Assembly: GCF_010091925.1 (NCBI RefSeq) | Contig: NZ_WVID01000005.1 | Span: 215,628 to 279,627, forward strand | DNA: 64,000 bases | Reading direction: 5' to 3' | Source: Nostoc sp. B(2019) | GTDB lineage: Bacteria > Cyanobacteriota > Cyanobacteriia > Cyanobacteriales > Nostocaceae | Shown here: positions 1 through 64,000 of the stretch, piece after piece | Position numbering within the stretch: the stretch's first letter is position 1 | Layout of the letters: every line of letters starts with the position of its first letter | Translations under genes and position numbers: made by a program | The notes under the pieces: generated by a model | What the model was told of the DNA's origin: nothing | The model's input: the letters and a program-made list of their open reading frames with translations, nothing else | Database searches by the model: none

Positions 1-2
1 AA

Positions 3-2327
3 GTTCAAAAAGATGGCATAGATGGTGTCGATGGGCTTGGTGGCGCTGCCTCCGTAACTGTCAGCCCCGATGGTAAATTCCTCTATGCCACTGGATCTGA
101 CGACTCAGCAGTAGCGGTGTTTGAGCGCAATCAACAAACAGGCCAACTGAGTTTTGTAGAAGTTCAAAAAGATGGCATAGATGGTGTCGATGGACTTGCT
201 GCTAGCTACTTTGTCACCGTCAGCCCCGACGGCAAATTCCTCTATGCATCAGGATATGACGACTCGGCAGTGGCGGTGTTTGAGCGCAATCAACAAACAG
301 GCAAACTGAGTTTCGTAGAAGTTCAAAAAGATGGCATAGATGGTGTCGATGGGCTTGGTGGCGCTGCCTCCGTAACTGTCAGCCCCGATGGTAAATACCT
401 CTATGCCGCTGGATATGACGACTCAGCGGTAGCGGTGTTTGAGCGCAATCAACAAACAGGCCAACTGAGTTTCGTGGAAATTCAAAAAAATGGTATTGAT
501 GGTGTCGATTGGCTTGGTGGTACTAACTCCGTCATCGTCAGTCCCGATGGTAAATACCTCTATGCATCAGGATATGACGACTCAACAGTAGCGCTGTTTG
601 GGCGGGATACGACGACAGGCAAACTAAGTTTCGTGGAAGTTCAAAAAGATGGCATGGATGGTGTCGATGGGCTAGATAATGTCTACTCCATCACCGTCAG
701 CCCCAACGGTAAATACCTCTATGCCGCTGGATATGACGACTCAGCAATAGCGGTGTTTGAGCGGAATCAGCAAACAGGCGAGCTGAATTTCGTGGAAGTT
801 CAAAAAGATGGCATAGATGGTGTCGATGGGCTTGGTGGTACTAACTCCGTCATCGTCAGCCCCGATGGTAAATACCTCTATGCCGCTGGATTGATTGACT
901 CGGCAGTGGCGGTGTTTGGTACGTCTTTTAACCAAGCTCCAGTCTTGGTAAATGAAATTATTGACCAAGAAGTTACCGAAGGCAATCTCTTCAACTTCAC
1001 TATCCCAGGTGACACCTTCAGTGATGCGGATGCTGGAGATATCCTGACTTACACTGCCACCTTAGACAAGGGTAGCTCAGAAGAAAATGATGATGATGAC
1101 GATGATGATGATGATAACGATGATGATGATAACAACAATGATGATAAATCATTGCCCAGTTGGTTGAAATTCGATGCCACTACCCGTACCTTCAGTGGCA
1201 CTCCCTCTGATGACGATCTAGGTAATCTAAACATCAAAGTCACCGCCAAGGATGTTGCTGGAGCCGAAGTTAGTGATGTATTTGCACTCACAGTGGCTAA
1301 TGGAACTACTTCTTCTACTGTCCAGTCAATTTTCGCACTCATACAAGGTGATATCTTTAGTGTCAAGAGTAAGTTAAAGATTAAAGGTAGTAAAGCAAAA
1401 CTCTCAATTAAGATTAAAACTAGCACTTCTCTATTGGTGAATGAACTATGTGTATTTGCCGTTGACGATGAACAAGGTACGATTAACGGCATAGCCCCTG
1501 GTGCAGAGGGTTATACGCTAGTGGCTCTCCAGCGTTCAAAGGTGATTTTCTCCTCTATTGCCAATCTGCCCAACGGTTTTAATCCCGCCGATCTGAAAAA
1601 TATTGTAGAATTCAACTCTGATACCAAACTCAGATTTTACATGGTGTCCAATAGTACAACTCAATCTGTACTGTCTGGAAAAACCTCTTTCTCAAATGTC
1701 CAGTTTTCCTCAGCTACAAACGTTAACACAGAAGATGATGGATTCTCTATCAACTTCCAAAATTTGGTTGTGAATATTCAGGCGACAGCTCAAGAGGTGT
1801 CTTTGGGTACAGGTCTGCAAGGAAAGTATCAGGGCGAACTCATCGATTTGCGCGAGGTTAAAACCAAGGTAAAAGCTGATTGTGTAATCAACAGAGAAGC
1901 AGTTTTCAATAACTTTGTTGGCTTCTATCAGGTGGCTGATGAGAATGGTGGTATTGACACTAACGGTGATGGCACAGCAGATATTCTCGTTGGACAGACT
2001 GGTTATGCTCAAGCCGCTGTGCGTGGGCGTGTTGTAGGCATTGATTTGACGGTCAATAACCAAGGTACAGCAAATTTTACCGGCAGTTTTGAGCCTGGTT
2101 CTATCTTTGCACCTTTTATTATTGTTAACGGGAAACCCGACGCAATTGTTGATAGCAATCTCAGTAATGATCCAGCGGTTTACTTCACATTCTTGGGAGC
2201 GAACAATGATCAGGCCGCTCACATTCGCCTGTTAGGCAATAACACCTTTGGCTTTGAGGATTTACCAAATGGCGGTGATAATGATTATAACGATGTCATT
2301 GTACGCTTGAATTTAAGTATTGCTTAG
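3..2327 (+). CDS. Secreted beta-propeller / DUF4114 protein, 5'-partial
   Basis: The reading frame is open through the left edge of the window, so the N-terminus is missing. The first ~305 residues are near-identical repeats of 53 residues (159 bp), each with VFERNQQTG, VEVQKDGIDGVDGLGG and SPDGKYLYA motifs, as in lactonase-type/YVTN beta-propellers. Next come a cadherin-like/putative Ig domain (NQAPVLVNEIIDQEVTEG and a FSGTPSDDDLG motif) interrupted by an Asp-rich stretch, a longer beta-rich region, and a C-terminal DUF4114-type end (GFEDLPNGGDNDYNDVIVRL). Ca2+-binding-type repeats and a DUF4114 end are typical of large exported or surface proteins. The type I exporter genes about 0.9 kb downstream are a plausible secretion route, but that link is inferred from position only. 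No enzymatic activity can be assigned. Confidence 0.8.
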   Translation, partial: VQKDGIDGVDGLGGAASVTVSPDGKFLYATGSDDSAVAVFERNQQTGQLSFVEVQKDGIDGVDGLAASYFVTVSPDGKFLYASGYDDSAVAVFERNQQTGKLSFVEVQKDGIDGVDGLGGAASVTVSPDGKYLYAAGYDDSAVAVFERNQQTGQLSFVEIQKNGIDGVDWLGGTNSVIVSPDGKYLYASGYDDSTVALFGRDTTTGKLSFVEVQKDGMDGVDGLDNVYSITVSPNGKYLYAAGYDDSAIAVFERNQQTGELNFVEVQKDGIDGVDGLGGTNSVIVSPDGKYLYAAGLIDSAVAVFGTSFNQAPVLVNEIIDQEVTEGNLFNFTIPGDTFSDADAGDILTYTATLDKGSSEENDDDDDDDDDNDDDDNNNDDKSLPSWLKFDATTRTFSGTPSDDDLGNLNIKVTAKDVAGAEVSDVFALTVANGTTSSTVQSIFALIQGDIFSVKSKLKIKGSKAKLSIKIKTSTSLLVNELCVFAVDDEQGTINGIAPGAEGYTLVALQRSKVIFSSIANLPNGFNPADLKNIVEFNSDTKLRFYMVSNSTTQSVLSGKTSFSNVQFSSATNVNTEDDGFSINFQNLVVNIQATAQEVSLGTGLQGKYQGELIDLREVKTKVKADCVINREAVFNNFVGFYQVADENGGIDTNGDGTADILVGQTGYAQAAVRGRVVGIDLTVNNQGTANFTGSFEPGSIFAPFIIVNGKPDAIVDSNLSNDPAVYFTFLGANNDQAAHIRLLGNNTFGFEDLPNGGDNDYNDVIVRLNLSIA
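117..914 (+). repeat. Tandem 159-bp coding repeats
   Basis: The unit beginning gtgtttgagcgcaatcaaca recurs at about 117, 276, 435, 594, 753 and 912, exactly 159 bp apart, and more lie beyond the left edge. Copies differ by few bases, so this is a recent in-frame expansion or a homogenised array. Each unit encodes one propeller blade. Confidence 0.85.
1084..1147 (+). repeat. GAT/AAT microsatellite coding poly-Asp/Asn
   Basis: A run of gat, gac, aat and aac codons encodes more than twenty consecutive Asp/Asn residues inside the Ig-like domain of the propeller protein. Such simple-sequence tracts are prone to slippage and probably vary in length between strains. The acidic run could bind Ca2+, which is inference. 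Confidence 0.7.
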
Positions 2328-2346
2328 CTACTTGATATCAAAACTC

Positions 2347-2377
2347 AACAACCACAGCTTAGAGAGCTGTGGTTGTT
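2347..2377 (+). terminator. Rho-independent terminator after propeller gene
   Basis: A perfect 13-bp stem (AACAACCACAGCT / AGCTGTGGTTGTT) with a 5-nt loop lies 20 bp after the stop codon and is followed by a short T-rich stretch. Confidence 0.8.
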
Positions 2378-2981
2378 TTATTTCTAACAATATTGGAGAG
2401 ACTCGATACTAATACTAGTGAATTTACTGAAGGCAGTTATTGACTTCCTCACATAAATTTAATAGTTGACTTCTCGAATGTGGCACAAAAATCATAGACT
2501 CTGCTTTTACCGTTGATTTCTACTTAATATTAGGCGGGATCAAATGTAATTGATAATTCGTTCACTATTGCCCATGAGTGTTATTTGATAAGGGATGCGT
2601 AGACTTCAGCTGATCGTGAGACATCGCTCTCTTTCTCAGCCACCTGTATCCTCATACCTTCTTAAAGCCTTTGTTACAAATAATTCCTAAGATTAAACTT
2701 CTTCATGTGACGATATTTCCGTAGGGATTTACTTAGGTAGATAATTATGATAGCTTTACCTAGAATATCAAAATTTAGCCAGTTTCAACGCCAATTTTTA
2801 CAAACGCGCCTTTACACTGTACTTTTTGACTGAATGTACCTCTAATAAGCAAGTTAAATACAGAAAAGCAATTTGTATAAAATTATGTAACATTAACTAA
2901 TTGATAACCTATCCTCAATCTTAAATTGCGCTAATTTTTTTAAGACAATTCATAACGGTGAACATACTGTTAACAAGTGAT
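2378..2981. other. AT-rich intergenic region
   Basis: About 600 bp with no convincing gene, RNA or repeat. It presumably holds the promoter of the type I secretion genes, but I cannot place a promoter with confidence. Confidence 0.5.
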
Positions 2982-3173
2982 ATGAATGCAGGTCTGCAAT
3001 TAGATAAAATCGCTCTTTGGGCTTATACGCGTCTGCACGCGCTGGCTACCACAAAAGCTTTGCAACTGCTGGTAAAACAGCAAATACTGCCGTGGGTAAA
3101 AGAGATGGTTATTGCTCAGGTGATTGACCAACGTTCATGCTCTGCGATCGCAGAGTTAGGAGTTGGGATTTAG
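2982..3173 (+). CDS. Small hypothetical protein upstream of the ABC exporter
   Basis: A 63-residue ORF (from ATG; a GTG 24 bp upstream would add 8 residues) with a predicted helical, mildly amphipathic sequence around WAYTRLHALATTKALQLLVKQ. It lies about 60 bp before the exporter gene in the same direction. I do not recognise a family. There is no clear ribosome binding site, no double-Gly leader and no Cys-rich core, so a bacteriocin precursor is not supported. It may be a small accessory protein or a chance ORF. Confidence 0.3.
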   Translation: MNAGLQLDKIALWAYTRLHALATTKALQLLVKQQILPWVKEMVIAQVIDQRSCSAIAELGVGI

Positions 3174-3234
3174 CATCCCTAACTTGTAACTTTAGATACC
3201 TGACTCCACACTTTTAATTTATGACTTGTTTGAT

Positions 3235-6200
3235 ATGACTTATACCAAGAATGCCTTACCTGAATTTCTCACTGCGTTGGAGGGTTTTGACCAACTGCCA
3301 GATGAGGCGATCGCCAATCTATCACAACAACTACAGGCTTGGCGCTATCGCATCGGTCAGAAAATCATCGGTAAAGACAAACTCCCCGAACAAGTAACAA
3401 TTATCTACGAGGGACAAGTGCGCCTGTTGGGTTATGATCCCCAGACGCAATTGCCAGTTACCTTAAAATTACTGCAACCAGGAGCAATTCTGGGCGAAAT
3501 TGGTTTGTTACGTCAGGTAGCTTGCGAGACAGCGATCGCTTCTACTGAACTAGTATGTTTAAGCTTGAGTGCTGCTGAATATTTCAATCTCCTCTCTTCA
3601 TACTCAGATTTTGCCAATATTCGCAAAAACCAGAGTTATTTGGTAGAAGTCTTTGATATTCTGAGCTTGCAATTAGCACAGCAAGCTAATGCTGCTTTAA
3701 ATCTTAGAGAACTAACCGAGAAAGCCTTAGAAGGAGCAAAAGTACATTACCTCCCACCAGGAAAAACTCCATTCAATCAATTGGATAGCGATAATATCTG
3801 GTTTGTTAGTGGTAATGCTACAGTCACGAATTTCCCTGCTGGTTCTCGCTTAGAATCAAACGATGCAAGAGACGTGATTGATGTGATTGGGCAAAGTCCC
3901 GCTCGTTTGATTGGGATACGTCCGTTAGATTTGTTATTGCTAGATACTTATCAGATACAGCTTGAGGTAAATCATAGCCAACCAAGTGGTAGTGGCCCAG
4001 ATGAGCTAGAAATTCCCTACGCCTCAACCGAAGAATCTCCCCAGTCAGATCCCTACGCGCCACAAGATAGACAAAAACATAAAAAATACCCGTTTGTGCG
4101 CGGGAAGGGAGAATTAAATACAGCCTTCGCCTGTTTCCAAATGCTCACGAAGCACTTGGAAATACCATTTCGTCGGGAGGTAGTTCGCCGCATCTTAACT
4201 GAGCAAATCAAGCGTCAGGGTAGTATATCTTTTCAAGTTACTGCTTATTTAGCAGAGTTAATCGGACTCAAGGCGCAGTTGATAGATTTACCCATCGCCT
4301 CAGTGACGCGCATTCCCACACCAGCACTAATTCGCTATGGTGATAGTTTTGCAGTCTTATATGCAGCAGATGCGAGTACTATTGTTGTGGGTGTTCCATC
4401 CCAAGGAATCGTGCGTTGCAAACCCTCTCAATTCATTGACCAATTAGATGTTGATGAAACCAATTTACCGCCACAAGTCAGGGTATTGCTGCTCGCTTCC
4501 ACCAAAGACACACCTCAAGAGCGTTTTGGTTTGCGGTGGTTTTTGCCCTATTTGTCGCGTCACCGCCGAGTCCTGATAGAAGTCTTTATTGCTTCCTTTT
4601 TTGTACAATTAGCAGCGCTGGCAAATCCGCTTGTCGTCCAGTTAATTATCGACAAGGTAATTGCTCAAAATAGTATTAGTACTCTACATATTTTAGGAAT
4701 TCTGCTATTAGTAGTAGGACTATTTGAAGCAGTACTAACTACCTTGCGGACTTATTTATTTGTAGATACCACTAACCGCATTGATATGGGTTTGGGGTCG
4801 CAAATCATTGACCACTTATTACGTCTACCGCTGCGCTATTTTGAACGCCGACCGGTGGGTGAGTTGGCTACTCGCATCAACGAATTAGAAAATATTCGCC
4901 AGTTTCTCACCGGTACTGCTTTAACAGTAGGATTGGATGCTGTATTTTCGGTAGTTTATATCGGTGTGATGCTGATTTATAGTTGGCAACTCACCTTGGT
5001 AGGATTGGGCACAATTCCAGTGTTTATTCTAATCACTTTAATGGCCTCTCCGACGATTAGCAGACAGTTACGTGCCAAAGCCGAACGCAACTCCGAAACT
5101 CAATCTTATTTAGTTGAAGTAATGTCGGGGATTCAGACGGTAAAAGCGCAAAATATTGAATTGCGATCGCGCTTTTCTTGGCAAGAGCGTTACGCGCGTT
5201 TTGTCGCCGCAGGCTTTAAAACCGTTGTCACTTCTACCCTGGCCAATTCTACCAGCAACTTTCTCAACAAACTCAGCAGCTTGATGGTTTTGTGGGTAGG
5301 AGCTTATCTAGTACTCCAAGGAGAATTAACTTTAGGCGAATTAATTGCCTTTAGAATTATCTCTGGTTATGTTACCAGTCCCATATTACGCTTAGCTCAA
5401 CTTTGGCAGAGCTTCCAAGAAACTGCATTGTCTTTAGAGCGTTTGAGTGATATTGTTGACACGCCCCAAGAAGCAGAAACAGACCGTCAAAATATTCCCT
5501 TACCTGCGATCGTTGGAGCAGTGAAATATGAAAATGTTTCCTTCCGATTTGCGCCAAGCGGCCCTCTACAACTAGTCAATGTCAATGTAGAATTTGCTCC
5601 AGGAAAATTTGTTGGCATCGTCGGACAAAGTGGATCTGGTAAAAGTACGATGATGAAATTACTGCTCAGGCTTTATGAAACAGAGTCGGGCAGAATTTTG
5701 ATTGATGGTTACGATATTTCTAAGGTGGAACTTTACTCGTTACGGCGACAAGTTGGTGTAGTTCCCCAAGACTCGCTGTTATTTGATGGCACAGTTCAAG
5801 AAAATATTGCCTTGACGAATCCTGATGCGACAACCGAGGAAATTATTGAAGCGGCTCGGATTGCCGCTGCTCACGAATTTATCATGAGCTTGCCCAACGG
5901 TTATAATACGCGGGTGGGTGAACGCGGTGCTGCACTGTCAGGTGGACAACGACAAAGAATTGCGATCGCCCGTTCAGTTTTACAACGACCAAAATTATTA
6001 GTTTTGGATGAAGCAACTAGCGCTTTAGATTATCCCACAGAGCGGCAAGTTTGTCTCAATTTAGCCAAAGCATTTCAAGGCGACACAGTATTTTTTATTA
6101 CCCACCGTTTGAACACCGTGAGTAATGCAGATATCATTGTCGTGATGGATGGTGGCAGGGTGATAGAACAAGGAAGCCATCAAGAATTAATGGCTTCTAA

Positions 6201-6246
6201 AGGTCATTATTATTACCTGTATCAGCAACAAGAAGTAAATTTGTAA
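3235..6246 (+). CDS. Type I secretion ABC transporter with cNMP-binding and degenerate C39 domains
   Basis: A HlyB-like exporter of 1003 residues from ATG 3235 (a TTG 9 bp upstream is the alternative). Residues ~15-145 form a cyclic-nucleotide-binding-like domain (GQVRLLGYD, LKLLQPGAILGEIGLL). Residues ~285-410 form a peptidase-C39-like domain without the catalytic DCG-type Cys, so it is expected to dock substrate rather than cleave it, like the HlyB C39-like domain. The membrane domain spans ~440-720. The ATPase has Walker A GQSGSGKST, signature LSGGQRQR, Walker B LLVLDEATSALD and a switch His in FFITHRLN. The HlyD partner gene follows. The upstream DUF4114 protein is a plausible cargo (inference). 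Confidence 0.85.
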   Translation: MTYTKNALPEFLTALEGFDQLPDEAIANLSQQLQAWRYRIGQKIIGKDKLPEQVTIIYEGQVRLLGYDPQTQLPVTLKLLQPGAILGEIGLLRQVACETAIASTELVCLSLSAAEYFNLLSSYSDFANIRKNQSYLVEVFDILSLQLAQQANAALNLRELTEKALEGAKVHYLPPGKTPFNQLDSDNIWFVSGNATVTNFPAGSRLESNDARDVIDVIGQSPARLIGIRPLDLLLLDTYQIQLEVNHSQPSGSGPDELEIPYASTEESPQSDPYAPQDRQKHKKYPFVRGKGELNTAFACFQMLTKHLEIPFRREVVRRILTEQIKRQGSISFQVTAYLAELIGLKAQLIDLPIASVTRIPTPALIRYGDSFAVLYAADASTIVVGVPSQGIVRCKPSQFIDQLDVDETNLPPQVRVLLLASTKDTPQERFGLRWFLPYLSRHRRVLIEVFIASFFVQLAALANPLVVQLIIDKVIAQNSISTLHILGILLLVVGLFEAVLTTLRTYLFVDTTNRIDMGLGSQIIDHLLRLPLRYFERRPVGELATRINELENIRQFLTGTALTVGLDAVFSVVYIGVMLIYSWQLTLVGLGTIPVFILITLMASPTISRQLRAKAERNSETQSYLVEVMSGIQTVKAQNIELRSRFSWQERYARFVAAGFKTVVTSTLANSTSNFLNKLSSLMVLWVGAYLVLQGELTLGELIAFRIISGYVTSPILRLAQLWQSFQETALSLERLSDIVDTPQEAETDRQNIPLPAIVGAVKYENVSFRFAPSGPLQLVNVNVEFAPGKFVGIVGQSGSGKSTMMKLLLRLYETESGRILIDGYDISKVELYSLRRQVGVVPQDSLLFDGTVQENIALTNPDATTEEIIEAARIAAAHEFIMSLPNGYNTRVGERGAALSGGQRQRIAIARSVLQRPKLLVLDEATSALDYPTERQVCLNLAKAFQGDTVFFITHRLNTVSNADIIVVMDGGRVIEQGSHQELMASKGHYYYLYQQQEVNL

Positions 6247-6280
6247 TTATAGCGTTTCCTAATCTGCTGAGGTATAAATT

Positions 6281-6310
6281 TATCTGTGTTTATCTGTGTT
6301 CATCTGTGGT
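6281..6310. repeat. Three tandem TATCTGTGTT decamers
   Basis: TATCTGTGTT occurs twice in tandem, followed by the variant CATCTGTGGT, between the ABC and HlyD genes. It resembles the short tandemly repeated repetitive sequences of heterocystous cyanobacteria. Confidence 0.55.
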
Positions 6311-6504
6311 TAATTACTTCTTCCCATACCTCACTAAGGTGAAAACCGCTATAGTGGCACGGCATCAGCCGATTCTCGCCGTGCCTATATTAATCAGTTG
6401 TCAGTTGCTAAAAACTGCTGAACATTGACAACTAACATAATTACGAATGAGCAACTCAAAAAGTACTAATTCTCAATTCAATCATCCAACATCTAATAAT
6501 CATT

Positions 6505-8088
6505 ATGGCTCTCATAAACGGTAATAAACTCAACGGTAATCATAAAAATGGCAAGCATGAAAACGAAGCAAAGCAAGATTCACAGGTACTTACAAATCAA
6601 GGTAAAGCTGCTAAACAGCCATTAAATAACTCCAATAATTCTAACTTTGAACAGTCCGTTGTTTTACGGCAATCTCCAGTTTTTTCACGTACAATTATGG
6701 TGACTTTAGTGGGGTTAGCCTGCTTTGGAATTGGTTGGGCTTGTTTTGCCAAAATCGAGCAAGTAGTACCAGCGACAGGTCAATTAAAGCCAGAAGGTAC
6801 GGTTAAAGAAGTTCAAGCTCCTGTGAGTGGAGTAGTCAAAGAGCTTTATGTAAAAGATGGACAACAGGTAAAGCCAGGAGATTTGCTGCTGACTTTCGAC
6901 TCCATCGCCACCGTTGCTGAATTAAATTCCTTAAACAAAATTCGCACTGCATTAACTCAAGAAAATCAGATTTATCGTAGATTAATGAGAGCAAGTTCCG
7001 GCGTAGCATCTGAACTGCAATTTTTAAGCGGAAAACTGCCACAAGAAACAGCTTTTCTCCTAAAAAGCCGGGCGTCCTTAGTTGCAGAAAATCAATTATT
7101 GCGAACTCAATTAGAAAATTTTGGTACAGGTGCAGGACTAGGAGCAGATGAACTAGAACGTATACAAGTTGCCAAAAGAGAATTAGACTCTCGCTCAGCA
7201 GCAGCGCAATTAGAAGTAGAAAAAACCAAAAAACAACTAGCTCAAAATCAAGTAAAACTAGAAGACACTAAAGCAAGTTTAGCTATTCAAGAACGGATTT
7301 TAAATAAACTTAAAATCTTAGCAGAAGAAGGCGGTATTTCTCAGCTTCAGTATCTAAACCAGCAGCAACAAGTACAAAATCTTGCAGCAGAAGTAGCACA
7401 ATTATTTCAAGAAGGGCAACGCCTCAAGTTTGATATTGAAAAGGGGCGGCAAGACTTAAACAATACTGTGGCTGTTTCTGATAAAGTTATTTTAGATAAG
7501 ATAGGTGACAATAAAAAAAGCATTGCTGAAATCGATAGCCAATTCATGAAAGTTGTGCTGGAAAATGAACAACGTTTGGCAGATGTCAATAGCAAAATCT
7601 CTCAAACACAGCTAAATGTTAAATATCAAGAACTTCGCGCTCCTGTAGCCGGAACAGTTTTTGATTTGCAAGCTAAAAACCCTGGCTTTGTGGCGAATAG
7701 TACGCAAAAACTCCTCCAAATTGTGCCAAATGATAACTACATAGCTGAAGTTTTCATTACTAACAAAGATATTGGTTTTGTACGCAAAGGCATGAAGGTA
7801 GATGTGAGGATTGACTCTTTTCCTTACAGCGAGTTTGGCGATATCAAAGGAGAAGTACTTGGGATAGGGTCAGATGCATTACCGCCAGATGAAACACATC
7901 AGTTTTATCGATTTCCAGCAAAAATCCAATTAGATAAACAATCTTTGCAAATTAGGGATGAAAACGTCTCCTTACAGTCAGGGATGTCGATTAGTGCCAA
8001 TATTAAAGTACGCGAAGAACGAACAGTGATGAGTTTGTTCACCGAGTTGTTTACCAAACAAGTTGAGACTCTCAAAGAAGTACGTTAA
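6505..8088 (+). CDS. HlyD-family membrane fusion protein
   Basis: The periplasmic adaptor of a type I secretion system, 527 residues. A polar, Asn/Lys-rich cytoplasmic tail (~60 residues) precedes one membrane segment (TIMVTLVGLACFGIGWACFA). A split biotinyl-lipoyl-like domain follows (VQAPVSGVVKELYVKDGQQVKPGDLLL at one side, ELRAPVAGTVFDL at the other), with a long coiled-coil hairpin (~160-370) between the halves. It ends in a beta-barrel and a short tail. It lies ~260 bp after the HlyB-like gene, same strand. No TolC gene is in the window; cyanobacteria usually supply it from elsewhere (known for the family). Confidence 0.88.
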   Translation: MALINGNKLNGNHKNGKHENEAKQDSQVLTNQGKAAKQPLNNSNNSNFEQSVVLRQSPVFSRTIMVTLVGLACFGIGWACFAKIEQVVPATGQLKPEGTVKEVQAPVSGVVKELYVKDGQQVKPGDLLLTFDSIATVAELNSLNKIRTALTQENQIYRRLMRASSGVASELQFLSGKLPQETAFLLKSRASLVAENQLLRTQLENFGTGAGLGADELERIQVAKRELDSRSAAAQLEVEKTKKQLAQNQVKLEDTKASLAIQERILNKLKILAEEGGISQLQYLNQQQQVQNLAAEVAQLFQEGQRLKFDIEKGRQDLNNTVAVSDKVILDKIGDNKKSIAEIDSQFMKVVLENEQRLADVNSKISQTQLNVKYQELRAPVAGTVFDLQAKNPGFVANSTQKLLQIVPNDNYIAEVFITNKDIGFVRKGMKVDVRIDSFPYSEFGDIKGEVLGIGSDALPPDETHQFYRFPAKIQLDKQSLQIRDENVSLQSGMSISANIKVREERTVMSLFTELFTKQVETLKEVR

Positions 8089-8187
8089 TATTTCAGATTA
8101 GAAGGCATTAGGGAAGAGGTAATTAGTAAAGCTGTAGTTTATATTAAGAAATATTGCCAATTCCCAACCTCTAATCTAAAGTTCAAA

Positions 8188-8685
8188 ATGGTTTACCCCC
8201 AACGCATCGAACCCGCTCCCGGACAAGAATCAGTTTGGGATTACCCTCGTCCCCCGCGTCTGGAGGACACAAATAAACATATCCAGATTATTTTTAACGG
8301 CGTTACAATTGCAGATACCCGCAGTGCCAAGCGTGTTTTAGAAACTAGTCATCCACCTTCTTACTACATCCCTCCTGCGGATATCGAAATGGAATATTTG
8401 CTTTTGACGCCGCAATCTAGCTTTTGTGAGTGGAAAGGACGAGCGGGTTATTACACAATCAGTGTAAATGATAAAGAAGTCCAGAATGCCGCTTGGTTCT
8501 ACCCCAACCCCACACCAGACTTTGCATCTATTAAAGACTACGTAGCTTTTTATGTTCATCTCATGGATGCTTGTTATGTCAATGGCGAAAAAGTACAACC
8601 GCAACCAGGTAACTTCTACGGTGGTTGGGTAACTAGCGATATCGTCGGGCCGTTCAAAGGTGGCCCTGGCTCTTGGGGATGGTGA
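8188..8685 (+). CDS. DUF427 family protein
   Basis: A 165-residue soluble protein of the DUF427 family, recognised by the pattern HIQIIFNGVTIADTRSAKRVLETSHPPSYYIPPADI, the aromatic region FCEWKGRAGYYTISV and AAWFYPNPT. Such proteins are small beta-rich proteins of unknown biochemical role and are common beside secretion or stress genes in cyanobacteria. It starts 100 bp after the HlyD gene and may be co-transcribed with it. No catalytic residues can be named. Confidence 0.8.
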   Translation: MVYPQRIEPAPGQESVWDYPRPPRLEDTNKHIQIIFNGVTIADTRSAKRVLETSHPPSYYIPPADIEMEYLLLTPQSSFCEWKGRAGYYTISVNDKEVQNAAWFYPNPTPDFASIKDYVAFYVHLMDACYVNGEKVQPQPGNFYGGWVTSDIVGPFKGGPGSWGW

Positions 8686-8723
8686 GCCTCATTCAGTTTT
8701 TTTACAGCAAATATTCCTTGTTT

Positions 8724-8753
8724 GTAGGGTGGGCATTGTAATGCCCGCCCTAC
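8724..8753. repeat. Interspersed palindrome GTAGGGTGGGCATT
   Basis: An inverted repeat with 14-bp arms (GTAGGGTGGGCATT / AATGCCCGCCCTAC) and a 2-nt loop, with one G-T wobble. The core GTAGGGTGGGCATTG recurs at 41028 in this window, which marks a dispersed Nostoc-type repeat. Here it could act as the terminator of the type I secretion operon. Confidence 0.65.
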
Positions 8754-8971
8754 TGTGGTTTATTCAGATAAAACCCGCTGTAAATGTAGAATAGCCTAAC
8801 ACAACCTATATGACTAAAGTCATTAATTTAGATGACTTTAGGCAATAAGAGTAACAGATTTTTTAAATTAGCATTAAATCATAAGTTGAATTTGCAAGTA
8901 AAAATATATCAAATTTGTAACTACCGCAGATTTTATATGAGATATCTTGCAAAATACCTATTTTGCTAATA

Positions 8972-10153
8972 ATGGGAAAATTGCAGCGATTAATAATTAT
9001 TTTAAGCATAGTTGGTGTGTGTACTGCTTGTGATGCCACACAGCAGAATTCTACCCCAGACACTTCTGTAAAACCTGCTCCAGTTGCATCTGTTGTGGCG
9101 TTGGGACGGATTGAACCTGAAGGTGAAGTAATTAAACTTTCAGTAGCCAATGCCCAAGATAGCCGTATTAACCAAATTTTAGTTAAGGAAGGTGACTTTG
9201 TAAAAGCAAATCAGATAATTGCAATTTTGCAAGGAATTGATAGTAGTGAAGCCGCTTTAAGAGATGCTCTTGCAGAGATGCAGCTTAGAAAAGCAGAACT
9301 TACAAAAGTGCAGCAAGGAGAAGCCAAGAAAGCACAACTGAGGATGCAAGAGGCGGCGATCGCACGCTTACAAGCACAAGTTGATACAGAAGTCAAGCAA
9401 AGAAAAGCTGTGATTTCTAGTGCAAAAGCAGCTTTATATGAAGCTCAACTAACTTTTGAGCGTCGGCAAACTTTAGCGAACCAAGGAGCAATCTCTCGTG
9501 CAGATAGAGATGTAGCACAGCGTGAGCTAGCAACTGCCCAAGCTACTCTAGTTGAGAGAAAAGCAGACTTAGAGCAAACCACAGAAACCCTCTCAGCAGA
9601 AATTACCCAGGAAAAAGAAAGGCTAGCAGAACTCCTAGAGGTACGACCAGTAGACATCAAGATTGCTCAGTTGCAATTTGAGAAAGCTAGGATTGCAGTT
9701 GAGCAAAGAAAAGCAGATTTAGAAAATACTAAAGTCCGAGCGCCCATAGCGGGACAAATTCTGAGAATTAACACTCGCATTGGCGAGCAAGTTAACACAG
9801 ATCAAGGCATTGTAGAATTGGCTCAGACTAACCACATGTTTGCAGTTGCCGAAATTTCTGAGACTGATATTGGCAAAGTTCGTCCTGGACAACGGGCAAC
9901 TATTACTAGCGAGTATGGCGGTTTTCCAAATGAAATTCGTGGCGCAGTCGAACATATTGGTTTACAAATCGGTCGAAAATCACTCCAAGATGCTGCTGGC
10001 AACAGCCCAACCACCGATCAAAATGCACGTATCGTTGCAGTCAAAGTTCGCATTGATAAACAAGATAGTTCTAAAGTTGCTGGACTGACAAATATGCAAG
10101 TAAGAGTGAAGCTTAACTTACAGCAAATAAATCAAATAAGTGCTAATAAGTAG
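8972..10153 (+). CDS. devB: DevB-family ABC exporter membrane fusion protein
   Basis: A HlyD-like adaptor of the DevBCA exporter that moves glycolipids across the envelope of heterocystous cyanobacteria (known for DevB). It has 393 residues from ATG 8972; a TTG 9 bp upstream is the alternative. The N-terminus is a membrane or lipoprotein-like signal ending GVCTAC. The DevB hallmark VVALGRIEPEGEVIKLSV follows, with lipoyl halves (GDFVKANQIIAIL; VRAPIAGQILRINTRIGEQV) around a long Ala/Glu/Lys coiled coil (~100-240) and a beta-barrel domain. The permease and ATPase genes lie further downstream, separated by two inserted enzyme genes, so this is a rearranged dev operon. The substrate is unknown; it need not be the heterocyst glycolipid. 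Confidence 0.85.
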   Translation: MGKLQRLIIILSIVGVCTACDATQQNSTPDTSVKPAPVASVVALGRIEPEGEVIKLSVANAQDSRINQILVKEGDFVKANQIIAILQGIDSSEAALRDALAEMQLRKAELTKVQQGEAKKAQLRMQEAAIARLQAQVDTEVKQRKAVISSAKAALYEAQLTFERRQTLANQGAISRADRDVAQRELATAQATLVERKADLEQTTETLSAEITQEKERLAELLEVRPVDIKIAQLQFEKARIAVEQRKADLENTKVRAPIAGQILRINTRIGEQVNTDQGIVELAQTNHMFAVAEISETDIGKVRPGQRATITSEYGGFPNEIRGAVEHIGLQIGRKSLQDAAGNSPTTDQNARIVAVKVRIDKQDSSKVAGLTNMQVRVKLNLQQINQISANK

Positions 10154-10346
10154 TTGCTACCTGTTAACTATTTTGGTCAGCTTTTGACTTTTTCAAACAC
10201 TTTTACACAAATTATTCTTTACTTTTTCTTGAGAAAATTATCCTTTTTACATTAATCTTGTTATGACCAATATTACTTTGATAACAAATCAGCAGATTGA
10301 AGTAATTCCTATCAAAACCATTTATTCAAGTCCCTAATGAGTAAAC

Positions 10347-10366
10347 AAATCAGTTTAAACTGATTT
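10347..10366. promoter_or_regulatory. Perfect 20-bp palindrome, possible operator
   Basis: AAATCAGTTTAAACTGATTT is a perfect palindrome 120 bp upstream of the hydroxylase start, in the devB-hydroxylase gap. It has no T-run, so an operator is somewhat more likely than a terminator. The binding protein is unknown. Confidence 0.4.
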
Positions 10367-10488
10367 GACGAATAATTGGATCTATTTTATTAGAGTTTAA
10401 CTCTTAGGGATGAAATGGATTCCCAGGTGCTAGCCCAAAAGTAATTGTTCTTTTCAATTAAGTGAAATTCGAGAGGAAGAGTGAGGTT

Positions 10489-11364
10489 ATGAACGAGTAC
10501 ATTGCACATGGGTTTACTGATTCTAACGTAATTATCAATCAGCTAGAGTTGTTCTTGTCAATTATGCTGGTAATTATGATTTTTGAAGTTTTTATCGACT
10601 TTTTTGCTAGGAAAAAGCGAGATTACAAAGAAACTTTAGCTAATTTTGGTGTCAGTGTAGGGAACCAAATCATTGGTAGTACTGCTGGAAAAATTGTTGC
10701 TGGAATTGGAGTCTTATTCTTTTCAAATATAAGTCTCTTTAAATTTGAAGTGAATTGGTGGACATGGATTCTAGCATTATTGATTGTAGATTTATCCTAC
10801 TACTGGCTGCATCGAACCGAACACCGAGTACGAGTATTATGGATGAATCATAATGTGCATCATAGTTCTACTGATTTCAATCTTTCAACATCAGTTCGAC
10901 AAGGATGGTTTGATGACTTTACTTTGTGGACATTATTAATCCCCGCAGTCTACTTGGGCTTCAATCCTTTGCAATGCATTTTAGCTGGTCAAATTGTCGC
11001 ACTATACCAAATCTGGGTACATACCCAGAAAGTTGGTAAATTAGGATTCTTAGATGGGATATTAAATACCCCTTCTCTTCATCGAGTTCATCATGGTTCA
11101 AATCAGAAGTATATCGATAAAAACTACGGCGGAATGCTCATAATTTGGGATAGGTTATTCGGAACATATGAGCCTGAAACCGAAAAAGTTGTTTACGGAC
11201 TTACTGAAAATGTCAATACCCATAATCCACTCAAGATTAACTTTATTGAACACTTCAGGACTTTATCCCTATTCAGAAAATCTCAAGGTTTTATGGAAAA
11301 GCTTCAGAGTATATTTGGGCCTCCAGAGTGGAAGCCTAAAGCGCTTATGGACAAACGTAATTAA
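10489..11364 (+). CDS. Sterol desaturase / fatty acid hydroxylase family protein
   Basis: An integral-membrane di-iron oxygenase-type enzyme of 291 residues from ATG 10489 (a GTG 27 bp upstream gives 300). It has N-terminal membrane segments and the three His-boxes of the fatty acid hydroxylase superfamily: HRTEH, NHNVHHSS and HRVHHGS. Members hydroxylate or desaturate lipid chains or isoprenoids using O2. Its position between devB and devC suggests that it modifies the lipid-like cargo of that exporter (inference). The site of oxidation cannot be read from sequence. Confidence 0.82.
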   Translation: MNEYIAHGFTDSNVIINQLELFLSIMLVIMIFEVFIDFFARKKRDYKETLANFGVSVGNQIIGSTAGKIVAGIGVLFFSNISLFKFEVNWWTWILALLIVDLSYYWLHRTEHRVRVLWMNHNVHHSSTDFNLSTSVRQGWFDDFTLWTLLIPAVYLGFNPLQCILAGQIVALYQIWVHTQKVGKLGFLDGILNTPSLHRVHHGSNQKYIDKNYGGMLIIWDRLFGTYEPETEKVVYGLTENVNTHNPLKINFIEHFRTLSLFRKSQGFMEKLQSIFGPPEWKPKALMDKRN

Positions 11365-11446
11365 CTGTCTGTTTTTTCAAACATCTAATTGATTTGTAGG
11401 GTTGTCAACTATTAACTGTTTGTAGCTGTATCTAGTATTTAAGAGC

Positions 11447-11474
11447 AGCTACAACGTTATAGCTACAACGTTAT
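11447..11474. repeat. 14-bp tandem duplication
   Basis: AGCTACAACGTTAT occurs twice head-to-tail upstream of devC. It is a recent small duplication with no function visible. Confidence 0.6.
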
Positions 11475-11573
11475 CAAGCTGTCTCTATGAAACAATTACA
11501 TGTTTGCTAGTAATGCATTTACACAAGCATTTATGTACGACTATTGTTTACATCCTATTAAGAATTGCTGTAT

Positions 11574-12785
11574 ATGTCATCTTCTACTTCTTTGCCAATG
11601 AAATTTTCTGGATTCAAATCCTTTTTCGATAAATTTTTAGGTGAGCGTCCCCTTGCAATAGCACAACTATCTCATCAAAAAGTTCGCCTAACTGTGGCAA
11701 TGGGTGGAATTGCTTTTGCTAACGTACTAATTTTTATGCAATTAGGTTTCTTGTCACTTTTTAGCGGTGGAGCAACCGCGTTACCCAAAAGCATGAAAGG
11801 GGATTTATTCTTACTAAATTCCACTACAGAATTCTTAGGTTCTAATGGTTTTGATCTCATTCGTTTATATCAAGCAGCAGGAATCAAAGGCGTTGTTAAC
11901 ACTACTCCGGTTTATATAAGTACGGCAACGCCTTGGGCATATTCTCAGCAAAAAAAATCTTTTGAAGCCCGCGTTTATGCCTTTAACCCTTCGCAACAAG
12001 TATTTTCTATTCCAGAGGTTATTAAACAACAATCTCTCCTTAATATCCCTAATAGTGTTTTATTTGATCGTATGGCTAAACCTGACTTTGGCCCGATTCC
12101 CCGACTCTTTACCAATAAAGGCAATGTGACTGCTGTACTTAACAATCGCCGGATTTCTGTTATAGGGCTATTTAATTTGGGAAATTCTTTTTTCTTAGGT
12201 TCAGGTAATCTGATAATGAGTGAAGCCACATATACAAATTTGTTTGGACAAAGTGCTCTAAATCAAGTCAGTATTGGAGTAGTAAATTTAGAAAATAACG
12301 CTGATATAAAAGCAGTTAAAAAAGCAATTGAAGCAAATGTTCCTGGCATCAAAGCATATACCCATGAAGAACTGATTAGAAAAGAATTAAAGTTTCAAGA
12401 AACTACTGCCGTTGGCCCAATTTTCAGTTTTGGTGCGATTATGGGGTTTATTGTAGGGGTTGTAATTGTCTATCAAGTTCTCTACGCCGATGTTAACGAT
12501 CACTTGGCAGAGTACGCTACGCTCAAAGCAATAGGTTATTCTGATATCGCACTCCTAGGAGTAATTTTTTCAGAAGCAATTATTCTTGCCATATTAGGAT
12601 TTATTCCTGGACTTACTGTCTCTTTTTGGATGTACGGCTTTCTTGGTAATCTGACGCGCTTAGAATTGATCATGAATGCTGAGATAGTAGCAACTGTTTT
12701 TATTCTCACCATTGTTATGTGTATCATGTCTGCGGCGATCGCTTCAGGAAAACTTCGTTCTGCTGACCCAGCTGATGTTTTTTGA
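11574..12785 (+). CDS. devC: DevC-family ABC exporter permease
   Basis: A FtsX/MacB-type permease of 403 residues from ATG 11574; TTG 11565 is the alternative. DevC features include the N-terminal LGERPLAIAQLSHQKVRL leading into the first membrane helix, a large extracytoplasmic region (~75-275) and three C-terminal membrane helices (IMGFIVGVVIVYQVLYADV, AIILAILGFIPGLTVS, ATVFILTIVMCIMSAAIA). With DevB and DevA it should form an ATP-driven exporter of lipid-like molecules. It ends 49 bp before the glycosyltransferase start, consistent with one transcript. Confidence 0.88.
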   Translation: MSSSTSLPMKFSGFKSFFDKFLGERPLAIAQLSHQKVRLTVAMGGIAFANVLIFMQLGFLSLFSGGATALPKSMKGDLFLLNSTTEFLGSNGFDLIRLYQAAGIKGVVNTTPVYISTATPWAYSQQKKSFEARVYAFNPSQQVFSIPEVIKQQSLLNIPNSVLFDRMAKPDFGPIPRLFTNKGNVTAVLNNRRISVIGLFNLGNSFFLGSGNLIMSEATYTNLFGQSALNQVSIGVVNLENNADIKAVKKAIEANVPGIKAYTHEELIRKELKFQETTAVGPIFSFGAIMGFIVGVVIVYQVLYADVNDHLAEYATLKAIGYSDIALLGVIFSEAIILAILGFIPGLTVSFWMYGFLGNLTRLELIMNAEIVATVFILTIVMCIMSAAIASGKLRSADPADVF

Positions 12786-12834
12786 ATTTGCGTGTTCAAA
12801 ACTCTATTTTACTAGTTTAGGACTACCCAAAAAT

Positions 12835-14127
12835 ATGACAAGTCACAAACGGGTTGTTTTAACAGCTTTCGGTACTCTTGGTGATCTATATCCGGCAATG
12901 ATAATTGCACTTGAACTACAGAACCGTGGACATCACGTTGTTATTGCTACTACCGAAGGTTATCGTTCTAAAGTAGAAGAAATTGGTATTAGCTTTCATG
13001 CCCTGCGTCCTAAAATCCCCCCTAGCATGGGTGCGGAATGGACAAGTCTACTTTTAGATCCTTTTATTCATGATCAGGGCTTAATGGACTTATTCTGTTC
13101 AACCCAAAAACAAACTTATGATGATTTGATTAAAGCAGTCCAGGGAGCTGATTTGTTGGTATCTATAAACTGCACAGTTGTTGTTGCGCCACTCGTTGCT
13201 CAAAAGACCAAGATACGCTGGATATCTTGCATTGCAGATCCGTTTTACATTGCCGAAGATTACTTGGGAATAACGCCATTTGCCTGGGTGAATCTTGCTT
13301 TTATTGAGTTGATGACGTTTTTTGTATCTTTCGTGGCGTCCGTGCAGTTAATACACAAACATATTTCTCAGTTACGGGCAGAGTTAGGACTCCTACCAGT
13401 CAAACGACATACGTTTTTCTCAGACCTATTTTCGCCAGAGTTAGTACTAGCATTGTATTCGCCCGTAATCGCAAAGCGGCGCTCTAATTACCCTGCCAAT
13501 ACTCAAATCACGGGTTTCACTTTTGACCGCCAACTCCCCGATCAACAACTCTCTCCAACACTGTTAGAGTTCCTAGATTCTGGTTCTCCACCCATTGTTT
13601 TTACGCTAGGTTCTTCAGCAGTTTACGCTGTGGATGCAGAAAAATTTTATACTCAAAGTGTGATAGCTGCTCAAAAGTTAGGCTATCGCGCTGTTCTGCT
13701 AGTTAATAATACGCAAAATTTACCATCGAAGCCATTACCAAAGGGTATAATTGCGGTCAATTATGCACCACATTCGGAAATTTTCCCTCGTGCTGCGTTA
13801 ATCGTCCATCAAAGTGGAATGGGCACAACAGCACAAGCATTATTGGCTGGAATTCCCATGTTGTTAGTACCGTACGAGTATGAGCAACCCGATACTGCGG
13901 CCCGCCTTGTTCGCTTGGGTGTGGGGCGTATACTCAAGCCACAACAGTACCACGCGGATCGTGTAGCAATTGAGCTAAACAAATTGCTGACTCAACCTCA
14001 ATATAAAGTGAAGGCATTAGAAGTGCGAAATCGCATTCAGTCGGAGAAAGGAGTACGAAATGCCTGTGATGCGATTGAAAAACACCTCAGTCTAAATTGC
14101 TTAACAGTTGAAGGGACGACAAGATAG
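12835..14127 (+). CDS. UDP-sugar glycosyltransferase (UGT/MGT-like, GT-B fold)
   Basis: 430 residues from ATG 12835. A longer frame reaches back into devC, but its first 41 residues overlap the devC end and the ATG matches the family start (KRVVLTAFGTLGDLYPAMIIA). The N-domain GTLGDLYP loop and the C-terminal nucleotide-sugar region HQSGMGTTAQALLAGIPMLLVPY, with EQPDTAARL, are typical of macrolide/sterol/lipid glycosyltransferases. It probably adds a hexose to a hydroxyl of a small hydrophobic acceptor. Its place between devC and devA suggests that the exported molecule is a glycoside, as for heterocyst glycolipids. HglT is a different glycosyltransferase, so it would be analogous rather than orthologous. 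Confidence 0.82.
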   Translation: MTSHKRVVLTAFGTLGDLYPAMIIALELQNRGHHVVIATTEGYRSKVEEIGISFHALRPKIPPSMGAEWTSLLLDPFIHDQGLMDLFCSTQKQTYDDLIKAVQGADLLVSINCTVVVAPLVAQKTKIRWISCIADPFYIAEDYLGITPFAWVNLAFIELMTFFVSFVASVQLIHKHISQLRAELGLLPVKRHTFFSDLFSPELVLALYSPVIAKRRSNYPANTQITGFTFDRQLPDQQLSPTLLEFLDSGSPPIVFTLGSSAVYAVDAEKFYTQSVIAAQKLGYRAVLLVNNTQNLPSKPLPKGIIAVNYAPHSEIFPRAALIVHQSGMGTTAQALLAGIPMLLVPYEYEQPDTAARLVRLGVGRILKPQQYHADRVAIELNKLLTQPQYKVKALEVRNRIQSEKGVRNACDAIEKHLSLNCLTVEGTTR

Positions 14128-14166
14128 TTAAAATCCTTGCCGTATAAGTGTCATGAGTTTTGAATA

Positions 14167-14871
14167 ATGAATACAACTTTTTTAAAACCTAATCCTGTAA
14201 TTTCTATCCGAAGTCTTAACCATAGTTTTGGCAATGGAGCCTTGCAGAAACCCGTACTTATGGATATTAACTTGAATGTTAATCCAGGAGAAATTGTAAT
14301 TTTGACTGGTCATTCTGGTAGTGGTAAAACAACGTTACTCACTTTGATCGGTGCATTACGCTCAATGCAAGAAGGTAGTCTACAAGTTTTGGGTCACGAG
14401 TTGAGGGCAGCTAGTAAGAACAAACTTATACAGGTTCGCAGTCAAATTGGGTTTATTTTCCAGGCGCATAATTTGCTTAAGTGTCTCACTGTTTGGGAAA
14501 ATGTTTCTATGTCACTAAAGCTACACAAAAATCTTTCTGGGAGTCAACGTAAAGAATACTCAGTAGCAATGTTAGAAGCAGTGGGTTTGGGAGAGCGTGT
14601 AAATTATTATCCAGAAAATATTTCTGGTGGACAGAAGCAGAGAGTTGCGATCGCTCGTGCGTTAGTGAGTCAGCCAAAGTTGGTTTTGGCAGATGAACCA
14701 ACGGCTGCTCTTGATAGTAAATCTGGTCGAGATGTGGCAGATATTATGCAGCGACTAGCGAAGGAACAGAAATGCGCTATTTTACTTGTAACTCACGATA
14801 ATCGAATTTTAGATATTGCTGATCGGATTATCCACATGGAAGATGGTCACATTAAGCAATTAGAAATTTGA
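14167..14871 (+). CDS. devA: DevA-family ABC exporter ATP-binding protein
   Basis: A 234-residue LolD/MacB-type ATPase: Walker A GHSGSGKTT, Q-loop FIFQAHNLL, signature ISGGQKQR, Walker B LVLADEPTAALD and switch His in LLVTHD. It has the IRSLNHSFGNGALQKPVLMDI start usual for DevA. It powers the DevB-DevC exporter. It lies 39 bp after the glycosyltransferase, so devB, hydroxylase, devC, glycosyltransferase and devA read in one direction as a probable operon. Confidence 0.9.
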   Translation: MNTTFLKPNPVISIRSLNHSFGNGALQKPVLMDINLNVNPGEIVILTGHSGSGKTTLLTLIGALRSMQEGSLQVLGHELRAASKNKLIQVRSQIGFIFQAHNLLKCLTVWENVSMSLKLHKNLSGSQRKEYSVAMLEAVGLGERVNYYPENISGGQKQRVAIARALVSQPKLVLADEPTAALDSKSGRDVADIMQRLAKEQKCAILLVTHDNRILDIADRIIHMEDGHIKQLEI

Positions 14872-15065
14872 CTTATTTAATAGCTATTTATAAATTAAGC
14901 ACATGAACTTATAACTAACTCGATTGCATGAAAAAGCCCAGTTTCTTAAATGATAGCTTATCAAGCTGTGCAGCACTTTTGACGTTAATATAGATGCCCT
15001 ATTTTCTAGAGCATAAACTAATTTTTTAAGTAAAGTTATTCACTTAGTTTTCTCAACTAAATAAC

Positions 15066-16679
15066 ATGAATCTAATCTGGTTCCTAGTCCGTACTTCCTG
15101 GCGTTTAATAGTAATTTCTCTTTTTTTAGGTACTATCAGTGGTGCTTGCAGTGTTTTGCTCATTGCCCTGGTCAACGACACTATTAATGCTAATCATCCA
15201 GTTAACAATCAACTTCTCTGGAATTTTATTCAGTTGTTAATTGTGATGATGATTACAGGAACACTTTCTCAATATTTTCTGGTTCGCCTATCTCAATCAG
15301 CTGTTGTTAGACTCAGGCAACGTCTAGTAGATTGGATATTAGCTTGTCCTTTACGTTACTTGGAAGAATTGGGAGCTAGTCGGTTACTAGCAACCTTGAC
15401 AGACGATGTGGACAAAATTTCTGATTCTGCGATCGTCTTGCCATTTCTGTTTATTGATTTTGCGCTAATTATTGGTTGTTTAGTCTATCTAAGCATTCTT
15501 TCATGGCAAATCTTTCTGGGTATATTCATCTTTCTTTTGCTAGCAGTAGTAGTAATTCAGGTTTTTCTCACAAGGTCTGAAAAATGGATGGGACTTGCCC
15601 GCGAACAGCAAGATTATATGTTCAGGCATTTTCAAACAATCATAGATGGTATTAAAGAACTCAAACTAAACAGCTATCGTCGTCAAGCCTTTGTAACACA
15701 AGAATTTCAAATCACGGCGGAGTCTCGACGGCGTTACAACGTCATTAGTATTACTCTTCTAGGATTTACCTCTTATCTTGGTCAACTGTTCTTTTTTGGT
15801 ATCTTAGGTATGTTACTTTTTGTTATTCCAAAACTTACAGGAATTAACACAACAGTACTGTCTGGATATGCTCTGGTAATAACTTTTTTAAACGATCCAA
15901 TTTCAAACATTTTGCAGATGTTTCCACAGATGATCCAGGGAAGTGTTGCAATCAATAAAATTCGCAATCTAGGATTAGCTCTAGCCAGTCGTTCTGAAGT
16001 TATTTCAAACGAACCCATTAATTCACCACCAGTTTTTCATAGTTTGGAACTAGTTGATGTAAAGTATTCATATCTTCGAGAGGGTGAAGCCAAAAATTTT
16101 TTACTAGGCCCAATTAATCTGACATTTCGTCCAGGAAGCCTGATTTTTATCATTGGCGGTAATGGCAGTGGTAAATCCTCACTTGCCAAACTAATTACGG
16201 GTTTATATGTTCCAGAGTCCGGTGAAATTATTCTGGACGGTAAACCAATAACAGAAGAAAATCGAGAGCAATACCGCCAGTTATTTTCTACTGTATTTTC
16301 TGATTTTTATTTATTTGAAAGGTTCTTTGGTATTAGTTCTGATAATCTGAATGCTGAAGCTTTTAAGTATTTACAAAAGCTTCAACTAGAACATAAGGTT
16401 GAGATTAAGGAAGGTTCACTATCAACTATAAATCTTTCTCACGGGCAACGTAAGAGACTGGCACTTCTAACAGCATACTTAGAAAATCGCCCAATTTATT
16501 TATTTGATGAGTGGGCTGCCGATCAAGATCCTTACTTTCGAGAGATATTTTACAAACAGCTTTTACCGGAACTCAAGCATCAAGGCAAAACTATACTAGC
16601 CATTACGCATGATGATCGCTATTTCTATTTAGCAGATCAACTAATTAAGCTAGATTATGGCAAGGTAGTTGAGAGGTAG
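15066..16679 (+). CDS. Cyclic-peptide-type ABC exporter (membrane + ATPase)
   Basis: A 537-residue half-transporter of the SyrD/PvdE/cyclic peptide export class. The N-terminal ~300 residues hold six membrane helices. The ATPase has Walker A GGNGSGKSS, a non-canonical signature LSHGQRKR and Walker B IYLFDEWAADQD, where a Trp replaces the usual Ala; this is characteristic of the class. These exporters carry siderophore precursors, lipopeptides or other natural products. No NRPS gene is in the window, so the cargo may be the product of the polyketide cluster or of a pathway elsewhere. It follows devA by ~195 bp on the same strand. Confidence 0.83.
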   Translation: MNLIWFLVRTSWRLIVISLFLGTISGACSVLLIALVNDTINANHPVNNQLLWNFIQLLIVMMITGTLSQYFLVRLSQSAVVRLRQRLVDWILACPLRYLEELGASRLLATLTDDVDKISDSAIVLPFLFIDFALIIGCLVYLSILSWQIFLGIFIFLLLAVVVIQVFLTRSEKWMGLAREQQDYMFRHFQTIIDGIKELKLNSYRRQAFVTQEFQITAESRRRYNVISITLLGFTSYLGQLFFFGILGMLLFVIPKLTGINTTVLSGYALVITFLNDPISNILQMFPQMIQGSVAINKIRNLGLALASRSEVISNEPINSPPVFHSLELVDVKYSYLREGEAKNFLLGPINLTFRPGSLIFIIGGNGSGKSSLAKLITGLYVPESGEIILDGKPITEENREQYRQLFSTVFSDFYLFERFFGISSDNLNAEAFKYLQKLQLEHKVEIKEGSLSTINLSHGQRKRLALLTAYLENRPIYLFDEWAADQDPYFREIFYKQLLPELKHQGKTILAITHDDRYFYLADQLIKLDYGKVVER

Positions 16680-16718
16680 AAATTAGTATACTAACAAAAA
16701 TTTACTAACTCAACACTG

Positions 16719-17909
16719 ATGAATGAAATCAAGAGCACTTTTCCTTCTGTTCGCCGTACTATTCTATATGCTGAATGGACACTTTTGCTTGTTACTACTT
16801 TTATCTGTTTAACAAGTAGCGCAATTTATTACTTACCAAATACACCTAAAATAGCAATTATACCATTTGTTTTCGCTTTTGCTTTATTAAGCCTAATATT
16901 TCCAATTAAGCACAATATTAATCACAGAAGAGCATACATTTTTTTAGAAATTTTACTATTGCTATCCATCCGGTTAATTGGTTTTAATCTAGATACAATA
17001 TTAGTTCATATCATTATTGCCAAAAGTTGCTTTTTATTGGGACGCAAAGATGTAATTCTCACCGTAATAGCAACAGGATTAGCTTGGAGTCTCATATCGT
17101 TTTCGACTTTTCCGCGAGCAATCGAGTGGTTAAGTTCTGTTAGTCCTCCAACTGCGGAGGATACTAAGCAAATTATTATAGACTCTCTAATTCAAGATGT
17201 TGGTTATTATTTAGCAGCTAGTGTGTTTGTAATTCTAATGAGCTTTGTTGTACTCGCAGAACAAAAAAGCCGTCAGCAAGCAGTTGCTCTTGCTCAAGAA
17301 GTAGAAGTGTTAGCAGCAACTTTGGAGCGTACCCGCATTGCTAGAGAAGTCCATGATACTTTGGGACACACGCTTACTACTCTTGATGTGCAATTAGAAT
17401 TGGTACAGAGATTACGCCAGCGCAAACCCGAACAAGCTATACAAGCTCTAGATACTGCTAAAATTCTTGCAAAACAATGTTTACAAGATGTGCGTATTGC
17501 AGTACAAACAATGCGCTCAAAAGATTTTGATCTCAATGAAGCTTTGAGTACTTTAGTAGAACAGGTGAAACAAAACCAAAGCTTTATAATTCGTATGGAT
17601 GTGAATATGCCAGAATTGCCTCTTCAAACTAGCCATCAACTTTATTGCATTGTGCAGGAAGGACTGACTAATATTCAAAAACACGCTCATGCTTCTTGTG
17701 TAACGCTACGGGGTTACTCTACTGTTTCTGCTATTATCCTGGAATTAACTGATGATGGTAGAGGCTTTGATAGTGAGCTTCCTCGTTCTGGGTTTGGGCT
17801 GCGGGGAATGCAAGAACGGGTGCAATTACTAGGTGGCGAACTTAAAATTAATACTGAGCCAAATAAAGGTACTGCTATTCAGGTAATGGTTCCACTACAC
17901 GAGAGTTAG
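16719..17909 (+). CDS. NarL-type sensor histidine kinase
   Basis: 396 residues. Five to six membrane helices in the first ~185 residues with no large extracytoplasmic sensor. Next comes a HisKA_3 dimerisation domain with the phospho-acceptor His in IAREVHDTLGHTLTTLDVQ. The ATPase domain follows (N-box EGLTNIQKHAHA, G1 DDGRGFD, G2 SGFGLRGMQERV). It starts 40 bp after the exporter, so it is probably co-transcribed. No response regulator is adjacent; the nearest matching partners are the LuxR-type regulators at 49.7 and 50.8 kb, on the other side of the biosynthetic cluster. The signal is unknown, and the lack of a sensor loop suggests membrane or lipid state. Confidence 0.88.
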   Translation: MNEIKSTFPSVRRTILYAEWTLLLVTTFICLTSSAIYYLPNTPKIAIIPFVFAFALLSLIFPIKHNINHRRAYIFLEILLLLSIRLIGFNLDTILVHIIIAKSCFLLGRKDVILTVIATGLAWSLISFSTFPRAIEWLSSVSPPTAEDTKQIIIDSLIQDVGYYLAASVFVILMSFVVLAEQKSRQQAVALAQEVEVLAATLERTRIAREVHDTLGHTLTTLDVQLELVQRLRQRKPEQAIQALDTAKILAKQCLQDVRIAVQTMRSKDFDLNEALSTLVEQVKQNQSFIIRMDVNMPELPLQTSHQLYCIVQEGLTNIQKHAHASCVTLRGYSTVSAIILELTDDGRGFDSELPRSGFGLRGMQERVQLLGGELKINTEPNKGTAIQVMVPLHES

Positions 17910-17969
17910 CCTTGCAAAACTTTAAGCAGAGAAATAGTGATATTGTTGCAGAATTGTCTTTCATGTTTC

Positions 17970-18318
17970 TTATGCTTGGTAGATGAGTCGTTGAGGTGAT
18001 ACTTCTTCAATTGACAAGCGATCGCGGTGTAAATCGCCATATAAGTTGAGGTAATCAATTTCATTCGGCTTCAGTTTGCCTTGTTTGACATCTGCGATCG
18101 CAGTATCTATGTGTTCCCGCTTTTCCGGGCCCATCAAGGTAACATCCACACAGTTTTGGCTCAAAGAGTAGCGATATAAATCGGGAACTGAAGGTAGCCA
18201 ACAATCTTTTGGTAAACCTGCGGGAGTTTCCCAAAGAGGATCCAACATCCCAGCAGACTTAAATGTTACAATTCCTGGTCGTTGAGGGTTGTTAGCATCC
18301 AGGTGCTTGAAGACATCT
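17970..18318 (-). pseudogene. Aldo/keto reductase C-terminal fragment
   Basis: Read on the minus strand, the C-terminal ~115 residues of an aldo/keto reductase are intact (DVFKHLDANNPQRPGIVTF, then WLPSVPDLYRYSLSQNCVDV and GPEKREHIDTAIADV). The sequence stops being recognisable at about 18318, where the N-terminal two thirds with the catalytic Tyr/Lys are absent. The fragment has no proper start and is a decayed remnant. Confidence 0.75.
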
Positions 18319-18356
18319 AATTAGACTTTACAAACATTACTCTAAGCGCAAATCAG

Positions 18357-18387
18357 GAACCCCGGTTTATTTGAAAAACCGGGGTTC
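18357..18387 (-). terminator. Terminator-like hairpin (CPBP gene / bidirectional)
   Basis: A 12-bp perfect stem (GAACCCCGGTTT / AAACCGGGGTTC) with a 7-nt loop. It is flanked by further inverted arms (aatcagga / tcctgatt), so the whole structure spans about 18351-18399. It sits just after the stop of the minus-strand CPBP gene. Confidence 0.7.
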
Positions 18388-18418
18388 TCATATCCTGATT
18401 TAAGTTATGGCGTAACCT

Positions 18419-19315
18419 TTACTTTGACATTAGAGGCTCTTTAGCTAAGAAATAATCGTAGGCGAAAAGACCTATAATTACGATGGCGATCGCAATAAGC
18501 CCTGCTAACCCAGTCATCCCAACTGTTAAATCGTTTCCTCCCTTAATTAGCGAAATAGGGAGTACAGCAAGTGCATTAGTTGTGCCATGCATAATAGCTG
18601 CCGCAATCACTGATTTTGATTTGATTCTGATGTAACTATATATAGGGGATAACAACAAAGTCAAAATTGTCATCATGAACACGCCAATTTGAGGATGTTG
18701 AGGATAATTATGTCCTTGCAAAACTAGTGGAGCGTGCCATACTCCCCAAGTTAAACCGATAATTGCTGATGACTTCCAAAAACTCATAAAATTGAGTTCT
18801 GTTTGCATAAGTCCTCGCCAGCCTAATTCTTCACCAAAACCAAATACTGCGTTGATGGTAACACCGGCAATCAAACCTTCTAATATGTTTGTCAATATGA
18901 AGGCATAGCTTGGCACAGCAGCTAAATCGCTTTGGATTTGTTTTAATTGTTCTGGCGTAACGATAGATTTAATCCGCTCTAATACCTCTGACGTGGTTGG
19001 AGAGTATTCAACACCAGGAAACAGTAAGCTAATGCCTAAAGTAGCAAACACAATTATCAAAGGTAGTAGCCATGCTACCAAAAACCACTTATTTAACTTC
19101 CAAGATAACCCTAAAGATTTTAAAGATTCTCTGTAAATAAATTTCTGGGTAATAATAGCAATAAGCATAGGTATAAACATATAAATCGCAGTTACAATCA
19201 GTGCGTTAGGCATGACCCATTTCCCGCCTAGTGCAAAGTAAAGAACTATCAGAAGATAATTACTTAGGAAAGTAAAAACAATAAATAGCAAAGCTTTTTT
19301 GATGTTTTTATTCAT
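18419..19315 (-). CDS. CPBP-family intramembrane metalloprotease
   Basis: A 298-residue multi-pass membrane protein of the CPBP/Abi (CAAX protease-like) family, with about eight hydrophobic helices. It has the EExxxR motif in FGEELGWRGLMQ, the downstream His in WGVWHAPLVL and a third His in AAIMHGTTNALA, which together bind the catalytic metal. In bacteria such proteins mature prenylated peptides, give bacteriocin self-immunity or cleave membrane regulators. It stands alone, convergent with the kinase side and next to a graveyard of mobile elements. A role in the neighbouring biosynthesis, for example immunity, is possible but unsupported. Confidence 0.85.
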   Translation of the reverse strand: MNKNIKKALLFIVFTFLSNYLLIVLYFALGGKWVMPNALIVTAIYMFIPMLIAIITQKFIYRESLKSLGLSWKLNKWFLVAWLLPLIIVFATLGISLLFPGVEYSPTTSEVLERIKSIVTPEQLKQIQSDLAAVPSYAFILTNILEGLIAGVTINAVFGFGEELGWRGLMQTELNFMSFWKSSAIIGLTWGVWHAPLVLQGHNYPQHPQIGVFMMTILTLLLSPIYSYIRIKSKSVIAAAIMHGTTNALAVLPISLIKGGNDLTVGMTGLAGLIAIAIVIIGLFAYDYFLAKEPLMSK

Positions 19316-19562
19316 TACTTCACTTATTTTGATTAATTTTGATATTGTGCATAAATTTTTTATAGAAAAATCTTACGTGATAATTTTAATAAAAAGGCTG
19401 GTGAATAGATATAACAAGCTTTGCAGTCTTGAATCATTTGCCGCCATGAATGTTTGAATTAGTATTTTATTTTACTGAATTAACAGGTAAGAAATGGGTA
19501 ATAATTGGCATCTTTTCTGATCTGGAATAGTAAATCAAGATTTTAGAATTTTTTTGTCTGAA

Positions 19563-19703
19563 CAAACGTGTTATTCTCTGTATTAGGCTTTGGTTTACAG
19601 GACAACCCCATCTGTTTTAGCAAGCGATTAATATGGCGATCGCTTAAATCAATTCCAAATTCTTTCGACAGATGTTTATTCAGCCAATTCCCTGTTCAGC
19701 GCG
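19563..19703 (-). pseudogene. IS630-type transposase fragment
   Basis: On the minus strand a short frame reads TGNWLNKHLSKEFGIDLSDR followed by HINRLLKQMGL, the helix-turn-helix part of IS630-family transposases. The usual Trp before TGNW is a stop codon and the DDE catalytic part is missing. It is a dead fragment. Confidence 0.6.
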
Positions 19704-19729
19704 TAAAAGGATAGCTATAATCACAAGGG

Positions 19730-19834
19730 CTATGGCTTACTAGAAAGAATCTCTTCAATTATTTCAGTAATTTTGAAGGATAGCTTGATTTGATGAAGAA
19801 CATCTTTGCTGTTAATGATGGCTGTCTCTGACAT
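19730..19834 (-). pseudogene. Truncated peptidylprolyl isomerase N-terminus
   Basis: From an ATG with a good ribosome binding site (AGGAGAAAC), a 34-residue frame starts MSETAIINSKDVLHQIKLSF and stops after SSKP. This matches the conserved N-terminus of cyanobacterial SurA/PpiC-like isomerases, often found with type I peptide exporters (family knowledge from memory). The rest is gone, and the IS630 remnant lies directly beyond, so insertion probably broke the gene. Confidence 0.5.
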
Positions 19835-20204
19835 GATGTTTCTCCTAGCTTATTCATTTTTTGTCAATTTTAGAATAAATAAAATATAGAGTACTCAATC
19901 AAAGGAGATCATAATTGGGCTAACGAAAGCCTGCTGTTCTTGGAAAGCACGCACCATATATAACCCAAAAAACAGGGTAATCGTTATCACAATCAGTAAC
20001 GTTAATTATTCATTGGTAGGTTTCCTAAAAACCCTCCCGTAGAAGCAAAAGGTTTTGACAGACTCCACCACACTGGAAAGCTAATCTTTAAAGAATTTAG
20101 TATGTAAGTGATATTATCATGAAACAATTTTTCTAGCACTAAATTTCGGGAGATTATTGCAAAAATTCTTAATAACCTGAAAACCCTTCTAAAAAACCAC
20201 CTTT

Positions 20205-20535
20205 CATACGACCGCTTTAAAAGCTTGGGTAATAAATCGACTTGCTCCCATGAACCTGTCCTTTACGAATCATATACATCGTTTTATAACCAATGAGTGT
20301 GATTCCCATTGTGTGAAATGATTTAAAATCCCAATACTGATTTGAGCGATCATTTGATAAATCAATGAACTGATTCGATATACCTATTTAAGTACTTGAT
20401 TCGCCGTAATTCACACTTACTGGCTAAGTTTCTTTCTTTTTTATGCTCATCAATTGCAATTAGATCAGCAACATTTCTCTTTACATTAATTGCTCTATAA
20501 GCCCTATTGTTACGAGCTTTCAGAGCTTTTCAGAA
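20205..20535 (-). pseudogene. IS6-family transposase remnant
   Basis: On the minus strand, with stops and frame changes, the sequence reads CELRRIKYLNRY, then GFKSFHT and GYKTMYMIRKGQVHGSKS. These correspond to the C-terminal half of IS6/IS240 transposases (motifs of the type KYLNN and MHMIRKGQ). It is inactive: no complete DDE triad remains and no terminal repeats were found. Confidence 0.6.
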
Positions 20536-21018
20536 AAAGTAGTGCTATTTAAATATTATGTTCGGAGTTCATTTACGATTTGCCAGAGAGCACCATCATT
20601 GATATAAGTTTTACTTTTACCAGACGAGCTTCAGTTCTTGCAACAGAACTAGCTCAAATCAAAAAGGTACTTGTGTAACTATACAGACATTCAAATTTAG
20701 TTAATCATACTTCTATGACATTTAATCAAGCACTGAATACCAATAACTGTCGAGTCTAGCATGCTTAACGCTTCCCGATGACGGTTAGGCAAGTAGTATG
20801 AATTGTATCTTTTCGCAAATTCTCTAACCAACATAAAAAGGTTTGGCAATTATGAACGCAAAAGACATGAAGATTGAAAAATAATGTCGTATGGTAGACA
20901 GCTTCAAATATTTAGCTGATATCACTTAATAACTGACAGTACTTTTGTATTGTCTTATTAAAGTAGTGTTGTGCTTGTTCTAGCCTGAGTCATCTCGCAA
21001 ATACACAACTGCAACTTC

Positions 21019-22632
21019 ATGATTGATAATGGTCTTTTTCCTAAAACAAATATTGCTCATACACCCTTGAAATGGAAAGGGTCAGATTATCTGCTCAAGA
21101 CAGATGCAAAGCAAATTGAGCACTGTTTACACGATATAGACACACCATTCTATATATTGCACACTGGTTCTAGTATTGCGCTTGCAACAGGTGGAGAAAT
21201 CTCGCCTACAGGAAATTACAATTGCTTAGGCTTAATACCTGCTTTTAATTCTGCGTGCCTTGGTAGTGATGCTTTTAAAAAAGCTCACGGCACAAATTAT
21301 GCATACCAAGCAGGGGCTATGGCTAATGGTATTGCTTCCATTGATTTGGTAACTTCTCTAGGTAAAAAAGGATATTTAAGCTCGTTTGGCGCAGCAGGTT
21401 TACCTTTGAAGAGAGTGGAAGAAGCTATCACAACTCTCCAAGCTACTCTTCATGATGCTCCTTATGCTTTCAATCTTATTCACAGTCCTTCCGAACCCAA
21501 CTTGGAAAGAGAATGTGTGGAATTGTATTTGAAGTATGGAATAAAAACGGTAGAAGCGTCTGCTTTTATGAACTTAACGCCTAATATCGTTTATTATCGC
21601 GCTGCTGGACTCTCCCAAGGTAGTGATGGCGAGATTGTAGCTAAAAATAACATTATCGCTAAAATTTCTCGCAGAGAAGTTGCGGAAGTCTTCATGAAGC
21701 CAGCACCAGAGAAGATACTGGAAGATTTGGTATCAAAAGGTCTAATTACTACAGAGCAAAGTGCTTTGGCTCAAAAAGTTCCTGTAGCTAGTGATATCAC
21801 TGTAGAAGCCGATTCAGCGGGGCATACAGATAACAGACCACTTGTTTGTTTACTACCTTTGATTCAAGAGATTAGAAACCGCATCCAACAAGAGTATAAG
21901 TACGAAAAAAACATTAGAGTAGGAGCCGGAGGGGGAATAAGCACACCCCAAGCGGCCTTAGCTGCTTTTGCGATGGGAGCAGACTACATAGTAACTGGTT
22001 CGGTGAATCAAGCCTGTAGAGAGTCTGGAGCATCGGAAATCGTCAAAGCCGCGTTAGCCCAAGCAGACATTGTAGATTTTGCTATGGCTCCTGCCGCAGA
22101 TATGTTTGAAATGGGCGTAAAAGTACAAGTCCTCAAAAGAGGAACGCTTTTTGCTATGCGTGCCCAGAAACTTTATGAAATTTATCGGCAATATGATTCT
22201 ATCGATGAAATTCCGTTGATAGAAAGGAAAAAAATTGAAGAACAGTTGTTTCAAAAAAACTTAGATACGGTGTGGGATGAAACTGTTCAGTTTTTCCAAG
22301 AGCGTGATCCTAGTCAAATTCAGAAAGCTTTAGAAAACCCCAAGAAAAAAATGGCCCTAATTTTTAGGTGGTATTTGGGAAAATCATCTTTTTGGGCTAA
22401 AGCTGGAATGCAAGAAAGAAAAATGGATTATCAAGTATGGTGTGGCCCAGCAATGGGAGCATTCAATGAGTGGGTAAAGGGTTCTTACTTAGAAAAACCA
22501 GAAAACCGTCATGTTATTGATATTGCTGACCATTTGATGAAAGGGGCTGCTTATCTCTTCCGTATCCGTCAACTTAATAGTTTAGGAGTGAATTATGTTG
22601 ATAGTTACGGAACTTATAAAGTAACACCATAA
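21019..22632 (+). CDS. PfaD-like trans-acting enoyl reductase
   Basis: 537 residues, close to the usual PfaD/HglG length. It is an FMN-dependent TIM-barrel protein of the 2-nitropropane dioxygenase/PfaD family that reduces enoyl-ACP intermediates of PUFA-synthase-like iterative PKSs. Diagnostic stretches are AGAMANGIASIDLVTSLGK, FNLIHSPSEPNLE, the flavin-phosphate loop VGAGGGISTPQAALAAFAMG with ADYIVTGSVNQ, and FEMGVKVQVLKRGTLFAMRA. It is the first gene of the core cluster, just after the transposon graveyard. The KS-AT and KS-CLF genes encode no ER domain, so this protein is expected to supply enoyl reduction in trans. Confidence 0.9.
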   Translation: MIDNGLFPKTNIAHTPLKWKGSDYLLKTDAKQIEHCLHDIDTPFYILHTGSSIALATGGEISPTGNYNCLGLIPAFNSACLGSDAFKKAHGTNYAYQAGAMANGIASIDLVTSLGKKGYLSSFGAAGLPLKRVEEAITTLQATLHDAPYAFNLIHSPSEPNLERECVELYLKYGIKTVEASAFMNLTPNIVYYRAAGLSQGSDGEIVAKNNIIAKISRREVAEVFMKPAPEKILEDLVSKGLITTEQSALAQKVPVASDITVEADSAGHTDNRPLVCLLPLIQEIRNRIQQEYKYEKNIRVGAGGGISTPQAALAAFAMGADYIVTGSVNQACRESGASEIVKAALAQADIVDFAMAPAADMFEMGVKVQVLKRGTLFAMRAQKLYEIYRQYDSIDEIPLIERKKIEEQLFQKNLDTVWDETVQFFQERDPSQIQKALENPKKKMALIFRWYLGKSSFWAKAGMQERKMDYQVWCGPAMGAFNEWVKGSYLEKPENRHVIDIADHLMKGAAYLFRIRQLNSLGVNYVDSYGTYKVTP

Positions 22633-22790
22633 TCTTTGCTTTTTCTTGCTCTACGTAATTGGAACAACAAAGCATTAATCCAATTATCAAGGCTTGCATT
22701 TTTCTAAAAAGTCCTTGTTTTGATGGGACTTCTCTGGAAATAAATCGTTTCTAATTATTCGCTCAACTTTTAGCAGGTTAGGTATAAGCA

Positions 22791-24116
22791 ATGCCAAAAC
22801 TTAAATTTCCTCAATCTCAACAAGCAGCTAGTCAGGTAAAAAAATATTTACCTGGAGGAGTTCATTATAATTTTCGGTATGAAGGCAAAGATACCATCAT
22901 CCCTTTTAATAGAGGAAAAGGCTCAAGGGTATGGGATTTAGACAATAATGAACACCTTGATTTATTTTGTAAATTTGGTGCTTTGATTGTCGGACACCAA
23001 AATGAAGAATATAATGCAAAGTTAATTTACTACATCAATAAAGTACTTTCCGTAGACCAATGCGATTTGGAAGAACGTGTTTGTGAACGGATTATTCATC
23101 ATGTGCCTAGTGCCGAAATGGTACGTTTCGGGCTGAGTGGTACAGAAGCCGTGCAAAATGCTATTAGGCTTGCGAGAGCCTATACAGGTAAGCCCAAATT
23201 TGTCCGGTTCCAAGGGCATTATCACGGTAATGCAGACAATATTATGGGTGGTAAGCCAACATCTTCTGAGTATCCTGCTCCTGTTGAATATGAAGGAGAT
23301 TACATGGGTACTGATGGACGTGCTCCTAACATTTTGGAGGAGCAGTCTTTCCTCATCCCCTGGAATAATATCGATGCTTTAGAAAAGCTATTGCTATATC
23401 GCGGTGATGAAATTGGCGTTATTTTGATGGAGCCTATCTGTATCAATGGAGGCGGAATAGTACCCTCACCAGGATATTTAGAGAAGGTTAGAGAACTCTG
23501 CGATCAATATCACATAGCTCTTATATTTGATGAAGTGATTACTGGTTTTAGAGTCGCTTTAGGCGGGGCACAATCTCTGTTAGGTGTAACACCTGATATT
23601 ACGGTTTTTGGCAAGGCAATGGGTGGAGGTGCTCTACCAATGTCTGCCATTGTCGGCAAGAAAGAAATTATGCAACTCTATACGGATAATAAAGTTATCC
23701 ATGCCGGGACATTCAATGGTTATCCACTCGGATTAGCTGCTGTATTGGCAACTATTGAGTTGCTTGAAAATGACCCATCATGCTATGAGAGAATGGCGAA
23801 TTACCTGACGCAAATAGGTCAGTCTCTTGTGGATGCCGCAAAAAATGTCGGAATACCAATGGTAGCTCAAGGTGTACCCGGTGTTTTAGTTTTCCATTCT
23901 GAGGCAGCACCACTTACTAAAGCAGAAAGTTACAACGAAACTACCAAGCTTCGGGATATTTTGATTACACGCCTTGCTAGGAACTATGGCATCCAATTTT
24001 CCCCAGTTTCTAGGTTTTTTAGTAATCTGCTCATGGATGACTCTGATGTAACTTTCTTTAAAGAAAGGATAGGTGAAGTCATGACTGATATCGCCAGAAT
24101 TAACGAATTTTTGTAG
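22791..24116 (+). CDS. Class III (GSA-type) aminotransferase
   Basis: A 441-residue PLP enzyme of fold type I, close to glutamate-1-semialdehyde aminomutase and to the aminotransferase domains built into PKSs (McyE, iturin type). Visible residues are the SGTEAVQNAIRLARA phosphate-binding loop, GHYHGNADN, the PLP-pyridine Asp in LIFDEVITGFR and the Schiff-base Lys in FGKAMGGG. It is unlikely to be the housekeeping HemL because it is embedded in the biosynthetic cluster 158 bp after the PfaD gene. It probably aminates a beta-keto-ACP intermediate or the aldehyde made by the thioester reductase (inference). Both chemistries are known for this family. Confidence 0.87.
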   Translation: MPKLKFPQSQQAASQVKKYLPGGVHYNFRYEGKDTIIPFNRGKGSRVWDLDNNEHLDLFCKFGALIVGHQNEEYNAKLIYYINKVLSVDQCDLEERVCERIIHHVPSAEMVRFGLSGTEAVQNAIRLARAYTGKPKFVRFQGHYHGNADNIMGGKPTSSEYPAPVEYEGDYMGTDGRAPNILEEQSFLIPWNNIDALEKLLLYRGDEIGVILMEPICINGGGIVPSPGYLEKVRELCDQYHIALIFDEVITGFRVALGGAQSLLGVTPDITVFGKAMGGGALPMSAIVGKKEIMQLYTDNKVIHAGTFNGYPLGLAAVLATIELLENDPSCYERMANYLTQIGQSLVDAAKNVGIPMVAQGVPGVLVFHSEAAPLTKAESYNETTKLRDILITRLARNYGIQFSPVSRFFSNLLMDDSDVTFFKERIGEVMTDIARINEFL

Positions 24117-24436
24117 GCTTTGACAAAATTACGAAAAATTGGCAAGGTCAAAGTGATTAATGCACTTTAGGGCATAGGGTGCGGAGTGTAATAGCACGCA
24201 CAATTCCCTAACAATTTCATCAATTCAATCTTGTTTATTTGCTTCACGCACAGAGAAGTTGGAGCGGTTCCACCGCTCCGATAACTCTGGACTTAGCGGG
24301 TGGCTTGACTTGAGCAAAGTGTCCGTAGCGCAGAGAAAGAACGTAAAATTAAGACTTTTGCAAGATGGGTAACTGGTCATTGAATAAAGGGGCTTCTTGA
24401 GCGTTCTAGACAATGCATATTTTGAACTTGAGAACA

Positions 24437-25219
24437 ATGCACAGTAACTATCAAATAAAAAGTCAAGATAGAATAGCAGTCGTTACCGGGGCAGCAGGCA
24501 GATTTGGACACCAGATTATACTGCAATTGTTGGCAGCAGGATTTTATGTAGCGGCAACAGATGCTTCTGAAGAAAAGCTGGCAAGCTTGCAGACTTATCT
24601 AGGGGCTTTTGAGAGACTCGGCTTAGTTTTTATGGATGCATGTAATTCGCAAAGCATTCAGAAAGCTGGTGAGCAGATTACTAATCTATTTGGAGAGCAA
24701 ATTTCTGTTTTAGTTAACAATGCAGACATTTTAGAGCCTACTCCTATTTTGTCGTCGGAACATCACGATAAGGTCAGGGAAATTATCGATACCAATCTGA
24801 TCGGAACTTATAATTGCACCAGCTTTTTCTCTAAGTTCATGGTCAAAAGGAAAAGTGGACGCATTATTAACATTGCTTCTATTGCAGGTACTTGGGGAGC
24901 GTCTTTTGCTTCTGCTTATGCTGCTTCTAAGGCTGGGATGATTGCTGCTTCTAGATCTTGGGCCAGGGAACTAGGTTCTTATGGTGTGTGTGTAAATGCG
25001 ATCGCGCCAGGTAGCTGCCATACCAATACGCCAGAGAGTGCTGAGCAACAAAATCCTTCTGTTTCATTGAGAAAAAAGATATTGCTGGATTTTATTCCTG
25101 TTAGTCGTTTTGGCAATGCTGAAGATGTGGCTGAAGTCGTTCTATTTCTAGCCACATGTAAAACCAATTATCTCAACGGAGCGATACTTGATTTAGACGG
25201 TGGGATTAATAAGGGATAA
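24437..25219 (+). CDS. Short-chain dehydrogenase/reductase, copy 1 (altered cofactor loop)
   Basis: 260 residues from ATG 24437, which aligns with the start of the next gene; ATG 24413 would add 8 residues. An SDR of the FabG type with catalytic Ser in IASIAGTWG and YAASK. The coenzyme motif TGxxxGxG is changed (TGAAGRFG, Arg for the middle Gly), and the NNAG motif reads NNAD. Long stretches are identical at the DNA level to the downstream SDR, so the pair is a tandem duplication. The altered glycine and NNAG positions suggest reduced or changed activity. It may be decaying or may work in a heterodimer with copy 2. Confidence 0.82.
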   Translation: MHSNYQIKSQDRIAVVTGAAGRFGHQIILQLLAAGFYVAATDASEEKLASLQTYLGAFERLGLVFMDACNSQSIQKAGEQITNLFGEQISVLVNNADILEPTPILSSEHHDKVREIIDTNLIGTYNCTSFFSKFMVKRKSGRIINIASIAGTWGASFASAYAASKAGMIAASRSWARELGSYGVCVNAIAPGSCHTNTPESAEQQNPSVSLRKKILLDFIPVSRFGNAEDVAEVVLFLATCKTNYLNGAILDLDGGINKG

Positions 25220-25347
25220 ATGAACTTATATAATCTAACTTTATTTGTGAAAGTTATATTTTTGATTTAACGAATTATCAATACTTTCAAAAAACAGATA
25301 ACTAAGGATTTATATAGGAATTAGCAATACATTTTGAACTAAATCAA

Positions 25348-26154
25348 ATGGACAGTAACTATCAAATGATTAATCAAGATAGAATAGCAGTCGTCACCGG
25401 GGCAGCCGGGGGATTTGGACAGCAAATTGTTCTGCAATTGTTGGCAGCAGGATTTTATGTGGCAGCAACAGATATTTTTGAAGACAAGTTAGAAAGCTTG
25501 CAGACTTATGTAGGATCTTCGGAGAAACTTGGCTTATTTGGTATGGATATATGTAATTTGCAAAGCATTCAAAAAGCTGGTGAGCAAATTACTAATTTAT
25601 TTGGAGATAAGATTTTCGTTCTGGTTAATAATGCAGGCATTTTTGGGCGTACTCCAGTTTTGTTGACAGAATATCATGAGAAAGCGCGGCAAATAATCGA
25701 TACCAATCTGATAGGAACTTACAATTGCACCAGCTTTTTCTCTAAGTTCATGGTTAAAAGGAAAAGTGGACGTGTTATTAATATTTCTTCTATGGCGGGT
25801 ACTTGGGGAGCGTCCTTTGCTTCTGCTTATTCTGCTTCCAAGGCTGGGATGATTGCTGCTTCTAAATCTTGGGCCAGAGAACTAGGTACTTATGGCGTGT
25901 GTGTGAATGCGATCGCGCCAGGTATCTTCCAAACCAATATGTTAGAACGCGCCGAGGAAGACGAACGTTCTGTTTCTATGAAAAAAAAGATAGTGCTGGA
26001 TTATATTCCTGCTGGTCGCTTTGGCAATTCTGAAGATGTGGCTGAAGTCGTTCTATTTTTAGCCACATGTAAAACTGATTATCTCAACGGAGCAATATTC
26101 GAGTTAGACGGTGGTCTGAACATCGGCACTTTAGAAAGTATACATTTGAGTTAA
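25348..26154 (+). CDS. Short-chain dehydrogenase/reductase, copy 2
   Basis: 268 residues with an intact classical SDR fold: TGAAGGFG nucleotide loop, NNAG, catalytic Ser in SSMAGTWG and YSASK, and NAIAPG. It most resembles 3-oxoacyl-ACP/alcohol dehydrogenases. It is a tandem paralogue of the preceding gene, and the divergence is concentrated in the middle and at the C-terminus. In hgl-type pathways an extra SDR (HetN) is associated with the lipid synthase. Here it could reduce a keto group of the chain or the aldehyde released by the thioester reductase. The thioester reductase gene starts 9 bp downstream, so the two are translationally close. Confidence 0.87.
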   Translation: MDSNYQMINQDRIAVVTGAAGGFGQQIVLQLLAAGFYVAATDIFEDKLESLQTYVGSSEKLGLFGMDICNLQSIQKAGEQITNLFGDKIFVLVNNAGIFGRTPVLLTEYHEKARQIIDTNLIGTYNCTSFFSKFMVKRKSGRVINISSMAGTWGASFASAYSASKAGMIAASKSWARELGTYGVCVNAIAPGIFQTNMLERAEEDERSVSMKKKIVLDYIPAGRFGNSEDVAEVVLFLATCKTDYLNGAIFELDGGLNIGTLESIHLS

Positions 26155-26163
26155 ACATTGATT

Positions 26164-27360
26164 ATGAATCAAGTAGATTGCAAAAATATTTTCATCACAG
26201 GTGTAACAGGGGTAGTAGGGGGAAGACTCCTATATGAAATTCTTGCCTCTACACAAGCAAATGTATATTGCTTAGTCAGAGCAGATAATGTCCAAAAAGC
26301 TAAACAAAGAATTGTTGATATTCTTGCAGTTTACGACCCACAACATAAAATATTTTCCCAGTTTGAATCAAGAACTAATGTTATAATTGGGGATATTACC
26401 AAGAAACACTTTGGGTTAACAACTGAAGATTATTCTCACCTTGTCCAGCAGATTGATCAAGTTTTTCACGTAGCTGCAAACGTTAACATGGTAGCTAGTT
26501 TTGAAAAATTAGCTGAGGTCAATCTTAGAGGCACTTCAGAAGTTATTGAATTTTGCTTAGCTGGTCAAATTCCCATGCTCCATACATCTAGCTATAGTGT
26601 TATAGGTAGTAAAACTATGGAGCCAGGTTTAGTATTTAAAGAAAGCGATCTTGATATTGGGCAGACTTTTGATAACCAAAATTATGAACACACAAAACTG
26701 CAAGCAGAGCAGCGAGTTCATGAGGCTGGAAATCGAGGACTAAAATGGGTAATTGTGAGACTTGGTGATATTCTCGGTGACAGTAAAACTGGTTGCTATC
26801 CGCTTACAGGTACAACGATTAAAGGCATATATTATGGTATTATTAAATCCATTGTTGACACAGGGCTATTCTTTTTCTTAAAAGATTATTTTTACATTAC
26901 GCCAGTTGATTATGCGGCAGAATCTTCGCTTCATTTAGCGCTTAATCCAGAGGCTTACGGTAAAACTTTTCACATTATTAATCCAGACTGTAAATCATTT
27001 TACGATTTTGTTAATCTGATCGTGGATGTTGGCTACAGAGTCAAAATACTTCCCTATGAAAAATATATATCTCTGTTTAGAGATAATGCAGTCTTCAAAG
27101 AAGGGAAGATTTACAGTTCTTCTTTTGTTAACCTGTTGCTATTTTCGGATCTGATCACAGGTTCAGAATTATCTCCAGATTTGATAGATACTTCAGTGAT
27201 CATTGATACGTCAAATGCCGAAGAATTTCTTTCAAAGGCTAATATTTACTGCCACAAGGTTGATATTGATTTACTCTCAACTTACTTGAAATATTGTGTA
27301 GAAAAAGGCTTTATAGCCTCTCCGGCTAACCAGTCTCCCTTAGCGACTATCAAATATTAA
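26164..27360 (+). CDS. Thioester reductase (Lys2/HglB-type, free-standing)
   Basis: 398 residues from ATG 26164 (TTG 26158 is the alternative). An extended-SDR reductase domain with the NAD(P) loop ITGVTGVVGGRLL, FHVAANVNMV, the TSSYSVIG Ser/Thr region and catalytic Tyr/Lys in YEHTKLQAEQ. This is the domain that reductively releases acyl-ACP as aldehyde or alcohol in NRPS/PKS, HglB/HetM and the zeamine/fabclavine polyamine pathways. The family often carries a fused ACP; this one does not. With no thioesterase in the cluster, it is the best candidate for chain release. Confidence 0.86.
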   Translation: MNQVDCKNIFITGVTGVVGGRLLYEILASTQANVYCLVRADNVQKAKQRIVDILAVYDPQHKIFSQFESRTNVIIGDITKKHFGLTTEDYSHLVQQIDQVFHVAANVNMVASFEKLAEVNLRGTSEVIEFCLAGQIPMLHTSSYSVIGSKTMEPGLVFKESDLDIGQTFDNQNYEHTKLQAEQRVHEAGNRGLKWVIVRLGDILGDSKTGCYPLTGTTIKGIYYGIIKSIVDTGLFFFLKDYFYITPVDYAAESSLHLALNPEAYGKTFHIINPDCKSFYDFVNLIVDVGYRVKILPYEKYISLFRDNAVFKEGKIYSSSFVNLLLFSDLITGSELSPDLIDTSVIIDTSNAEEFLSKANIYCHKVDIDLLSTYLKYCVEKGFIASPANQSPLATIKY

Positions 27361-27472
27361 CCTTCAGCAGATGGGTAGATATCGGGAAAGGTCGTAGTAT
27401 CTCATCAAGCACAAATTCAAAATAGTTGAATGACAGATTTCCAGCACTATTATTAACTTAAAGAGGAAACCG

Positions 27473-28609
27473 ATGACAAACAATTTGAGTACTTTGGATA
27501 CAGCTACAACTAATACAACATCTCCTGTATGTTCTTACAATGAATGGGATCCGCTCGAAGAAGTCATCGTCGGCATTGTCGATGGGGCGATGGTTCCATC
27601 CTGGCATACCATCTATCGGGTAACAATACCTGGTGGTCAGGATAAAGAAGTGAATGAAATGAGCAAGCAGATAGAGCAATATCGGCTTCCTTATCCAAAG
27701 AGGATGATTGAGGCTGCTACTAAGAACCTCAAAGAATTCGTCCATATTCTCGAATCTGAGGGAGTTGTAGTACGTCGTCCTGATGTTGTCAACCATTCTG
27801 CATCCTTTAACACACCTGCTTGGAAGATACTTAATGGCTTCTGTTCTGCAAATCCTCGTGACGTATTTATAGTTATTGGGAATGAGATTATTGAGGCTCC
27901 TATGGCCGATAGGGGTCGTTATTTTGAAACTTGGGGCTATCGTTCTCTGCTCAAAGAGTACTTTAAGGGAGGAGCTAAGTGGACTGCGGTTCCTAGACCA
28001 CAACTACTTGATGAACTCTATGATCAAGATTACAAGTTTCCGGCTCCTGGCGAGAAGATGCGCTATGTAATCAACGAGTTTGAGCCTACCTTTGATGCAG
28101 CGGACTTTGTGCGCTTTGGTCGGGATATTGTTGTACAGAAGAGTCATGTTACCAATAGCTTTGGTATTGCTTGGTTGCAACGTCACATAGGTGATGACTA
28201 TCGCATACATGTGGTAGATTCCCTTTGTCCACAAGCATTACACATCGATACGACCTTGGTTCCCCTCGCTCCAGGGAAGGTATTAGTGAATCCGGTTAAC
28301 TTAGATGTTAATAAACTTCCTGACTTCTTAAAATCTTGGGATATATTGATTGCACCTGAACCTAATAGAACTCCCAAGACACTTTATGGAACAAATGTAA
28401 TCAGCCATTGGGTAAACATGAATGTACTGAGTATAGACGAGGAGAGAGTCGTCGTTGAAAAATCTCAGGAGTACATGATTAAAGCACTAAAAGACTGGGG
28501 ATTTAAACCCATCGTATGTGAGTTTGAAGATTATTATCCATTCTTAGGTTCTTTCCATTGTTCAACACTTGATGTTCGTAGGCGCGGTGTACTCAAGTCT
28601 TATGCTTAA
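27473..28609 (+). CDS. Glycine-amidinotransferase-like enzyme 1
   Basis: 378 residues with a GAGG ribosome binding site. A member of the AGAT family (arginine:glycine amidinotransferase, also StrB, CyrA and SxtG), which moves the amidino group of arginine to an amine through a Cys-amidino intermediate. It shows NEWDPLEEVIVG at the N-terminus, the Asp motif FDAADFVRFGRDI, the His motif HIDTTLVPLAPGKV and the nucleophile Cys363 in FHCSTLDVRRRG. The catalytic set therefore looks complete. It follows the thioester reductase by 112 bp and precedes the KS-AT gene. The acceptor is unknown: either a small starter amine, as in cylindrospermopsin synthesis, or an amine on the finished chain. Confidence 0.9.
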   Translation: MTNNLSTLDTATTNTTSPVCSYNEWDPLEEVIVGIVDGAMVPSWHTIYRVTIPGGQDKEVNEMSKQIEQYRLPYPKRMIEAATKNLKEFVHILESEGVVVRRPDVVNHSASFNTPAWKILNGFCSANPRDVFIVIGNEIIEAPMADRGRYFETWGYRSLLKEYFKGGAKWTAVPRPQLLDELYDQDYKFPAPGEKMRYVINEFEPTFDAADFVRFGRDIVVQKSHVTNSFGIAWLQRHIGDDYRIHVVDSLCPQALHIDTTLVPLAPGKVLVNPVNLDVNKLPDFLKSWDILIAPEPNRTPKTLYGTNVISHWVNMNVLSIDEERVVVEKSQEYMIKALKDWGFKPIVCEFEDYYPFLGSFHCSTLDVRRRGVLKSYA

Positions 28610-28880
28610 TCATTTTTTTGAATAGTCCCTTTTTTTAGATCTTGCACCAGTCTCAAAAACCGCCATAGGTTTCTAACCTATAGCTAATAACCAAAGTTTT
28701 ATCAAGGGGATTAAACCCTATTGTTGGTTAAATCTTCAGTCTAATTAAGTGAACTTAAGTTACTAGCAAAGAAATAATTTTCTTGGCGGGAGACTGAGTA
28801 AAAAGCGCAAGATCTGAAATTTTTCAAAAAATAAATAAGCGATATTTCAACAACTCATTAAATAAAAATAAGGAATAGTA
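28610..28880. other. Gap between amidinotransferase and KS-AT genes
   Basis: About 270 bp. It contains a short hairpin (ATAGGTT / AACCTAT, about 28665-28681) but no T-run and no ORF. It may hold an internal promoter for the synthase genes, but none can be assigned. Confidence 0.4.
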
Positions 28881-31829
28881 ATGAAGCAAATAAATCATCC
28901 TACTCCTATTGCTATTGTTGGCATTGGCTCGCTCTTTCCAGAAGCAAAAACGGTTGGAGACTTTTGGGATAATATTCTAACTCGAAAAAATTGCATTAAA
29001 GAAATAGTTGATGAAGACCCAAGTTTTGAAGGTTACTGGAGTATTGATGAGTATTTTGATCCAGATCCCTCTGCTCCAGATAAAACATATAGCAAAATTG
29101 GTGCTTTTATTCCAGAAGTAAAATTTGATCCGATGGAATTTGGAATTCCACCAATCAACTTAGAGTCAATTAGTACTACGCAATTGATGGCACTGCTAAT
29201 AGCTAAGCAGGCTTTGGCGGATGCTGGTTACAACAGAGATGAATCTACGGCTGCAATCCGTGACAGAACAGGGGTTATTCTTGGGGTTGGAGGGTGTGGT
29301 AATACTGCTTTTCCACTGACAACAAGAAATAATTCTCCCCAGTGGGAAAAGGTCATCAAAAACTTCGGTTTTCCTGATGAAATGGTTATTGCCATAGTAG
29401 AGAAATTAAAAGATTTATATGCAGGTTGGCGAGAAAGTAGTTTTCCTGGTTTGCTAAGCAATGTAGTAGCTGGTCGAATTACTAGCCACTTTGATTTAGG
29501 AGGGACTAACTGCACTATTGATGCAGCTTGTGCTAGTAGTTTAGCAGCAATCAAGATGGCGATCGCAGAGTTAGCTGATGGTAGTTGTGATGCAGTATTA
29601 ACTGGTGGAGTTAATGTTGATAATTCCATCTTCGCCTATATGTGTTTTAGCAAGACTCCAGCACTTTCTAGAGAAGGTCGTTCTCGTCCTTTTGATGCAT
29701 CATCTGATGGCATTGTTTTAGGTGATGGCGTAGGGATGATGGTTTTGAAGCGTTTAGAAGACGCAGAAAGAGATCATAATAAAATTTATGGTGTCATTAA
29801 GGGTATAGGTACTTCCAGTGATGGACGGGCAAAAAGTATTTATGCTCCAAGGTTTGAAGGGCAAGTAAAAGCTTTAGATAGGGCTTATGAGAAAACGGGA
29901 ATCAGCCCTAAACAAATTCAATTAGTTGAAGCGCATGGAACAGGAACGGTTGCTGGAGATATATGTGAATTTCAAAGTATTAGTCATGTATATAAGCAAA
30001 ATCAAGTCCCAAATTACTCTGTAGCTTTAGGTAGCGTAAAATCTCAGATTGGACATACTCGAACCGCTGCTGGTTCTGCTGCTTTAATTAAGACGACTTT
30101 GGCTCTATATCATAAAATATTACCTCCGACAATTAATATTGTTCAACCAAACCCCAAATTTGATCTAGAAAACAGTAGTTTTTATTTAAATACTGAAGCT
30201 AGACCTTGGATTCAACCTATTGATGGTTCTAAACGTCGGGCGGCAATCAGTTCTTTTGGTTTTGGAGGTACTAACTTTCACGTAATTGTGGAAGAATATC
30301 AACAAGAACATGATGCTGTTTATAGGATGCATAATGTTCCTGAGATTGTGATCATATATGCAGGCGATCGCAATGCTTTAATTCAAAAATGTGCGGATTT
30401 GCTAGATATTTTTAAATCGGAATCTGGCAAAAATGATTATTATCAATATCTCAATCATACCAAAAACAAAGATATTCCGATAAACTCAGCAAGAATTGGT
30501 TTTGTCAGTGAGTCATTAGAGCAAACTATAGAACTTTTGAAAGAATCTTTATCAATATTTAGTTCTAACTCTAAAGATAACTGGCAACATCCTAGAGGCA
30601 TTTACTACCGAACTGCTGGCATGGACTTGAAGGGTAGAGTTGTAGCTTTATTCCCAGGACAAGGTTCACAATACTTGAACATGGGGATAGATTTTGCTAA
30701 AAACTATCCAGAAATGCGTAGAGTTTTATCAGAGGTAAATCAACTCTTCTATCAACAGAAGCAGTCTATTTTATCTGATATCATTTATCCCCCTTCAGTC
30801 TTTGATGAAAATAACATCATCAAACAGAAAAATGAGATTCTGAAAACTGAAAATGGACAGCCAGCTATTGGTGCTATCAGTGTAGGAATTTACAAAATAC
30901 TTCAAAAAGCTGGGTTTAAACCTGACTTTGTGATTGGACATAGTTTTGGCGAAATTACTGCTCTATGGGCATCAGGCGCTCTCAGCGATCAAGATTTTTA
31001 TCAACTAGCCATAGCTAGAGGACACGCCATGAGGGCAGAAAACTCCTCAGTAAAAGAGAGGGGTTCAATGTTAGCAGTCAATGCTTATGAAGTAGATGTC
31101 AATGCTCTAATTGCTAATTACTCTGATGTCATAATCACTAATTACAATTCCAACTCTCAGATAGTTTTAGGGGGAACAGAGCAATCGATAAAGGCGTTAT
31201 ATCATACGTTGCAAAAGCAAGGAGTTCAATCTACTCTTTTGGCTGTTGATAATGCGTATCATACGAATTTTGTCAGATATGCTGCTGAACCTTTTGCAAG
31301 AGAAATTTCTCAAACAAACTTCAAAACGCCTTCTATCCCTGTTTATTCCAACGTAACTAGCAAACCTTATCCTCACAATGTAGAAGATATAAAAAAAATA
31401 CTTGCAACTCACTTGTTAAGTCCAGTTGCTTTCAAACAAGCGATACAAACAGTATATAATCAAGGAGGTTATGTGTTTGTTGAAATTGGGCCGAAAAACA
31501 CATTAACCAACTTCGTGAGCGATATTCTCAAAGGTAGAGAACATCTAGCGATCGCTCTCAATCCGCGTTCCCAAAACAGTTCAGAATATGAGTTTCGCCG
31601 TTCTTTAGTCCAGCTTTTGGTGGGTGGTCTTATGCTTCAAGATATTGACCCTTATCAAATACCAAAACCTATTGAGCAACCTAAATCTGGAAGAAGTGTA
31701 GCTGTCAATTTGAATGGTGGATTTTATTTCAATCCTAAAACCAAGGAACTTAGAGAAAAAGCACTTTTTGAAAAAGACACATCGCTTTTAGATGAATTGC
31801 TCAATAAGCAAGCGCCATCACGTTTATAA
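28881..31829 (+). CDS. Iterative PKS module KS-AT (PfaA/HglE N-terminal type)
   Basis: 982 residues. The ketosynthase covers ~10-470 with active Cys217 in DAACASS, His in EAHGTGTVAGD and the second His in SQIGHTRTAAG. The acyltransferase covers ~590-900 with PGQGSQYLNMG and active Ser688 in GHSFGEITALWASGALS, followed by RGHAMRAE. A short tail follows, without ACP or KR. PfaA and HglE proteins normally carry KS-AT-ACP(s)-KR; here ACP and KR are encoded by the next two frames. The spacing to the next gene (stop 31829, ATG 31862) and the common direction indicate an operon. It is expected to load malonyl units and condense them repeatedly. Confidence 0.92.
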   Translation: MKQINHPTPIAIVGIGSLFPEAKTVGDFWDNILTRKNCIKEIVDEDPSFEGYWSIDEYFDPDPSAPDKTYSKIGAFIPEVKFDPMEFGIPPINLESISTTQLMALLIAKQALADAGYNRDESTAAIRDRTGVILGVGGCGNTAFPLTTRNNSPQWEKVIKNFGFPDEMVIAIVEKLKDLYAGWRESSFPGLLSNVVAGRITSHFDLGGTNCTIDAACASSLAAIKMAIAELADGSCDAVLTGGVNVDNSIFAYMCFSKTPALSREGRSRPFDASSDGIVLGDGVGMMVLKRLEDAERDHNKIYGVIKGIGTSSDGRAKSIYAPRFEGQVKALDRAYEKTGISPKQIQLVEAHGTGTVAGDICEFQSISHVYKQNQVPNYSVALGSVKSQIGHTRTAAGSAALIKTTLALYHKILPPTINIVQPNPKFDLENSSFYLNTEARPWIQPIDGSKRRAAISSFGFGGTNFHVIVEEYQQEHDAVYRMHNVPEIVIIYAGDRNALIQKCADLLDIFKSESGKNDYYQYLNHTKNKDIPINSARIGFVSESLEQTIELLKESLSIFSSNSKDNWQHPRGIYYRTAGMDLKGRVVALFPGQGSQYLNMGIDFAKNYPEMRRVLSEVNQLFYQQKQSILSDIIYPPSVFDENNIIKQKNEILKTENGQPAIGAISVGIYKILQKAGFKPDFVIGHSFGEITALWASGALSDQDFYQLAIARGHAMRAENSSVKERGSMLAVNAYEVDVNALIANYSDVIITNYNSNSQIVLGGTEQSIKALYHTLQKQGVQSTLLAVDNAYHTNFVRYAAEPFAREISQTNFKTPSIPVYSNVTSKPYPHNVEDIKKILATHLLSPVAFKQAIQTVYNQGGYVFVEIGPKNTLTNFVSDILKGREHLAIALNPRSQNSSEYEFRRSLVQLLVGGLMLQDIDPYQIPKPIEQPKSGRSVAVNLNGGFYFNPKTKELREKALFEKDTSLLDELLNKQAPSRL

Positions 31830-31861
31830 GTGTGAGAATCAAAATAAATCAGGAGAAAATC

Positions 31862-33016
31862 ATGAGTCTAGCTAACATGGAAAAAAAGAATCATTCTGGT
31901 AACGGTGATAATCGTAGTCTTCAAAACCTTTCTGTAGCAGCATATCCTGTAGTCAATCAGACTGATGTTTTAGCTCAGATTCAAGAGCAAAATTTCTTAA
32001 GTACAGTGCATCAACAATTCAATCAAAATCAAGGCAAATATATTGACTTGCTGTCTAAAATTGTTGACTATCAAGCATTGATGCTTGATAAATATCAAGA
32101 TTCTGCTGCGCTACCCAAAGCAATGCATAATTTTGATCAAATATTGCAAATTTTGCAAAGAAATCAGCTTAACTACAATATCAACCATGAAGGTTATTTG
32201 CAGAATCAATTAAATTTGATTCGCACAAGTGAGTTACCAACAGATATATCCGACAAGCTAGATGATGTTTCTTTAGGTAAACAACTCAATGCTGCACTTC
32301 CTCTTTCTCCAAAACCAGAGTTGCAAAGTTCTCTAGATTCATCTGCTAGCCAATTAACAAGCAGTGTACCTACACCAACTGAGGAATTACCTCAAGTTAC
32401 TTCTGTTTCTAATGAGTTTAATTATATTCCTGTTAGCAAAGAACCATTAGGTTCTGTCCCTAAAACTAACGTTGTTGAAACTGTAGCTCCTATTTCTCCA
32501 ATGGTTTCAACACCACCCAAACCCTCCTTGTTACAGCAAGTTGTTATTATCTCAGAACCAACCAATGATGCTGTAAAGAGCGTTTCTGCACCTAGTATTC
32601 CAACTGCTTCGCCAGAACCAATTAATCATTCTGTAGAGAGCATTTCTGCACCAGTTAGTCCTCAAGAAGACGCTCCAGCTACTTCAGTTGATTTAAGTGG
32701 ATTCAGCAATCGATTGCTAGAGGTGGTTAGCGATAAAACTGGATATCCAGTCGATATGCTGGATCTAAATATGGATTTAGAAGCAGATTTGGGGATTGAT
32801 TCAATCAAGCAGTTAGAAATTTTTGCTGCTATGCATGAAGAATTCCCCGATATGGATGTAGATCCAGAATTATTCAGAGATTTGCGAACACTAGCTAAAA
32901 TTGTTGATTATCTACAAGAACACTTGTCGAAAAATCAAGCAACGCAAACATCAAACAATGGCAATGTTGATCAAGAACAAGGTATTGAAAGACAGGCTGT
33001 TAAAAAAAAATTCTGA
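31862..33016 (+). CDS. PUFA-type acyl carrier protein with long linkers
   Basis: 384 residues from ATG 31862, preceded by AGGAG. Residues ~25-130 are helical and Gln/Asn-rich (FNQNQGKYIDLLSKIVDYQ), like the post-AT segment of HglE-type synthases. Residues ~140-285 are a Pro/Ser/Thr-rich flexible linker. Residues ~290-365 are one ACP with phosphopantetheine Ser314 in LGIDSIKQLEIFAAM, the PUFA/Hgl-type motif. Only one ACP is present, whereas PUFA synthases have several in tandem. The frame ends at an A9 run (33002-33010), and the KR frame continues in the -1 frame, so the ACP may be joined to the KR by slippage. Confidence 0.88.
   Translation: MSLANMEKKNHSGNGDNRSLQNLSVAAYPVVNQTDVLAQIQEQNFLSTVHQQFNQNQGKYIDLLSKIVDYQALMLDKYQDSAALPKAMHNFDQILQILQRNQLNYNINHEGYLQNQLNLIRTSELPTDISDKLDDVSLGKQLNAALPLSPKPELQSSLDSSASQLTSSVPTPTEELPQVTSVSNEFNYIPVSKEPLGSVPKTNVVETVAPISPMVSTPPKPSLLQQVVIISEPTNDAVKSVSAPSIPTASPEPINHSVESISAPVSPQEDAPATSVDLSGFSNRLLEVVSDKTGYPVDMLDLNMDLEADLGIDSIKQLEIFAAMHEEFPDMDVDPELFRDLRTLAKIVDYLQEHLSKNQATQTSNNGNVDQEQGIERQAVKKKF
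33002..33010 (+). promoter_or_regulatory. A9 homopolymer, possible -1 frameshift or transcription slippage site
   Basis: The ACP frame reads gtt aaa aaa aaa ttc tga across this run. The -1 frame reads through as aaa aaa att ctg agc aaa ccc into the KR-DH frame, encoding KILSKPDQWKLQLSEGHIW. The KR-DH frame has no ATG near its start. Nine adenines are a good site for polymerase or ribosomal slippage, but also for sequencing error. Confidence 0.5.
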
Positions 33017-33036
33017 GCAAACCCGATCAATGGAAG

Positions 33037-35451
33037 TTGCAACTGTCTGAAGGTCATATCTGGTTAATTACTGAGGGAGGTGAGGGAGTAGGATTTGCTG
33101 TAGCAAAAAAGCTACATCAACAAGGACAAAAAGCAGTCATCCTAAAACTCCCTACCTACTCAGCTTCTACTGAATCAGTTTCCCAAACGAATATTGATGT
33201 AATCAACCTAGATAATTCAACAGAATTGCACCTCAAAGAAACTCTAGAGACAATTCAAGAAAAATTTGGTTTGATTGGAGGATTCATTCATACGCATCCA
33301 TTAGCTAAAAACGTTTTGACGCCCAGCGACCTTTTTCAAGAACAAGACAAAGAAACAGTTAAATTAGTCTTTTTAATTGCTAAACATCTCAAATTGTCTT
33401 TGAATAATGCGTGTGAAAAGAATTCTGGTAATGCTTATTTTGTAACTGTTACCAAGCTGGATGGAGAAATGGGAACTTCTGGTAAAAAAGCCTGCGCTGT
33501 TATCGGTGGTGGTTTATCAGGGTTAGTCAAGTCATTAAATCGCGAATGGGCAAATGTTTATTGTCGTTATATTGATTTAGAATCCAGTATCAACATTGAG
33601 GAAGCTGCAAACATTATTATGGAGGAGATAGCCGATACTAATTTGGGATTATTGGAAGTTGGTCGGAATCAAGTCGGAGAGCGGATTACACTGACCACAG
33701 AGCGCATTCACAATGTTACTTACCTTAAAGAAACTCCAGACTCTCAAAGTGTATTTTTAGTTAGTGGCGGTGGACGTGGAATTACTGCTGATTGTGTAGC
33801 AGAACTTGCTAAAGCCTATAAATCTAAATTTGTTTTGTTTGGACGCACTATTTTACAGCCTCATGAGCCTGAATGGGCGAATAACTGTACCGATGATAAA
33901 GAACTCAAAAAGCTAATTATTAATGATTTCATTCAACAGGGAAAGAAGCCAACTCCCATTGAAGCCGATAGAGTTTTACATGATTTGATATCACAACGTG
34001 ATATTAGAAATTCATTAAAGCAGATAAAACAATATGGTGGAGAAGCAATTTATCTGAGTGTAAATGTTACTCGGAAAGTTGATTTAGAAAAGCAAATTGA
34101 AAACTTGCCAGAACATTTCAAAAAAATTACAGGTATCATTCATGGGGCTGGCAATATAGCTGACAAACGAATTGAGAAGAAGACAGAAGAAGACTTTAAT
34201 CGAGTATTTGAACCCAAGATTAAGGGATTAGAGAACTTACTATCTATTGTTAATCTAGAGCAGATTAAGCATATTATTTTATTTTCTTCTGTCTCTGGAT
34301 ATTTTGGAAATGCAGGTCAAACAGACTATGCTTTAGCTAATGATGTTTTGAATAAATTTGCCTACTCTTTTAAACATCTTTTTCCCCAGATTCGGATCGT
34401 TTCAATAAACTGGGGCCCTTGGGATAGGGGAATGATCAGCCCAACACTTAAGAAATTTTACCAAGAAAGTAATATTGATCTTATTCCTGTGGATATAGGC
34501 ATTAAATTCTGTCGAGATGAATTACGAATTGCTAAAGACCATGCAGTAGAACAAATTCTTGTAAGTGGAAAATTAAGCTTACCTAGTAATTACCAGATAG
34601 AACAAATAAATGTGGTAGAAAGTAAACGGATTATGCGGCAAAATGGTAATCCATTTATCAAAGATCATGTAATTGGCAAGAATGCTGTTTTACCAGCGAC
34701 TTGTGCTGTTAACTGGATGGTGAAGTCTTCAGAGGATGTTTTGCCAAACCATAAAATTAGAGCTATTGAGAACTTCCAAGTACTTAAAGGTATTGTCTTT
34801 GATGAACAATATCAGGAAGAATATTTGGCTCGGATAACTCTTGCTAATGCTGAAGATAATGTACATAATTTTGTAGTCAAAATCAGCAGCCAGCCAAAAG
34901 ATAAAAACAACTCACTTTATCACTATGGTGCAACGCTATTTTTTGAAATAGAATGGGGTTATATGCCTAGTTATGGCAATCTAGATATTAAATCAGATGG
35001 TAAAGTCTACAGAACTTATCAGGAAGGAAGTGGCTTATTTCATGGAAAAAACTTTCAAGGGATAAAGAAAGTTTTACATATTAGCGATCGCAAAATTACT
35101 TCACTCTGCAATTTGCCTGCGATTAGTCAAAAACAACAGGGACAATTTACTGTTAATTCATTTAATCCTTTCCTGGGTGATGTCCAGTTACAGGGCGTAC
35201 TTATATGGACTTATTACCAACTGGACAATACTTGTTTACCAATGGGATTTGAAAGGTTTGAGCAATTCCAAGCTCTTGATTTTGATACCGATTTTTACGT
35301 TTCAACTGAAATTATTTCTGTTAATAAAAGCAAGCTAACAGCTAATATTTTTGTTCACAATGAACATGGAGAGATATATATTCGCTGGCTTGAAGTTAGT
35401 TATATTATGATGAAAAATCTCCAAGCACTATATTGGGAAAAAGGAGCGTAA
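33037..35451 (+). CDS. Ketoreductase-dehydratase (PfaA/HglE C-terminal type)
   Basis: At least 804 residues. The first start is a TTG with no clear ribosome binding site, and the frame is open back to a stop at 33001 with coding-like sequence (LSKPDQWKLQ). This suggests fusion to the upstream ACP by -1 slippage. The ketoreductase has a structural subdomain (~1-230) and a catalytic subdomain (~235-515) with VSGGGRGITADCVAELAK, Ser in FSSVSGYFGNAGQTDYALAND (Tyr and Asn also present) and INWGPWDRGM. Residues ~540-800 form a hot-dog dehydratase-like domain (NPFIKDHVIGKNAVLPATC, His present, LPA instead of LPG). It would reduce beta-keto groups to hydroxyls and perhaps dehydrate them. Confidence 0.87.
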   Translation: MQLSEGHIWLITEGGEGVGFAVAKKLHQQGQKAVILKLPTYSASTESVSQTNIDVINLDNSTELHLKETLETIQEKFGLIGGFIHTHPLAKNVLTPSDLFQEQDKETVKLVFLIAKHLKLSLNNACEKNSGNAYFVTVTKLDGEMGTSGKKACAVIGGGLSGLVKSLNREWANVYCRYIDLESSINIEEAANIIMEEIADTNLGLLEVGRNQVGERITLTTERIHNVTYLKETPDSQSVFLVSGGGRGITADCVAELAKAYKSKFVLFGRTILQPHEPEWANNCTDDKELKKLIINDFIQQGKKPTPIEADRVLHDLISQRDIRNSLKQIKQYGGEAIYLSVNVTRKVDLEKQIENLPEHFKKITGIIHGAGNIADKRIEKKTEEDFNRVFEPKIKGLENLLSIVNLEQIKHIILFSSVSGYFGNAGQTDYALANDVLNKFAYSFKHLFPQIRIVSINWGPWDRGMISPTLKKFYQESNIDLIPVDIGIKFCRDELRIAKDHAVEQILVSGKLSLPSNYQIEQINVVESKRIMRQNGNPFIKDHVIGKNAVLPATCAVNWMVKSSEDVLPNHKIRAIENFQVLKGIVFDEQYQEEYLARITLANAEDNVHNFVVKISSQPKDKNNSLYHYGATLFFEIEWGYMPSYGNLDIKSDGKVYRTYQEGSGLFHGKNFQGIKKVLHISDRKITSLCNLPAISQKQQGQFTVNSFNPFLGDVQLQGVLIWTYYQLDNTCLPMGFERFEQFQALDFDTDFYVSTEIISVNKSKLTANIFVHNEHGEIYIRWLEVSYIMMKNLQALYWEKGA

Positions 35452-35457
35452 GGTTCA

Positions 35458-38400
35458 ATGAATGAGATTGCCATTGTTGGAATTGGTTGCTTATTTCCCG
35501 GAGCAGAAAGCCCTGAAGAGTTCTGGCAGATGTTAATGAGTGGCAATGATGTCACTTCTGAAGTAACTGCCGAAGACATGGGTAGAGATCCATCAATATA
35601 CCACAGTCAAAAACGGGGAATACCAGACAAGATTAGCTACACGAAAAACGGTTATATTCGGGATTTTAACTTTGACCCTTATGGTTATAAAGTTCATCCC
35701 GAAAAGCTAATCGCCTTAGATAGGATATTTCACTGGTCTTTATATGCAGCAAGAGAAGCTCTAAAAGACAGTGGTTATCTTAATGATCAAGAGGTATTAA
35801 ACAAAAGTGGACTGATTCTAGGCAATCTCTCTTTTGCGACAGAGCACTCTAGCAAGCTTTTTTCGTCAATGCACTTAAAGACTTTAGAGTACTTTGTTAA
35901 AGAGCTTCTCAACTATCAAGATTTTAGTTTTAATGACCCAACATCGGGACTGAATATTTCTCTCGATAATGCTATAACTGCTAGCTTACCAGCTAGTATT
36001 GTTTGCAGCGGTTTGGGACTGGGTGGAATTCGTTATGCAATTGATTCTGCTTGTTCCAGTTCATTATATGTCATGGAGCTAGCTTCTTATTATCTGAATA
36101 CTGGTCAGGTAGATATGATGCTTGCTGGCGCAGTTTGCGGTTCAGAACGCCTGAATATTATTCACGGATTTAATGTGCTGAATGCTTTTCCAGACCAAGG
36201 AAATAGCGCTCCTTTCGATCAATCATCCGAAGGTATAAAAATCGGTGAAGGAGTAGGCATGTTTGTCTTAAAGCGGCTTGCGGATGCCGAGAAAAATGGC
36301 GATCGCATATATGCTGTAATTGAAAATATCGGTCTATCCAACGATGGTGGCGGAAAACATATTCTGAGTCCATCGAAGAAAGGACAACATCTGGCGTTGA
36401 AACGAGCTTATCAGGGGTCAGAACCAGTAGATTATATAGAATGCCATGCAACTGGAACTTCTTTAGGTGATCAGACAGAACTCAATTCCATAGAAGAATT
36501 CTTTGCAACCAAGCATAAAATACCTTTGCTGGGAGCCAATAAAGCTCATACAGGTCACATGCTGACAGCTTCAGCCATGGCCAGCATGATTAAAGTCATC
36601 TGGGCAATGAAAGAAGGGGTTATCCCTGCTACCATTGGCGTTGAGAATGCGATCGCCACGCAAAATGGGGTAATAACCTCTGCAAGTATCGTCTGTGAGC
36701 ATACTCCCTGGCCGCAGACAAATAAACCTAAAAGAGCCGGGATAAATGCATTTGGTTTCGGCGGTACAAATGCTCATTTAATTCTGAGAGAATATAGCCC
36801 CACTTCCACTCAATCAACCTCACTTGTACTTAAGCCAAAACAGAGCAAACCAAGTATTCCAGCTATTGTTGGTATGCACATACATATTGGCGCTGTCGAA
36901 GGACTTGAGGCTTTTGCAAAGACACTTTGCGAGAGTCGGGAAGTAATGGAATCCTTACCGCCTGAACGCTGGTCAGGAGCCGAAGAGACGCTGACTGAAG
37001 CTCCACCCAAAGCAGCCTATCTGGATAAATTTGATCTTGATTGTATTGCTTTCAAAATGCCTCCTAAAGAAGCGGGATCTGTCTTATTTGATCATCTGTT
37101 CATGATGAAAGTTGCTGATACAGCTCTGCGTGATGCTGGTTTCACCCGACATCAAGATTTTAGCAATACAGCTGTCATTATTGCTACAGAAATGAATCTG
37201 ACAGTTCACCGGAATATCACCAGGCTCAATATGCCTTGGCATCTTCGGGAATGTTTCCAAAAATTCAATATTCAATTAACAGATGTTCAGGTAAATAAAC
37301 TGGAATCTGTCTTGAAAGATAGTATGTCACCATGCCTTTATGTAGAGGGAGTCACGGGAGGAATAGGCAATATAGTAGCTAGTCGGATTGCGGCTCTCTG
37401 GGATTTTACAGGGCCAGCTTTCACAGTATCAGCCCAAGAAAGTTCTGTTTATAAAGCAATTGAAATAGCCAAGTTTTTACTAGACTTCGGCACAGTAGAT
37501 GCTGTGGTAGTGGGAGCCATCGATCAAGCAGCAAGTTGGGAAAACGTAGAATGGCGAAAACAACTTAACCAGCATAATTCTCAATTTACATTTGGGGAAG
37601 GTGCAGGTGCGATCGTGCTCAAGCGGAAAGAAGATGCACAAAAGTCTCAAAATAAGATTTATGCCACGATAGAATCCCTAGCAATTATTCAAGAAAATGG
37701 AAATGAAGTTGTATCTGACTGCGTGTGGCAAGCAACACGAAAGTCTTTAGCAATAGCCGAAGTTAACCCTAACGAAGTGGGTTATATAGAATTAAATCAA
37801 ACTGGAATATTTGCCCAAGATAAGAACGAAAGAGTAGGTTTGAATACACTGTATTCTCTTGAACACACAAATGTAGGTTCTGTTAAAGAGAATGTTGGTA
37901 ATACCTTTGTTCTATCAGGAATGGCAAGCATTATCAAAACATCTTTGTGCCTCTATCATCGCTTTATCCCAAGCATTTCTCCGCAGCAATCTGTCCAATC
38001 ATGGCAGTTATCCAGTCAACAAAAAAAGCGATTTGGGGCTGTTAATATGATGAGTAATGATTACTCCTATGCCCATCTAGTTTTGGGTGAAGGAGATTAT
38101 CAAGAAATACAGCAAGAGCCTCAAGTTGATCATCAAGCAATAAGTAAAAAAGGGGTGATAAAAACCCTGTTAAACGGTAGTGCCAGAATGAGAGATGTTA
38201 TTCTGAGTGACGATAATATCAAACAATTTAGCACTGTAAAAATTCCTAAACTTGTAAAACTTACACCAGAACGATCTTTTTCAGAAAATTATTCGATAGG
38301 CATGCAAAATACTATGCGCGATAACGAAGCGCTTCTGCGTTCGCGGAGAAGCGCAGATCGCAAACAAAGCATTCTAGAAAAACAGTACTTATGGAATGCA

Positions 38401-39759
38401 AAATTACAGAATTTGTTCTTACAAATTCAAGACGCGTTTTATGAAAGAGTTAGTTCTAATTTGACGACCAATATAGAGCAAGCTGAATCAGGAAATTTAA
38501 CTCTAGATATTTTTCCTACCACACCACATCAAACTATTGCGACTATTCCCTCTATCCCCGCAGACGAGAATAAAATAGTTCACGAACCAAAAGAGATAAT
38601 TTGGGATTTAGCAGAAATAACAGAAATAGTAGACGGAAAAATCTCGAATGTACTAGGGGCTTATTATCAAGAAATGGATAAACGTCCCATACGTACTAGA
38701 ACACCTTCACCTCCTTTTATGTTCATCAGCAGAGTCACTAAGATGACGGCTGAGCGTGGTAAATTGCAACCATGCATGGTCGAGTGGGAATATGATATTC
38801 CTCCAGATACGTTTTATGCTGCTCATAATACTCTGTCTGGATTGATGATCTTAGAAGCCTCCCATGCAATGCTGCTGGCTCTTGCTTACATAGGTTGTGA
38901 CATGATGTTTGAGGGGCAATTACGCTACAGAGCTTTAAGTTGCCAGTCTGAATGTCTAGATGAGTTTCCCTCACCAGGTGAGACGATACGCGGGGAAGTA
39001 TATATCCATAAGCTCATAAAAGCCAAAAACAATCTGCTCTTGCAATACGAATATATCTGCTATCACAAAAATCGACCCTTAGTTAGACTTAATGCCAATT
39101 CAGGTTATTTTTCTGACGCAGATATCAATAATTCCAAGGGATTACCTGCCTATACTGCTTCTCCAGGACAAACTATTGTCAAACAGAATTTTCTACCTCT
39201 TCTAATATGCGACAAAACCAAGTTCAGTGATGGGGATATTCAAGCTCTGCAAAAAGGAAATTTCAATATCTGCTTTGGTGATGCCTACCAACCTCAAAAG
39301 CCCTACGCTCTTGCCAGTGATAAACTGCTGATGATTAATCGAATTTTACACGTTGATCCTCAAGGAGGAGCGTGGGGTTTAGGACAGGTTTTAGGTGAAG
39401 TAGATATTGACCCTGAGCATTGGGTATTTAACGCACACTTTAAAAATGATCCTGTGATGCCAGGAACAATGCTGATAGAGGGCTGCTATCAAGTTGTATT
39501 TTTCTATATGTACTATCTAGGTTTACATACTAAGTTTCATAACTGTAAACCTGTCTTTTTTAGCTCTCTAAAAAGCTCAACTAAATTCCGTGGGGAAGTA
39601 AAAAGAGAAAAAAATCAGGTTCAATTTCGAGTAACAGTGAAAGAACTTGTTAATGCTGATGAACCTTACCTGATTGCCGTAACGGAAGTTATCTATAACA
39701 ACAGAATCATAGGCATTTGTGATGATTTATATATCAAGCTGGTAGAGCGTCAAAGTTAG
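35458..39759 (+). CDS. KS-chain length factor-dehydratase (PfaC/HglC-like)
   Basis: 1433 residues. KS at ~1-450: Cys199 in DSACSSS, His in ECHATGTSLGD, His in AHTGHML, GFGGTNAHL. A second KS-like domain at ~465-880 lacks the active Cys (SAQESSVYKAIEIAKFLLD at that place) and fits a chain-length factor. A linker (~880-1060) carries an inserted palindrome. Two hot-dog domains end the protein; the second holds the FabA-type motif HFKNDPVMPGTMLIEG, and the first (FYAAHNTLSGLMILEASHAM) lacks this motif. PfaC and HglC have this order. It starts 7 bp after the KR-DH stop, so coupling is likely. No separate PfaB acyltransferase is present. Confidence 0.9.
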   Translation: MNEIAIVGIGCLFPGAESPEEFWQMLMSGNDVTSEVTAEDMGRDPSIYHSQKRGIPDKISYTKNGYIRDFNFDPYGYKVHPEKLIALDRIFHWSLYAAREALKDSGYLNDQEVLNKSGLILGNLSFATEHSSKLFSSMHLKTLEYFVKELLNYQDFSFNDPTSGLNISLDNAITASLPASIVCSGLGLGGIRYAIDSACSSSLYVMELASYYLNTGQVDMMLAGAVCGSERLNIIHGFNVLNAFPDQGNSAPFDQSSEGIKIGEGVGMFVLKRLADAEKNGDRIYAVIENIGLSNDGGGKHILSPSKKGQHLALKRAYQGSEPVDYIECHATGTSLGDQTELNSIEEFFATKHKIPLLGANKAHTGHMLTASAMASMIKVIWAMKEGVIPATIGVENAIATQNGVITSASIVCEHTPWPQTNKPKRAGINAFGFGGTNAHLILREYSPTSTQSTSLVLKPKQSKPSIPAIVGMHIHIGAVEGLEAFAKTLCESREVMESLPPERWSGAEETLTEAPPKAAYLDKFDLDCIAFKMPPKEAGSVLFDHLFMMKVADTALRDAGFTRHQDFSNTAVIIATEMNLTVHRNITRLNMPWHLRECFQKFNIQLTDVQVNKLESVLKDSMSPCLYVEGVTGGIGNIVASRIAALWDFTGPAFTVSAQESSVYKAIEIAKFLLDFGTVDAVVVGAIDQAASWENVEWRKQLNQHNSQFTFGEGAGAIVLKRKEDAQKSQNKIYATIESLAIIQENGNEVVSDCVWQATRKSLAIAEVNPNEVGYIELNQTGIFAQDKNERVGLNTLYSLEHTNVGSVKENVGNTFVLSGMASIIKTSLCLYHRFIPSISPQQSVQSWQLSSQQKKRFGAVNMMSNDYSYAHLVLGEGDYQEIQQEPQVDHQAISKKGVIKTLLNGSARMRDVILSDDNIKQFSTVKIPKLVKLTPERSFSENYSIGMQNTMRDNEALLRSRRSADRKQSILEKQYLWNAKLQNLFLQIQDAFYERVSSNLTTNIEQAESGNLTLDIFPTTPHQTIATIPSIPADENKIVHEPKEIIWDLAEITEIVDGKISNVLGAYYQEMDKRPIRTRTPSPPFMFISRVTKMTAERGKLQPCMVEWEYDIPPDTFYAAHNTLSGLMILEASHAMLLALAYIGCDMMFEGQLRYRALSCQSECLDEFPSPGETIRGEVYIHKLIKAKNNLLLQYEYICYHKNRPLVRLNANSGYFSDADINNSKGLPAYTASPGQTIVKQNFLPLLICDKTKFSDGDIQALQKGNFNICFGDAYQPQKPYALASDKLLMINRILHVDPQGGAWGLGQVLGEVDIDPEHWVFNAHFKNDPVMPGTMLIEGCYQVVFFYMYYLGLHTKFHNCKPVFFSSLKSSTKFRGEVKREKNQVQFRVTVKELVNADEPYLIAVTEVIYNNRIIGICDDLYIKLVERQS
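38329..38354. repeat. In-frame GC-rich palindrome within the PfaC-like gene
   Basis: GCGCTTCT and AGAAGCGC form 8-bp arms around gcgttcgcgg in an otherwise AT-rich region. The stretch encodes NEALLRSRRSADRKQ in the CLF-DH linker (about residue 957). It resembles the mobile small palindromes of Nostoc genomes, here tolerated in frame. Confidence 0.55.
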
Positions 39760-39814
39760 AAACGTTGTCAGCAAAGATTATCAAGCAAAGTAAAAATTTT
39801 TGGAGCAGATAGTT

Positions 39815-40975
39815 ATGGAAGTCAGCAGTATCACAACAAATAGAGCCATTGAAAATAAAAGCTACGAAGAAGAATTTCAAAGCACAAATACAGATAGCTT
39901 AGTTGTCAACTCATATAATGAATGGGATCCATTAGAAGAAATTGTTGTTGGTAGATTAGAAGGTGCTATTCATCCACCTAAACATATATCTTTATTAGGA
40001 GGAATCCCTAAGAAACTTTATAATGTTCTTTCCTTGGTAGGTGGAAGTAAAGTTTCACAAAGATGGGGTATTGCACCAGCACAAAAAGAATTAGATGAGT
40101 TTATTCATATCCTCGAATCAGAAGGAGTTCAGGTTAGACGCCCTAGTTTTACCGACTATAGTCGGACTTTTTCTACTCCTAACTGGAAATCTAAAGGGAA
40201 CTGCTCAGCTTGCCCACGAGACTGTTTTTTGGTCATCGGAAATGAAATTATTGAAGCACCTATGTCCTGGAGATGCCGTTATTTTGAACGTCATGCTTAT
40301 TACTCTTTATTTAAGGAATATTTTGAGCAAGGCGCAAGATGGACTTCTGCTCCTAGACCGATGCTACTAGATTCTCTATATGACAAAAACTATACTGTCC
40401 CTAAAGATGGAGAATCTATGCGCTATGTTATTAACGAATCTGAAGTTGTTTTTGACGCTGCCGATTTTGTCCGCTGTGGCAGAGATATTTTCGTAACTAA
40501 AAGTAATGTAACTAACGAAGCTGGAATAAACTGGTTACAACGTCATTTAGGAAATGACTTTCGTGTTCATACTATTGAGACACGCTCGAAACAACCTATG
40601 CATATTGACACTACATTTGTGCCTCTTGCACCAGGAAAAGTAATGATTAACCCAGAGTATATTGACGTTAAAAAACTGCCATCAATTTTAAAATCTTGGG
40701 ACATACTAGTTGCACCCAAACCAGTCATTATCAAAGGAGGCTTATTCAGTGAAACAGCTGCTCTGTGTAGTATGTGGTTAAGCATGAATGTCTTGGTTCT
40801 AGATGAAGAACGAGTAATATGTGAAAAATCCCAAGAACCAACAATCCAAGCCTTGAAAGATTGGGGATTTAAACCAATACCCTGCAATTTTTTACACTTC
40901 AATCCCTTTGGAGGTGCATTTCATTGTGCAACTTTAGACATTAGGCGTCGCGGCACATTACAATCCTACTTTTAG
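39815..40975 (+). CDS. Glycine-amidinotransferase-like enzyme 2
   Basis: 386 residues from ATG 39815, preceded by GGAG; the longer frame from TTG 39800 is unlikely. A second AGAT-family enzyme with NEWDPLEEIVVG, FDAADFVRCGRDIF, HIDTTFVPLAPGKV and nucleophile Cys371 in FHCATLDIRRRG, so all catalytic positions look present. It is paralogous to the first amidinotransferase but clearly diverged in the acceptor-facing N-terminal third (HPPKHISLLGGIPKKLYN replaces VPSWHTIYRVTIPGGQ). The two enzymes therefore probably use different acceptors. It follows the PfaC-like gene by 55 bp. Confidence 0.9.
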   Translation: MEVSSITTNRAIENKSYEEEFQSTNTDSLVVNSYNEWDPLEEIVVGRLEGAIHPPKHISLLGGIPKKLYNVLSLVGGSKVSQRWGIAPAQKELDEFIHILESEGVQVRRPSFTDYSRTFSTPNWKSKGNCSACPRDCFLVIGNEIIEAPMSWRCRYFERHAYYSLFKEYFEQGARWTSAPRPMLLDSLYDKNYTVPKDGESMRYVINESEVVFDAADFVRCGRDIFVTKSNVTNEAGINWLQRHLGNDFRVHTIETRSKQPMHIDTTFVPLAPGKVMINPEYIDVKKLPSILKSWDILVAPKPVIIKGGLFSETAALCSMWLSMNVLVLDEERVICEKSQEPTIQALKDWGFKPIPCNFLHFNPFGGAFHCATLDIRRRGTLQSYF

Positions 40976-41027
40976 ACATAATGTAAAAACAACTTACAGC
41001 GCTTTCCAAATATTCAACTACAAATAG

Positions 41028-41046
41028 TAGGGTGGGCATTGCCCAC
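41028..41046. repeat. Interspersed palindrome, second copy
   Basis: GTAGGGTGGGCATTGCCCAC, a hairpin with arms GTGGGC / GCCCAC and loop ATT, shares its left arm with the repeat at 8724. It lies in the gap between the second amidinotransferase and the ACP gene. Confidence 0.6.
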
Positions 41047-41138
41047 AAAAAGCTATTGATGAACATTTGAGATATTGGTGGTAATGCGCACCTTGCACAA
41101 AATCGCTGTAAACATTTGAAAATCCTTCTTAATCGGCC

Positions 41139-41669
41139 ATGAACAACTCTCTTTTATTAAATATTAGCGAGCCTCTAACAGATAAGCAGAGTAATAAAAA
41201 TCCATGCTTTGCAACAGCATCACCAGAAGTTTGGGACTTTCGCATTGATTGTTATAGATATCGGATTTGTAAGCAATGGCTGCAAGCTCGCAACGGCTTT
41301 CCTTTAAATAAGGAAGATATTCAACGCTACCAGCGTATTTTAATGATTTTGAAAGATTTAGCTAAGCTCATGGAAGAAATTAAAACAATAACTCAATCTA
41401 ACCAGTTGAAGAAGGTAAAAGTTTTTGAAAAAGTCCAAAATATTGTTGTAGAAAAGCTGGGAATTGAGCCAGAAAAAGTCACTCCAATCGCAAGTTTTAC
41501 CAGAGATTTGGGAGCGGATTCTTTAGATACGTTAGAACTAATAGTTGCTTTAGAGGAAACATTCAATATTGAAATCTCTAATCAAGCGACTACAAAACTT
41601 GTGACGATACAACACACTATCGATTATATTAGTCAACAACTTGAGGTTGACGTAGAGTTAGCTAATTGA
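41139..41669 (+). CDS. Acyl carrier protein with unusual N-terminal helical domain
   Basis: 176 residues. The C-terminal ~85 residues are a type II ACP with Ser128 in DLGADSLDTLELIVALEETF, a different subtype from the LGIDSIK ACP upstream. The N-terminal ~90 residues (EVWDFRIDCYRYRICKQWLQ, DIQRYQRILMILKDL, AKLMEEI) resemble, from memory, the small C-terminal domain of type ISP restriction-modification/DNA methylase proteins (pattern VWNFYIGGYQVCxKWL, DIxHYQxI). This is a very unusual partner for an ACP. It may be a co-opted protein-docking domain. The protein could carry the starter unit or the chain during amination or release. Confidence 0.8.
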   Translation: MNNSLLLNISEPLTDKQSNKNPCFATASPEVWDFRIDCYRYRICKQWLQARNGFPLNKEDIQRYQRILMILKDLAKLMEEIKTITQSNQLKKVKVFEKVQNIVVEKLGIEPEKVTPIASFTRDLGADSLDTLELIVALEETFNIEISNQATTKLVTIQHTIDYISQQLEVDVELAN

Positions 41670-41715
41670 AGATCAACCTACCACTAGATTAGTATCCAAA
41701 AGAGGTAAATAAGAT

Positions 41716-42486
41716 ATGACCACTTTAACTAGCAATGTTGTGATGCGACCCTATGTTTCTTATTGGGGTATGCACAAGTCGGCCCGGATTTTAGATTTAA
41801 TTACATCACTTTATTTTCCGCTCTATGAGCTTTCGTATAAAGATTTTTTTGCTTATTATCCAGTTCTAGGCTTTGTGGAAGCTTTAGTGTATGAAGTTGA
41901 TGAGGCGGTAGAAGCTCTTCAGGAAAAAGAATTATTTTCTGAAGTCAAAAACTCCTGGAATCAAAAGCATAAAATCATCATTGATGTACTTAAAACAAGA
42001 AACTTGTATCATCCGTTAATTGAACAAGAATTAGAAAATTTAGGAAAATACTTTGAATTAGAAAGTCAGTTATTATCTCAGAAAGACGTAACTTATGAAG
42101 ATATTATCAAAGCTACTGAGCTACGCACTTCTGATATACGTGCTCTGCACGGAATTTTAGTACAAGTAGCTAAAAAGACTTATGATCAAAAAACCTTTGA
42201 TGTTATGTGGCCTTTAGAGGTACTTATTGATATTTACGATGATATTACTGATTATAAAGATGATGTAGATAAAAACCACTACAACACCTACCGCATGTTT
42301 GTTAAGTTCTATGGAAAGAAAGCACCCGATTATCTAAAAAAAGAGTTAGCTCGATACGAGTCTCTATTTGTCAAGAGACTAGATAGTCTACCAAGAAAAG
42401 AGCAAAAAAGATTTATAAAACTTGTATCTGAATTGGAGAAAGACAATTCTGATAAGACTATTCCTCAACCAATCCTGGAATGGTAA
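41716..42486 (+). CDS. Orphan all-helical protein with Asp-rich motif
   Basis: 256 residues with an AGAGG ribosome binding site, 46 bp after the ACP gene. I do not recognise the family with certainty. The protein appears almost entirely helical, without signal or membrane segments. Near residue 172 it has DIYDDITDYKDDVDKNHYNTY, reminiscent of metal-diphosphate-binding Asp motifs in class I isoprenoid synthases; a class I terpenoid-synthase-like fold is a guess. The C-terminus is rich in Lys/Glu. Its position inside the operon makes a biosynthetic role likely. Confidence 0.7.
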   Translation: MTTLTSNVVMRPYVSYWGMHKSARILDLITSLYFPLYELSYKDFFAYYPVLGFVEALVYEVDEAVEALQEKELFSEVKNSWNQKHKIIIDVLKTRNLYHPLIEQELENLGKYFELESQLLSQKDVTYEDIIKATELRTSDIRALHGILVQVAKKTYDQKTFDVMWPLEVLIDIYDDITDYKDDVDKNHYNTYRMFVKFYGKKAPDYLKKELARYESLFVKRLDSLPRKEQKRFIKLVSELEKDNSDKTIPQPILEW

Positions 42487-42507
42487 GGTAATCTGTCGTG
42501 GGCTATT

Positions 42508-42643
42508 TATTAGACCTCTTGCATAAATCAGATTATCAACTGTTAAGCAGATAAGTTTCTCGTTACTCTCTGCGTCTCAAACTTTCCAAGACAGAGACGC
42601 AGAGAAAGAGTTTAAAATTAGGGCTTTTACAATAAGTCTATTA
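42508..42643. mobile_element. MITE-like element with terminal inverted repeats
   Basis: Left end TATTAGACCTCTTGCATAA and right end TTTTACAATAAGTCTATTA are imperfect 19-bp inverted repeats of each other (15 of 19 by eye). Inside is a perfect 12-bp inverted repeat, TCTCTGCGTCTC (42567-42578) and GAGACGCAGAGA (42594-42605). The 136-bp element codes for nothing and fills most of the gap before the amidase gene. A similar internal sequence (cgcagagaaagaacgtaaaa) occurs near 24330. Confidence 0.6.
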
Positions 42644-42655
42644 ATGGAGTAACTA

Positions 42656-44023
42656 ATGATGATTGATCAAGTTTGGGAAAATTCAACTATGGAAGCCATT
42701 GGATATGGTATTGACAATGGCAATATAGATCCACGCGAATTAGTTGAGTATTTTTTAACTAAAATTGATCAAGAAACAGGGAAGGAAAAAATATTTATAG
42801 AGGTTTTTGAACAACAAGCCAAAAATCAAGCAGAAGCCGCATATAAAAGGGCGACTACTAACACACGGCTTTCACTTTATGATGGTATTCCCCTCGTATG
42901 GAAAGACAATTTTGATATCCAAGGTAAACCGACAAGTGCAGGGTTAAAGGTTTTATTGGATAGAGTTGCTCAAAAAGATGCAGTAGCTTACAAAACATCT
43001 GTTGATGCTGGCTTTATTTGCCTTGGTAAAACCAATATGACAGAATTGGCTTTTTCGGGTCTAGGGATTAATCCTACATTCGGGACACCAATAAATCCTT
43101 TTAGTTCTGAGCAAGCAAGAGTTCCCGGTGGTTCTTCGTCAGGTTCAGCTATTGCTGTGGCAAAAGGTTTGTGTTGCGCTGGTATGGGAACTGACACGGG
43201 TGGCTCAATCCGAACACCCGCTGCTTGGAATAATTTAGTTGGTTTAAAAACAACTGCGGGGCTAATTTCAACAGAAGGTGTTATTCCTCTAAGTCAAACA
43301 TTAGATACAGTTGGTTTTATTACTCGTTGCGTTGAAGATGCAGCTACCCTTTACCATGTAATTGCTCAGACTAATAAGATTGATGTTTCGGATATTGGAT
43401 ATAAAGGTTTAAGTTTATTAGTATGTACAAATATTGTTTGGGACGATGCTGATTCTGAAGTTGCGGCTATTTTAGATGCTTCTATAGAAAATATTGCAGC
43501 ACAAGGAGCAATTATTAAAAGGAGCAATATTCCAGAGTTTGAACAAGCACTAAAACTTATTAATACAAAAGGTAATATTGTTAACTATGAGGCAAGTAAA
43601 AATTGGCTAGAATTTTTAGAATCTCATCCTAACTCTATTTCACAAGATATACTAGATAGATTTTATGTAGGAGCAAAAATTCAGGATAGTGATGCTCAAA
43701 AAGTGTATCAGGGGTTGAAAGACCTCAAAAAGCAGTATTTGCAAAGAACGAATAATTATACTGCTGTCATAATGCCAACTGTGGCAAATGTACCACCCAT
43801 TATCAATGATTTAGAACAAAATAGTCAAAAGTACGCTGCAGAGAATCTCTTGTCATTACGAAACACGCGTTTAGCAAATATGCTTGGACTGTGTGCGATT
43901 TCTCTACCTGTGGGATTCACTTCTTCAGGGTTGCCAGTCAGCCTCATGTTGCTAGGAGCACCGTTCTCTGAAGTACTACTTTTACGCCTAGCTTTAGCAC
44001 TCGAAAAGGTATTTTCAAAATAA
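42656..44023 (+). CDS. Amidase signature family hydrolase
   Basis: 455 residues. Amidase-signature enzymes cleave amides or transfer ammonia using a Ser-cisSer-Lys triad. Lys is in PLVWKDNFDIQGKPTSAG, the cis-Ser in GGSSSGSAIAVAKG and the nucleophile region in DTGGSIRTPAAWNNLVGLK. The length fits a stand-alone amidase rather than a GatA, and no gatB/gatC lie nearby. In the cluster it could remove an acyl protecting group, hydrolyse an amide of the product or act in self-resistance. The MITE-like element separates it from the upstream operon, so it may use its own promoter. Confidence 0.88.
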   Translation: MMIDQVWENSTMEAIGYGIDNGNIDPRELVEYFLTKIDQETGKEKIFIEVFEQQAKNQAEAAYKRATTNTRLSLYDGIPLVWKDNFDIQGKPTSAGLKVLLDRVAQKDAVAYKTSVDAGFICLGKTNMTELAFSGLGINPTFGTPINPFSSEQARVPGGSSSGSAIAVAKGLCCAGMGTDTGGSIRTPAAWNNLVGLKTTAGLISTEGVIPLSQTLDTVGFITRCVEDAATLYHVIAQTNKIDVSDIGYKGLSLLVCTNIVWDDADSEVAAILDASIENIAAQGAIIKRSNIPEFEQALKLINTKGNIVNYEASKNWLEFLESHPNSISQDILDRFYVGAKIQDSDAQKVYQGLKDLKKQYLQRTNNYTAVIMPTVANVPPIINDLEQNSQKYAAENLLSLRNTRLANMLGLCAISLPVGFTSSGLPVSLMLLGAPFSEVLLLRLALALEKVFSK

Positions 44024-44132
44024 CCCCTCTAGGACTTACGCATTGTACAAATGGATATCATCTGCACTAACAAAAATATATCGTCTCACGTTTTTTCCAA
44101 TCATCCTTTGATAAGTTTGGTTATGAGGTAGC

Positions 44133-45740
44133 ATGGTGAGTTGCAAACAGATTGTCTGGTTAAAGTTTTTAGTCATCGTCCTATTGTTACTGGGTGTGTT
44201 TTTTCGCTTCGTCAATCTTGACCGAAAAATCTACTGGTTTGATGAGACTTTTACTTCATTACGGATTTCTGGTTACACACAACAGGAAGCAGTAAGGCAA
44301 GTCTGCGATGGAAACGAAATTGGTCTTGCAGATTTACAGAAATATCAGCTTCCCACTCTTGGAAGAACTTCAATAGATACTATTAAATCTTTGGCAGTGG
44401 AAGACGCACAACATCCACCGCTATACTTTCTGATGGCGCGGTTTTGGGTGCAATGGTTTGGCAGTTCAGTCGTGGTAACGAGAAGTTTGTCTGCTTTAAT
44501 TAGCTTGTTAGCGTTCCCTTGTATCTATTGGTTATGCCTGGAATTATTTAAGTCATCTTTGATGGGATGGGTAGCAATTGCACTGTTGGCTGTGTTGCCA
44601 TTCCATGTACTATACGCACAAGAAGCGCGGCAGTATAGCTTGTGGACTGTAACAATTTTGCTATCAAGCGCAACACTGCTACGAGCAATGCGACTAAAAA
44701 CAAAGTTTAGCTGGGGAATATACGCGGCTACTGTAGCATTGGGGCTATATACATTTCTGTTTTCTGGGTTTGTGGCAATTGCTCATGGTATCTATGTAGT
44801 TGCAACTGAAAGCTTCCGATTAAGCAAGACCGTTACTGCCTATTTACTTGCGTCTCTAATAGGGCTTTTAGCTTTTATGCCCTGGTTGTTGGTTGTTATT
44901 ATTCAGTTAGCCCAAGTTCAAAAGACAACGAACTGGACATCTGACACTAAGATATCTCTTTTAGAATTAATTGCAGCGTGGGCTATTAACATTAGCTATT
45001 TTTTCGTTGATTTTAACTACGATTTTGATCGAACTTTTGATAACACTATATTGGAATACATGCAGCTATGTTTGATTCCTTTTATCTTAGTTTTGGTAGG
45101 ATATTCAATTTATTTTCTCTATCGCAAAGCTTCAAAGCGGGTTTGGCTGTTTGTCTCAATATTAATTGTGATTCCAGCGCTACCCCTAGTAATACCTGAT
45201 CTAATTTGGGGAGGGATTCGATCAATACAACCTCGGTATCTAATCCCTTCCTATTTGGGTATTCAGTTAGCTGTTAGTTACCTTCTGACCACTCAAATTA
45301 CCTCAACCTTTGTTAATATCTGGCAACAGAAGCTTTGGCAGTTTATCAAGGTTGCGTTGATCTCAGTTGGAATCTTGTCCTGTGCAATCAGTTCTCAAGC
45401 AGATACCTGGCGGAATAAGTACCTTAATATCTATACTCCCCAAGTGGTTCAGATTATCAACAAAGCTACTCACCCACTTTTGATTACTTCCTGTCAGCTA
45501 AATGGTATAGGTGATGAACTATCTCTCAGCCATCTGCTTGCTCCAAAGGTACGGCTTCAGTTGGTGAATGAGCTAAATGTGCCTCAAATTTCTAATAGTT
45601 TCAGCGATGTATTTTTATATCTTCCTAACCACAACCTTCCTTTAGAATTATTACGAGAGAAGCTTGAGAAAGGGCAGAAATATAAAATAGAGGATATTTA
45701 CCCCGACAAGCTCCAGCTTTGGAAAATAGTCAAACTATAG
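44133..45740 (+). CDS. GT39/ArnT-like membrane glycosyltransferase
   Basis: A 535-residue polytopic membrane protein with about 11-12 hydrophobic helices. The N-terminal loop (IYWFDETFTSLRISGY) holds the acidic DE motif of the GT-C fold, ArnT/PMT/dolichyl-phosphate-mannose mannosyltransferase type, followed by the extracytoplasmic QHPPLYFLMARFWVQWFG stretch. A second signature, LPFHVLYAQEARQYSLW, is usual for this group. Such enzymes transfer a sugar from a polyprenyl-phosphate donor outside the cytoplasmic membrane. If part of the cluster, it would glycosylate the product during or after export. It is preceded by GAGG and starts 109 bp after the amidase. Confidence 0.83.
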   Translation: MVSCKQIVWLKFLVIVLLLLGVFFRFVNLDRKIYWFDETFTSLRISGYTQQEAVRQVCDGNEIGLADLQKYQLPTLGRTSIDTIKSLAVEDAQHPPLYFLMARFWVQWFGSSVVVTRSLSALISLLAFPCIYWLCLELFKSSLMGWVAIALLAVLPFHVLYAQEARQYSLWTVTILLSSATLLRAMRLKTKFSWGIYAATVALGLYTFLFSGFVAIAHGIYVVATESFRLSKTVTAYLLASLIGLLAFMPWLLVVIIQLAQVQKTTNWTSDTKISLLELIAAWAINISYFFVDFNYDFDRTFDNTILEYMQLCLIPFILVLVGYSIYFLYRKASKRVWLFVSILIVIPALPLVIPDLIWGGIRSIQPRYLIPSYLGIQLAVSYLLTTQITSTFVNIWQQKLWQFIKVALISVGILSCAISSQADTWRNKYLNIYTPQVVQIINKATHPLLITSCQLNGIGDELSLSHLLAPKVRLQLVNELNVPQISNSFSDVFLYLPNHNLPLELLREKLEKGQKYKIEDIYPDKLQLWKIVKL

Positions 45741-45965
45741 ACTAAATCTTTATCGAAAGTAAAGAGTTAAAGCTAATCTATGTAAGCTTTATATAAGTTA
45801 TTCGATTAACTTTGCAAGAGCTAGTTATGGGGTTGACAAATAAGCGAGAATGCAAACTGAATTAGCGTTATTGCTCTCAAATTTTGCTTGAAAATTATTC
45901 AGGTAAATTGTCAGCACCTCTAAATTTTTTTCACTTTAGAAACAATAAGCGAACTGTCAGTATTT

Positions 45966-47282
45966 ATGGAGCGTATAGTGCAAGAAAATAAGTCTATATT
46001 GTTTGCTTTATATCCTGAATGGGGTGGGTTCATGCCGATGATGGCATTGGCGAAAGCTTTTTCCAGACGCGGATGGGGCGTGCTGTTCGTTCTCCCACCA
46101 GAAGGAGATGAAAAACTCTCCCTTCACAGCCAGCAGGTAGAACATTACAAGAAGTATATAGAAGAACAAGGGTTTCAATATAAGCTTCTAAGGCCATTTC
46201 CCAAGCGGTTCGGAGGATTGCTTGCACAGACCCGCTGTGAAACTGAGATTTTGGCGAATATACTTGAGGACACTATCAAGATTATCAAAGAGTCCAATGT
46301 AGGTCTTGTGCTAATTGATTCAATTGTTTCATTTGTTGCTATTGCAGCTAGAGAATCTGGGGTTCCCTATGTTGGGGTTGGTACGGCATTTGCTGGATTT
46401 ATGAATTCAAGAATTCCGCCTTCAGACTCATCGTTTATTCCAGGTCGCAACTCATGGTCACCATTGATAACTATGTTGGACTGGATGTTATTAGCTTTTG
46501 TGGTGAGATTGTTTACAATATTTCGTCCAAAATACTTCCTCAGAAATTACTTTGGGATAGGAGCCTTCGTGAGGGGTCGTGCGCGTGAGACGGGATTAAA
46601 AGTAGGTTTTTCGGATTACGGCCCGATGTTCAAATCTCCCTTACACTACTTGATGCCAAAAAGACTAGACTTTGAACCTCGTCCTGGAGCCGAGTATCTT
46701 GGGTGTGTTGTGGATCTCTCACGTGCAGATGAGGATTTTAGGGTGGATAAGCTCAGTGGCACTAAACCGCTGATCTACTGCTCGCTGGGTACACGCAGTT
46801 GGGAATATCCTGCCAGCAAGCGCTTCTTCCGAGTTGCGCTTAAGACGTTCCAGCAACGACAAGACTATGAGTTCGTACTCAATATCGGAAACGCTTGCGA
46901 AGTCGAAGATCTTGGGGAGATTCCAGATAATGTGTATGCATGTAAGTGGGTTCCGCAAATGGCGGTTCTGCGGAAAAGTTCAATGATGATCACCAATGGA
47001 GGGATGAATACGATCAAGGAGTGTATCTGTCTTGGTGTCCCGATGATAGTTCTCCCCGCTAGAAACGATCAACCGGGAAACGCAGCGAGGGTAGTCTATC
47101 ATGGGTTGGGTGTACGGGGAGATCTTAGATGGATCGAGCATCAGGAATTGTCCAAACTCATCAATAAGATTTCCAGCGACAACACATATGTTAAGAACAT
47201 TGAGCAAATGCGAAAGGAATTCATGCGCCTGGATAAGTTTGAGACTGGAATTGATTTACTTGAAAGTTATATAGCAGCATAA
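45966..47282 (+). CDS. UDP-sugar glycosyltransferase (UGT/MGT-like), second
   Basis: 438 residues of GT-B fold. N-terminus LFALYPEWGGFMPMMALAKAF, middle VGLVLIDSIVSFVAIAARES, C-terminal donor site WVPQMAVLRKSSMMITNGGM followed by NTIKECICLGVPMIVLPARNDQPGNAARVVYHGLG. This matches zeaxanthin/macrolide/sterol-type glucosyltransferases. It resembles the glycosyltransferase between devC and devA in overall type, but the sequences are clearly different. It closes the run of plus-strand cluster genes, and a strong terminator follows. The acceptor is probably a hydroxyl of the cluster product. Confidence 0.82.
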   Translation: MERIVQENKSILFALYPEWGGFMPMMALAKAFSRRGWGVLFVLPPEGDEKLSLHSQQVEHYKKYIEEQGFQYKLLRPFPKRFGGLLAQTRCETEILANILEDTIKIIKESNVGLVLIDSIVSFVAIAARESGVPYVGVGTAFAGFMNSRIPPSDSSFIPGRNSWSPLITMLDWMLLAFVVRLFTIFRPKYFLRNYFGIGAFVRGRARETGLKVGFSDYGPMFKSPLHYLMPKRLDFEPRPGAEYLGCVVDLSRADEDFRVDKLSGTKPLIYCSLGTRSWEYPASKRFFRVALKTFQQRQDYEFVLNIGNACEVEDLGEIPDNVYACKWVPQMAVLRKSSMMITNGGMNTIKECICLGVPMIVLPARNDQPGNAARVVYHGLGVRGDLRWIEHQELSKLINKISSDNTYVKNIEQMRKEFMRLDKFETGIDLLESYIAA

Positions 47283-47318
47283 TATGACTTACAAAAAACA
47301 AAATATTCACTAAATAAT

Positions 47319-47364
47319 GGGGTAAGAACAGACTGCTGATGGCAGCTTCTTCTTACCCCTTTTT
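47319..47364 (+). terminator. Strong rho-independent terminator, end of core cluster
   Basis: A 10-bp outer stem GGGGTAAGAA / TTCTTACCCC, an inner stem CTGC/GCAG and a run of five T follow, 37 bp after the glycosyltransferase stop. It defines the right end of the plus-strand gene run. Confidence 0.85.
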
Positions 47365-47663
47365 AGTAGTGATTTATTGTTTAGAAAAAGTCTGCTATGA
47401 TAGCTGTGATAGCCGCTCTATTAAGAATTGCTAATATTATAAGCTATATGAAAACTGCTATATCTGTTGTTGAACAATATATTTTTTAAGAATAGTTACC
47501 AAAGTTATATATAACTATAATTAACAATAGTAAAACCCCAGATTTTTACCAGAAGTAAAGCAACAGAATTGCAGACTTCTCATGCGTATTTGGAAAGAGA
47601 AAGGGTTGCAGTTTCTCGATTTTTTTTGATAATTTATTCTTTAGAAGTCTCTCACTCACACAG

Positions 47664-49475
47664 TCAGTGAGAGAAGTCTCCCAATTTTGGCTGCTCCTGG
47701 CTGTTTTCGCCAACTTGAGATACTGCCCTCTGTTTACACCAAAGCCGATAATACAGACCTCGAAGCTTAAGTAACTCTTTATGAGTACCTTGTTCTATTA
47801 GTTTTCCTCTTTCAAGCACGAAGATGCGATCGCAATTCACAACAGAAGTAAGGCGATGGGTAACAGATATGACGGTACGACCTATTGCTAAATTTCTGAG
47901 GGTGGTATTGATGGCTGACTCCGTTTCTGGATCTAACGACGAAGTTGCCTCGTCGAGTATGAGTATTGCTGGATTGCGTAAGATTGCCCGCGCTATAGAA
48001 ATTCGCTGCCGCTGACCACCTGAGAGTTGCCCGCCTCTCTCACCCACTACGGTGTCATATCCTTGAGGAAAACTCAGGATCGTGTCATGGATTTCCGCTG
48101 CTTTTGCGGCTGCTTCTATTTCCACATCGGTTGTATCGGGCTTACCCAGGCAGATGTTTTCGCGAATTGTGGTGTTGAAAAGGAATGTTTCTTGGAAGAC
48201 AGTGCCTATTTGTTCCCGTAGTGATGCTTGAGTGACTTGTCGCAGGTCATAACCATTAAAGAGGACTGAACCTTGATTAGGATCGTAAAACCGCACGAGC
48301 AGGTTGAGGATTGTGCTTTTGCCAGAGCCACTAGGGCCAACAAAAGCCACAGACCGACCTACCTGAATCGTAAAACTGATGTTGTTCAGAATAGGCTGCG
48401 TTTCGTAATAGTTAAAGGTTACATTTTCAAAGCGAATCTCTTTTGCCAGCTGTGGTAGTGGTAATGCATCAGCTGAATCCGTAACCTCAGGTTGCTCAGC
48501 TAGCAGTTCTTTGATACGTAGCATCCCACTCGTAGTTTTTATTAAAGCTGGCACTTGTTGAGTTAAACCATCAGTTGCGATATTCACGTTTAACAGAAGG
48601 CTGATAAACCCGACTAGCGCTCCTGTTGTCAAATAGCCACGCATGGCTAAAAAAGCACCAAAACCAATGATTAATAACTGAAGAAAGTTAATGCTTAGGC
48701 TTGAGAGCCTCCCTAGTAGAACACTGTAGAAGTTACTGCGTAGGCTGCTGTGTAATAAAACAATCAGTTGCTCTCGGAATTGGAATAGCGCTGACTTTTG
48801 CAATCCAAAGTTCCTAATCACAGGTTGGGCACTGATATTCTCTTGGAGTATACTCAAGACCTTAGCTTCGTCCTGCCTGCGTCTATAACTGGTCTTAGCA
48901 ACCCGTAACCCGAATATATGTGGCCCTATGAAGCCTACGGATAATGTGACCAAAGTGACTAGAGCCAGTCGCCACTCTACAACGAAGAGTAAGAGGGTAC
49001 TAATGATCATCAAAAGGATGTTGAAAGTACCCATCGGGATATCAATTACAATCGCTCTCTCGATATCAGCCAGATCGCTAGAGAAGCGAGACATGAGTTC
49101 GCCTGCCTGAACGCGAGTGTAAAAACCCAAGGATAGGTGTTGCAAATGATTGAACATTTTGAGGCGTATATCTTTTAAAACACTGGCTCCGATTAGGGCA
49201 CTGAGATAATCTTGACTAAGGCCAGCTAGGGATTGGATGATGAAAGCAACGGCCAGTGCGCTCAGCAAGAGTGCGAGGAAACTAGCATCACGATTAACAA
49301 TGGCGCGATCAAAAATCAACTGGTAAGCAAAGGGAACCAGCACCTCGAAGGCTAATTGAAATAGCACTGCCAGGATGAGTAAAACCCATTTAAACCAGTA
49401 CTTTTGAAAAAAAGTTAGAGAAAATCGCAAGAACCATACCAGGCCGGGTGACAGCAGACGTGTATGAAGTTTCAT
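47664..49475 (-). CDS. MsbA-type ABC exporter (membrane + ATPase)
   Basis: A 603-residue fused half-transporter. The six-helix membrane domain covers ~20-320 and the ATPase ~345-585 with Walker A GPSGSGKST, Q-loop VFQETFLFN, signature LSGGQRQR, Walker B ILILDEATSSLDPET and a switch His in SVTHRL. It resembles lipid flippase/multidrug exporters. It is convergent with the biosynthetic run, and the terminator lies between them. Together with DevBCA and the cyclic-peptide exporter, it is the third exporter around the cluster. It could flip a glycolipid intermediate or serve resistance; sequence alone cannot tell. Confidence 0.88.
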   Translation of the reverse strand: MKLHTRLLSPGLVWFLRFSLTFFQKYWFKWVLLILAVLFQLAFEVLVPFAYQLIFDRAIVNRDASFLALLLSALAVAFIIQSLAGLSQDYLSALIGASVLKDIRLKMFNHLQHLSLGFYTRVQAGELMSRFSSDLADIERAIVIDIPMGTFNILLMIISTLLLFVVEWRLALVTLVTLSVGFIGPHIFGLRVAKTSYRRRQDEAKVLSILQENISAQPVIRNFGLQKSALFQFREQLIVLLHSSLRSNFYSVLLGRLSSLSINFLQLLIIGFGAFLAMRGYLTTGALVGFISLLLNVNIATDGLTQQVPALIKTTSGMLRIKELLAEQPEVTDSADALPLPQLAKEIRFENVTFNYYETQPILNNISFTIQVGRSVAFVGPSGSGKSTILNLLVRFYDPNQGSVLFNGYDLRQVTQASLREQIGTVFQETFLFNTTIRENICLGKPDTTDVEIEAAAKAAEIHDTILSFPQGYDTVVGERGGQLSGGQRQRISIARAILRNPAILILDEATSSLDPETESAINTTLRNLAIGRTVISVTHRLTSVVNCDRIFVLERGKLIEQGTHKELLKLRGLYYRLWCKQRAVSQVGENSQEQPKLGDFSH

Positions 49476-49681
49476 AATAGTTCACAGGATTTTACTCTTA
49501 GGACAATGTGGCGAAGATGGTGTTGGTTATGCAACCCTGGTTGACTGACAAAAATCTGGATATAGGGAGATCAAGCCTTTTAAGATAGGGCTTTCCATAT
49601 TTTTCTCTCAGGATTTCCACACCAACAATATCCTTTTTTTTTGGCGAAGTTATTGGTATCAAGACTTGGTTTTCCACTCTT

Positions 49682-50317
49682 TTAAATGGAAATATTTTGC
49701 TTTGCCCAAAGAGCGGCCTGGGTGCGATCGCGGACTCCCAATCGAGTTAGAATCTGACTAACGTAGTTCTTAACCGTTCCCTCGGTCAGATGTAGCGCTC
49801 TGGCAATTTCTCGATTATTTTTACCTTGAGCAACTAGGGTTAACACTTCTAATTCCCGCTCACTCAAAAGCTGCTGATAAGAGTTTTTGACAGGAGGTGG
49901 AGGGTTGAGTTGAGCAAAGACTTTATGTGCGATCGTTGAACCAAGTTGAGAGTAACCTTGGTGTAGGGTGCGAATTGCCGCCGCTAACTGTGCTGCGGGG
50001 GTACTTTTCAGCAGATAGCCGAGCGCTCCCGCTTGCAAAGACTGCCAGATGTACTCGTCTTCATCAAAAGTTGTGAATACGAGAATTCTGATCCAGGGGA
50101 AGCGTTGATGAATTTCGCGCGTTGCCACCACGCCATCGCAGATAGGCATCCGCACATCCATGAGAATAACATCAGGCTGGAGTTGTTCGGTAAGAGCGAT
50201 CGCTTCTTTGCCGTGACTAGCCTGACCAACAACTTCTAAGTCTTCTTCTAGTGACAGTAAAGATGCTAATCCTTGCCGAAACAGCGTTTGGTCGTCTACA
50301 AGCAGAAGTCGAATCAT
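49682..50317 (-). CDS. NarL/LuxR-type response regulator
   Basis: 211 residues. The receiver domain has the acidic pair DDQ, phospho-acceptor Asp in LMDVRMP, Thr in VFTTFDED and Lys in YLLKSTPAAQL. A LuxR helix-turn-helix follows: LSERELEVLTLVAQGKNNRE, IARALHLTEGTVKNYVSQIL. All phosphorylation residues are intact. It is a classical partner type for HisKA_3 kinases such as the one at 16.7-17.9 kb, but no kinase is adjacent. It may regulate the exporter or the biosynthetic genes (inference from position). Confidence 0.9.
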   Translation of the reverse strand: MIRLLLVDDQTLFRQGLASLLSLEEDLEVVGQASHGKEAIALTEQLQPDVILMDVRMPICDGVVATREIHQRFPWIRILVFTTFDEDEYIWQSLQAGALGYLLKSTPAAQLAAAIRTLHQGYSQLGSTIAHKVFAQLNPPPPVKNSYQQLLSERELEVLTLVAQGKNNREIARALHLTEGTVKNYVSQILTRLGVRDRTQAALWAKQNISI

Positions 50318-50819
50318 TAGACTACTTTAAATTTAGTCAAGGGGATAGGACAGAAAACTTTTTACACTACCACGTAGCTTGCCACAGAAATATACAGCAG
50401 GGAATAGGCTTGAAAGTCTCTGACTTGAAAAGTGATGCTCCTACCGATGCTCGTTCCTCTCTACGAGACGCTATGCCCGTTCGCATGATTGCGTCTCCCT
50501 TTGGGAGAAGGGCTTTACGCTATCGCTGCGCTAACAGATGCCTGCGGCAGGCTAAGCCAACAGCGGTAGCCGCCGCTCTAACTTTTCGCTTGGTGTCAGA
50601 GTTTTATGAGCAGCTGATATCCTAAACTACCTGGCAGCAGCTATATATTCTGGCAAACATCTGGAAAGCAGAAGGCTTGAAAAGGCTTAAAGATGTTTTT
50701 TGACTTCGCTAACAGCATCCACTCCAACTCTCATAGAGTAACTATCTTGCTTTAAAGCAGAGTTTAGTGATTGCAACAATGCTTTTCAGGTTTTTGCATT
50801 ACATTCGCCAATGCTATGG
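50318..50819. repeat. Intergenic block of interspersed GC-rich palindromes
   Basis: Between the two regulators, 50440-50570 is a patchwork of short palindromes (ctacgagacgctatgcccgt, tttgggagaaggg, tgcctgcggcaggc), the typical Nostoc dispersed repeats. The open frame seen there is only repeat translation. The rest is AT-rich promoter sequence. Confidence 0.6.
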
Positions 50820-51482
50820 CTATCTCGGTTCTAGCACTTTCCTGGAACTCTTGGGGCTATGTTCCATAGCCCATACAACCGCTTCAGCTCGTGAACTGAC
50901 TGCTAATTTAGCATAGATGCGACTGATGTAATTCCGAACTGTCTGGTGTCCAAGGTTTAGCTCACAGGCAATACGAATATTATCCCAACCTTGGGCAATC
51001 ATGCTGAGAACTTGTTGCTCTCGTTCCGTCAAAGTGGCTTTCCCATCTTGACTTAGCTCATTCACCTCTTGTGCAATAAGCTCCTCTAAAATGCTCTGAC
51101 TATACCATGTATTACCTTTTACTACTGTACGAATAGCACTAACTAAAGTTTGCGGCTTTTCAGATTTCAAAACACAGCCTACTATACCGCCTATTCTTGC
51201 AATAGAGGGATAAAATTCACCGCAGTTAGCCAATGCCAGCATTTTCAAATTTGGACAGGATTTATGTAAATAGATTATTGGCTCAGGTGGTGTAAAATTT
51301 GGCGAATCCAGATCAATTATTAACAGATCTGGCTGAAGCTTTCGCTCCAATTCTTGAACTTTATCGGGATTATTTGCTTCACCTATTATGATCAAATCTT
51401 TTTCAGCAATCAAAGTAGCACGAATAGCGACTCCCATTAGCGAATCTCTATCAGCCACTAGCACTCGAATAGTATTGTACAT
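50820..51482 (-). CDS. LuxR-type response regulator with divergent receiver
   Basis: 220 residues. The receiver domain keeps ADRD at the start and a phospho-acceptor Asp in LLIIDLDSPN, but the Thr and Lys regions are divergent (ALANCGEFYP, CVLKSEKPQTL), so phosphorylation may be weak or absent. The LuxR domain is intact: LTEREQQVLSMIAQGWDN, IRIACELNLGHQTVRNYISR. It is the second such regulator in the same orientation, 500 bp from the first. It is probably a pathway-specific or global regulator. It could bind DNA constitutively or respond to a ligand. Confidence 0.85.
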   Translation of the reverse strand: MYNTIRVLVADRDSLMGVAIRATLIAEKDLIIIGEANNPDKVQELERKLQPDLLIIDLDSPNFTPPEPIIYLHKSCPNLKMLALANCGEFYPSIARIGGIVGCVLKSEKPQTLVSAIRTVVKGNTWYSQSILEELIAQEVNELSQDGKATLTEREQQVLSMIAQGWDNIRIACELNLGHQTVRNYISRIYAKLAVSSRAEAVVWAMEHSPKSSRKVLEPR

Positions 51483-52778
51483 AGATATCCCTCCTGACTA
51501 AAGATTTTTATGTTATTTGACTATTGTTTCTTTATATCAATCTGTTATTTATTCAAGCTTTACGCAAATATTCACAAAAATCTATATTTATCAAAAAGTA
51601 ACATCTGACAAATTTATTCCAAGACTTTCAAATAATACATCATTCAGTAGTTATGTCAAATCACATAGTTAGATCAATTCATAATAAATATGAATGAATG
51701 ATTGTCCAAGCCTGGCAATCCCTGCTAATAATTAAGTTTTTCCAATTTTTAAAGTTGATTTTCAACATCTGCATTACCTTTCAGGTAACTTGAATACCAG
51801 TTTTTGATACTACCACTCTCGCTATCCTAATAACAGTAAATAAACTTAATTCAACAAATAAATTTTTGAAGCATAACGGATAAAAACCAAACAGTATAAG
51901 AGCTTAATACTTTAAGATTAAACTGAAGTTATGACAAGATATAATTTTACTTAATAGTCTTATTTTTTACTGCGCTCTATAAATTTTGTTCCTTATACCA
52001 ATAAGCTTAGCTTAATTGCCCACGACTTGATCGCTCCTAAATTCAGGACAAATACATCTAAATGTTGATTGACCAAAATAATATTGTGTGCATATTGAAG
52101 CCAGATTAAGAGAATATAGAGTAAGCGTTAAAACCTTGCCCACAAGAAAATTTTTAGAGGATATCTGAAAAGTGCTCGATAATGCTCAAAGTGCCCTCAA
52201 CTCTTGTGTTCTCTTCTCCCCAAATCGAGAAAAGGAGTTAAGGGATAAGGGTTGATTCTTTTACTTTTCAGCCATCCTCTGAGAAGTCTTGTTAAAACGA
52301 TTTTTTCGACAATTAAACAAGGATTTCAAACGTTAATTACCCTAAAATCCTTGAAACTGGTAGACACGAGTCATGAGCATTTAATCGATGCTACCTCAAT
52401 AGTTATAACTATTTTCAGTTTAGTCATTCATTTAAGAAAATGAAAGCTATAAATCTCATATAAATCTCATATACTTTTTGCTTAACCTCATGTCCGTCAT
52501 CTAATTGCATTTTGCCATCTGCCAAAATCACCACTCTCTGAATACATCTTGAGCAATATTGCTAAATCTTCAGGCTGAGGTTAGTGAAATGTAGCGATCG
52601 CACTCAGCATGACTGCTTCACTTTAAATAATGATACAAATATCTTGTTAGGGGCACAGCATTGCTCATTGGTGTACCCCTACAAAAAATCTATATGTATC
52701 AGGGTTTGTGTGAAATGGTATGACACCAGTTGCTACAGATCTCTTGGCCAGAGCAACGCACTGGCTCCCCTGCTTGGA
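51483..52778. other. Long AT-rich intergenic region
   Basis: About 1.3 kb with no supported gene. Small features are a 12-bp tandem repeat (ATAAATCTCATA at ~52449-52472) and a degenerate palindrome (TAGGGGCACAGCATTGC ... TACCCCTA, ~52648-52682) related to the GCACAGCATTGCTGTGC element at 54327. A 63-codon frame near 52252 lacks a ribosome binding site and any family resemblance. Confidence 0.5.
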
Positions 52779-53771
52779 CTATTTAGTAGCTTTGGCTTCA
52801 AACATCAAGTACGTCCCTCCTAGCCCTTCTACAATTGTGCGTGTATTAGCAACCATCATTTTTTGATAAGTTTCTCCGTCGCTTCCCGGTTCACCAAGTC
52901 CATCAGCATACAATTTTCTGCTAGAAACTTTCACTTTTGCCTCTCTGGCTACAGACTCAATCAATTTGGGGTTAATTGTCGTCTCTGCAAAAATTGTCGG
53001 TATTTTAGCTCGTTTAATACCTGTAACTAAATTTTTCACTCGTGCATCTGTCGGTTTCTCCGCAGTGCTAATACCTTCCAATGCCCCTGCTAATGAGAGA
53101 CCATACCCTTTAGCATAGTAACCCATTGCATCATGGTTTGTGACTAATTTACGTTGTTTAGGCGGAATACTGGCAATTGTTGACTTAATCCAGCTATCCA
53201 TTTGGGTTATTTCATTAGTGATTTTTCTAGCATTACTAGTATAGTTTTCTGCTTCATTAGGTTCTAATTTTCCCAGGTTGCGGTTAATTACTTCCACCAT
53301 CCTGATGGCATTCTTGGTATTATGCCAAAGATGAGGATCAATAACTTTCTTGCTACCTTTCTGGAGTCGTTGTGGCTTGGGCACAGCAACTTGACCAACG
53401 GCTATTTTCGGCGCAGGGTTTTTAGATGCTTTAATTATTTTGATTAAACCTGGTTCAAAATTGTAGCCATTATAGAGAATAAGACTTGCTTGCTCAATGG
53501 CTTTGCGATCTTCCGATTTTGGTTGATAAAGGTGAGGGTCCGCACCAGGAGAAATCAAGCATGTGAGATTAATGGTATCCCCAGCAACCTGTTTAGTTAA
53601 GTCACACAGTACATTTGTTGTTGCTACTACTTGGGGAAGATTATCGTTCACCTTAGTGGTAGTTTGAGTGAATGAGGTGCTTGCAGCTTGATTTCCGCAC
53701 CCAGAAAATCCAATCGTCAAGGCGACAAGAGCAGCTCGCAAGGAATTACTTAATGGATTTTTGGGCATCAT
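52779..53771 (-). CDS. znuA: Zinc ABC transporter substrate-binding lipoprotein
   Basis: 330 residues. It has a lipoprotein-like signal (LTIGFSGCGNQ) and the cluster A-I/ZnuA fold: VVATTNVLCDLTKQVAG, the metal-binding His in PHLYQPKSED, HLWHNTKN, TNHDAMGYYAKGYGL and a late Glu/Asp pair (FAETTINP, ADGLGEPGSDG). The long His-rich loop of many ZnuA proteins is short or absent, so Mn2+ cannot be fully excluded. It captures metal in the periplasm for a ZnuBC importer whose genes are not in the window. A Zur-box-like palindrome lies ~25 bp upstream, so repression by zinc-bound Zur is expected. Confidence 0.85.
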   Translation of the reverse strand: MMPKNPLSNSLRAALVALTIGFSGCGNQAASTSFTQTTTKVNDNLPQVVATTNVLCDLTKQVAGDTINLTCLISPGADPHLYQPKSEDRKAIEQASLILYNGYNFEPGLIKIIKASKNPAPKIAVGQVAVPKPQRLQKGSKKVIDPHLWHNTKNAIRMVEVINRNLGKLEPNEAENYTSNARKITNEITQMDSWIKSTIASIPPKQRKLVTNHDAMGYYAKGYGLSLAGALEGISTAEKPTDARVKNLVTGIKRAKIPTIFAETTINPKLIESVAREAKVKVSSRKLYADGLGEPGSDGETYQKMMVANTRTIVEGLGGTYLMFEAKATK

Positions 53772-53795
53772 CCACTCCTGCTGATTGTATAAAAA

Positions 53796-53811
53796 CGATA
53801 ATCATTATTAA
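53796..53811. promoter_or_regulatory. Zur-box-like palindrome upstream of znuA
   Basis: cGATAATCATTATTAA, close to the cyanobacterial Zur consensus TGATAATNATTATCA, 25 bp upstream of the ZnuA start. The right half is imperfect. Confidence 0.6.
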
Positions 53812-54326
53812 TATTTACTTGGCGAAATACTAAAGGTTCAGGGTTAGGCTGTCAACTACCGAGGTGTCTGTGCTACGCAAAATGTTAGCTTCTCGTTGCA
53901 AGCTAGAAAACTAGAGGTCGCAAGAGGGTGATGCAGGGGTTAGTGCCTCTGGTAAGTAGTTTAGTGCAGTTCTCTCAACGCCTGCTGAAGCAGCAATTAC
54001 ACTATTGTGGTGATGTCTGGCAAAGGTCGCAAATTAACTGGGATTATGCGATTAAGGTGTGGAATGTCGTAATGATGATGCATATTGTTCATCTGAGGTG
54101 GTTTTGCTAGCCGAATCGTGAATCTAAGGCAATTGTAGCGGTAGGTTTACGACGTGTGGGCATCTGGAAGTTAAGAAAATGACCAATTGGCAAATTATGG
54201 GAGAACAGCAGTAGGTATTTTTGGCGCGAAGCGTGCGCCTTAAAGCGATCGCTGGTACAAGAGACTGAGTTATTCTTTTTTAAGACAATTAAAATATTTG
54301 AAGCGTCGGTGAGATTTGAAATTAAT
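53812..54326. other. Intergenic region without supported gene
   Basis: About 500 bp. Frames around 53928-54110 (plus) and 54107-54334 (minus) lack family resemblance and good start signals. Short palindromic repeat sequence (tgctacgcaaaatgttagct) occurs near 53870. Otherwise nothing recognisable. Confidence 0.45.
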
Positions 54327-54351
54327 AAAGGCACAGCATTGCTGTGCCTTT
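54327..54351 (-). terminator. Terminator hairpin for the Cys-rich small protein gene
   Basis: An 11-bp perfect stem AAAGGCACAGC / GCTGTGCCTTT with loop ATT, 26 bp past the stop of the minus-strand gene. The A-run on the plus strand gives T residues in the minus-strand transcript. Confidence 0.65.
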
Positions 54352-54376
54352 ACAGTATTTATAACTTGTAACTTTA

Positions 54377-54649
54377 TCAAAAACTGGCAGATGGCAGCTT
54401 GCCTTGTAAGCGCTGAAATTTAGCTTGAGTGCAATTACCGCAGTTGCATCCAAGTTGCTCAATGATCGGATTGGATGCTTGAGCTAACTTTGGTGTTGTA
54501 AATTCAGTAATTTGCTGCGTAGATGCTACTGTCATAATTTGTGTAGCCGGTGCAGATTTCAGAGTGGATGCGATCGCCGGATTGGCTACCACTAGTATAG
54601 ATGCGAGAAATACAGGACAGGCAAGCAAAATCAGTTTGGCTATATTCAT
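54377..54649 (-). CDS. Small exported protein with CxCxxC motif
   Basis: 90 residues from ATG 54649 (GTG 54658 is the alternative). It has a Sec signal peptide (MNIAKLILLACPVFLASILV, then ANPAIAS). The mature part is short and ends with LGCNCGNCTQAKFQRLQGKL; the Cys cluster could bind a metal or form disulfides. No family is recognised. It lies beside zinc-homeostasis genes on the same strand, so a metal-related role is plausible but unproven. Confidence 0.65.
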   Translation of the reverse strand: MNIAKLILLACPVFLASILVVANPAIASTLKSAPATQIMTVASTQQITEFTTPKLAQASNPIIEQLGCNCGNCTQAKFQRLQGKLPSASF

Positions 54650-54727
54650 AATTGACACATAGATACTATTGTTGATACAGCATAGCCAATTTATGGGCTA
54701 CCTTCAACCTTGATCACTAAGTATTAC

Positions 54728-55813
54728 TCAACTTCGCCCGAATCCTTGACCGCGCGAAACCCTTGACCAGACGAGTAATTCACCATTTTCACCGCCTGCG
54801 GCAAGTAACTTGCCTTGGGGATGCCAAGCTAGACTGGAAAATCCTGCTGAAACACCTGTGATCACTTGGGATACTTGCTTGGCTTTGTTCCATAAACACA
54901 ACCAACCATCAGCAGCAGCGGAAGCTAGAAGAAAGCTTTTGGGTGCAAAAGCGATCGCAGATATGACACCCACGTGATTAGTCAAAACTCGCGCTTCCCA
55001 ACCCAAGGAATCATCTTCCAACTTTTCCCACACTACAATACCTTCAACACTAGATGATGCTAGTATTGGCGCACCCAGTTTAGTAGTAGCTTCTGACCAT
55101 GCTAGTTGGCGAATTTTCCCAGGAAAGCCACGCATTACCCAAGGGTCAGGGTTGTTCCATTCCAAAACAGTGACGCTACGATCCATATTCCCAGAAGCCA
55201 GGAATTTGCCATCGGGCGACCATGCCATAGCTACACTGACAGTGGACATATCCAAGATGTATGGTTCTTCATCCCAGTTTGGACTGTGCCAAATCTTGAC
55301 TCCCTGATAACCGCTAATCGCTAGGTATTGCCCATCAATGCGCCAATCAATGCCCAAGACTGACGAGTTTTCAAAATTCAGCGTCACGAGAATCTCACGA
55401 GTATCCGCATCCCACACTTGCACGTAACGCCCCAAACTAAAAGCTAATTGATTACCAGTGTGACTCCAAGCTAGCTTGTCAACCCATGCTGGGGCGTTTT
55501 TCAAAGTGGCGATTAATTCAGTGTCCTGCCAAATTTTGACCTGTCCATCTTGTCCCCCAACTGCTAAAAATTTTCCGTTTGGGGAAAAAGCAACACAATC
55601 AACTGATTGACCGTTACCAGTTTGTAGGGTTGCCAAATCGCCATCGTTCCACAATACAACTTCCCCAGCGGCGGAAGTTGCTGCTAGGGTTTTACCTTGT
55701 GGCGACCAGGCGATCGCAGTTACATAATCTGAAAGTGTCCCCGAATAATGTTCTTCAAATTCCTTAGATTTGCTGGTTGTGGAGTTCATATCTGTGTAGA
55801 GGGCATTGGGCAT
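54728..55813 (-). CDS. WD40-repeat beta-propeller protein
   Basis: 361 residues, or 353 if started at the second Met (55789). About seven WD40 blades are visible, with motifs such as VTAIAWSPQGKTLAATSAAG, VDCVAFSPNGKFLAVGGQDG, VAMAWSPDGKFLASGNMDR and LAWHPQGKLLAAGGENG. No enzymatic domain. It lies 90 bp after the COG0523 gene on the same strand, so the two probably form an operon under the upstream Zur box. The likely role is a scaffold for zinc delivery or stress, by context only. Confidence 0.85.
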   Translation of the reverse strand: MPNALYTDMNSTTSKSKEFEEHYSGTLSDYVTAIAWSPQGKTLAATSAAGEVVLWNDGDLATLQTGNGQSVDCVAFSPNGKFLAVGGQDGQVKIWQDTELIATLKNAPAWVDKLAWSHTGNQLAFSLGRYVQVWDADTREILVTLNFENSSVLGIDWRIDGQYLAISGYQGVKIWHSPNWDEEPYILDMSTVSVAMAWSPDGKFLASGNMDRSVTVLEWNNPDPWVMRGFPGKIRQLAWSEATTKLGAPILASSSVEGIVVWEKLEDDSLGWEARVLTNHVGVISAIAFAPKSFLLASAAADGWLCLWNKAKQVSQVITGVSAGFSSLAWHPQGKLLAAGGENGELLVWSRVSRGQGFGRS

Positions 55814-55903
55814 GGGGCAAAGGGAAAGGGGTAAGGGGGAAAGGGAAAAGCTATCCCCTTAACCTTTAACCTTTTTCCCTTCTTAAGAGTCTTTAGTCCC
55901 TAT

Positions 55904-56875
55904 TTATGCTAGACAGGCGAGGAAATCTTGTTTGAGTTGGTCTGCATCGAGGTTGCGACCGATGAAGACTAGTTCGTTTTTACGGGTTTCGCTTGGTTTC
56001 CAGGGGCGATCGGGTCTACCATCGAATATCATGTGTACCCCTTGGAACACAAATCTATTATCTTCCCCAGCGATATTTAAAATGCCTTTCATCCGAAAGA
56101 TATCTGGGCCTTGGGTACGCAGTAACTCAGAAATCCAAGCGTTTAATTTTTCCCCATCAAGTTCACCTTTGTCCAGTAAAGCCACAGAAAAGACGCTTTC
56201 ATCATGTACGTGAGCATCTTCGCCTAAGAAATTCGGATCAATTTCTAACGCGCGGTCTAAATCAAAGGCTTTCACACCCAACAAAGCATCCATTTCTAAT
56301 TCAGAGTTGCGGGTACGGTAGATTTTTGCGATCGCATTCATCGCCCGAATCCGCTTTTCTAATTCATCTAACTCTTCTGGCGCTACTAAATCAGTTTTAT
56401 TAAGTAAAATTACATCGGCAAACGCAATCTGCTCTTGTGCTTCGTCCGCATCCCAGTGCTGCGAGATGTGCTTGGCATCCACAACTGTCACCACCGCATC
56501 TAGAGACAGTTGGCTTTGCATATCTTCATCCACAAAGAATGTCTGAATCACTGGCGCAGGGTCAGCTAGTCCAGTTGTTTCAATGACTAAATGGTCAAAC
56601 TTATCGCGCCGTTTCATCAAATTGTTGATGATGCGAATTAAGTCGCCCCGCACTGTACAACAAATACAGCCGTTGTTCATCTCAAATATTTCTTCATCCG
56701 CATCGATAACCAGTTGATTATCAATGCCCACTTCCCCAAATTCATTGACAATCACAGCAACTTTTTTGCCGTGTTCGTAGGTGAGGATGTGATTGAGTAG
56801 AGTCGTTTTACCTGCTCCCAAATAGCCAGTCAGAACAGTAACGGGAACTGAATGTGTGATTACGTCAGCCACCAT
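55904..56875 (-). CDS. COG0523/CobW-family GTPase, putative zinc chaperone
   Basis: 323 residues. G3E GTPase with Walker A TGYLGAGKTT, the metal-binding CxCC motif in NNGCICCTVRGDL, ETTGLADP, NKTDL (base recognition) and a CobW C-terminal domain (FRMKGILNIAGEDNRFVFQG). These proteins insert or deliver metals; Zur-regulated members serve in zinc starvation. The perfect Zur box 30 bp upstream supports the zinc assignment over cobalt. First gene of a probable operon with the WD40 gene. Confidence 0.9.
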   Translation of the reverse strand: MVADVITHSVPVTVLTGYLGAGKTTLLNHILTYEHGKKVAVIVNEFGEVGIDNQLVIDADEEIFEMNNGCICCTVRGDLIRIINNLMKRRDKFDHLVIETTGLADPAPVIQTFFVDEDMQSQLSLDAVVTVVDAKHISQHWDADEAQEQIAFADVILLNKTDLVAPEELDELEKRIRAMNAIAKIYRTRNSELEMDALLGVKAFDLDRALEIDPNFLGEDAHVHDESVFSVALLDKGELDGEKLNAWISELLRTQGPDIFRMKGILNIAGEDNRFVFQGVHMIFDGRPDRPWKPSETRKNELVFIGRNLDADQLKQDFLACLA

Positions 56876-56904
56876 ACTCTAAATGCCTCTTGTCTCACCT
56901 TATA

Positions 56905-56917
56905 GATAATCATTATC
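56905..56917. promoter_or_regulatory. Zur box upstream of the COG0523 GTPase
   Basis: GATAATCATTATC is a perfect 13-bp palindrome matching the core of the cyanobacterial Zur site, 30 bp upstream of the start codon. Confidence 0.75.
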
Positions 56918-57008
56918 ATCCATGATAAGACTTTTTATATTTTTGTGCGAACTTAGCATTGATTCGGGTTTCAGAAAAATAATCGCATAGCTTAAGTTAG
57001 AAACACTC

Positions 57009-57557
57009 TTATATATCTCGGCAAAGTTCTTGCGGTAATTGTTTCACTATACGTTGAAAGGGGGCAAGATCGTTTAACCCTTGCGCCAGAATCAGAGAGC
57101 CTTGAATTGCAATGACGGCATCTTCGCCTCGCTGTCTTGCTAGCGATTTGTCTAATCCTGCCTCAATCAGCACGGTTGCAATCTCATCAATCCATGTGCG
57201 TAATAAAGTTTGTACTTTGGCATGAAAGATATCTCGTGCCGAACCCATAAGCAATATGGCGAACAGGCATGGTTGTTGCCCATCTTCATATAGCTCACTG
57301 AGCTGAGCGCACATTTTCTGCAATCGAGTCAGTGCATCTCCTTCACTGCGAAGCGCCTGTAGGATGTGTTGCTCCAAGTAACTTTCGAGAAAATTTAACA
57401 CGGCATTCACCATGTCGTCTTTACCACCGGGAAAGTGGTGATAAAGGCTCGCTTTTCCTAAGCCTGTCTGTTGAGAAATTTTAGATAGAGTCGCTCCATC
57501 GTAACCATGTTGCCGAAACAGATTTAGCAGGCATGGAATGTATGTGTCTTTTGGCAT
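57009..57557 (-). CDS. TetR-family regulator
   Basis: 182 residues from ATG 57557; a TTG 9 bp upstream is less likely. The N-terminal helix-turn-helix is GYDGATLSKISQQTGLGKAS with LYHHFPGGKDDMV following. The C-terminal ligand domain has the LARQRGEDAVIAIQGSLILA motif of the YxaF/AcuR-like group. It is divergent from the hydrolase gene, and a double inverted repeat lies between them. It should repress that operon and itself until an organic ligand binds. Confidence 0.88.
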   Translation of the reverse strand: MPKDTYIPCLLNLFRQHGYDGATLSKISQQTGLGKASLYHHFPGGKDDMVNAVLNFLESYLEQHILQALRSEGDALTRLQKMCAQLSELYEDGQQPCLFAILLMGSARDIFHAKVQTLLRTWIDEIATVLIEAGLDKSLARQRGEDAVIAIQGSLILAQGLNDLAPFQRIVKQLPQELCRDI

Positions 57558-57591
57558 GGAAAGCAATTTTAAGTTTACGTATTGACTTTAG

Positions 57592-57631
57592 ACCGTTCGT
57601 TCGGTACAGTAAAACCAACCGAACGAACGGT
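57592..57631. promoter_or_regulatory. TetR operator, inverted repeat in the divergent promoter
   Basis: ACCGTTCGTTCGGT (57592-57605) and ACCGAACGAACGGT (57618-57631) are perfect inverted copies separated by 12 bp, between the TetR gene and the divergent hydrolase gene. Each arm is long enough to be a half-site of a TetR dimer pair. Confidence 0.75.
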
Positions 57632-57666
57632 ACAAATATTTTACTCAATTTCCCAAGAGAAAAGCT

Positions 57667-58524
57667 ATGGCAACTTATCACACGATTGCAGTTGATAACC
57701 TCAATATCTTCTACCGCCAAGCAGGTTCAAAAGACCTTCCTACAATTATTCTGTTGCACGGTTTTCCCACTTCATCCCAGATGTACCGTGATCTGATGTA
57801 TGAACTCTCGGACAGATTTCACTTAGTTGCACTTGACTATCCTAGTTTTGGCAATAGTGACTGTCCATCAGTTGAAGAGTTTGAATATAGCTTTGATCAT
57901 CTCGCAGACGTAGTTGAACGATTTCTCCAGACATTAGGGTTAAATCGTTTCAGTTTCTATCTTCAAGATTACGGCGCACCGATTGGTTTTCGGATTGCTA
58001 CCCGTCATCCAGAGTGGATTCAGGCGTTGATTGTCCAAAATGGAAATGCGTATGAGGAAGGATTGACTAATGCTTGGCAGCCATTCCGGGATTTATGGGA
58101 GGAACGAACAAAAGCAACGGAAGCGGCAGTGCAAAAATTTCTGAAGCACGATACCACAGTATTTTTTTATACAGCAGGTAGCCGCGATCGCAGCAACATC
58201 AACCCCGATAACTGGAATCTCGACCAGTATTTTCTAGATCGCCCTGAAAATGCAGCCGCACAGCTTGAACTGTTCTACAACTACCGCAAAAATTTGGAAC
58301 GCTATCCCGAATGGCATCAGTATTTTCGTCAGCATCAACCACCAACACTAGTTGTTTGGGGCAAAAACGATCCCTTCTTTGCTGTCGAAGGTGCCAAAGC
58401 ATTTGCACGGGATTTGAGAACCATTGAGGTGCATTTATTGGATACGGGGCATTTTGCCCTTGATGAAGGGGGTGATGTCATTGCCAATCATATCCGCCGA
58501 TTTCTTCCTGCTCATACTGTTTGA
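57667..58524 (+). CDS. Alpha/beta hydrolase (haloalkane dehalogenase / epoxide hydrolase-like)
   Basis: 285 residues. HGFPTSS oxyanion region, nucleophile Asp in YLQDYGAPIGFRIA (dehalogenase/epoxide hydrolase type, Asp instead of Ser), acidic residue in VVWGKNDPFF and catalytic His in DTGHFALDE. It is the first gene of the operon opposite TetR, so an inducible detoxification role is likely. Substrate unknown. Confidence 0.87.
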   Translation: MATYHTIAVDNLNIFYRQAGSKDLPTIILLHGFPTSSQMYRDLMYELSDRFHLVALDYPSFGNSDCPSVEEFEYSFDHLADVVERFLQTLGLNRFSFYLQDYGAPIGFRIATRHPEWIQALIVQNGNAYEEGLTNAWQPFRDLWEERTKATEAAVQKFLKHDTTVFFYTAGSRDRSNINPDNWNLDQYFLDRPENAAAQLELFYNYRKNLERYPEWHQYFRQHQPPTLVVWGKNDPFFAVEGAKAFARDLRTIEVHLLDTGHFALDEGGDVIANHIRRFLPAHTV

Positions 58525-58600
58525 GAAAATAAGGAATCAAGCGTAGGGAACATGAAAATCTAACATTAACATCGCTAAATAAAATCTAAAAAGAACCAGA

Positions 58601-59217
58601 ATGATTAAACTCTACGGTCACGAATTGTCTGGCAACTGTCACAAAGTACGGCTCTTTCTATCACTTTTAAATCTTGAATATGAGTGGCTTAAGGTCGATT
58701 TGATGAAGGGAGAACATAAATCACCTGAGTTTTTATCGCTCAATTCCTTTGGTCAAGTTCCTGTACTAGTGGATGGCGATACAACTGTTGTAGACGCTCA
58801 AGCGATTTTGGTTTATTTGGCTCGTTGCTATGGCGGCGACCAGTGGCTTCCTTTAGATGCGGTGTCCCTCAGCCAGATTGTACGCTGGTTGTCTACTACC
58901 GCAGGGGAAGTTCGTCAGGGCCCCGAATCTGCTCGTCTGTATTACTTGTTCAACGCCACGAATATCAATATCGATCGAATATCAATATCGATCGAGCTAC
59001 CCAGAAAGCAGAATTTATTCTTACGCAACTTGATCAACATTTGAGCGATCGCCAATGGTTAGAGTTCGAGCGACCAACCATCGCAGACGTGGCGGTCTTC
59101 CCCTACGTTGCTCTGTCACCCGACGGGAAAATTGCCCTTGACCCCTATCCTCACATCCAACAGTGGATTGCTCGAATCAAACAATTACCAGGTTATATCC
59201 CTATGGTAAAGCTCTAG
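58601..59217 (+). pseudogene. Glutathione S-transferase, frameshifted by a 17-bp duplication
   Basis: The N-terminal thioredoxin-like domain (KLYGHELSGNCHKVRLFLS, GQVPVLVDGDTTVVDAQAIL) and the C-terminal helical domain (AEFILTQLDQHLSDRQWLEF, PTIADVAVFPY) are both intact but in different frames. The break is a tandem copy of aatatcaatatcgatcg (58961-58977 and 58978-58994). Removing one copy restores a ~200-residue GST. The first frame now ends at 59044 with a nonsense tail. Otherwise the gene looks undecayed, so the mutation is recent or an assembly error. Confidence 0.88.
58961..58994 (+). repeat. 17-bp tandem duplication in GST gene
   Basis: Two exact head-to-tail copies of aatatcaatatcgatcg; 17 is not a multiple of three, so the GST frame is broken. 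Confidence 0.95.
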
Positions 59218-59266
59218 AAAATGCTCTCTTGGCTCAACTCATATTATTATCTAATGTGATGAAGTT

Positions 59267-59851
59267 ATGTCACGTAAATTTACACAAATCGCCTTCACTC
59301 CTGCCGTCAAAGCAGCTCAAGAACAACGTGGTTCCCGACAGACCTACGCCCGATTTGAACAAAATGGCCCCGATAACGATACTATCACGCCAGAAATTGA
59401 GGAATTTATTGCTCAAATGGATGGTTTCTACTTGGGAACTGTCAGTTCTAATGGCTATCCTTACATTCAGTTTCGTGGTGGACAGCTAGGTTTTTTAAAA
59501 GCATTAGATGACAAGACCCTGGGGTTTGCTGACTTTAAAGGAAATGTTCAGTATGTCTCTGTTGGCAATCTTTCAGAGAACGACAAAGCTTTCTTATTTT
59601 TAATGGATTATCGCCATCGCAAGCGGTTGAAAATTTGGGGACGAGCTAGATATGTAGAGAAAGATGACCAATTAATAGAACGCTTGAAGGTTCCCAACTA
59701 TGAAGCGGAGATTGAAGGAGTAATTTTGTTTAAAGTTGAAGCTTGGAATTGGAACTGTCCGCAACACATTCCCATCCGCTATTCCGAACAGGAAGTTGCG
59801 GTATTGCAAGCCAGAATTACTGAACTAGAACAACTTATCGCCGCTCAATAA
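59267..59851 (+). CDS. Pyridoxamine 5'-phosphate oxidase-like flavin protein
   Basis: 194 residues, split-barrel FMN-binding fold of the PNPOx-like superfamily: MDGFYLGTVSSNGYPYIQFR, GFADFKGNVQYVSVGNLSEN and FLMDYRHRKRLKIWGRARYV. The short C-terminus ends in a Leu/Glu helix. It is probably an FMN or F420-type oxidoreductase in stress or xenobiotic reduction, not a true PdxH (too divergent, no PLP-site signature). It follows the GST in the TetR-controlled gene row. Confidence 0.83.
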   Translation: MSRKFTQIAFTPAVKAAQEQRGSRQTYARFEQNGPDNDTITPEIEEFIAQMDGFYLGTVSSNGYPYIQFRGGQLGFLKALDDKTLGFADFKGNVQYVSVGNLSENDKAFLFLMDYRHRKRLKIWGRARYVEKDDQLIERLKVPNYEAEIEGVILFKVEAWNWNCPQHIPIRYSEQEVAVLQARITELEQLIAAQ

Positions 59852-59880
59852 TATCAACAATTCACACAAGAGATTACCTC

Positions 59881-60543
59881 ATGTCAACTCATCGCATTGC
59901 CGGGTTTCGCTTGGGCATTTACGTTTTCAAAGATGCTGAAGTTATTGATTTTGCGTCTCCCTACGGAGTATTTTCCGTTGCTCGTCGTTTTGATCCAGAA
60001 CTTGATGTGTTTCTGGTTGCAGAAAGTATGCGTCCTGTTCAAACTCAAGCAGGATTTACCGTTCTGCCAAACTATTCATTTAAAGATCAGCCTGCAATGG
60101 ATGCTTTTCTGATTCCGGGGGGCTTTGGTACACGCCAGGAACTACATAACCGCAACTTGTACACATTTATCAATTCTTTGCCTGAAAATTGTTTGTTGAC
60201 GAGTGTGTGTACAGGTTCTTGGATTTACGGCAAGATGGGATTGCTGAATGGTTTAGCTGCTACTAATCGTAAGGAGCCAGACCGACTTGAAGCTTCTTCA
60301 ATGGGTAAGATTCCTATTGATCGGCTAGCAGAAATTGCACCTGCATGTCGTGTGAGTCGTGCGCGGGTAGTGGATGCAGGCCGGATTGTTACAGCAGGAG
60401 GTATCAGTTCGGGAATGGAGCTAGGATTTTATCTGTTGCAACGAGCGGGATACGATGACCAATTTATTACTGAAGTTGCTCGCACGATGGAGTATCATCA
60501 AGCATACGCAATGTATAAGCAAGATGTTGAAGTTTCTGCTTAG
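59881..60543 (+). CDS. DJ-1/PfpI-family protein (GATase1-like)
   Basis: 220 residues with FASPYGVFSVARRFDPELDV, DAFLIPGGFG and the nucleophile-elbow Cys in LTSVCTGSWIYGKMGLLNG, plus AGGISSGMELGFYLL. This is the DJ-1/ThiJ isonitrile hydratase-like branch or the N-terminal domain of FtrA-type regulators, but no AraC DNA-binding domain is present. Probably a stress protein or small hydrolase. Last gene of the row. Confidence 0.86.
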   Translation: MSTHRIAGFRLGIYVFKDAEVIDFASPYGVFSVARRFDPELDVFLVAESMRPVQTQAGFTVLPNYSFKDQPAMDAFLIPGGFGTRQELHNRNLYTFINSLPENCLLTSVCTGSWIYGKMGLLNGLAATNRKEPDRLEASSMGKIPIDRLAEIAPACRVSRARVVDAGRIVTAGGISSGMELGFYLLQRAGYDDQFITEVARTMEYHQAYAMYKQDVEVSA

Positions 60544-60675
60544 TTTACAGGTATAAAAGCTTTCCCTTGCTAAATAAGTCTTACGAAATAGCTGTAAAGT
60601 TCTATACTCAATAAGTTCTCAGTGATCTAAATTTTGTTGATCAAGGATTTTGTCTCTTGGCGTGAAAATCTCATT

Positions 60676-61584
60676 TCATGCAGAAAACAAAAAATCTTGA
60701 ACTGCTTCTAAAACCTCTGCTGGGTATTCTTCATGCATTCCCAAGGAACCTGGAATTACCACGCTTTTAACTCCTGGTAACGCTGCTAAAGCTTCCATTT
60801 CTGCTCGTGATTTGGGAGGGCTGGATTCTCCAATTACTATCATGAGGGGTACGGATAACGATCGCACAAGTGCCAGAAAATCAGATTGCTCGCGTACAGC
60901 ATCAAGATTACCAGTCACAAAGGCCGCAGAAGCAAATCGCGCTCCTGGTTTTTGAGTTGTTTGCCATTTCTTTTCGATGAAGTTGGGTGTAAGTTTAGCC
61001 GCGTCGGTAAAGACGTGGCGGCGGTACATAAAACTTAAAAAAGATGGAGTGGTATTGAGTTTGTAGAGAGCTTGACCGAGAATAGGCGATCGCACTAATT
61101 CTTTTACCATACCAGCTGTCTGCTGAGTTGCCCCCATTGTCGGTAAAGGGCCCCGCCAAGTGGGAGCTACCAATACAATCCGCGAGAAAACAGCAGGCTC
61201 TCTCTGAGCTAGTTGCAACACGTAACTAGCAGCATGACCAGCGGCAATTACTGTAATAGCAGTATTAAAAACAGATTTGACAAAATCTGCTAAAAATTGG
61301 TGATATAAAGCTGGGCTATAATCTAAACTGGGTCGGGAAGATTCCCCAAAACCAGGCCAATCAACCGCTGTAACTTGAAAATGGGGAGCTAGTAACCTGG
61401 CAAGTTCACCCATTTCTAAACGTGTGGAAACAGTGCTGAAAGCTGGGAGTAGCAATAGTGGTGAACCTTTACCAAGAGTTTCATAAACAATGCGTAATTG
61501 CTGATTATCCGAGTTCCAAAGATATTCTTGAACTACTCCACCAAAGCCAACAGCATTAGAAGTTGATAATAAGTTAGTAGACAT
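60676..61584 (-). CDS. Alpha/beta hydrolase
   Basis: 302 residues. LLLPAFSTVSTRLEM start, GFGESSRPSLDYS, a nucleophile region AAGHAASYVLQLAQREPAVF in which Ala replaces the expected Gly-x-Ser (AGHAAS; the Ser is displaced by one or more residues), and a C-terminal His in GSLGMHEEYPAEV. Because the G-x-S-x-G elbow is altered, it may be a non-catalytic or divergent hydrolase. It is widespread beside sufE in cyanobacteria as a housekeeping unknown (recollection, unverified). Convergent to the DJ-1 gene. Confidence 0.78.
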   Translation of the reverse strand: MSTNLLSTSNAVGFGGVVQEYLWNSDNQQLRIVYETLGKGSPLLLLPAFSTVSTRLEMGELARLLAPHFQVTAVDWPGFGESSRPSLDYSPALYHQFLADFVKSVFNTAITVIAAGHAASYVLQLAQREPAVFSRIVLVAPTWRGPLPTMGATQQTAGMVKELVRSPILGQALYKLNTTPSFLSFMYRRHVFTDAAKLTPNFIEKKWQTTQKPGARFASAAFVTGNLDAVREQSDFLALVRSLSVPLMIVIGESSPPKSRAEMEALAALPGVKSVVIPGSLGMHEEYPAEVLEAVQDFLFSA

Positions 61585-61619
61585 CGGATTAAATTTTGTT
61601 ATTTGTCATTAGTTATCTC

Positions 61620-61800
61620 TTACAAAGTTGAGGCAGTCCGTTGGCGGGGTTCCCCCGCTTAAAGGAACTGTCGTCTGTTCGCCTTTGGCGTTGGCGGAGC
61701 CAGACGCTCGTTGGCAAAGCCTCTCGTAGAGATGACTCGCTACCGCTACGCTATCGCCGGAAGCCGACGCACCCTGCGGGATCTTGCTACAGACTTTGCG
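61620..61800. repeat. Cluster of Nostoc-type interspersed GC-rich repeats
   Basis: A patchwork of palindromic words (ggcggggttcccccgc, tggcgttggcggagccagac, cgctaccgctacgctatcgc) between the hydrolase and sufE genes. The apparent frames on both strands are only repeat translation. Confidence 0.65.
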
Positions 61801-61853
61801 CTTTGTCATTTGTCATTTTTTATTTAACAAATGACAGTATTAACGAGATAAGT

Positions 61854-62294
61854 TTAGTTTGGCAAGTCTAACTTACATTCCAAAGCTTTTTTTTGCATGG
61901 TTTTAAAAATGTTGTAAAATCCATTAGCGCGGGAAGGTGTTAGGCTAACATTTAAACCTGTTGCTTGAATAAAATCTGGAGTTAGTTGCACGATTTCGGT
62001 AGGAGTAAGTCCGTTCAATCCTTCAATTAACAGCCCTACTAATCCTTTGGTTAGCTGAGAATCAGAATCGCCCTGAAACGCAACCTTGCCATCATCCAAA
62101 GATGCTATGACGTAAACTTGAGAAACGCAACCAGGAACTTTATTTTCAGGTACTTTATCAGCTTCCGGGAACTCATTGAGCTTCTGAGCATACCAGATTA
62201 GCTGTTCGTAGCGTCGCTTGGGTTCGGAAGCGCGTTGAAAGCGCTGGACAATTTTAGCGAGTGCAGGTGGCAAAGAATCTAGAGTTGAGGACAT
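61854..62294 (-). CDS. sufE: SufE-family Fe-S cluster assembly protein
   Basis: 146 residues. SufE/CsdE fold with the sulfur-acceptor Cys in NKVPGCVSQVYV, preceded by YEQLIWYAQKLNEF, and the conserved DSDSQLTKGLVGLLIEGLNG. It takes persulfide sulfur from a SufS-type cysteine desulfurase. Length is normal. No suf genes are adjacent, as is common in cyanobacteria. Confidence 0.92.
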   Translation of the reverse strand: MSSTLDSLPPALAKIVQRFQRASEPKRRYEQLIWYAQKLNEFPEADKVPENKVPGCVSQVYVIASLDDGKVAFQGDSDSQLTKGLVGLLIEGLNGLTPTEIVQLTPDFIQATGLNVSLTPSRANGFYNIFKTMQKKALECKLDLPN

Positions 62295-62914
62295 AACGGA
62301 AGCTGCAATTAATCGGTATCACTTTGAGTGTAAATTATCTTGCTTAGCGATCGCGCTTTCACTTCACTTTGGCATATAAGCTAACCATAACAGTAGTTAT
62401 TAGCTACAAATTGTCAAATTTAGATTATTTATGCGATCGCATAAATATCAGTTCTCATTTTGAATCTGTACAATTACAAAAATTTTGTTCTTTTTTTGGC
62501 AGTTATTTGCTGTAATTACATAAGCGTCTAAGAGCTTTAAACTTCTGTACTATATTGATGCAGTGACTCTTCTCATCTAGCGAATATATACTGTGGCGCT
62601 TCTCAATTGACTGAAGTCCAGAGTTTCTATTGTTTAGGCTATTTGCTTACTGCTTTCTATTTTAACGCGTCCGAGTCTCCAATCTGCTTGATCAAGAGTT
62701 TGCCCTCATATTTTTTCAAGATAGACTGTACAGGCGATCGCAAGCAAGACTCAATTAGCCCTTAGCGGCGAAAAAGCCGGAGTAGGAGGCTAGTTATATT
62801 AAGTAGTTAGAATAACTGTTAAATCTTAATGCAAAATTAGGAGTTTTCTGGAATTAACCTCTGAAATATTCAGATTATATTTTCAATCATTAATAAATTT
62901 CAGGAGCAAATCAG
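62295..62914. other. psaK upstream region
   Basis: About 620 bp between the divergent sufE and psaK genes. AT-rich with HIP1 sites (gcgatcgc at ~62347, ~62432 and ~62735). No ORF or hairpin is convincing. Light-response elements are expected for psaK but cannot be assigned by eye. Confidence 0.45.
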
Positions 62915-63175
62915 GTGTTAACTTCGACCTTACTAGCTGCTGCAACCACACCCCTGTCATGGAGTCCTACGGTTGGGATAATCATGATTCTAGCGAATCT
63001 CGCTGCTATTGCCTTTGGCAAATCCACAATCAAGTATCCTAATGCAGAACCAGCTCTACCCTCACCTAATTTATTTGGTGGGTTTGGTTTACCTGCTTTA
63101 TTAGCAACTACCGCCTTTGGTCATATCTTAGGAACAGGTATTATCTTAGGGCTACATAACCTAGGGAGAATCTAG
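62915..63175 (+). CDS. psaK: Photosystem I reaction centre subunit PsaK
   Basis: 86 residues starting with GTG at 62915 after an AGGAG ribosome binding site. Two membrane helices (TVGIIMILANLAAIAFG and LPALLATTAFGHILGTGIIL) with the PsaK pattern FGKSTIKYPNAEPALPSP in the loop and GLHNLGRI at the end. PsaK sits at the periphery of the photosystem I trimer and affects state transitions. A terminator follows, so it is monocistronic. Confidence 0.93.
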   Translation: MLTSTLLAAATTPLSWSPTVGIIMILANLAAIAFGKSTIKYPNAEPALPSPNLFGGFGLPALLATTAFGHILGTGIILGLHNLGRI

Positions 63176-63220
63176 TTGTTAGCATCAGCCTTTATTTGAT
63201 AATTTTTTTGTCTCCAACCA

Positions 63221-63256
63221 AGAGCCAGAAAATTAATTTTCTGGCTCTTTTTTTTA
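63221..63256 (+). terminator. Bidirectional terminator after psaK
   Basis: A nearly fully self-complementary stem (AGAGCCAGAAAATT / AATTTTCTGGCTCT) followed by a run of eight T. It separates psaK from the convergent minus-strand ORF. Confidence 0.9.
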
Positions 63257-63264
63257 TGTAAAAC

Positions 63265-63513
63265 TTATGACACTGCTTTAGTTGACTTTACCTGAAATCC
63301 TTTCCCAACACCATAACGAACAGTCCGAAATTCCACGCGATTTGTACCTGGAATATAGAGAGTATATTTTACTTCACCGGGTGTTCGTCCCACATTTCCT
63401 ACCCCAATGACTTGACGCGGGGAAATTTCCACAGTTTGGGAAGATGCTTGACTGTCAAGGGTTGTGACTCCCGTGGTGATGGAACCTGCTTGTAGTTGAT
63501 ATTGAAAAGCCAA
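63265..63513 (-). CDS. Small hypothetical protein, possibly Zur-regulated
   Basis: 82 residues from TTG 63513. The frame stays open upstream with a Cys-containing sequence (FTNYNRCCLFCGRSG) but offers no ATG. The sequence (VEISPRQVIGVGNVGRTPGE, VEFRTVRYGVGKGF) looks like a genuine compact beta-rich protein, but I do not recognise the family. A Zur-box-like palindrome at 63571-63585 lies about 60 bp upstream of the TTG. An ATG in another frame at about 63559 opens a hydrophobic stretch; a frameshift joining them is possible. Confidence 0.55.
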   Translation of the reverse strand: MAFQYQLQAGSITTGVTTLDSQASSQTVEISPRQVIGVGNVGRTPGEVKYTLYIPGTNRVEFRTVRYGVGKGFQVKSTKAVS

Positions 63514-63570
63514 ACCAGAACGACCACAAAATAAGCAACAACGGTTATAGTTGGTAAACTCATATTTAAA

Positions 63571-63585
63571 TGATAATCATTTTCA
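63571..63585. promoter_or_regulatory. Zur-box-like palindrome near the right end
   Basis: TGATAATCATTTTCA matches the Zur consensus except for one base in the right half. It precedes the small minus-strand ORF. Confidence 0.55.
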
Positions 63586-63742
63586 TGCTGATTGCAAATA
63601 AATTATGTAGTCCGCAAAATTTATAACTATAGGCTGGCTAGATTGCTAGAAAATTTCTAAGGCAAAAGCTGTTATTTTTTCTAGACTTTTATCAGAAATG
63701 CCAATATAAATTCAGACGTTTCAGGAGGTTTTATGTCTTTGA

Positions 63743-63889
63743 CTGTTTGACCCCAGAACTAGAACTATGGAAGTTTACCGTTCTAGGGAAAAAGTGATAT
63801 TGCATAATAGTGACGTACTGACTCTTCCAGACTTAGTTCCTGGCTGGGAATTGGTGGTTGATAATATCTGGTCGCCAGTATTTAAGTAG
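63743..63889 (+). pseudogene. Uma2-family endonuclease C-terminal fragment
   Basis: The frame after a stop at 63740 reads FDPRTRTMEVYRSREKVILH, then SDVLTLPDLVPGWELVVDNI, ending WSPVFK. This is the C-terminal end of Uma2/DUF820 proteins (PD-(D/E)XK-like). The N-terminal three quarters are missing, so it is a remnant. Confidence 0.6.
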
Positions 63890-63930
63890 TTTACCACCAA
63901 GCATGGAAAACTCAATTAGTGAAGCAAACT

Positions 63931-64000
63931 ATGTTAGCCATTACACCTCATTACGAAATAACCTGGGAAAAGCTACCAGATGACTTTGTATTAGATGATG
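63931..64000 (+). CDS. Uma2-family endonuclease, N-terminus only (cut by window end)
   Basis: The last 70 bases from ATG 63931 read MLAITPHYEITWEKLPDDFV, then LDD, the typical start of Uma2 (DUF820) proteins, which are abundant in cyanobacteria. The rest lies outside the window. Confidence 0.6.
   Translation, partial: MLAITPHYEITWEKLPDDFVLDD

Follow-up and report, generated by a model that had tools for sequence, protein, structure and literature searches.

Polyamine chains assembled by PUFA-like synthases, as in zeamine and fabclavine, are broad antibiotics, and the amidinotransferases of cyanobacteria are best known from saxitoxin and cylindrospermopsin. In the portions of two published descriptions on which we draw (PMC3547906, PMC9113149), zeamine and fabclavine clusters contain PfaA, PfaC, PfaD, an aminotransferase (GSA-like in zeamine), a 3-oxoacyl-ACP reductase and a thioester reductase (TR), zeamine being without PfaB. 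Closer at hand, the heterocyst glycolipid (HGL) and hgl-like islands hold homologous KS-AT, KR, KS-CLF, PfaD and TR genes, with Dev-type genes nearby.

Within the 64,000-nucleotide stretch of DNA analysed here (the window), PUFA-synthase-like genes together with an aminotransferase, reductases and two AGAT-type amidinotransferases form one plus-strand run (21019-47282) with intergenic gaps of 2 to 296 bases. The synthase parts comprise a PfaA split over three genes, a KS-CLF-DH protein and PfaD. Every gene that the earlier note named in this run is an open frame at its coordinates, but the list had missed the 256-aa gene at 41716 and the extent of 21019..47282 proved too narrow, with flanking genes having homologues at the clusters of relatives. 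Judged by these relatives, the glycosyltransferase at 12712, the DevB-/ABC-type genes (8963-16679) and the ABC exporter at 47664-49475 are probably cluster members. The AGAT2 start given previously (TTG, 39800) probably needs correcting as well: ATG 39815 is the likelier start, because in LEGE 12411 a stop separates these two codons. The features are as follows.

8963..10153, plus strand, DevB/HlyD-like membrane fusion protein (PF13437/PF16576)
10462..11364, plus strand, fatty acid hydroxylase superfamily protein (PF04116, E 2.8e-29)
11565..12785, plus strand, DevC-like permease (FtsX; PF02687)
12712..14127, plus strand, UDPGT/GT28-like glycosyltransferase
14167..14871, plus strand, DevA-like ABC ATPase (PF00005)
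15066..16679, plus strand, ABC exporter (membrane and ATPase)
16719..17909, plus strand, histidine kinase (HisKA_3), possible regulator
21019..22632, plus strand, PfaD enoyl reductase (TIGR02814, 671 bits, cut-off 449)
22791..24116, plus strand, GSA-type class III aminotransferase, AMT (PF00202)
24413..25219, plus strand, SDR1, 3-oxoacyl reductase-like (PF00106/PF13561)
25348..26154, plus strand, SDR2, 3-oxoacyl reductase-like (PF00106/PF13561)
26158..27360, plus strand, TR (PF07993, E 3.5e-51; TIGR01746, 202 bits, just below the cut-off of 213)
27473..28609, plus strand, AGAT1 amidinotransferase (SxtG 6u1r, E 8.4e-164)
28881..31829, plus strand, KS-AT, N-terminal part of PfaA (TIGR02813, 1108 bits, PfaA positions 7-961)
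31832..33016, plus strand, ACP1 (PF00550)
33037..35451, plus strand, KR-DH, C-terminal part of PfaA (PF08659, PF14765; PfaA positions 1760-2563)
35458..39759, plus strand, PfaC-like KS-CLF-FabA-type DH (domain matches; HFKNDPVMPG motif)
39800..40975, plus strand, AGAT2 amidinotransferase (SxtG 6u1r, E 3.8e-134)
41139..41669, plus strand, ACP2 (PF00550)
41716..42486, plus strand, 256-aa protein with no Pfam/NCBIfam family matched
42656..44023, plus strand, amidase-signature hydrolase (PF01425, E 1e-83)
44133..45740, plus strand, PMT_2-type membrane glycosyltransferase (PF13231)
45966..47282, plus strand, UDPGT-type glycosyltransferase (PF00201)
47664..49475, minus strand, ABC exporter
49682..50317, minus strand, NarL/LuxR-type response regulator, possible regulator (PF00072, PF00196)

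As judged by gene content and the published description, the cluster corresponds in its genes to the polyamine half of zeamine and fabclavine synthases. Set against the portions of the descriptions used here, this cluster shares with zmn10-14 and FclC-G the PfaA- and PfaC-like proteins, PfaD, GSA-type aminotransferase, 3-oxoacyl-ACP reductase and TR, as well as the order PfaD-AMT, SDR, TR; stand-alone 3-oxoacyl-ACP reductases and TR follow PfaD-AMT as in the zeamine type (SDR1, SDR2 and TR at 24413-27360, activities predicted), a PKS-type DH lies at the C-terminus as in FclC of X. bovienii, and PfaB is missing as in zeamine (none of the genes scanned is a separate PfaB). The PfaA-like KS-AT-ACP-KR of the zeamine type is likewise present, yet divided over three genes with ACP1 in between, and the aminotransferase, fused to PfaD in zeamine, is a separate neighbouring gene. 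Further differences from the described systems are the two added amidinotransferases, an amidase (PF01425) whose family differs from that of the nitrilase-type zmn15, and the lack of an NRPS/PKS partner among the window proteins scanned (PKS loci are present elsewhere in the genome). The earlier note's reading of a PUFA/zeamine-like synthase with amination is borne out by families, motifs and gene set. We propose, as the probable interpretation, that a zeamine/fabclavine-like polyamino-lipid synthase acquired two amidinotransferases, AGAT2 acting on the amine made by TR and AMT, and AGAT1 on a second amine.

A ten-gene core is found in the same order in seven genomes, the window's included; identity to the window's genes is 42-86% for ACP1 and 61-99% for the rest. 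A survey of 217 Nostocaceae genomes detected AGAT2 (at least 80% identity) in eight, AMT (at least 75%) in nine, and both in eight (hypergeometric P 8e-14, treating genomes as independent, with five of the eight from one genus; by genus 4/4, P 1.4e-5, a small count of four genera). The earlier note had tied the amidinotransferases to the synthase, a link to be abandoned if the two were not co-conserved; co-conservation was found instead, AMT and AGAT2 lying on the same contig in 8/8 genomes. Genome G417 carries an AMT (75%) with neither AGAT nor synthase alongside within the 40 kb read. In a phylum-wide sample of 386 genomes AMT was matched in its own genome only (E 1e-100), and no match was obtained in plasmids at E 1e-80. 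Up to three candidates per genome were scored in the PfaD survey and up to four in the AGAT survey; many surveyed genomes are drafts, and the contig scan with AGAT2 relied on short seed patterns that can miss relatives. With dN/dS values of 0.01-0.11 (AGAT1) and 0.05-0.10 (AGAT2), the amidinotransferases are under purifying selection; AMT gave 0.03-0.08, and constraint on PfaD and KS-AT was similar to that on the AGATs.

An eighth cluster, in Nostoc FACHB-892, is without AGAT1 and the native KS-AT, and retains AMT (80%), TR (63%) and AGAT2 (77-80%) beside an HGL-type synthase. Its TR continues without a break into the C-terminal portion of ACP1 (residue 395/396), and TR and ACP1 are the genes that border AGAT1 and KS-AT in the other clusters. 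Because these three genes are retained without AGAT1 or native KS-AT, the variant favours a putative route to a guanidine through reductase, aminotransferase and AGAT2.

Compared with the HGL genes of its own genome, the cluster shows identities of 49% for KS-AT, 42% for KS-CLF, 40% for KR, 55% for PfaD and 30% for TR, while PS-DH, AMT and the AGATs are additions at a separate locus. Identification of the cluster as the HGL locus was rejected, since an HGL-type locus is located elsewhere in this genome (C32) and identity is only 30-55%. The synthase might nevertheless yield a heterocyst-type glycolipid, with AGATs and aminotransferase as passengers or serving another metabolite; this would agree with the KS-AT and KS-CLF identities and with the nearby Dev-type pumps, but appears highly improbable in view of the HGL-type locus at C32, the position of AMT, TR and AGATs inside the run (gaps of 3-296 bases), their retention in seven genomes under strong constraint, and the persistence of AMT, TR and AGAT2 beside a different synthase in FACHB-892.

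In KS-AT, the KS Cys motif and the AT Ser motif are present in 8/8 clusters (the copy in a Scytonema MAG has one in-frame stop), the phosphopantetheine Ser of ACP1 is found in 7/8 (Leu in FACHB-892), and Gln replaces Cys in the CLF of KS-CLF-DH. ACP2 occurs in form A clusters only, besides a 41% match in Calothrix that reads LELGYL at the aligned Ser motif. SDR number varies, with one SDR in cluster form B and none found in form C; the SDR1 match span in MG11 contains one stop. The nearest solved structures to AMT are GSA aminomutases, and its PLP lysine motif (FGKAMGG) is kept in 8/8 clusters, as is the YxxxK of TR. MxaA reduces to the alcohol, and because MxaA (4u7w) is the nearest solved relative of TR, aldehyde release is not assured. 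TR could instead form an alcohol, with AMT setting in-chain beta-amines only, as MycA does, and both AGATs acting on these to give a poly-guanidino alcohol. Besides the MxaA relationship, this finds a precedent in the portion of PMC3547906 consulted, where the GSA-type aminotransferase of MycA acts at the beta-position of the growing chain and the same is proposed for zeamine; the same source, however, proposes terminal transamination of an aldehyde for zeamine, and a terminal TR-AMT-AGAT2 path better fits the joint retention of these genes across the synthase change in FACHB-892. As a whole, this alternative is distinctly unlikely.

AGAT1 and AGAT2 gave no Pfam match, and both align along their length with solved enzymes of the AGAT family, SxtG (6u1r) being the best match. 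The catalytic motifs FHCxTLD, HID and FDAADF are intact in AGAT1 of 7/7 and AGAT2 of 8/8 clusters; by family and these Cys/His/Asp motifs both are predicted AGAT-type amidinotransferases, and they are the genome's only AGAT-type matches at E 1e-30. SxtG, HsvA and human AGAT share family and catalytic motifs with them, whereas here two distinct branches occur within one cluster, and the partner genes would make a PUFA-like chain rather than saxitoxin-type or otherwise small substrates. An SxtA-type starter synthase, as in saxitoxin clusters, was absent among the window proteins scanned. In the AGAT tree (67 rows, 320 residues, drawn from 68 distinct domains and the AGAT1 of the window), AGAT1 groups with A-PCP-AGAT proteins and SxtG-like genes (L064 labelled saxitoxin-type by eye from its neighbours, L066 as its close sister), AGAT2 falls in a branch that also includes hopanoid-locus AGATs, and the AGAT2 sequences of FACHB-892 and Calothrix pair as sisters (support 100/99). 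In-cluster duplication was rejected as the origin of the pair (single clade for AGAT1 and AGAT2, p-AU 5e-6, 39 hand-chosen rows), and the phylogeny shows separate origins for the two. AGAT1 of the seven clusters was not recovered as one clade, and its monophyly was not rejected (p 0.35).

Some members of the wider AGAT2 branch sit inside hopanoid loci. Guanidine-substituted hopanoids have reportedly been obtained from cyanobacteria, and these AGATs are candidate genes for them. A word search in PMC12583986 returned no amidino or guanidine word.

The A-PCP-AGAT proteins (Laspinema, Oscillatoria, Calothrix NIES-4105 and others) carry an AGAT domain 75-77% identical to AGAT1 that is joined to carrier and adenylation domains (shown for L085 by Pfam scan; adenylation core motif in 5/6 by string match), whereas AGAT1 is stand-alone. 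From this kinship, AGAT1 probably acts on a tethered amine. The A-PCP loading modules of its relatives also fit another role, in which AGAT1 makes a small guanidino acid such as guanidinoacetate as starter and AGAT2 alone modifies the released chain, placing a guanidine at each end. CyrA, which makes guanidinoacetate, offers a precedent, and FACHB-892 is without AGAT1 and native KS-AT together; as the scanned cluster proteins yielded no recognisable adenylation or CoA-ligase gene to activate such a starter, we regard this role as unlikely.

Returning to amidination of chain-borne amines, beyond the gene families, motifs and co-conservation observed, we infer the order of steps, the number of amines, the chain and the product. 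KS-AT, ACP1, KR-DH, KS-CLF-DH and PfaD would build a long acyl-ACP chain, on which AMT may place one or more beta-amines in place of reduction and/or an amine on the aldehyde released by TR. AGAT2 would amidinate the amine made by the TR/AMT pair, and AGAT1 a second amine, probably still tethered to the carrier protein; in some lineages amidase, hydroxylase and glycosyltransferases may then trim or decorate the product and ABC/Dev-type pumps export it. Counting against this scheme, a single aminotransferase must serve two AGATs, and an adenylation domain that might load an amino-acid starter was not recognised; the solitary AMT of G417 also speaks against it.

The window's DevB is 54% identical to the DevB inside the FACHB-892 cluster and 38-41% to a Calothrix-adjacent copy and its own genome's two HGL-type copies, while DevC reaches 44% in the FACHB-892 cluster, barely over the 39-42% to other DevC genes. 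DevA has 64-67% identical counterparts close to the clusters of Scytonema, Calothrix and FACHB-892, a likeness that is not cluster-specific because the genome's own HGL-like locus C30 also reaches 67%. The hydroxylase (weak OlsE-like match, far below cut-off) is shared with K. atlantica and LEGE 12411 and was not found in Komarekiella delphini-convector; in MG11 its place falls outside the stretch read. A gene 68% identical to the glycosyltransferase at 12712 immediately follows AGAT2 in the Calothrix FI2-JRJ7 cluster, with none in LEGE 12411. The exporter at 15066..16679 has a 44% homologue within the FACHB-892 cluster, and that at 47664..49475 one of 67% inside the Calothrix cluster and one of 73% over 201 aa directly after AGAT2 in Scytonema, with no orthologue in LEGE 12411. 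The histidine kinase (kept in 3/4 close relatives, in the stretches read) and the response regulator (4/4) may both be linked to the cluster. The amidase has its active-site motifs in 6/6 and a 73% homologue in Calothrix, located approximately 9.6 kb upstream of that cluster's PfaD, and was not found in Scytonema or FACHB-892. Since the PMT_2-type and UDPGT-type glycosyltransferases (44133-47282) are each present in 4/8 clusters (the latter plus a 22% match in Calothrix), their sugars are not core. The 256-aa protein is restricted to form A (5/8 clusters; dN/dS 0.009-0.14); a prenyl-synthase reading was discarded, as the weak single-sequence GGPP synthase match (E 0.0044) was lost with a 20-sequence profile.

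Among the titles and abstract openings listed in a literature search, none described a PUFA-type synthase with amidinotransferases, and amidino or guanidine words were absent from the main text of PMC13291983 and of PMC11804610. On the basis of its genes, a cluster of filamentous cyanobacteria seems to assemble a long fatty chain bearing amines and to add guanidines to it. More tentatively, and with somewhat less than even confidence, PUFA-synthase polyamines with two guanidines (AGAT1 acting on-carrier, AGAT2 on the released terminal amine) may constitute a new lipid class, with one lineage having swapped the synthase and added carbamoyl/Rieske-type tailoring. FACHB-892 represents a natural experiment, and comparing its product with that of Komarekiella should tell which guanidine each AGAT sets. 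Replacement of an amine by a guanidine usually alters membrane and anion binding, and the cluster would unite PUFA-like polyamine chemistry with cyanobacterial amidinotransferases.

The single-strand gene run described in the earlier note was borne out by open frames and family profiles, and its order is as follows:

21019-47282, all on one strand: PfaD; GSA-type class III aminotransferase (AMT); two 3-oxoacyl reductase-like SDRs; thioester reductase (TR); AGAT-type amidinotransferase AGAT1; KS-AT; ACP1; KR-DH; KS-CLF-DH; AGAT2; ACP2; 256-aa protein; amidase; PMT_2-type and UDPGT-type glycosyltransferases
41716-42486, within the run: the 256-aa protein, without match to any known family

The surrounding genome (7.4 Mb; G000:C65) shares its GTDB genus with aff. 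Roholtiella LEGE 12411 (G347). Intergenic gaps within the run measure 2-296 bases; the AGAT2 open frame begins 40 bases past KS-CLF-DH, and its start is probably the ATG 15 bases inside that frame. Since KS-AT covers positions 7-961 and KR-DH positions 1760-2563 of the PfaA model, PfaA is divided into three genes. Catalytic motifs are present in the cluster proteins; the PKS-type DH motif of KR-DH reads DHVIGKNAVLPA, an oddity in that its glycine is shifted one place relative to the usual spacing.

Excerpts of two reports on zeamine and fabclavine describe PfaA and PfaC homologues, a PfaD-aminotransferase fusion (the aminotransferase of zeamine being GSA-like) followed by a 3-oxoacyl-ACP reductase and a thioester reductase, and transamination of beta-keto groups in some cycles, with the released aldehyde of zeamine also proposed to be transaminated (PMC3547906, PMC9113149). 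Because the window holds the gene set of these descriptions, in the order PfaD-AMT-SDR-TR, we read it as an analogue. The cluster would then make a long amine-bearing chain, on which the AGATs would act as a new step; the amine used by each AGAT, the chain length, the product and its export we infer, alongside the observed gene families, motifs, conservation and TR-ACP1 fusion. Counting against this model, a single AMT has to supply both amines unless the second is drawn from elsewhere, and the nearest solved TR is MxaA, an alcohol-forming reductase. Among the papers listed in literature searches, none deals with a PUFA-type synthase with amidinotransferases, nor with amidinotransferase and PfaD together, and the main text of a 2026 survey of PUFA-type hybrids contains no amidino or guanidine word (PMC13291983).

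Related clusters fall into three forms. In form A (the window, Nostoc MG11, Komarekiella delphini-convector, K. atlantica and LEGE 12411) the AGATs and AMT are 92-99% identical to those of the window. Form B (a Scytonema MAG and Calothrix FI2-JRJ7) has a single SDR, and identity to the window is 75-82% for the AGATs and AMT, 61-73% for KS-AT, KR-DH and KS-CLF-DH, and 42-43% for ACP1. Both forms share the order PfaD, AMT, SDR, TR, AGAT1, KS-AT, ACP1, KR-DH, KS-CLF-DH, AGAT2. Among the matches listed for 388 order-wide genomes, PfaD of at least 75% identity occurred in three, in each of which the contig also bears both AGATs, and by-eye comparison of these matches found no further AGAT near a PfaD. 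Across 217 Nostocaceae genomes, AGAT2 (at least 80%) was present in eight and AMT (at least 75%) in nine, an overlap of eight (hypergeometric P 8e-14 by genome and 1.4e-5 by genus). The case that the earlier note had set as refuting, a lack of co-conservation between amidinotransferases and synthase genes in other genomes, did not arise: 8/8 AGAT2-bearing genomes have AMT on the same contig. Of 386 genomes sampled across the phylum, only the window's own gave an AMT match.

The AMT genome without AGAT2 carries an orthologue of 75% identity (L138; G417:C189:62940-64253), in a genome that lacks any AGAT, and the 40 kb read around it held no synthase; this lone AMT is perhaps a relic or put to other use. 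Near the Scytonema cluster lies an AGAT2 fragment, 72% identical and with an in-frame stop (G516:C169:47807-48130), and the cluster's KS-AT (G392:C169:37992-40928) contains an in-frame TAA; this locus may be decaying or misassembled. Relatives of the 256-aa protein (L065:18987-19856; G060:C1:2417284-2417997) have no known fold or name, and a paralogue lies at G000:C14 in the window's genome; of 18 genomes with a match, two besides the window's (G130, G060) have the family at most 10 kb from an AGAT gene.

Pairing the window with each of four form A relatives gave dN/dS values of 0.01-0.11 (AGAT1), 0.05-0.10 (AGAT2), 0.03-0.08 (AMT) and 0.009-0.14 (256-aa protein), similar to PfaD (0.07-0.11) and KS-AT (0.07-0.12); KR-DH, KS-CLF-DH and ACP1 were higher (0.13-0.29). 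By these values the tailoring genes are not passengers undergoing decay.

Form C, from Nostoc FACHB-892, carries AMT (80%), TR (63%) and AGAT2 (77-80%) on one contig with no second AGAT, and its synthase is HGL-type, 54-58% identical to the heterocyst glycolipid (HGL) proteins of the window's genome; its PfaD is at 54%. TR continues in one open frame into the C-terminal 260 residues of ACP1, the junction lying at residue 395/396; exactly AGAT1 and KS-AT stand between TR and ACP1 in forms A and B, and in the simplest history these two were deleted and their flanks fused. The remnant ACP has Leu at the phosphopantetheine Ser position. AGAT2 is sister to that of Calothrix (100/99), and from this kinship and the fusion, AMT, TR and AGAT2 appear to have outlasted a synthase swap in which AGAT1 was lost with the native synthase. 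This single genome supports the view that TR, AMT and AGAT2 would form one route, with AGAT1 tied to the synthase. The cluster (L134-L135; G480:C76:2301-32919) also encodes a carbamoyltransferase, a Rieske oxygenase, a PapA/condensation-like protein and Dev-type pumps.

Homologues in the Calothrix and FACHB-892 clusters suggest that the functional locus probably extends from 8963 to about 49475. Directly after AGAT2, Calothrix has a GT and an ABC exporter 68% and 67% identical to window 12712-14127 and 47664-49475, and its amidase (73%) lies about 9-10 kb upstream of PfaD. Within the FACHB-892 cluster are a DevB (54% to window 8963) and an ABC exporter (44% to window 15066); its DevC (44%) and DevA (66%) are weaker evidence, being little or no closer to the window's genes than their counterparts in HGL-type loci (DevA of G000:C30, 67%). 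A second HGL-like synthase set occupies G000:C30:529-13443, besides the HGL locus at C32. The hydroxylase (10462) is retained in K. atlantica and LEGE 12411, and the upstream module is absent from the stretch read in K. delphini-convector. PMT_2 and UDPGT (44133-47282) are absent outside form A and, like the exporter at 47664, from LEGE 12411, and these genes are therefore optional.

Both AGATs lack a Pfam match and align full length to solved AGAT enzymes, with SxtG on top (E 8e-164 for AGAT1, 4e-134 for AGAT2); they are the only AGAT-type matches in the window's genome at E 1e-30. The catalytic Cys, His and Asp motifs are present in 7/7 AGAT1 and 8/8 AGAT2 cluster sequences, the residues by the catalytic His reading QALHID in AGAT1 versus QPMHID in AGAT2. 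In a 67-row tree AGAT1 clusters (99/94) with A-PCP-fused AGAT domains of Laspinema, Oscillatoria, Calothrix NIES-4105 and others, nested in a larger branch (99/97) that includes SxtG-like genes; AGAT2 falls in a separate branch (99/97). A single clade of AGAT1 and AGAT2 was rejected (p-AU 5e-6); one clade of AGAT1 from the seven clusters was not rejected (p 0.35). Judged by this phylogeny, the two AGATs are two recruitments.

Within the wider AGAT2 branch (29 rows, 100/97), AGATs 58-61% identical to AGAT2 adjoin HpnI and HpnK in 5/5 loci, one in the Scytonema MAG of form B, one in each of three Rhizonema MAGs and one in Iningainema:

L049:4352-12295; L050; L051; L052; L053: AGAT-hopanoid loci, with two AGATs in tandem in L049, L050 and L053

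HpnJ is also present in three of the five. Hpn names rest on NCBIfam matches in L049 and L052, with HpnI falling short of its cut-off (296 against 310). Dolichospermum, Aphanizomenon, a Gloeocapsa enrichment and a Nostoc are reported to contain bacteriohopanetetrol cyclitol ether and glucosamine in guanidine-substituted form (PMC5642901). Together with these hopanoids, the Hpn-adjoining genes suggest that the wider AGAT2 branch may act on lipid amines, and the AGATs beside HpnK and HpnI are candidates for making guanidine-substituted hopanoids. Counting against lipid amines as substrates of the branch, its members from Desulfobacteraceae, Syntrophobacteraceae and Streptomyces had no hopanoid neighbours except 27-28% HpnJ-like matches, and for several cyanobacterial members the flanks read span 1.5 kb. 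On the AGAT1 side, A-PCP-AGAT fusion proteins (A-PCP identified by Pfam in L085) whose AGAT domain is 75-77% identical to AGAT1 precede large NRPS-like frames (L065:7691-11194, L073:7715-11119, L085:4984-8394), an arrangement that would yield peptides guanidinylated at the N-terminus.

What the first reader, a model, noticed from the sequence alone, without database searches (positions are those of the whole stretch)
21019..47282. Undescribed-looking PUFA/Hgl-type synthase cluster coupled to amination and double amidination
One plus-strand run encodes PfaD-ER, GSA-type aminotransferase, two SDRs, thioester reductase, KS-AT, ACP, KR-DH, KS-CLF-DH, a second ACP, two AGAT-type amidinotransferases, an amidase and two glycosyltransferases. 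Known parallels are heterocyst glycolipid synthesis (Hgl proteins, HglB thioester reductase, DevBCA) and the PUFA-synthase-like polyamine chains of zeamine/fabclavine (thioester reductase plus aminotransferase). I know of no cyanobacterial pathway that adds guanidine groups to a product of such a synthase. A testable route: acyl-ACP to aldehyde (thioester reductase), aldehyde to amine (aminotransferase), amine to guanidine (amidinotransferase), then hydroxylation, glycosylation and export. Seen: gene families and motifs. Inference: order and product.
Basis: partly seen in the sequence, partly recalled or inferred. Interest (0 to 1): 0.92.

Follow-up and report, generated by a model that had tools for sequence, protein, structure and literature searches.

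The report
Guanidine-adding polyamine-lipid synthase gene cluster
A rare, conserved gene cluster in heterocyst-forming cyanobacteria seems to pair a long-chain polyamine-making enzyme complex, of the kind that builds zeamine-type antibiotics, with two enzymes that turn amines into guanidines, so it probably makes a kind of cationic lipid not yet described.

Summary
The reading moves from heterocyst glycolipid to polyamine synthase. Gene order (ER, AMT, SDR, TR), a single ACP in the PfaA-like part, and KS-CLF-FabA DH match the polyamine arm of zeamine/fabclavine. The TR groups with stand-alone TRs from Xenorhabdus, Paludibacterium and Chitinivorax (100/100), apart from plasmid NRPS-type and the own Hgl-type TRs. 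The cluster is rare: 8 of 217 family genomes have the TR. All 8 also have AMT and AGAT2; 7 of 8 have AGAT1 as well, in fixed positions. The eighth has an Hgl-like synthase yet keeps AMT, TR and AGAT2, suggesting an aldehyde-amine-guanidine module. Glycosyltransferases, hydroxylase and amidase were not found in every relative. The most likely product is an exported long-chain amine bearing at least two guanidines; product and internal amination are unproven. Zeamine KS/CLF sequences could not be compared. Nine open-licence paper searches found no description. New variant of a known kind.

The parts
8963..10153 (+). DevB-family membrane fusion protein (probable export)
   Evidence: TIGR02971 258 bits vs cut-off 129
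10462..11364 (+). fatty-acid-hydroxylase family protein (accessory)
   Evidence: PF04116; OlsE-like 77 bits, far below cut-off 475; 95% in K. atlantica and Roholtiella, none in the fetched Calothrix, G796 and G760 stretches
11565..12785 (+). DevC permease
   Evidence: TIGR01185 347 bits vs 290; orthologues at 92-95% in the three congeners searched, each of which has 10 DevC-like hits in all
12838..14127 (+). glycosyltransferase family 28-like (accessory); start taken at 12838 from alignment to relatives
   Evidence: PF03033/PF06722; 92% in K. atlantica and 68% in Calothrix FI2-JRJ7; not found in the Roholtiella stretches
14167..14871 (+). DevA ATPase
   Evidence: TIGR02982 359 bits vs 296
15066..16679 (+). 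cyclic-peptide-type ABC exporter (possible second exporter)
   Evidence: TIGR01194 486 bits vs 286
21019..22632 (+). PfaD enoyl reductase
   Evidence: TIGR02814 671 bits
22791..24116 (+). GSA-type class III aminotransferase (AMT), counterpart of the AMT half of Zmn12/FclE
   Evidence: PF00202; next to TR or one or two SDR genes away from it in 8 of 8 clusters
24413..25219 (+). SDR / 3-oxoacyl reductase-like, copy 1
   Evidence: PF00106; a single SDR here in Calothrix and G796, none in G760
25348..26154 (+). SDR / 3-oxoacyl reductase-like, copy 2 (Zmn13/FclF-like position)
   Evidence: PF00106
26158..27360 (+). stand-alone thioester reductase (Zmn14/FclG-like)
27473..28609 (+). AGAT1 amidinotransferase
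   Evidence: SxtG 8e-164, AGAT 2e-86; motifs; orthologue in 7 of 8 clusters
28881..31829 (+). KS-AT (N-terminal part of PfaA-like)
   Evidence: TIGR02813 1108 bits vs 1010
31832..33016 (+). single-ACP protein (middle of PfaA-like)
   Evidence: one PP-binding; PfaA positions 1026-1295
33037..35451 (+). KR-DH (C-terminal part of PfaA-like)
   Evidence: KR, PS-DH; PfaA positions 1760-2563
35458..39759 (+). KS-CLF-FabA-type DH (PfaC-like; CLF with Gln for Cys)
39800..40975 (+). AGAT2 amidinotransferase
   Evidence: SxtG 4e-134, AGAT 6e-95; motifs; orthologue in 8 of 8 clusters
41139..41669 (+). free-standing AcpP-like acyl carrier protein with N-terminal extension
   Evidence: TIGR00517 93 bits vs 70
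41716..42486 (+). uncharacterised helical protein, predicted class I terpene-synthase/prenyltransferase-like fold
42656..44023 (+). amidase-signature hydrolase
   Evidence: PF01425; motifs; 6 of 6 genomes, 0 of 2 in G796/G760
44133..45740 (+). PMT_2/GT39-like membrane glycosyltransferase (accessory)
   Evidence: PF13231; seen in four of the five genomes of the genus, own included
45966..47282 (+). GT1/UDPGT glycosyltransferase (accessory)
   Evidence: PF00201; seen in four of the five genomes of the genus, own included
47664..49475 (-). ABC exporter (possible)
   Evidence: PF00664/PF00005; 67% homologue within the Calothrix cluster

Best explanation
The run is a biosynthetic cluster for an exported guanidino-lipid. 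A PUFA-type iterative synthase of zeamine/fabclavine layout builds a long acyl chain from malonyl units. The AMT may replace some beta-keto groups by amines (inferred from zeamine). The stand-alone TR releases the chain as an aldehyde, which the AMT converts to a terminal amine (inferred from gene content and TR ancestry). AGAT2 moves an amidino group from arginine to that terminal amine. AGAT1, from a different branch of the AGAT family and tied to this synthase, amidinates a second amine, possibly on a carrier-bound intermediate. DevBCA exports the product. In some species it may be glycosylated. Shown: gene content, catalytic motifs, selection, co-inheritance and TR ancestry. Inferred: every reaction, the number and place of amines, and the product.
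For: Gene order PfaD-AMT-SDR-TR equals FclE(ER-AMT)-FclF-FclG and Zmn12-13-14 (passages). One ACP in the PfaA-like part and no PfaB match among the family rows shown, as described for zeamine. In a tree of 25 TRs the window TR and 17 of the 40 hits, Xenorhabdus, Paludibacterium and Chitinivorax among them, are one side of a branch at 100/100; holding the window TR and six near rows with the own Hgl-type TR is rejected (p-AU 5e-8). The last two genera are named as carrying zeamine-type clusters in PMC13291983. Both AGATs are full-length AGAT-family proteins with the catalytic motifs. AMT query at E<=1e-95: 3 of 388 order genomes, the same 3 in which I found the AGAT pair beside the synthase. 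TR query: 8 of 217 family genomes; AMT and AGAT2 in 8 of 8, AGAT1 in 7 of 8. AGAT1 and AGAT2 lie in different supported parts of a 44-row tree (99/93 and 99/94), so they are not a recent duplicate. G760 has an Hgl-like synthase but keeps AMT, TR, AGAT2 and Dev genes; its only AGAT-family hit is AGAT2. AGAT1's nearest relatives outside the clusters are AGAT domains fused to adenylation-carrier modules (12-row group, 99/100), which suggests carrier-bound substrates. dN/dS is 0.053-0.105 for both AGATs in three congeneric comparisons.
Against: No product is known and none was looked for. The AMT is a separate gene here, not fused to the ER. The NRPS/PKS half of zeamine is absent. KS, CLF and PfaD could not be compared with zeamine/fabclavine sequences, so kinship rests on TR phylogeny and layout. 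Within the 12-row group the AGAT1 rows and the fused AGATs are three unresolved lines, so AGAT1 of all clusters is not shown to be one lineage. Five of the 8 genomes are one genus. In G796 several ORFs are split or short (KS-AT in two ORFs, short PfaD, AMT and ABC ORFs), so that cluster may be decayed or badly assembled. In G760 AGAT2 lies about 23 kb from the TR. Further AMT and TR relatives, some named as cyanobacterial, could not be seen in context, so clusters without AGATs may exist. Congeners and Calothrix have 8-10 DevC-like hits each, so a Dev set nearby is weak evidence. AGATs in known pathways act on small amines (recalled), so a guanidino starter is possible.
Confidence: 0.6

Rival explanations
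1. The AMT acts only on the released aldehyde, giving one terminal amine. One AGAT makes a guanidino starter (for example from a small amino acid) that primes the synthase, and the other caps the terminal amine, so the product is a bola-type bis-guanidine without internal amines.
For: Two AGATs from different parts of the AGAT tree. AGAT1's nearest relatives outside the clusters sit in A-carrier-AGAT proteins ahead of NRPS-like genes, i.e. probably at the start of assembly. An extra AcpP-like ACP could carry a starter. G760 keeps only AGAT2.
Against: No adenylating or CoA-ligase domain was found among the 40 window proteins scanned. The layout resembles synthases that aminate internally.
Confidence: 0.25
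2. The cluster makes a variant heterocyst glycolipid (envelope lipid) and the amidinotransferases are bystanders.
For: PUFA-type synthase, TR and DevBCA genes; glycosyltransferases nearby.
Against: A separate Hgl-type synthase locus with a PfaB-type domain and ACP-TR is present in the same genome. The TR is 30% identical to the Hgl-type TR and grouping with it is rejected. AGATs are co-inherited and constrained. Glycosyltransferases are not in all relatives. Only 8 of 217 family genomes have the TR.
Confidence: 0.05
3. The amidinotransferases and AMT modify a sugar or small head group attached to the lipid (as in aminocyclitol pathways), not the acyl chain.
For: Glycosyltransferases present; the StrB1-type inosamine-phosphate amidinotransferase is in the same family.
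Against: StrB1 is the weakest of the 7 PDB hits for both (234 bits against 549 and 451 for SxtG). The PMT_2 and UDPGT genes are absent from some relatives while the AGATs stay. No second aminotransferase appears among the 40 window proteins scanned.
Confidence: 0.07

Closest known systems
Zeamine (zmn) polyamine arm, Serratia plymuthica / Dickeya
   Same: PfaA-like with one ACP, PfaC-like KS-CLF-FabA DH, ER plus AMT, SDR, TR, no PfaB, HlyD/ABC export genes (passages and section 11)
   Different: AMT not fused to ER; PfaA split in three; no NRPS/PKS arm; amidase-signature hydrolase instead of a nitrilase-type one; two amidinotransferases added
Fabclavine polyamine synthase FclC-FclG, Xenorhabdus
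   Same: Same enzyme set and E-F-G order; both PKS-type and FabA-type DH as in X. bovienii (passages)
   Different: No NRPS part, genes split, AGATs added
Heterocyst glycolipid (Hgl) synthase cluster
   Same: PUFA-type synthase, PfaD, TR; DevBCA-type exporter (recalled for Hgl)
   Different: KS-CLF protein with PfaB-type domain and ACP-TR in the own Hgl-type locus; no AMT or AGAT match in the 40 kb fetched there; 30-55% identity to the window genes
SxtG / AGAT family amidinotransferases (saxitoxin, creatine, streptomycin pathways)
   Same: Same family, catalytic Asp-His-Cys motifs
   Different: Act on small metabolites in known cases (recalled); here linked to a PUFA-type synthase
Cyanobacterial PUFA-type families CF-1 to CF-3 (PMC4247773) and clade II hybrids (PMC13291983)
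   Same: Pfa-like genes in cyanobacteria (sections read)
   Different: Clade II lacks CLF and has PKS-NRPS; neither amidino nor guanidin occurs in the main text of PMC13291983, nor amidino in that of PMC4247773

Membership tests
Zeamine/fabclavine-type polyamine synthase | PfaA homologue KS-AT-single ACP-KR | tested here: met
   Domains present, but split over three genes
Zeamine/fabclavine-type polyamine synthase | PfaC homologue KS-CLF-FabA DH, no PfaB | tested here: met
   no PfaB match among the rows shown (best 25 of 28 and 25 of 27 families), unlike the own Hgl-type protein (156 bits, cut-off 144)
Zeamine/fabclavine-type polyamine synthase | ER fused to AMT (Zmn12/FclE) | tested here: not met
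   Separate adjacent genes 21019-22632 and 22791-24116; both functions present, fusion absent
Zeamine/fabclavine-type polyamine synthase | stand-alone TR of the Zmn14/FclG lineage | tested here: met
   100/100 grouping with Xenorhabdus, Paludibacterium and Chitinivorax TRs apart from six plasmid TRs (five on NRPS/adenylation proteins) and the own Hgl-type TR; the zmn14 and fclG records themselves were not in hand
Zeamine/fabclavine-type polyamine synthase | KS/CLF of the same clade as Zmn10/11 | not tested
Zeamine/fabclavine natural product family | NRPS-PKS arm joined by a condensation enzyme | tested here: not met
   No condensation or adenylation domain in the 40 window proteins scanned
Heterocyst glycolipid cluster | Hgl-type TR and PfaB-containing KS protein | tested here: not met
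   p-AU 5e-8 against grouping with the own Hgl-type TR; window KS-CLF protein has a FabA-type DH and no PfaB match shown, the own Hgl-type protein the reverse. That this own locus is Hgl rests on its layout, not on a named record
AGAT-family amidinotransferase | full-length homology and Asp-His-Cys catalytic motifs | tested here: met
   none of the 15 AGAT1 and AGAT2 rows of the clusters is in the list of rows that failed the motif patterns
AGAT-family amidinotransferase | amidino transfer from arginine to an amine | not testable with these tools
   Needs enzyme assay
DevBCA exporter | DevA, DevB, DevC above curated cut-offs | tested here: met

The most novel reading that the evidence does not exclude
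A new class of natural product: polyguanidine lipids. A PUFA-type synthase puts several amines along one chain, and two position-specific amidinotransferases, one working on carrier-bound chain intermediates and one on the released terminal amine, convert them to guanidines. The AMT-TR-AGAT2 set would be a portable guanidine-capping module that can be joined to other lipid synthases, as in G760.
Probability: 0.35. Interest if true: 0.87.

Novelty: new variant of a known kind. Interest (0 to 1): 0.72.

Why it matters
If right, it extends secondary-lipid synthases, whose known products include PUFAs, heterocyst glycolipids and zeamine-type polyamines, to guanidine lipids. It also supplies a set of enzymes that could turn an acyl thioester into an alkylguanidine. 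Cationic amphiphiles of this sort are usually membrane-active, so an antimicrobial or defensive role is likely (inference). The natural change of synthase in G760 makes the end-capping idea directly testable, and the AGAT1/AGAT2 pair offers a clean question about site selectivity.
Full report
What is there. Both amidinotransferases lack Pfam hits, but match SxtG, human AGAT, HsvA and StrB1-type structures over nearly their full length and keep the Asp, His and Cys motifs. They are the only AGAT hits of this genome at E<=1e-40. Upstream, 8963-14871 encodes DevB, DevC and DevA above their curated cut-offs, with a fatty-acid hydroxylase and a GT28-type protein between them. One search lists four matching genomes of the same genus; matching contig lengths, numbers and coordinates indicate that they are two Komarekiella, Nostoc sp. 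MG11 and aff. Roholtiella LEGE 12411.

It is not the glycolipid synthase. The same genome has two other PfaD genes. One lies in a locus with KR-DH, KS-CLF with a PfaB-type domain, PfaD and ACP-TR, which I take as the Hgl-type locus from its layout. The window genes are 30-55% identical to it.

It resembles the polyamine synthases. In fabclavine, FclC and FclD are the PKS parts, FclE is ER plus aminotransferase, FclF a 3-oxoacyl-ACP reductase and FclG the TR (passages). In zeamine, Zmn10 has a single ACP, Zmn11 two KS domains and a FabA-like DH, Zmn12 is ER plus GSA-type aminotransferase, Zmn13 a ketoreductase and Zmn14 the TR, with no PfaB and with HlyD/ABC genes (passages). The chemistry proposed there is transamination of some beta-keto groups, reductive release by the TR, and transamination of the aldehyde (section 11). 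The window has that enzyme set in the same order, with the fusions undone. A protein search with the window TR listed 40 proteins. Paludibacterium and Chitinivorax are described as carrying zeamine-type clusters. In a tree of 25 TRs (17 of the 40 hits, the window TR, six plasmid TRs of which five sit on NRPS or adenylation proteins, and the own Hgl-type TR) the window TR and the 17 hits are one side of a branch at 100/100, and holding the window TR and six near rows with the Hgl-type TR is rejected (p-AU 5e-8). KS or CLF sequences of zeamine or fabclavine could not be obtained, so this point is untested.

An AGAT2 query found AGAT-family genes in 48 of 388 genomes of the order, while an AMT query at E<=1e-95 found 3 of 388. 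These 3 are the ones in which I found both AGATs beside the synthase; of the other 45, contexts were fetched for 12. A TR query found 8 of 217 genomes of the family. All 8 have the AMT next to the TR or one or two SDR genes away and an AGAT2 orthologue on the same contig; 7 of 8 have AGAT1 between TR and KS-AT and AGAT2 after KS-CLF-DH. Five of the 8 are one genus; the others are Calothrix FI2-JRJ7, G796 and G760. In G796 several of the ORFs are split or short. In a 44-row tree AGAT2 of all eight clusters is one group at 100/100. AGAT1 of the seven clusters falls in one 12-row group (99/100) together with five fused AGATs, but inside that group the AGAT1 rows and the fused ones are three unresolved lines. 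The two AGATs lie in different parts of the tree (99/93 and 99/94), so the pair is not a recent duplication. More AMT and TR relatives exist in protein collections and could not be placed in context.

The exception is informative. G760 has AMT (80%), a TR-ACP fusion (63%), AGAT2 (79%) and Dev genes (44-66%), but its synthase and PfaD are closer to the own Hgl-type and C33 proteins (51-80%) than to the window's (38-54%). Its only hit to AGAT1 at E<=1e-40 is the AGAT2 copy. It also has a Rieske oxygenase and a carbamoyltransferase nearby. AMT, TR and AGAT2 thus stay together when the synthase differs, as expected if they act in series on the chain end. AGAT1 goes with the window-type synthase. 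Its nearest relatives outside the clusters are AGAT domains fused behind an adenylation domain and a carrier protein (Pfam scan of one, L046; shared N-terminal halves and A-domain motif in all five), where the amine acceptor is probably carrier-bound. This single case and this indirect argument support, but do not prove, the two-site model.

Selection. Nei-Gojobori estimates against two Komarekiella and Roholtiella give dN/dS of 0.053-0.105 for the two AGATs and 0.035-0.083 for the AMT; ACPa (0.22-0.29) is among the least constrained. Against Calothrix the synonymous sites are near saturation (dS about 0.8-1.8), so those ratios are rough. In Roholtiella the AGAT2 alignment runs through one stop near the first residues; the open frame begins just after it.

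What is not core. The PMT_2 and UDPGT genes were seen in four of the five genomes of the genus, own included, and in no other relative fetched. GT28a was seen in the window, K. atlantica and Calothrix and not in the Roholtiella stretches; for MG11 and K. delphini-convector the matching stretch was not fetched. The amidase is in 6 of 6 but gave no hit in G796 or G760. DevC orthologues at 92-95% exist in MG11, K. atlantica and K. delphini-convector, in MG11 on the same contig but about 20 kb from PfaD with other genes in between; each of these genomes has 10 DevC-like hits, so a Dev set near the cluster is weak evidence by itself. Glycosylation is therefore a late, variable step if it happens at all.

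Mechanism and certainty. Gene content, intact motifs, co-inheritance, TR ancestry and selection are shown. The reactions, the number of amines and the product are inferred. I give 0.6 to a guanidino-lipid with at least two amidinations, and 0.35 to the bolder polyguanidine reading with internal amines.

Novelty. Nine searches of an open-licence library found no description of such a cluster; most papers of subscription journals, preprints and MIBiG were not searched. The kind (PUFA-type polyamine synthase) is known; the joining with two amidinotransferases appears new.

Noticed in passing
[not shown]
   Followed up: partly
L046-L050 (five genomes): Proteins of 1132-1168 aa that join adenylation domain, carrier and an AGAT1-like amidinotransferase (76-77% to AGAT1), followed by large ORFs, of which the one scanned (L048) is NRPS: apparent on-line guanidine-forming modules; 5 of 388 order genomes.
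   Followed up: partly
G000:C33 (L060): Third PfaD locus of the genome, cut by the contig end, whose PfaD is 80% identical to that of G760 and whose ABC exporter is 49% identical to window 15066-16679.
   Followed up: no
G796:C120:64568-66814: A tandem pair of other amidinotransferases (60% and 55% to AGAT1) away from the cluster; that genome has five AGAT-family hits.
   Followed up: no
19316-21018, L077 and L081: A 1.7-kb stretch without listed ORFs of 70 aa or more precedes PfaD; in Nostoc MG11 and K. delphini-convector this region holds an extra ABC/HlyD gene set.
   Followed up: no
L086:11149-14122 (G760) and L044:15850-16893 (Roholtiella): Rieske-type oxygenase genes in two of the relatives' clusters, with a carbamoyltransferase in G760: the tailoring genes vary.
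   Followed up: no
16719-17909 and 49682-51482: A histidine kinase and two LuxR-type response regulators flank the cluster; the regulators were seen in all four congeners and the kinase in two of them, so two-component regulation is possible.
   Followed up: no
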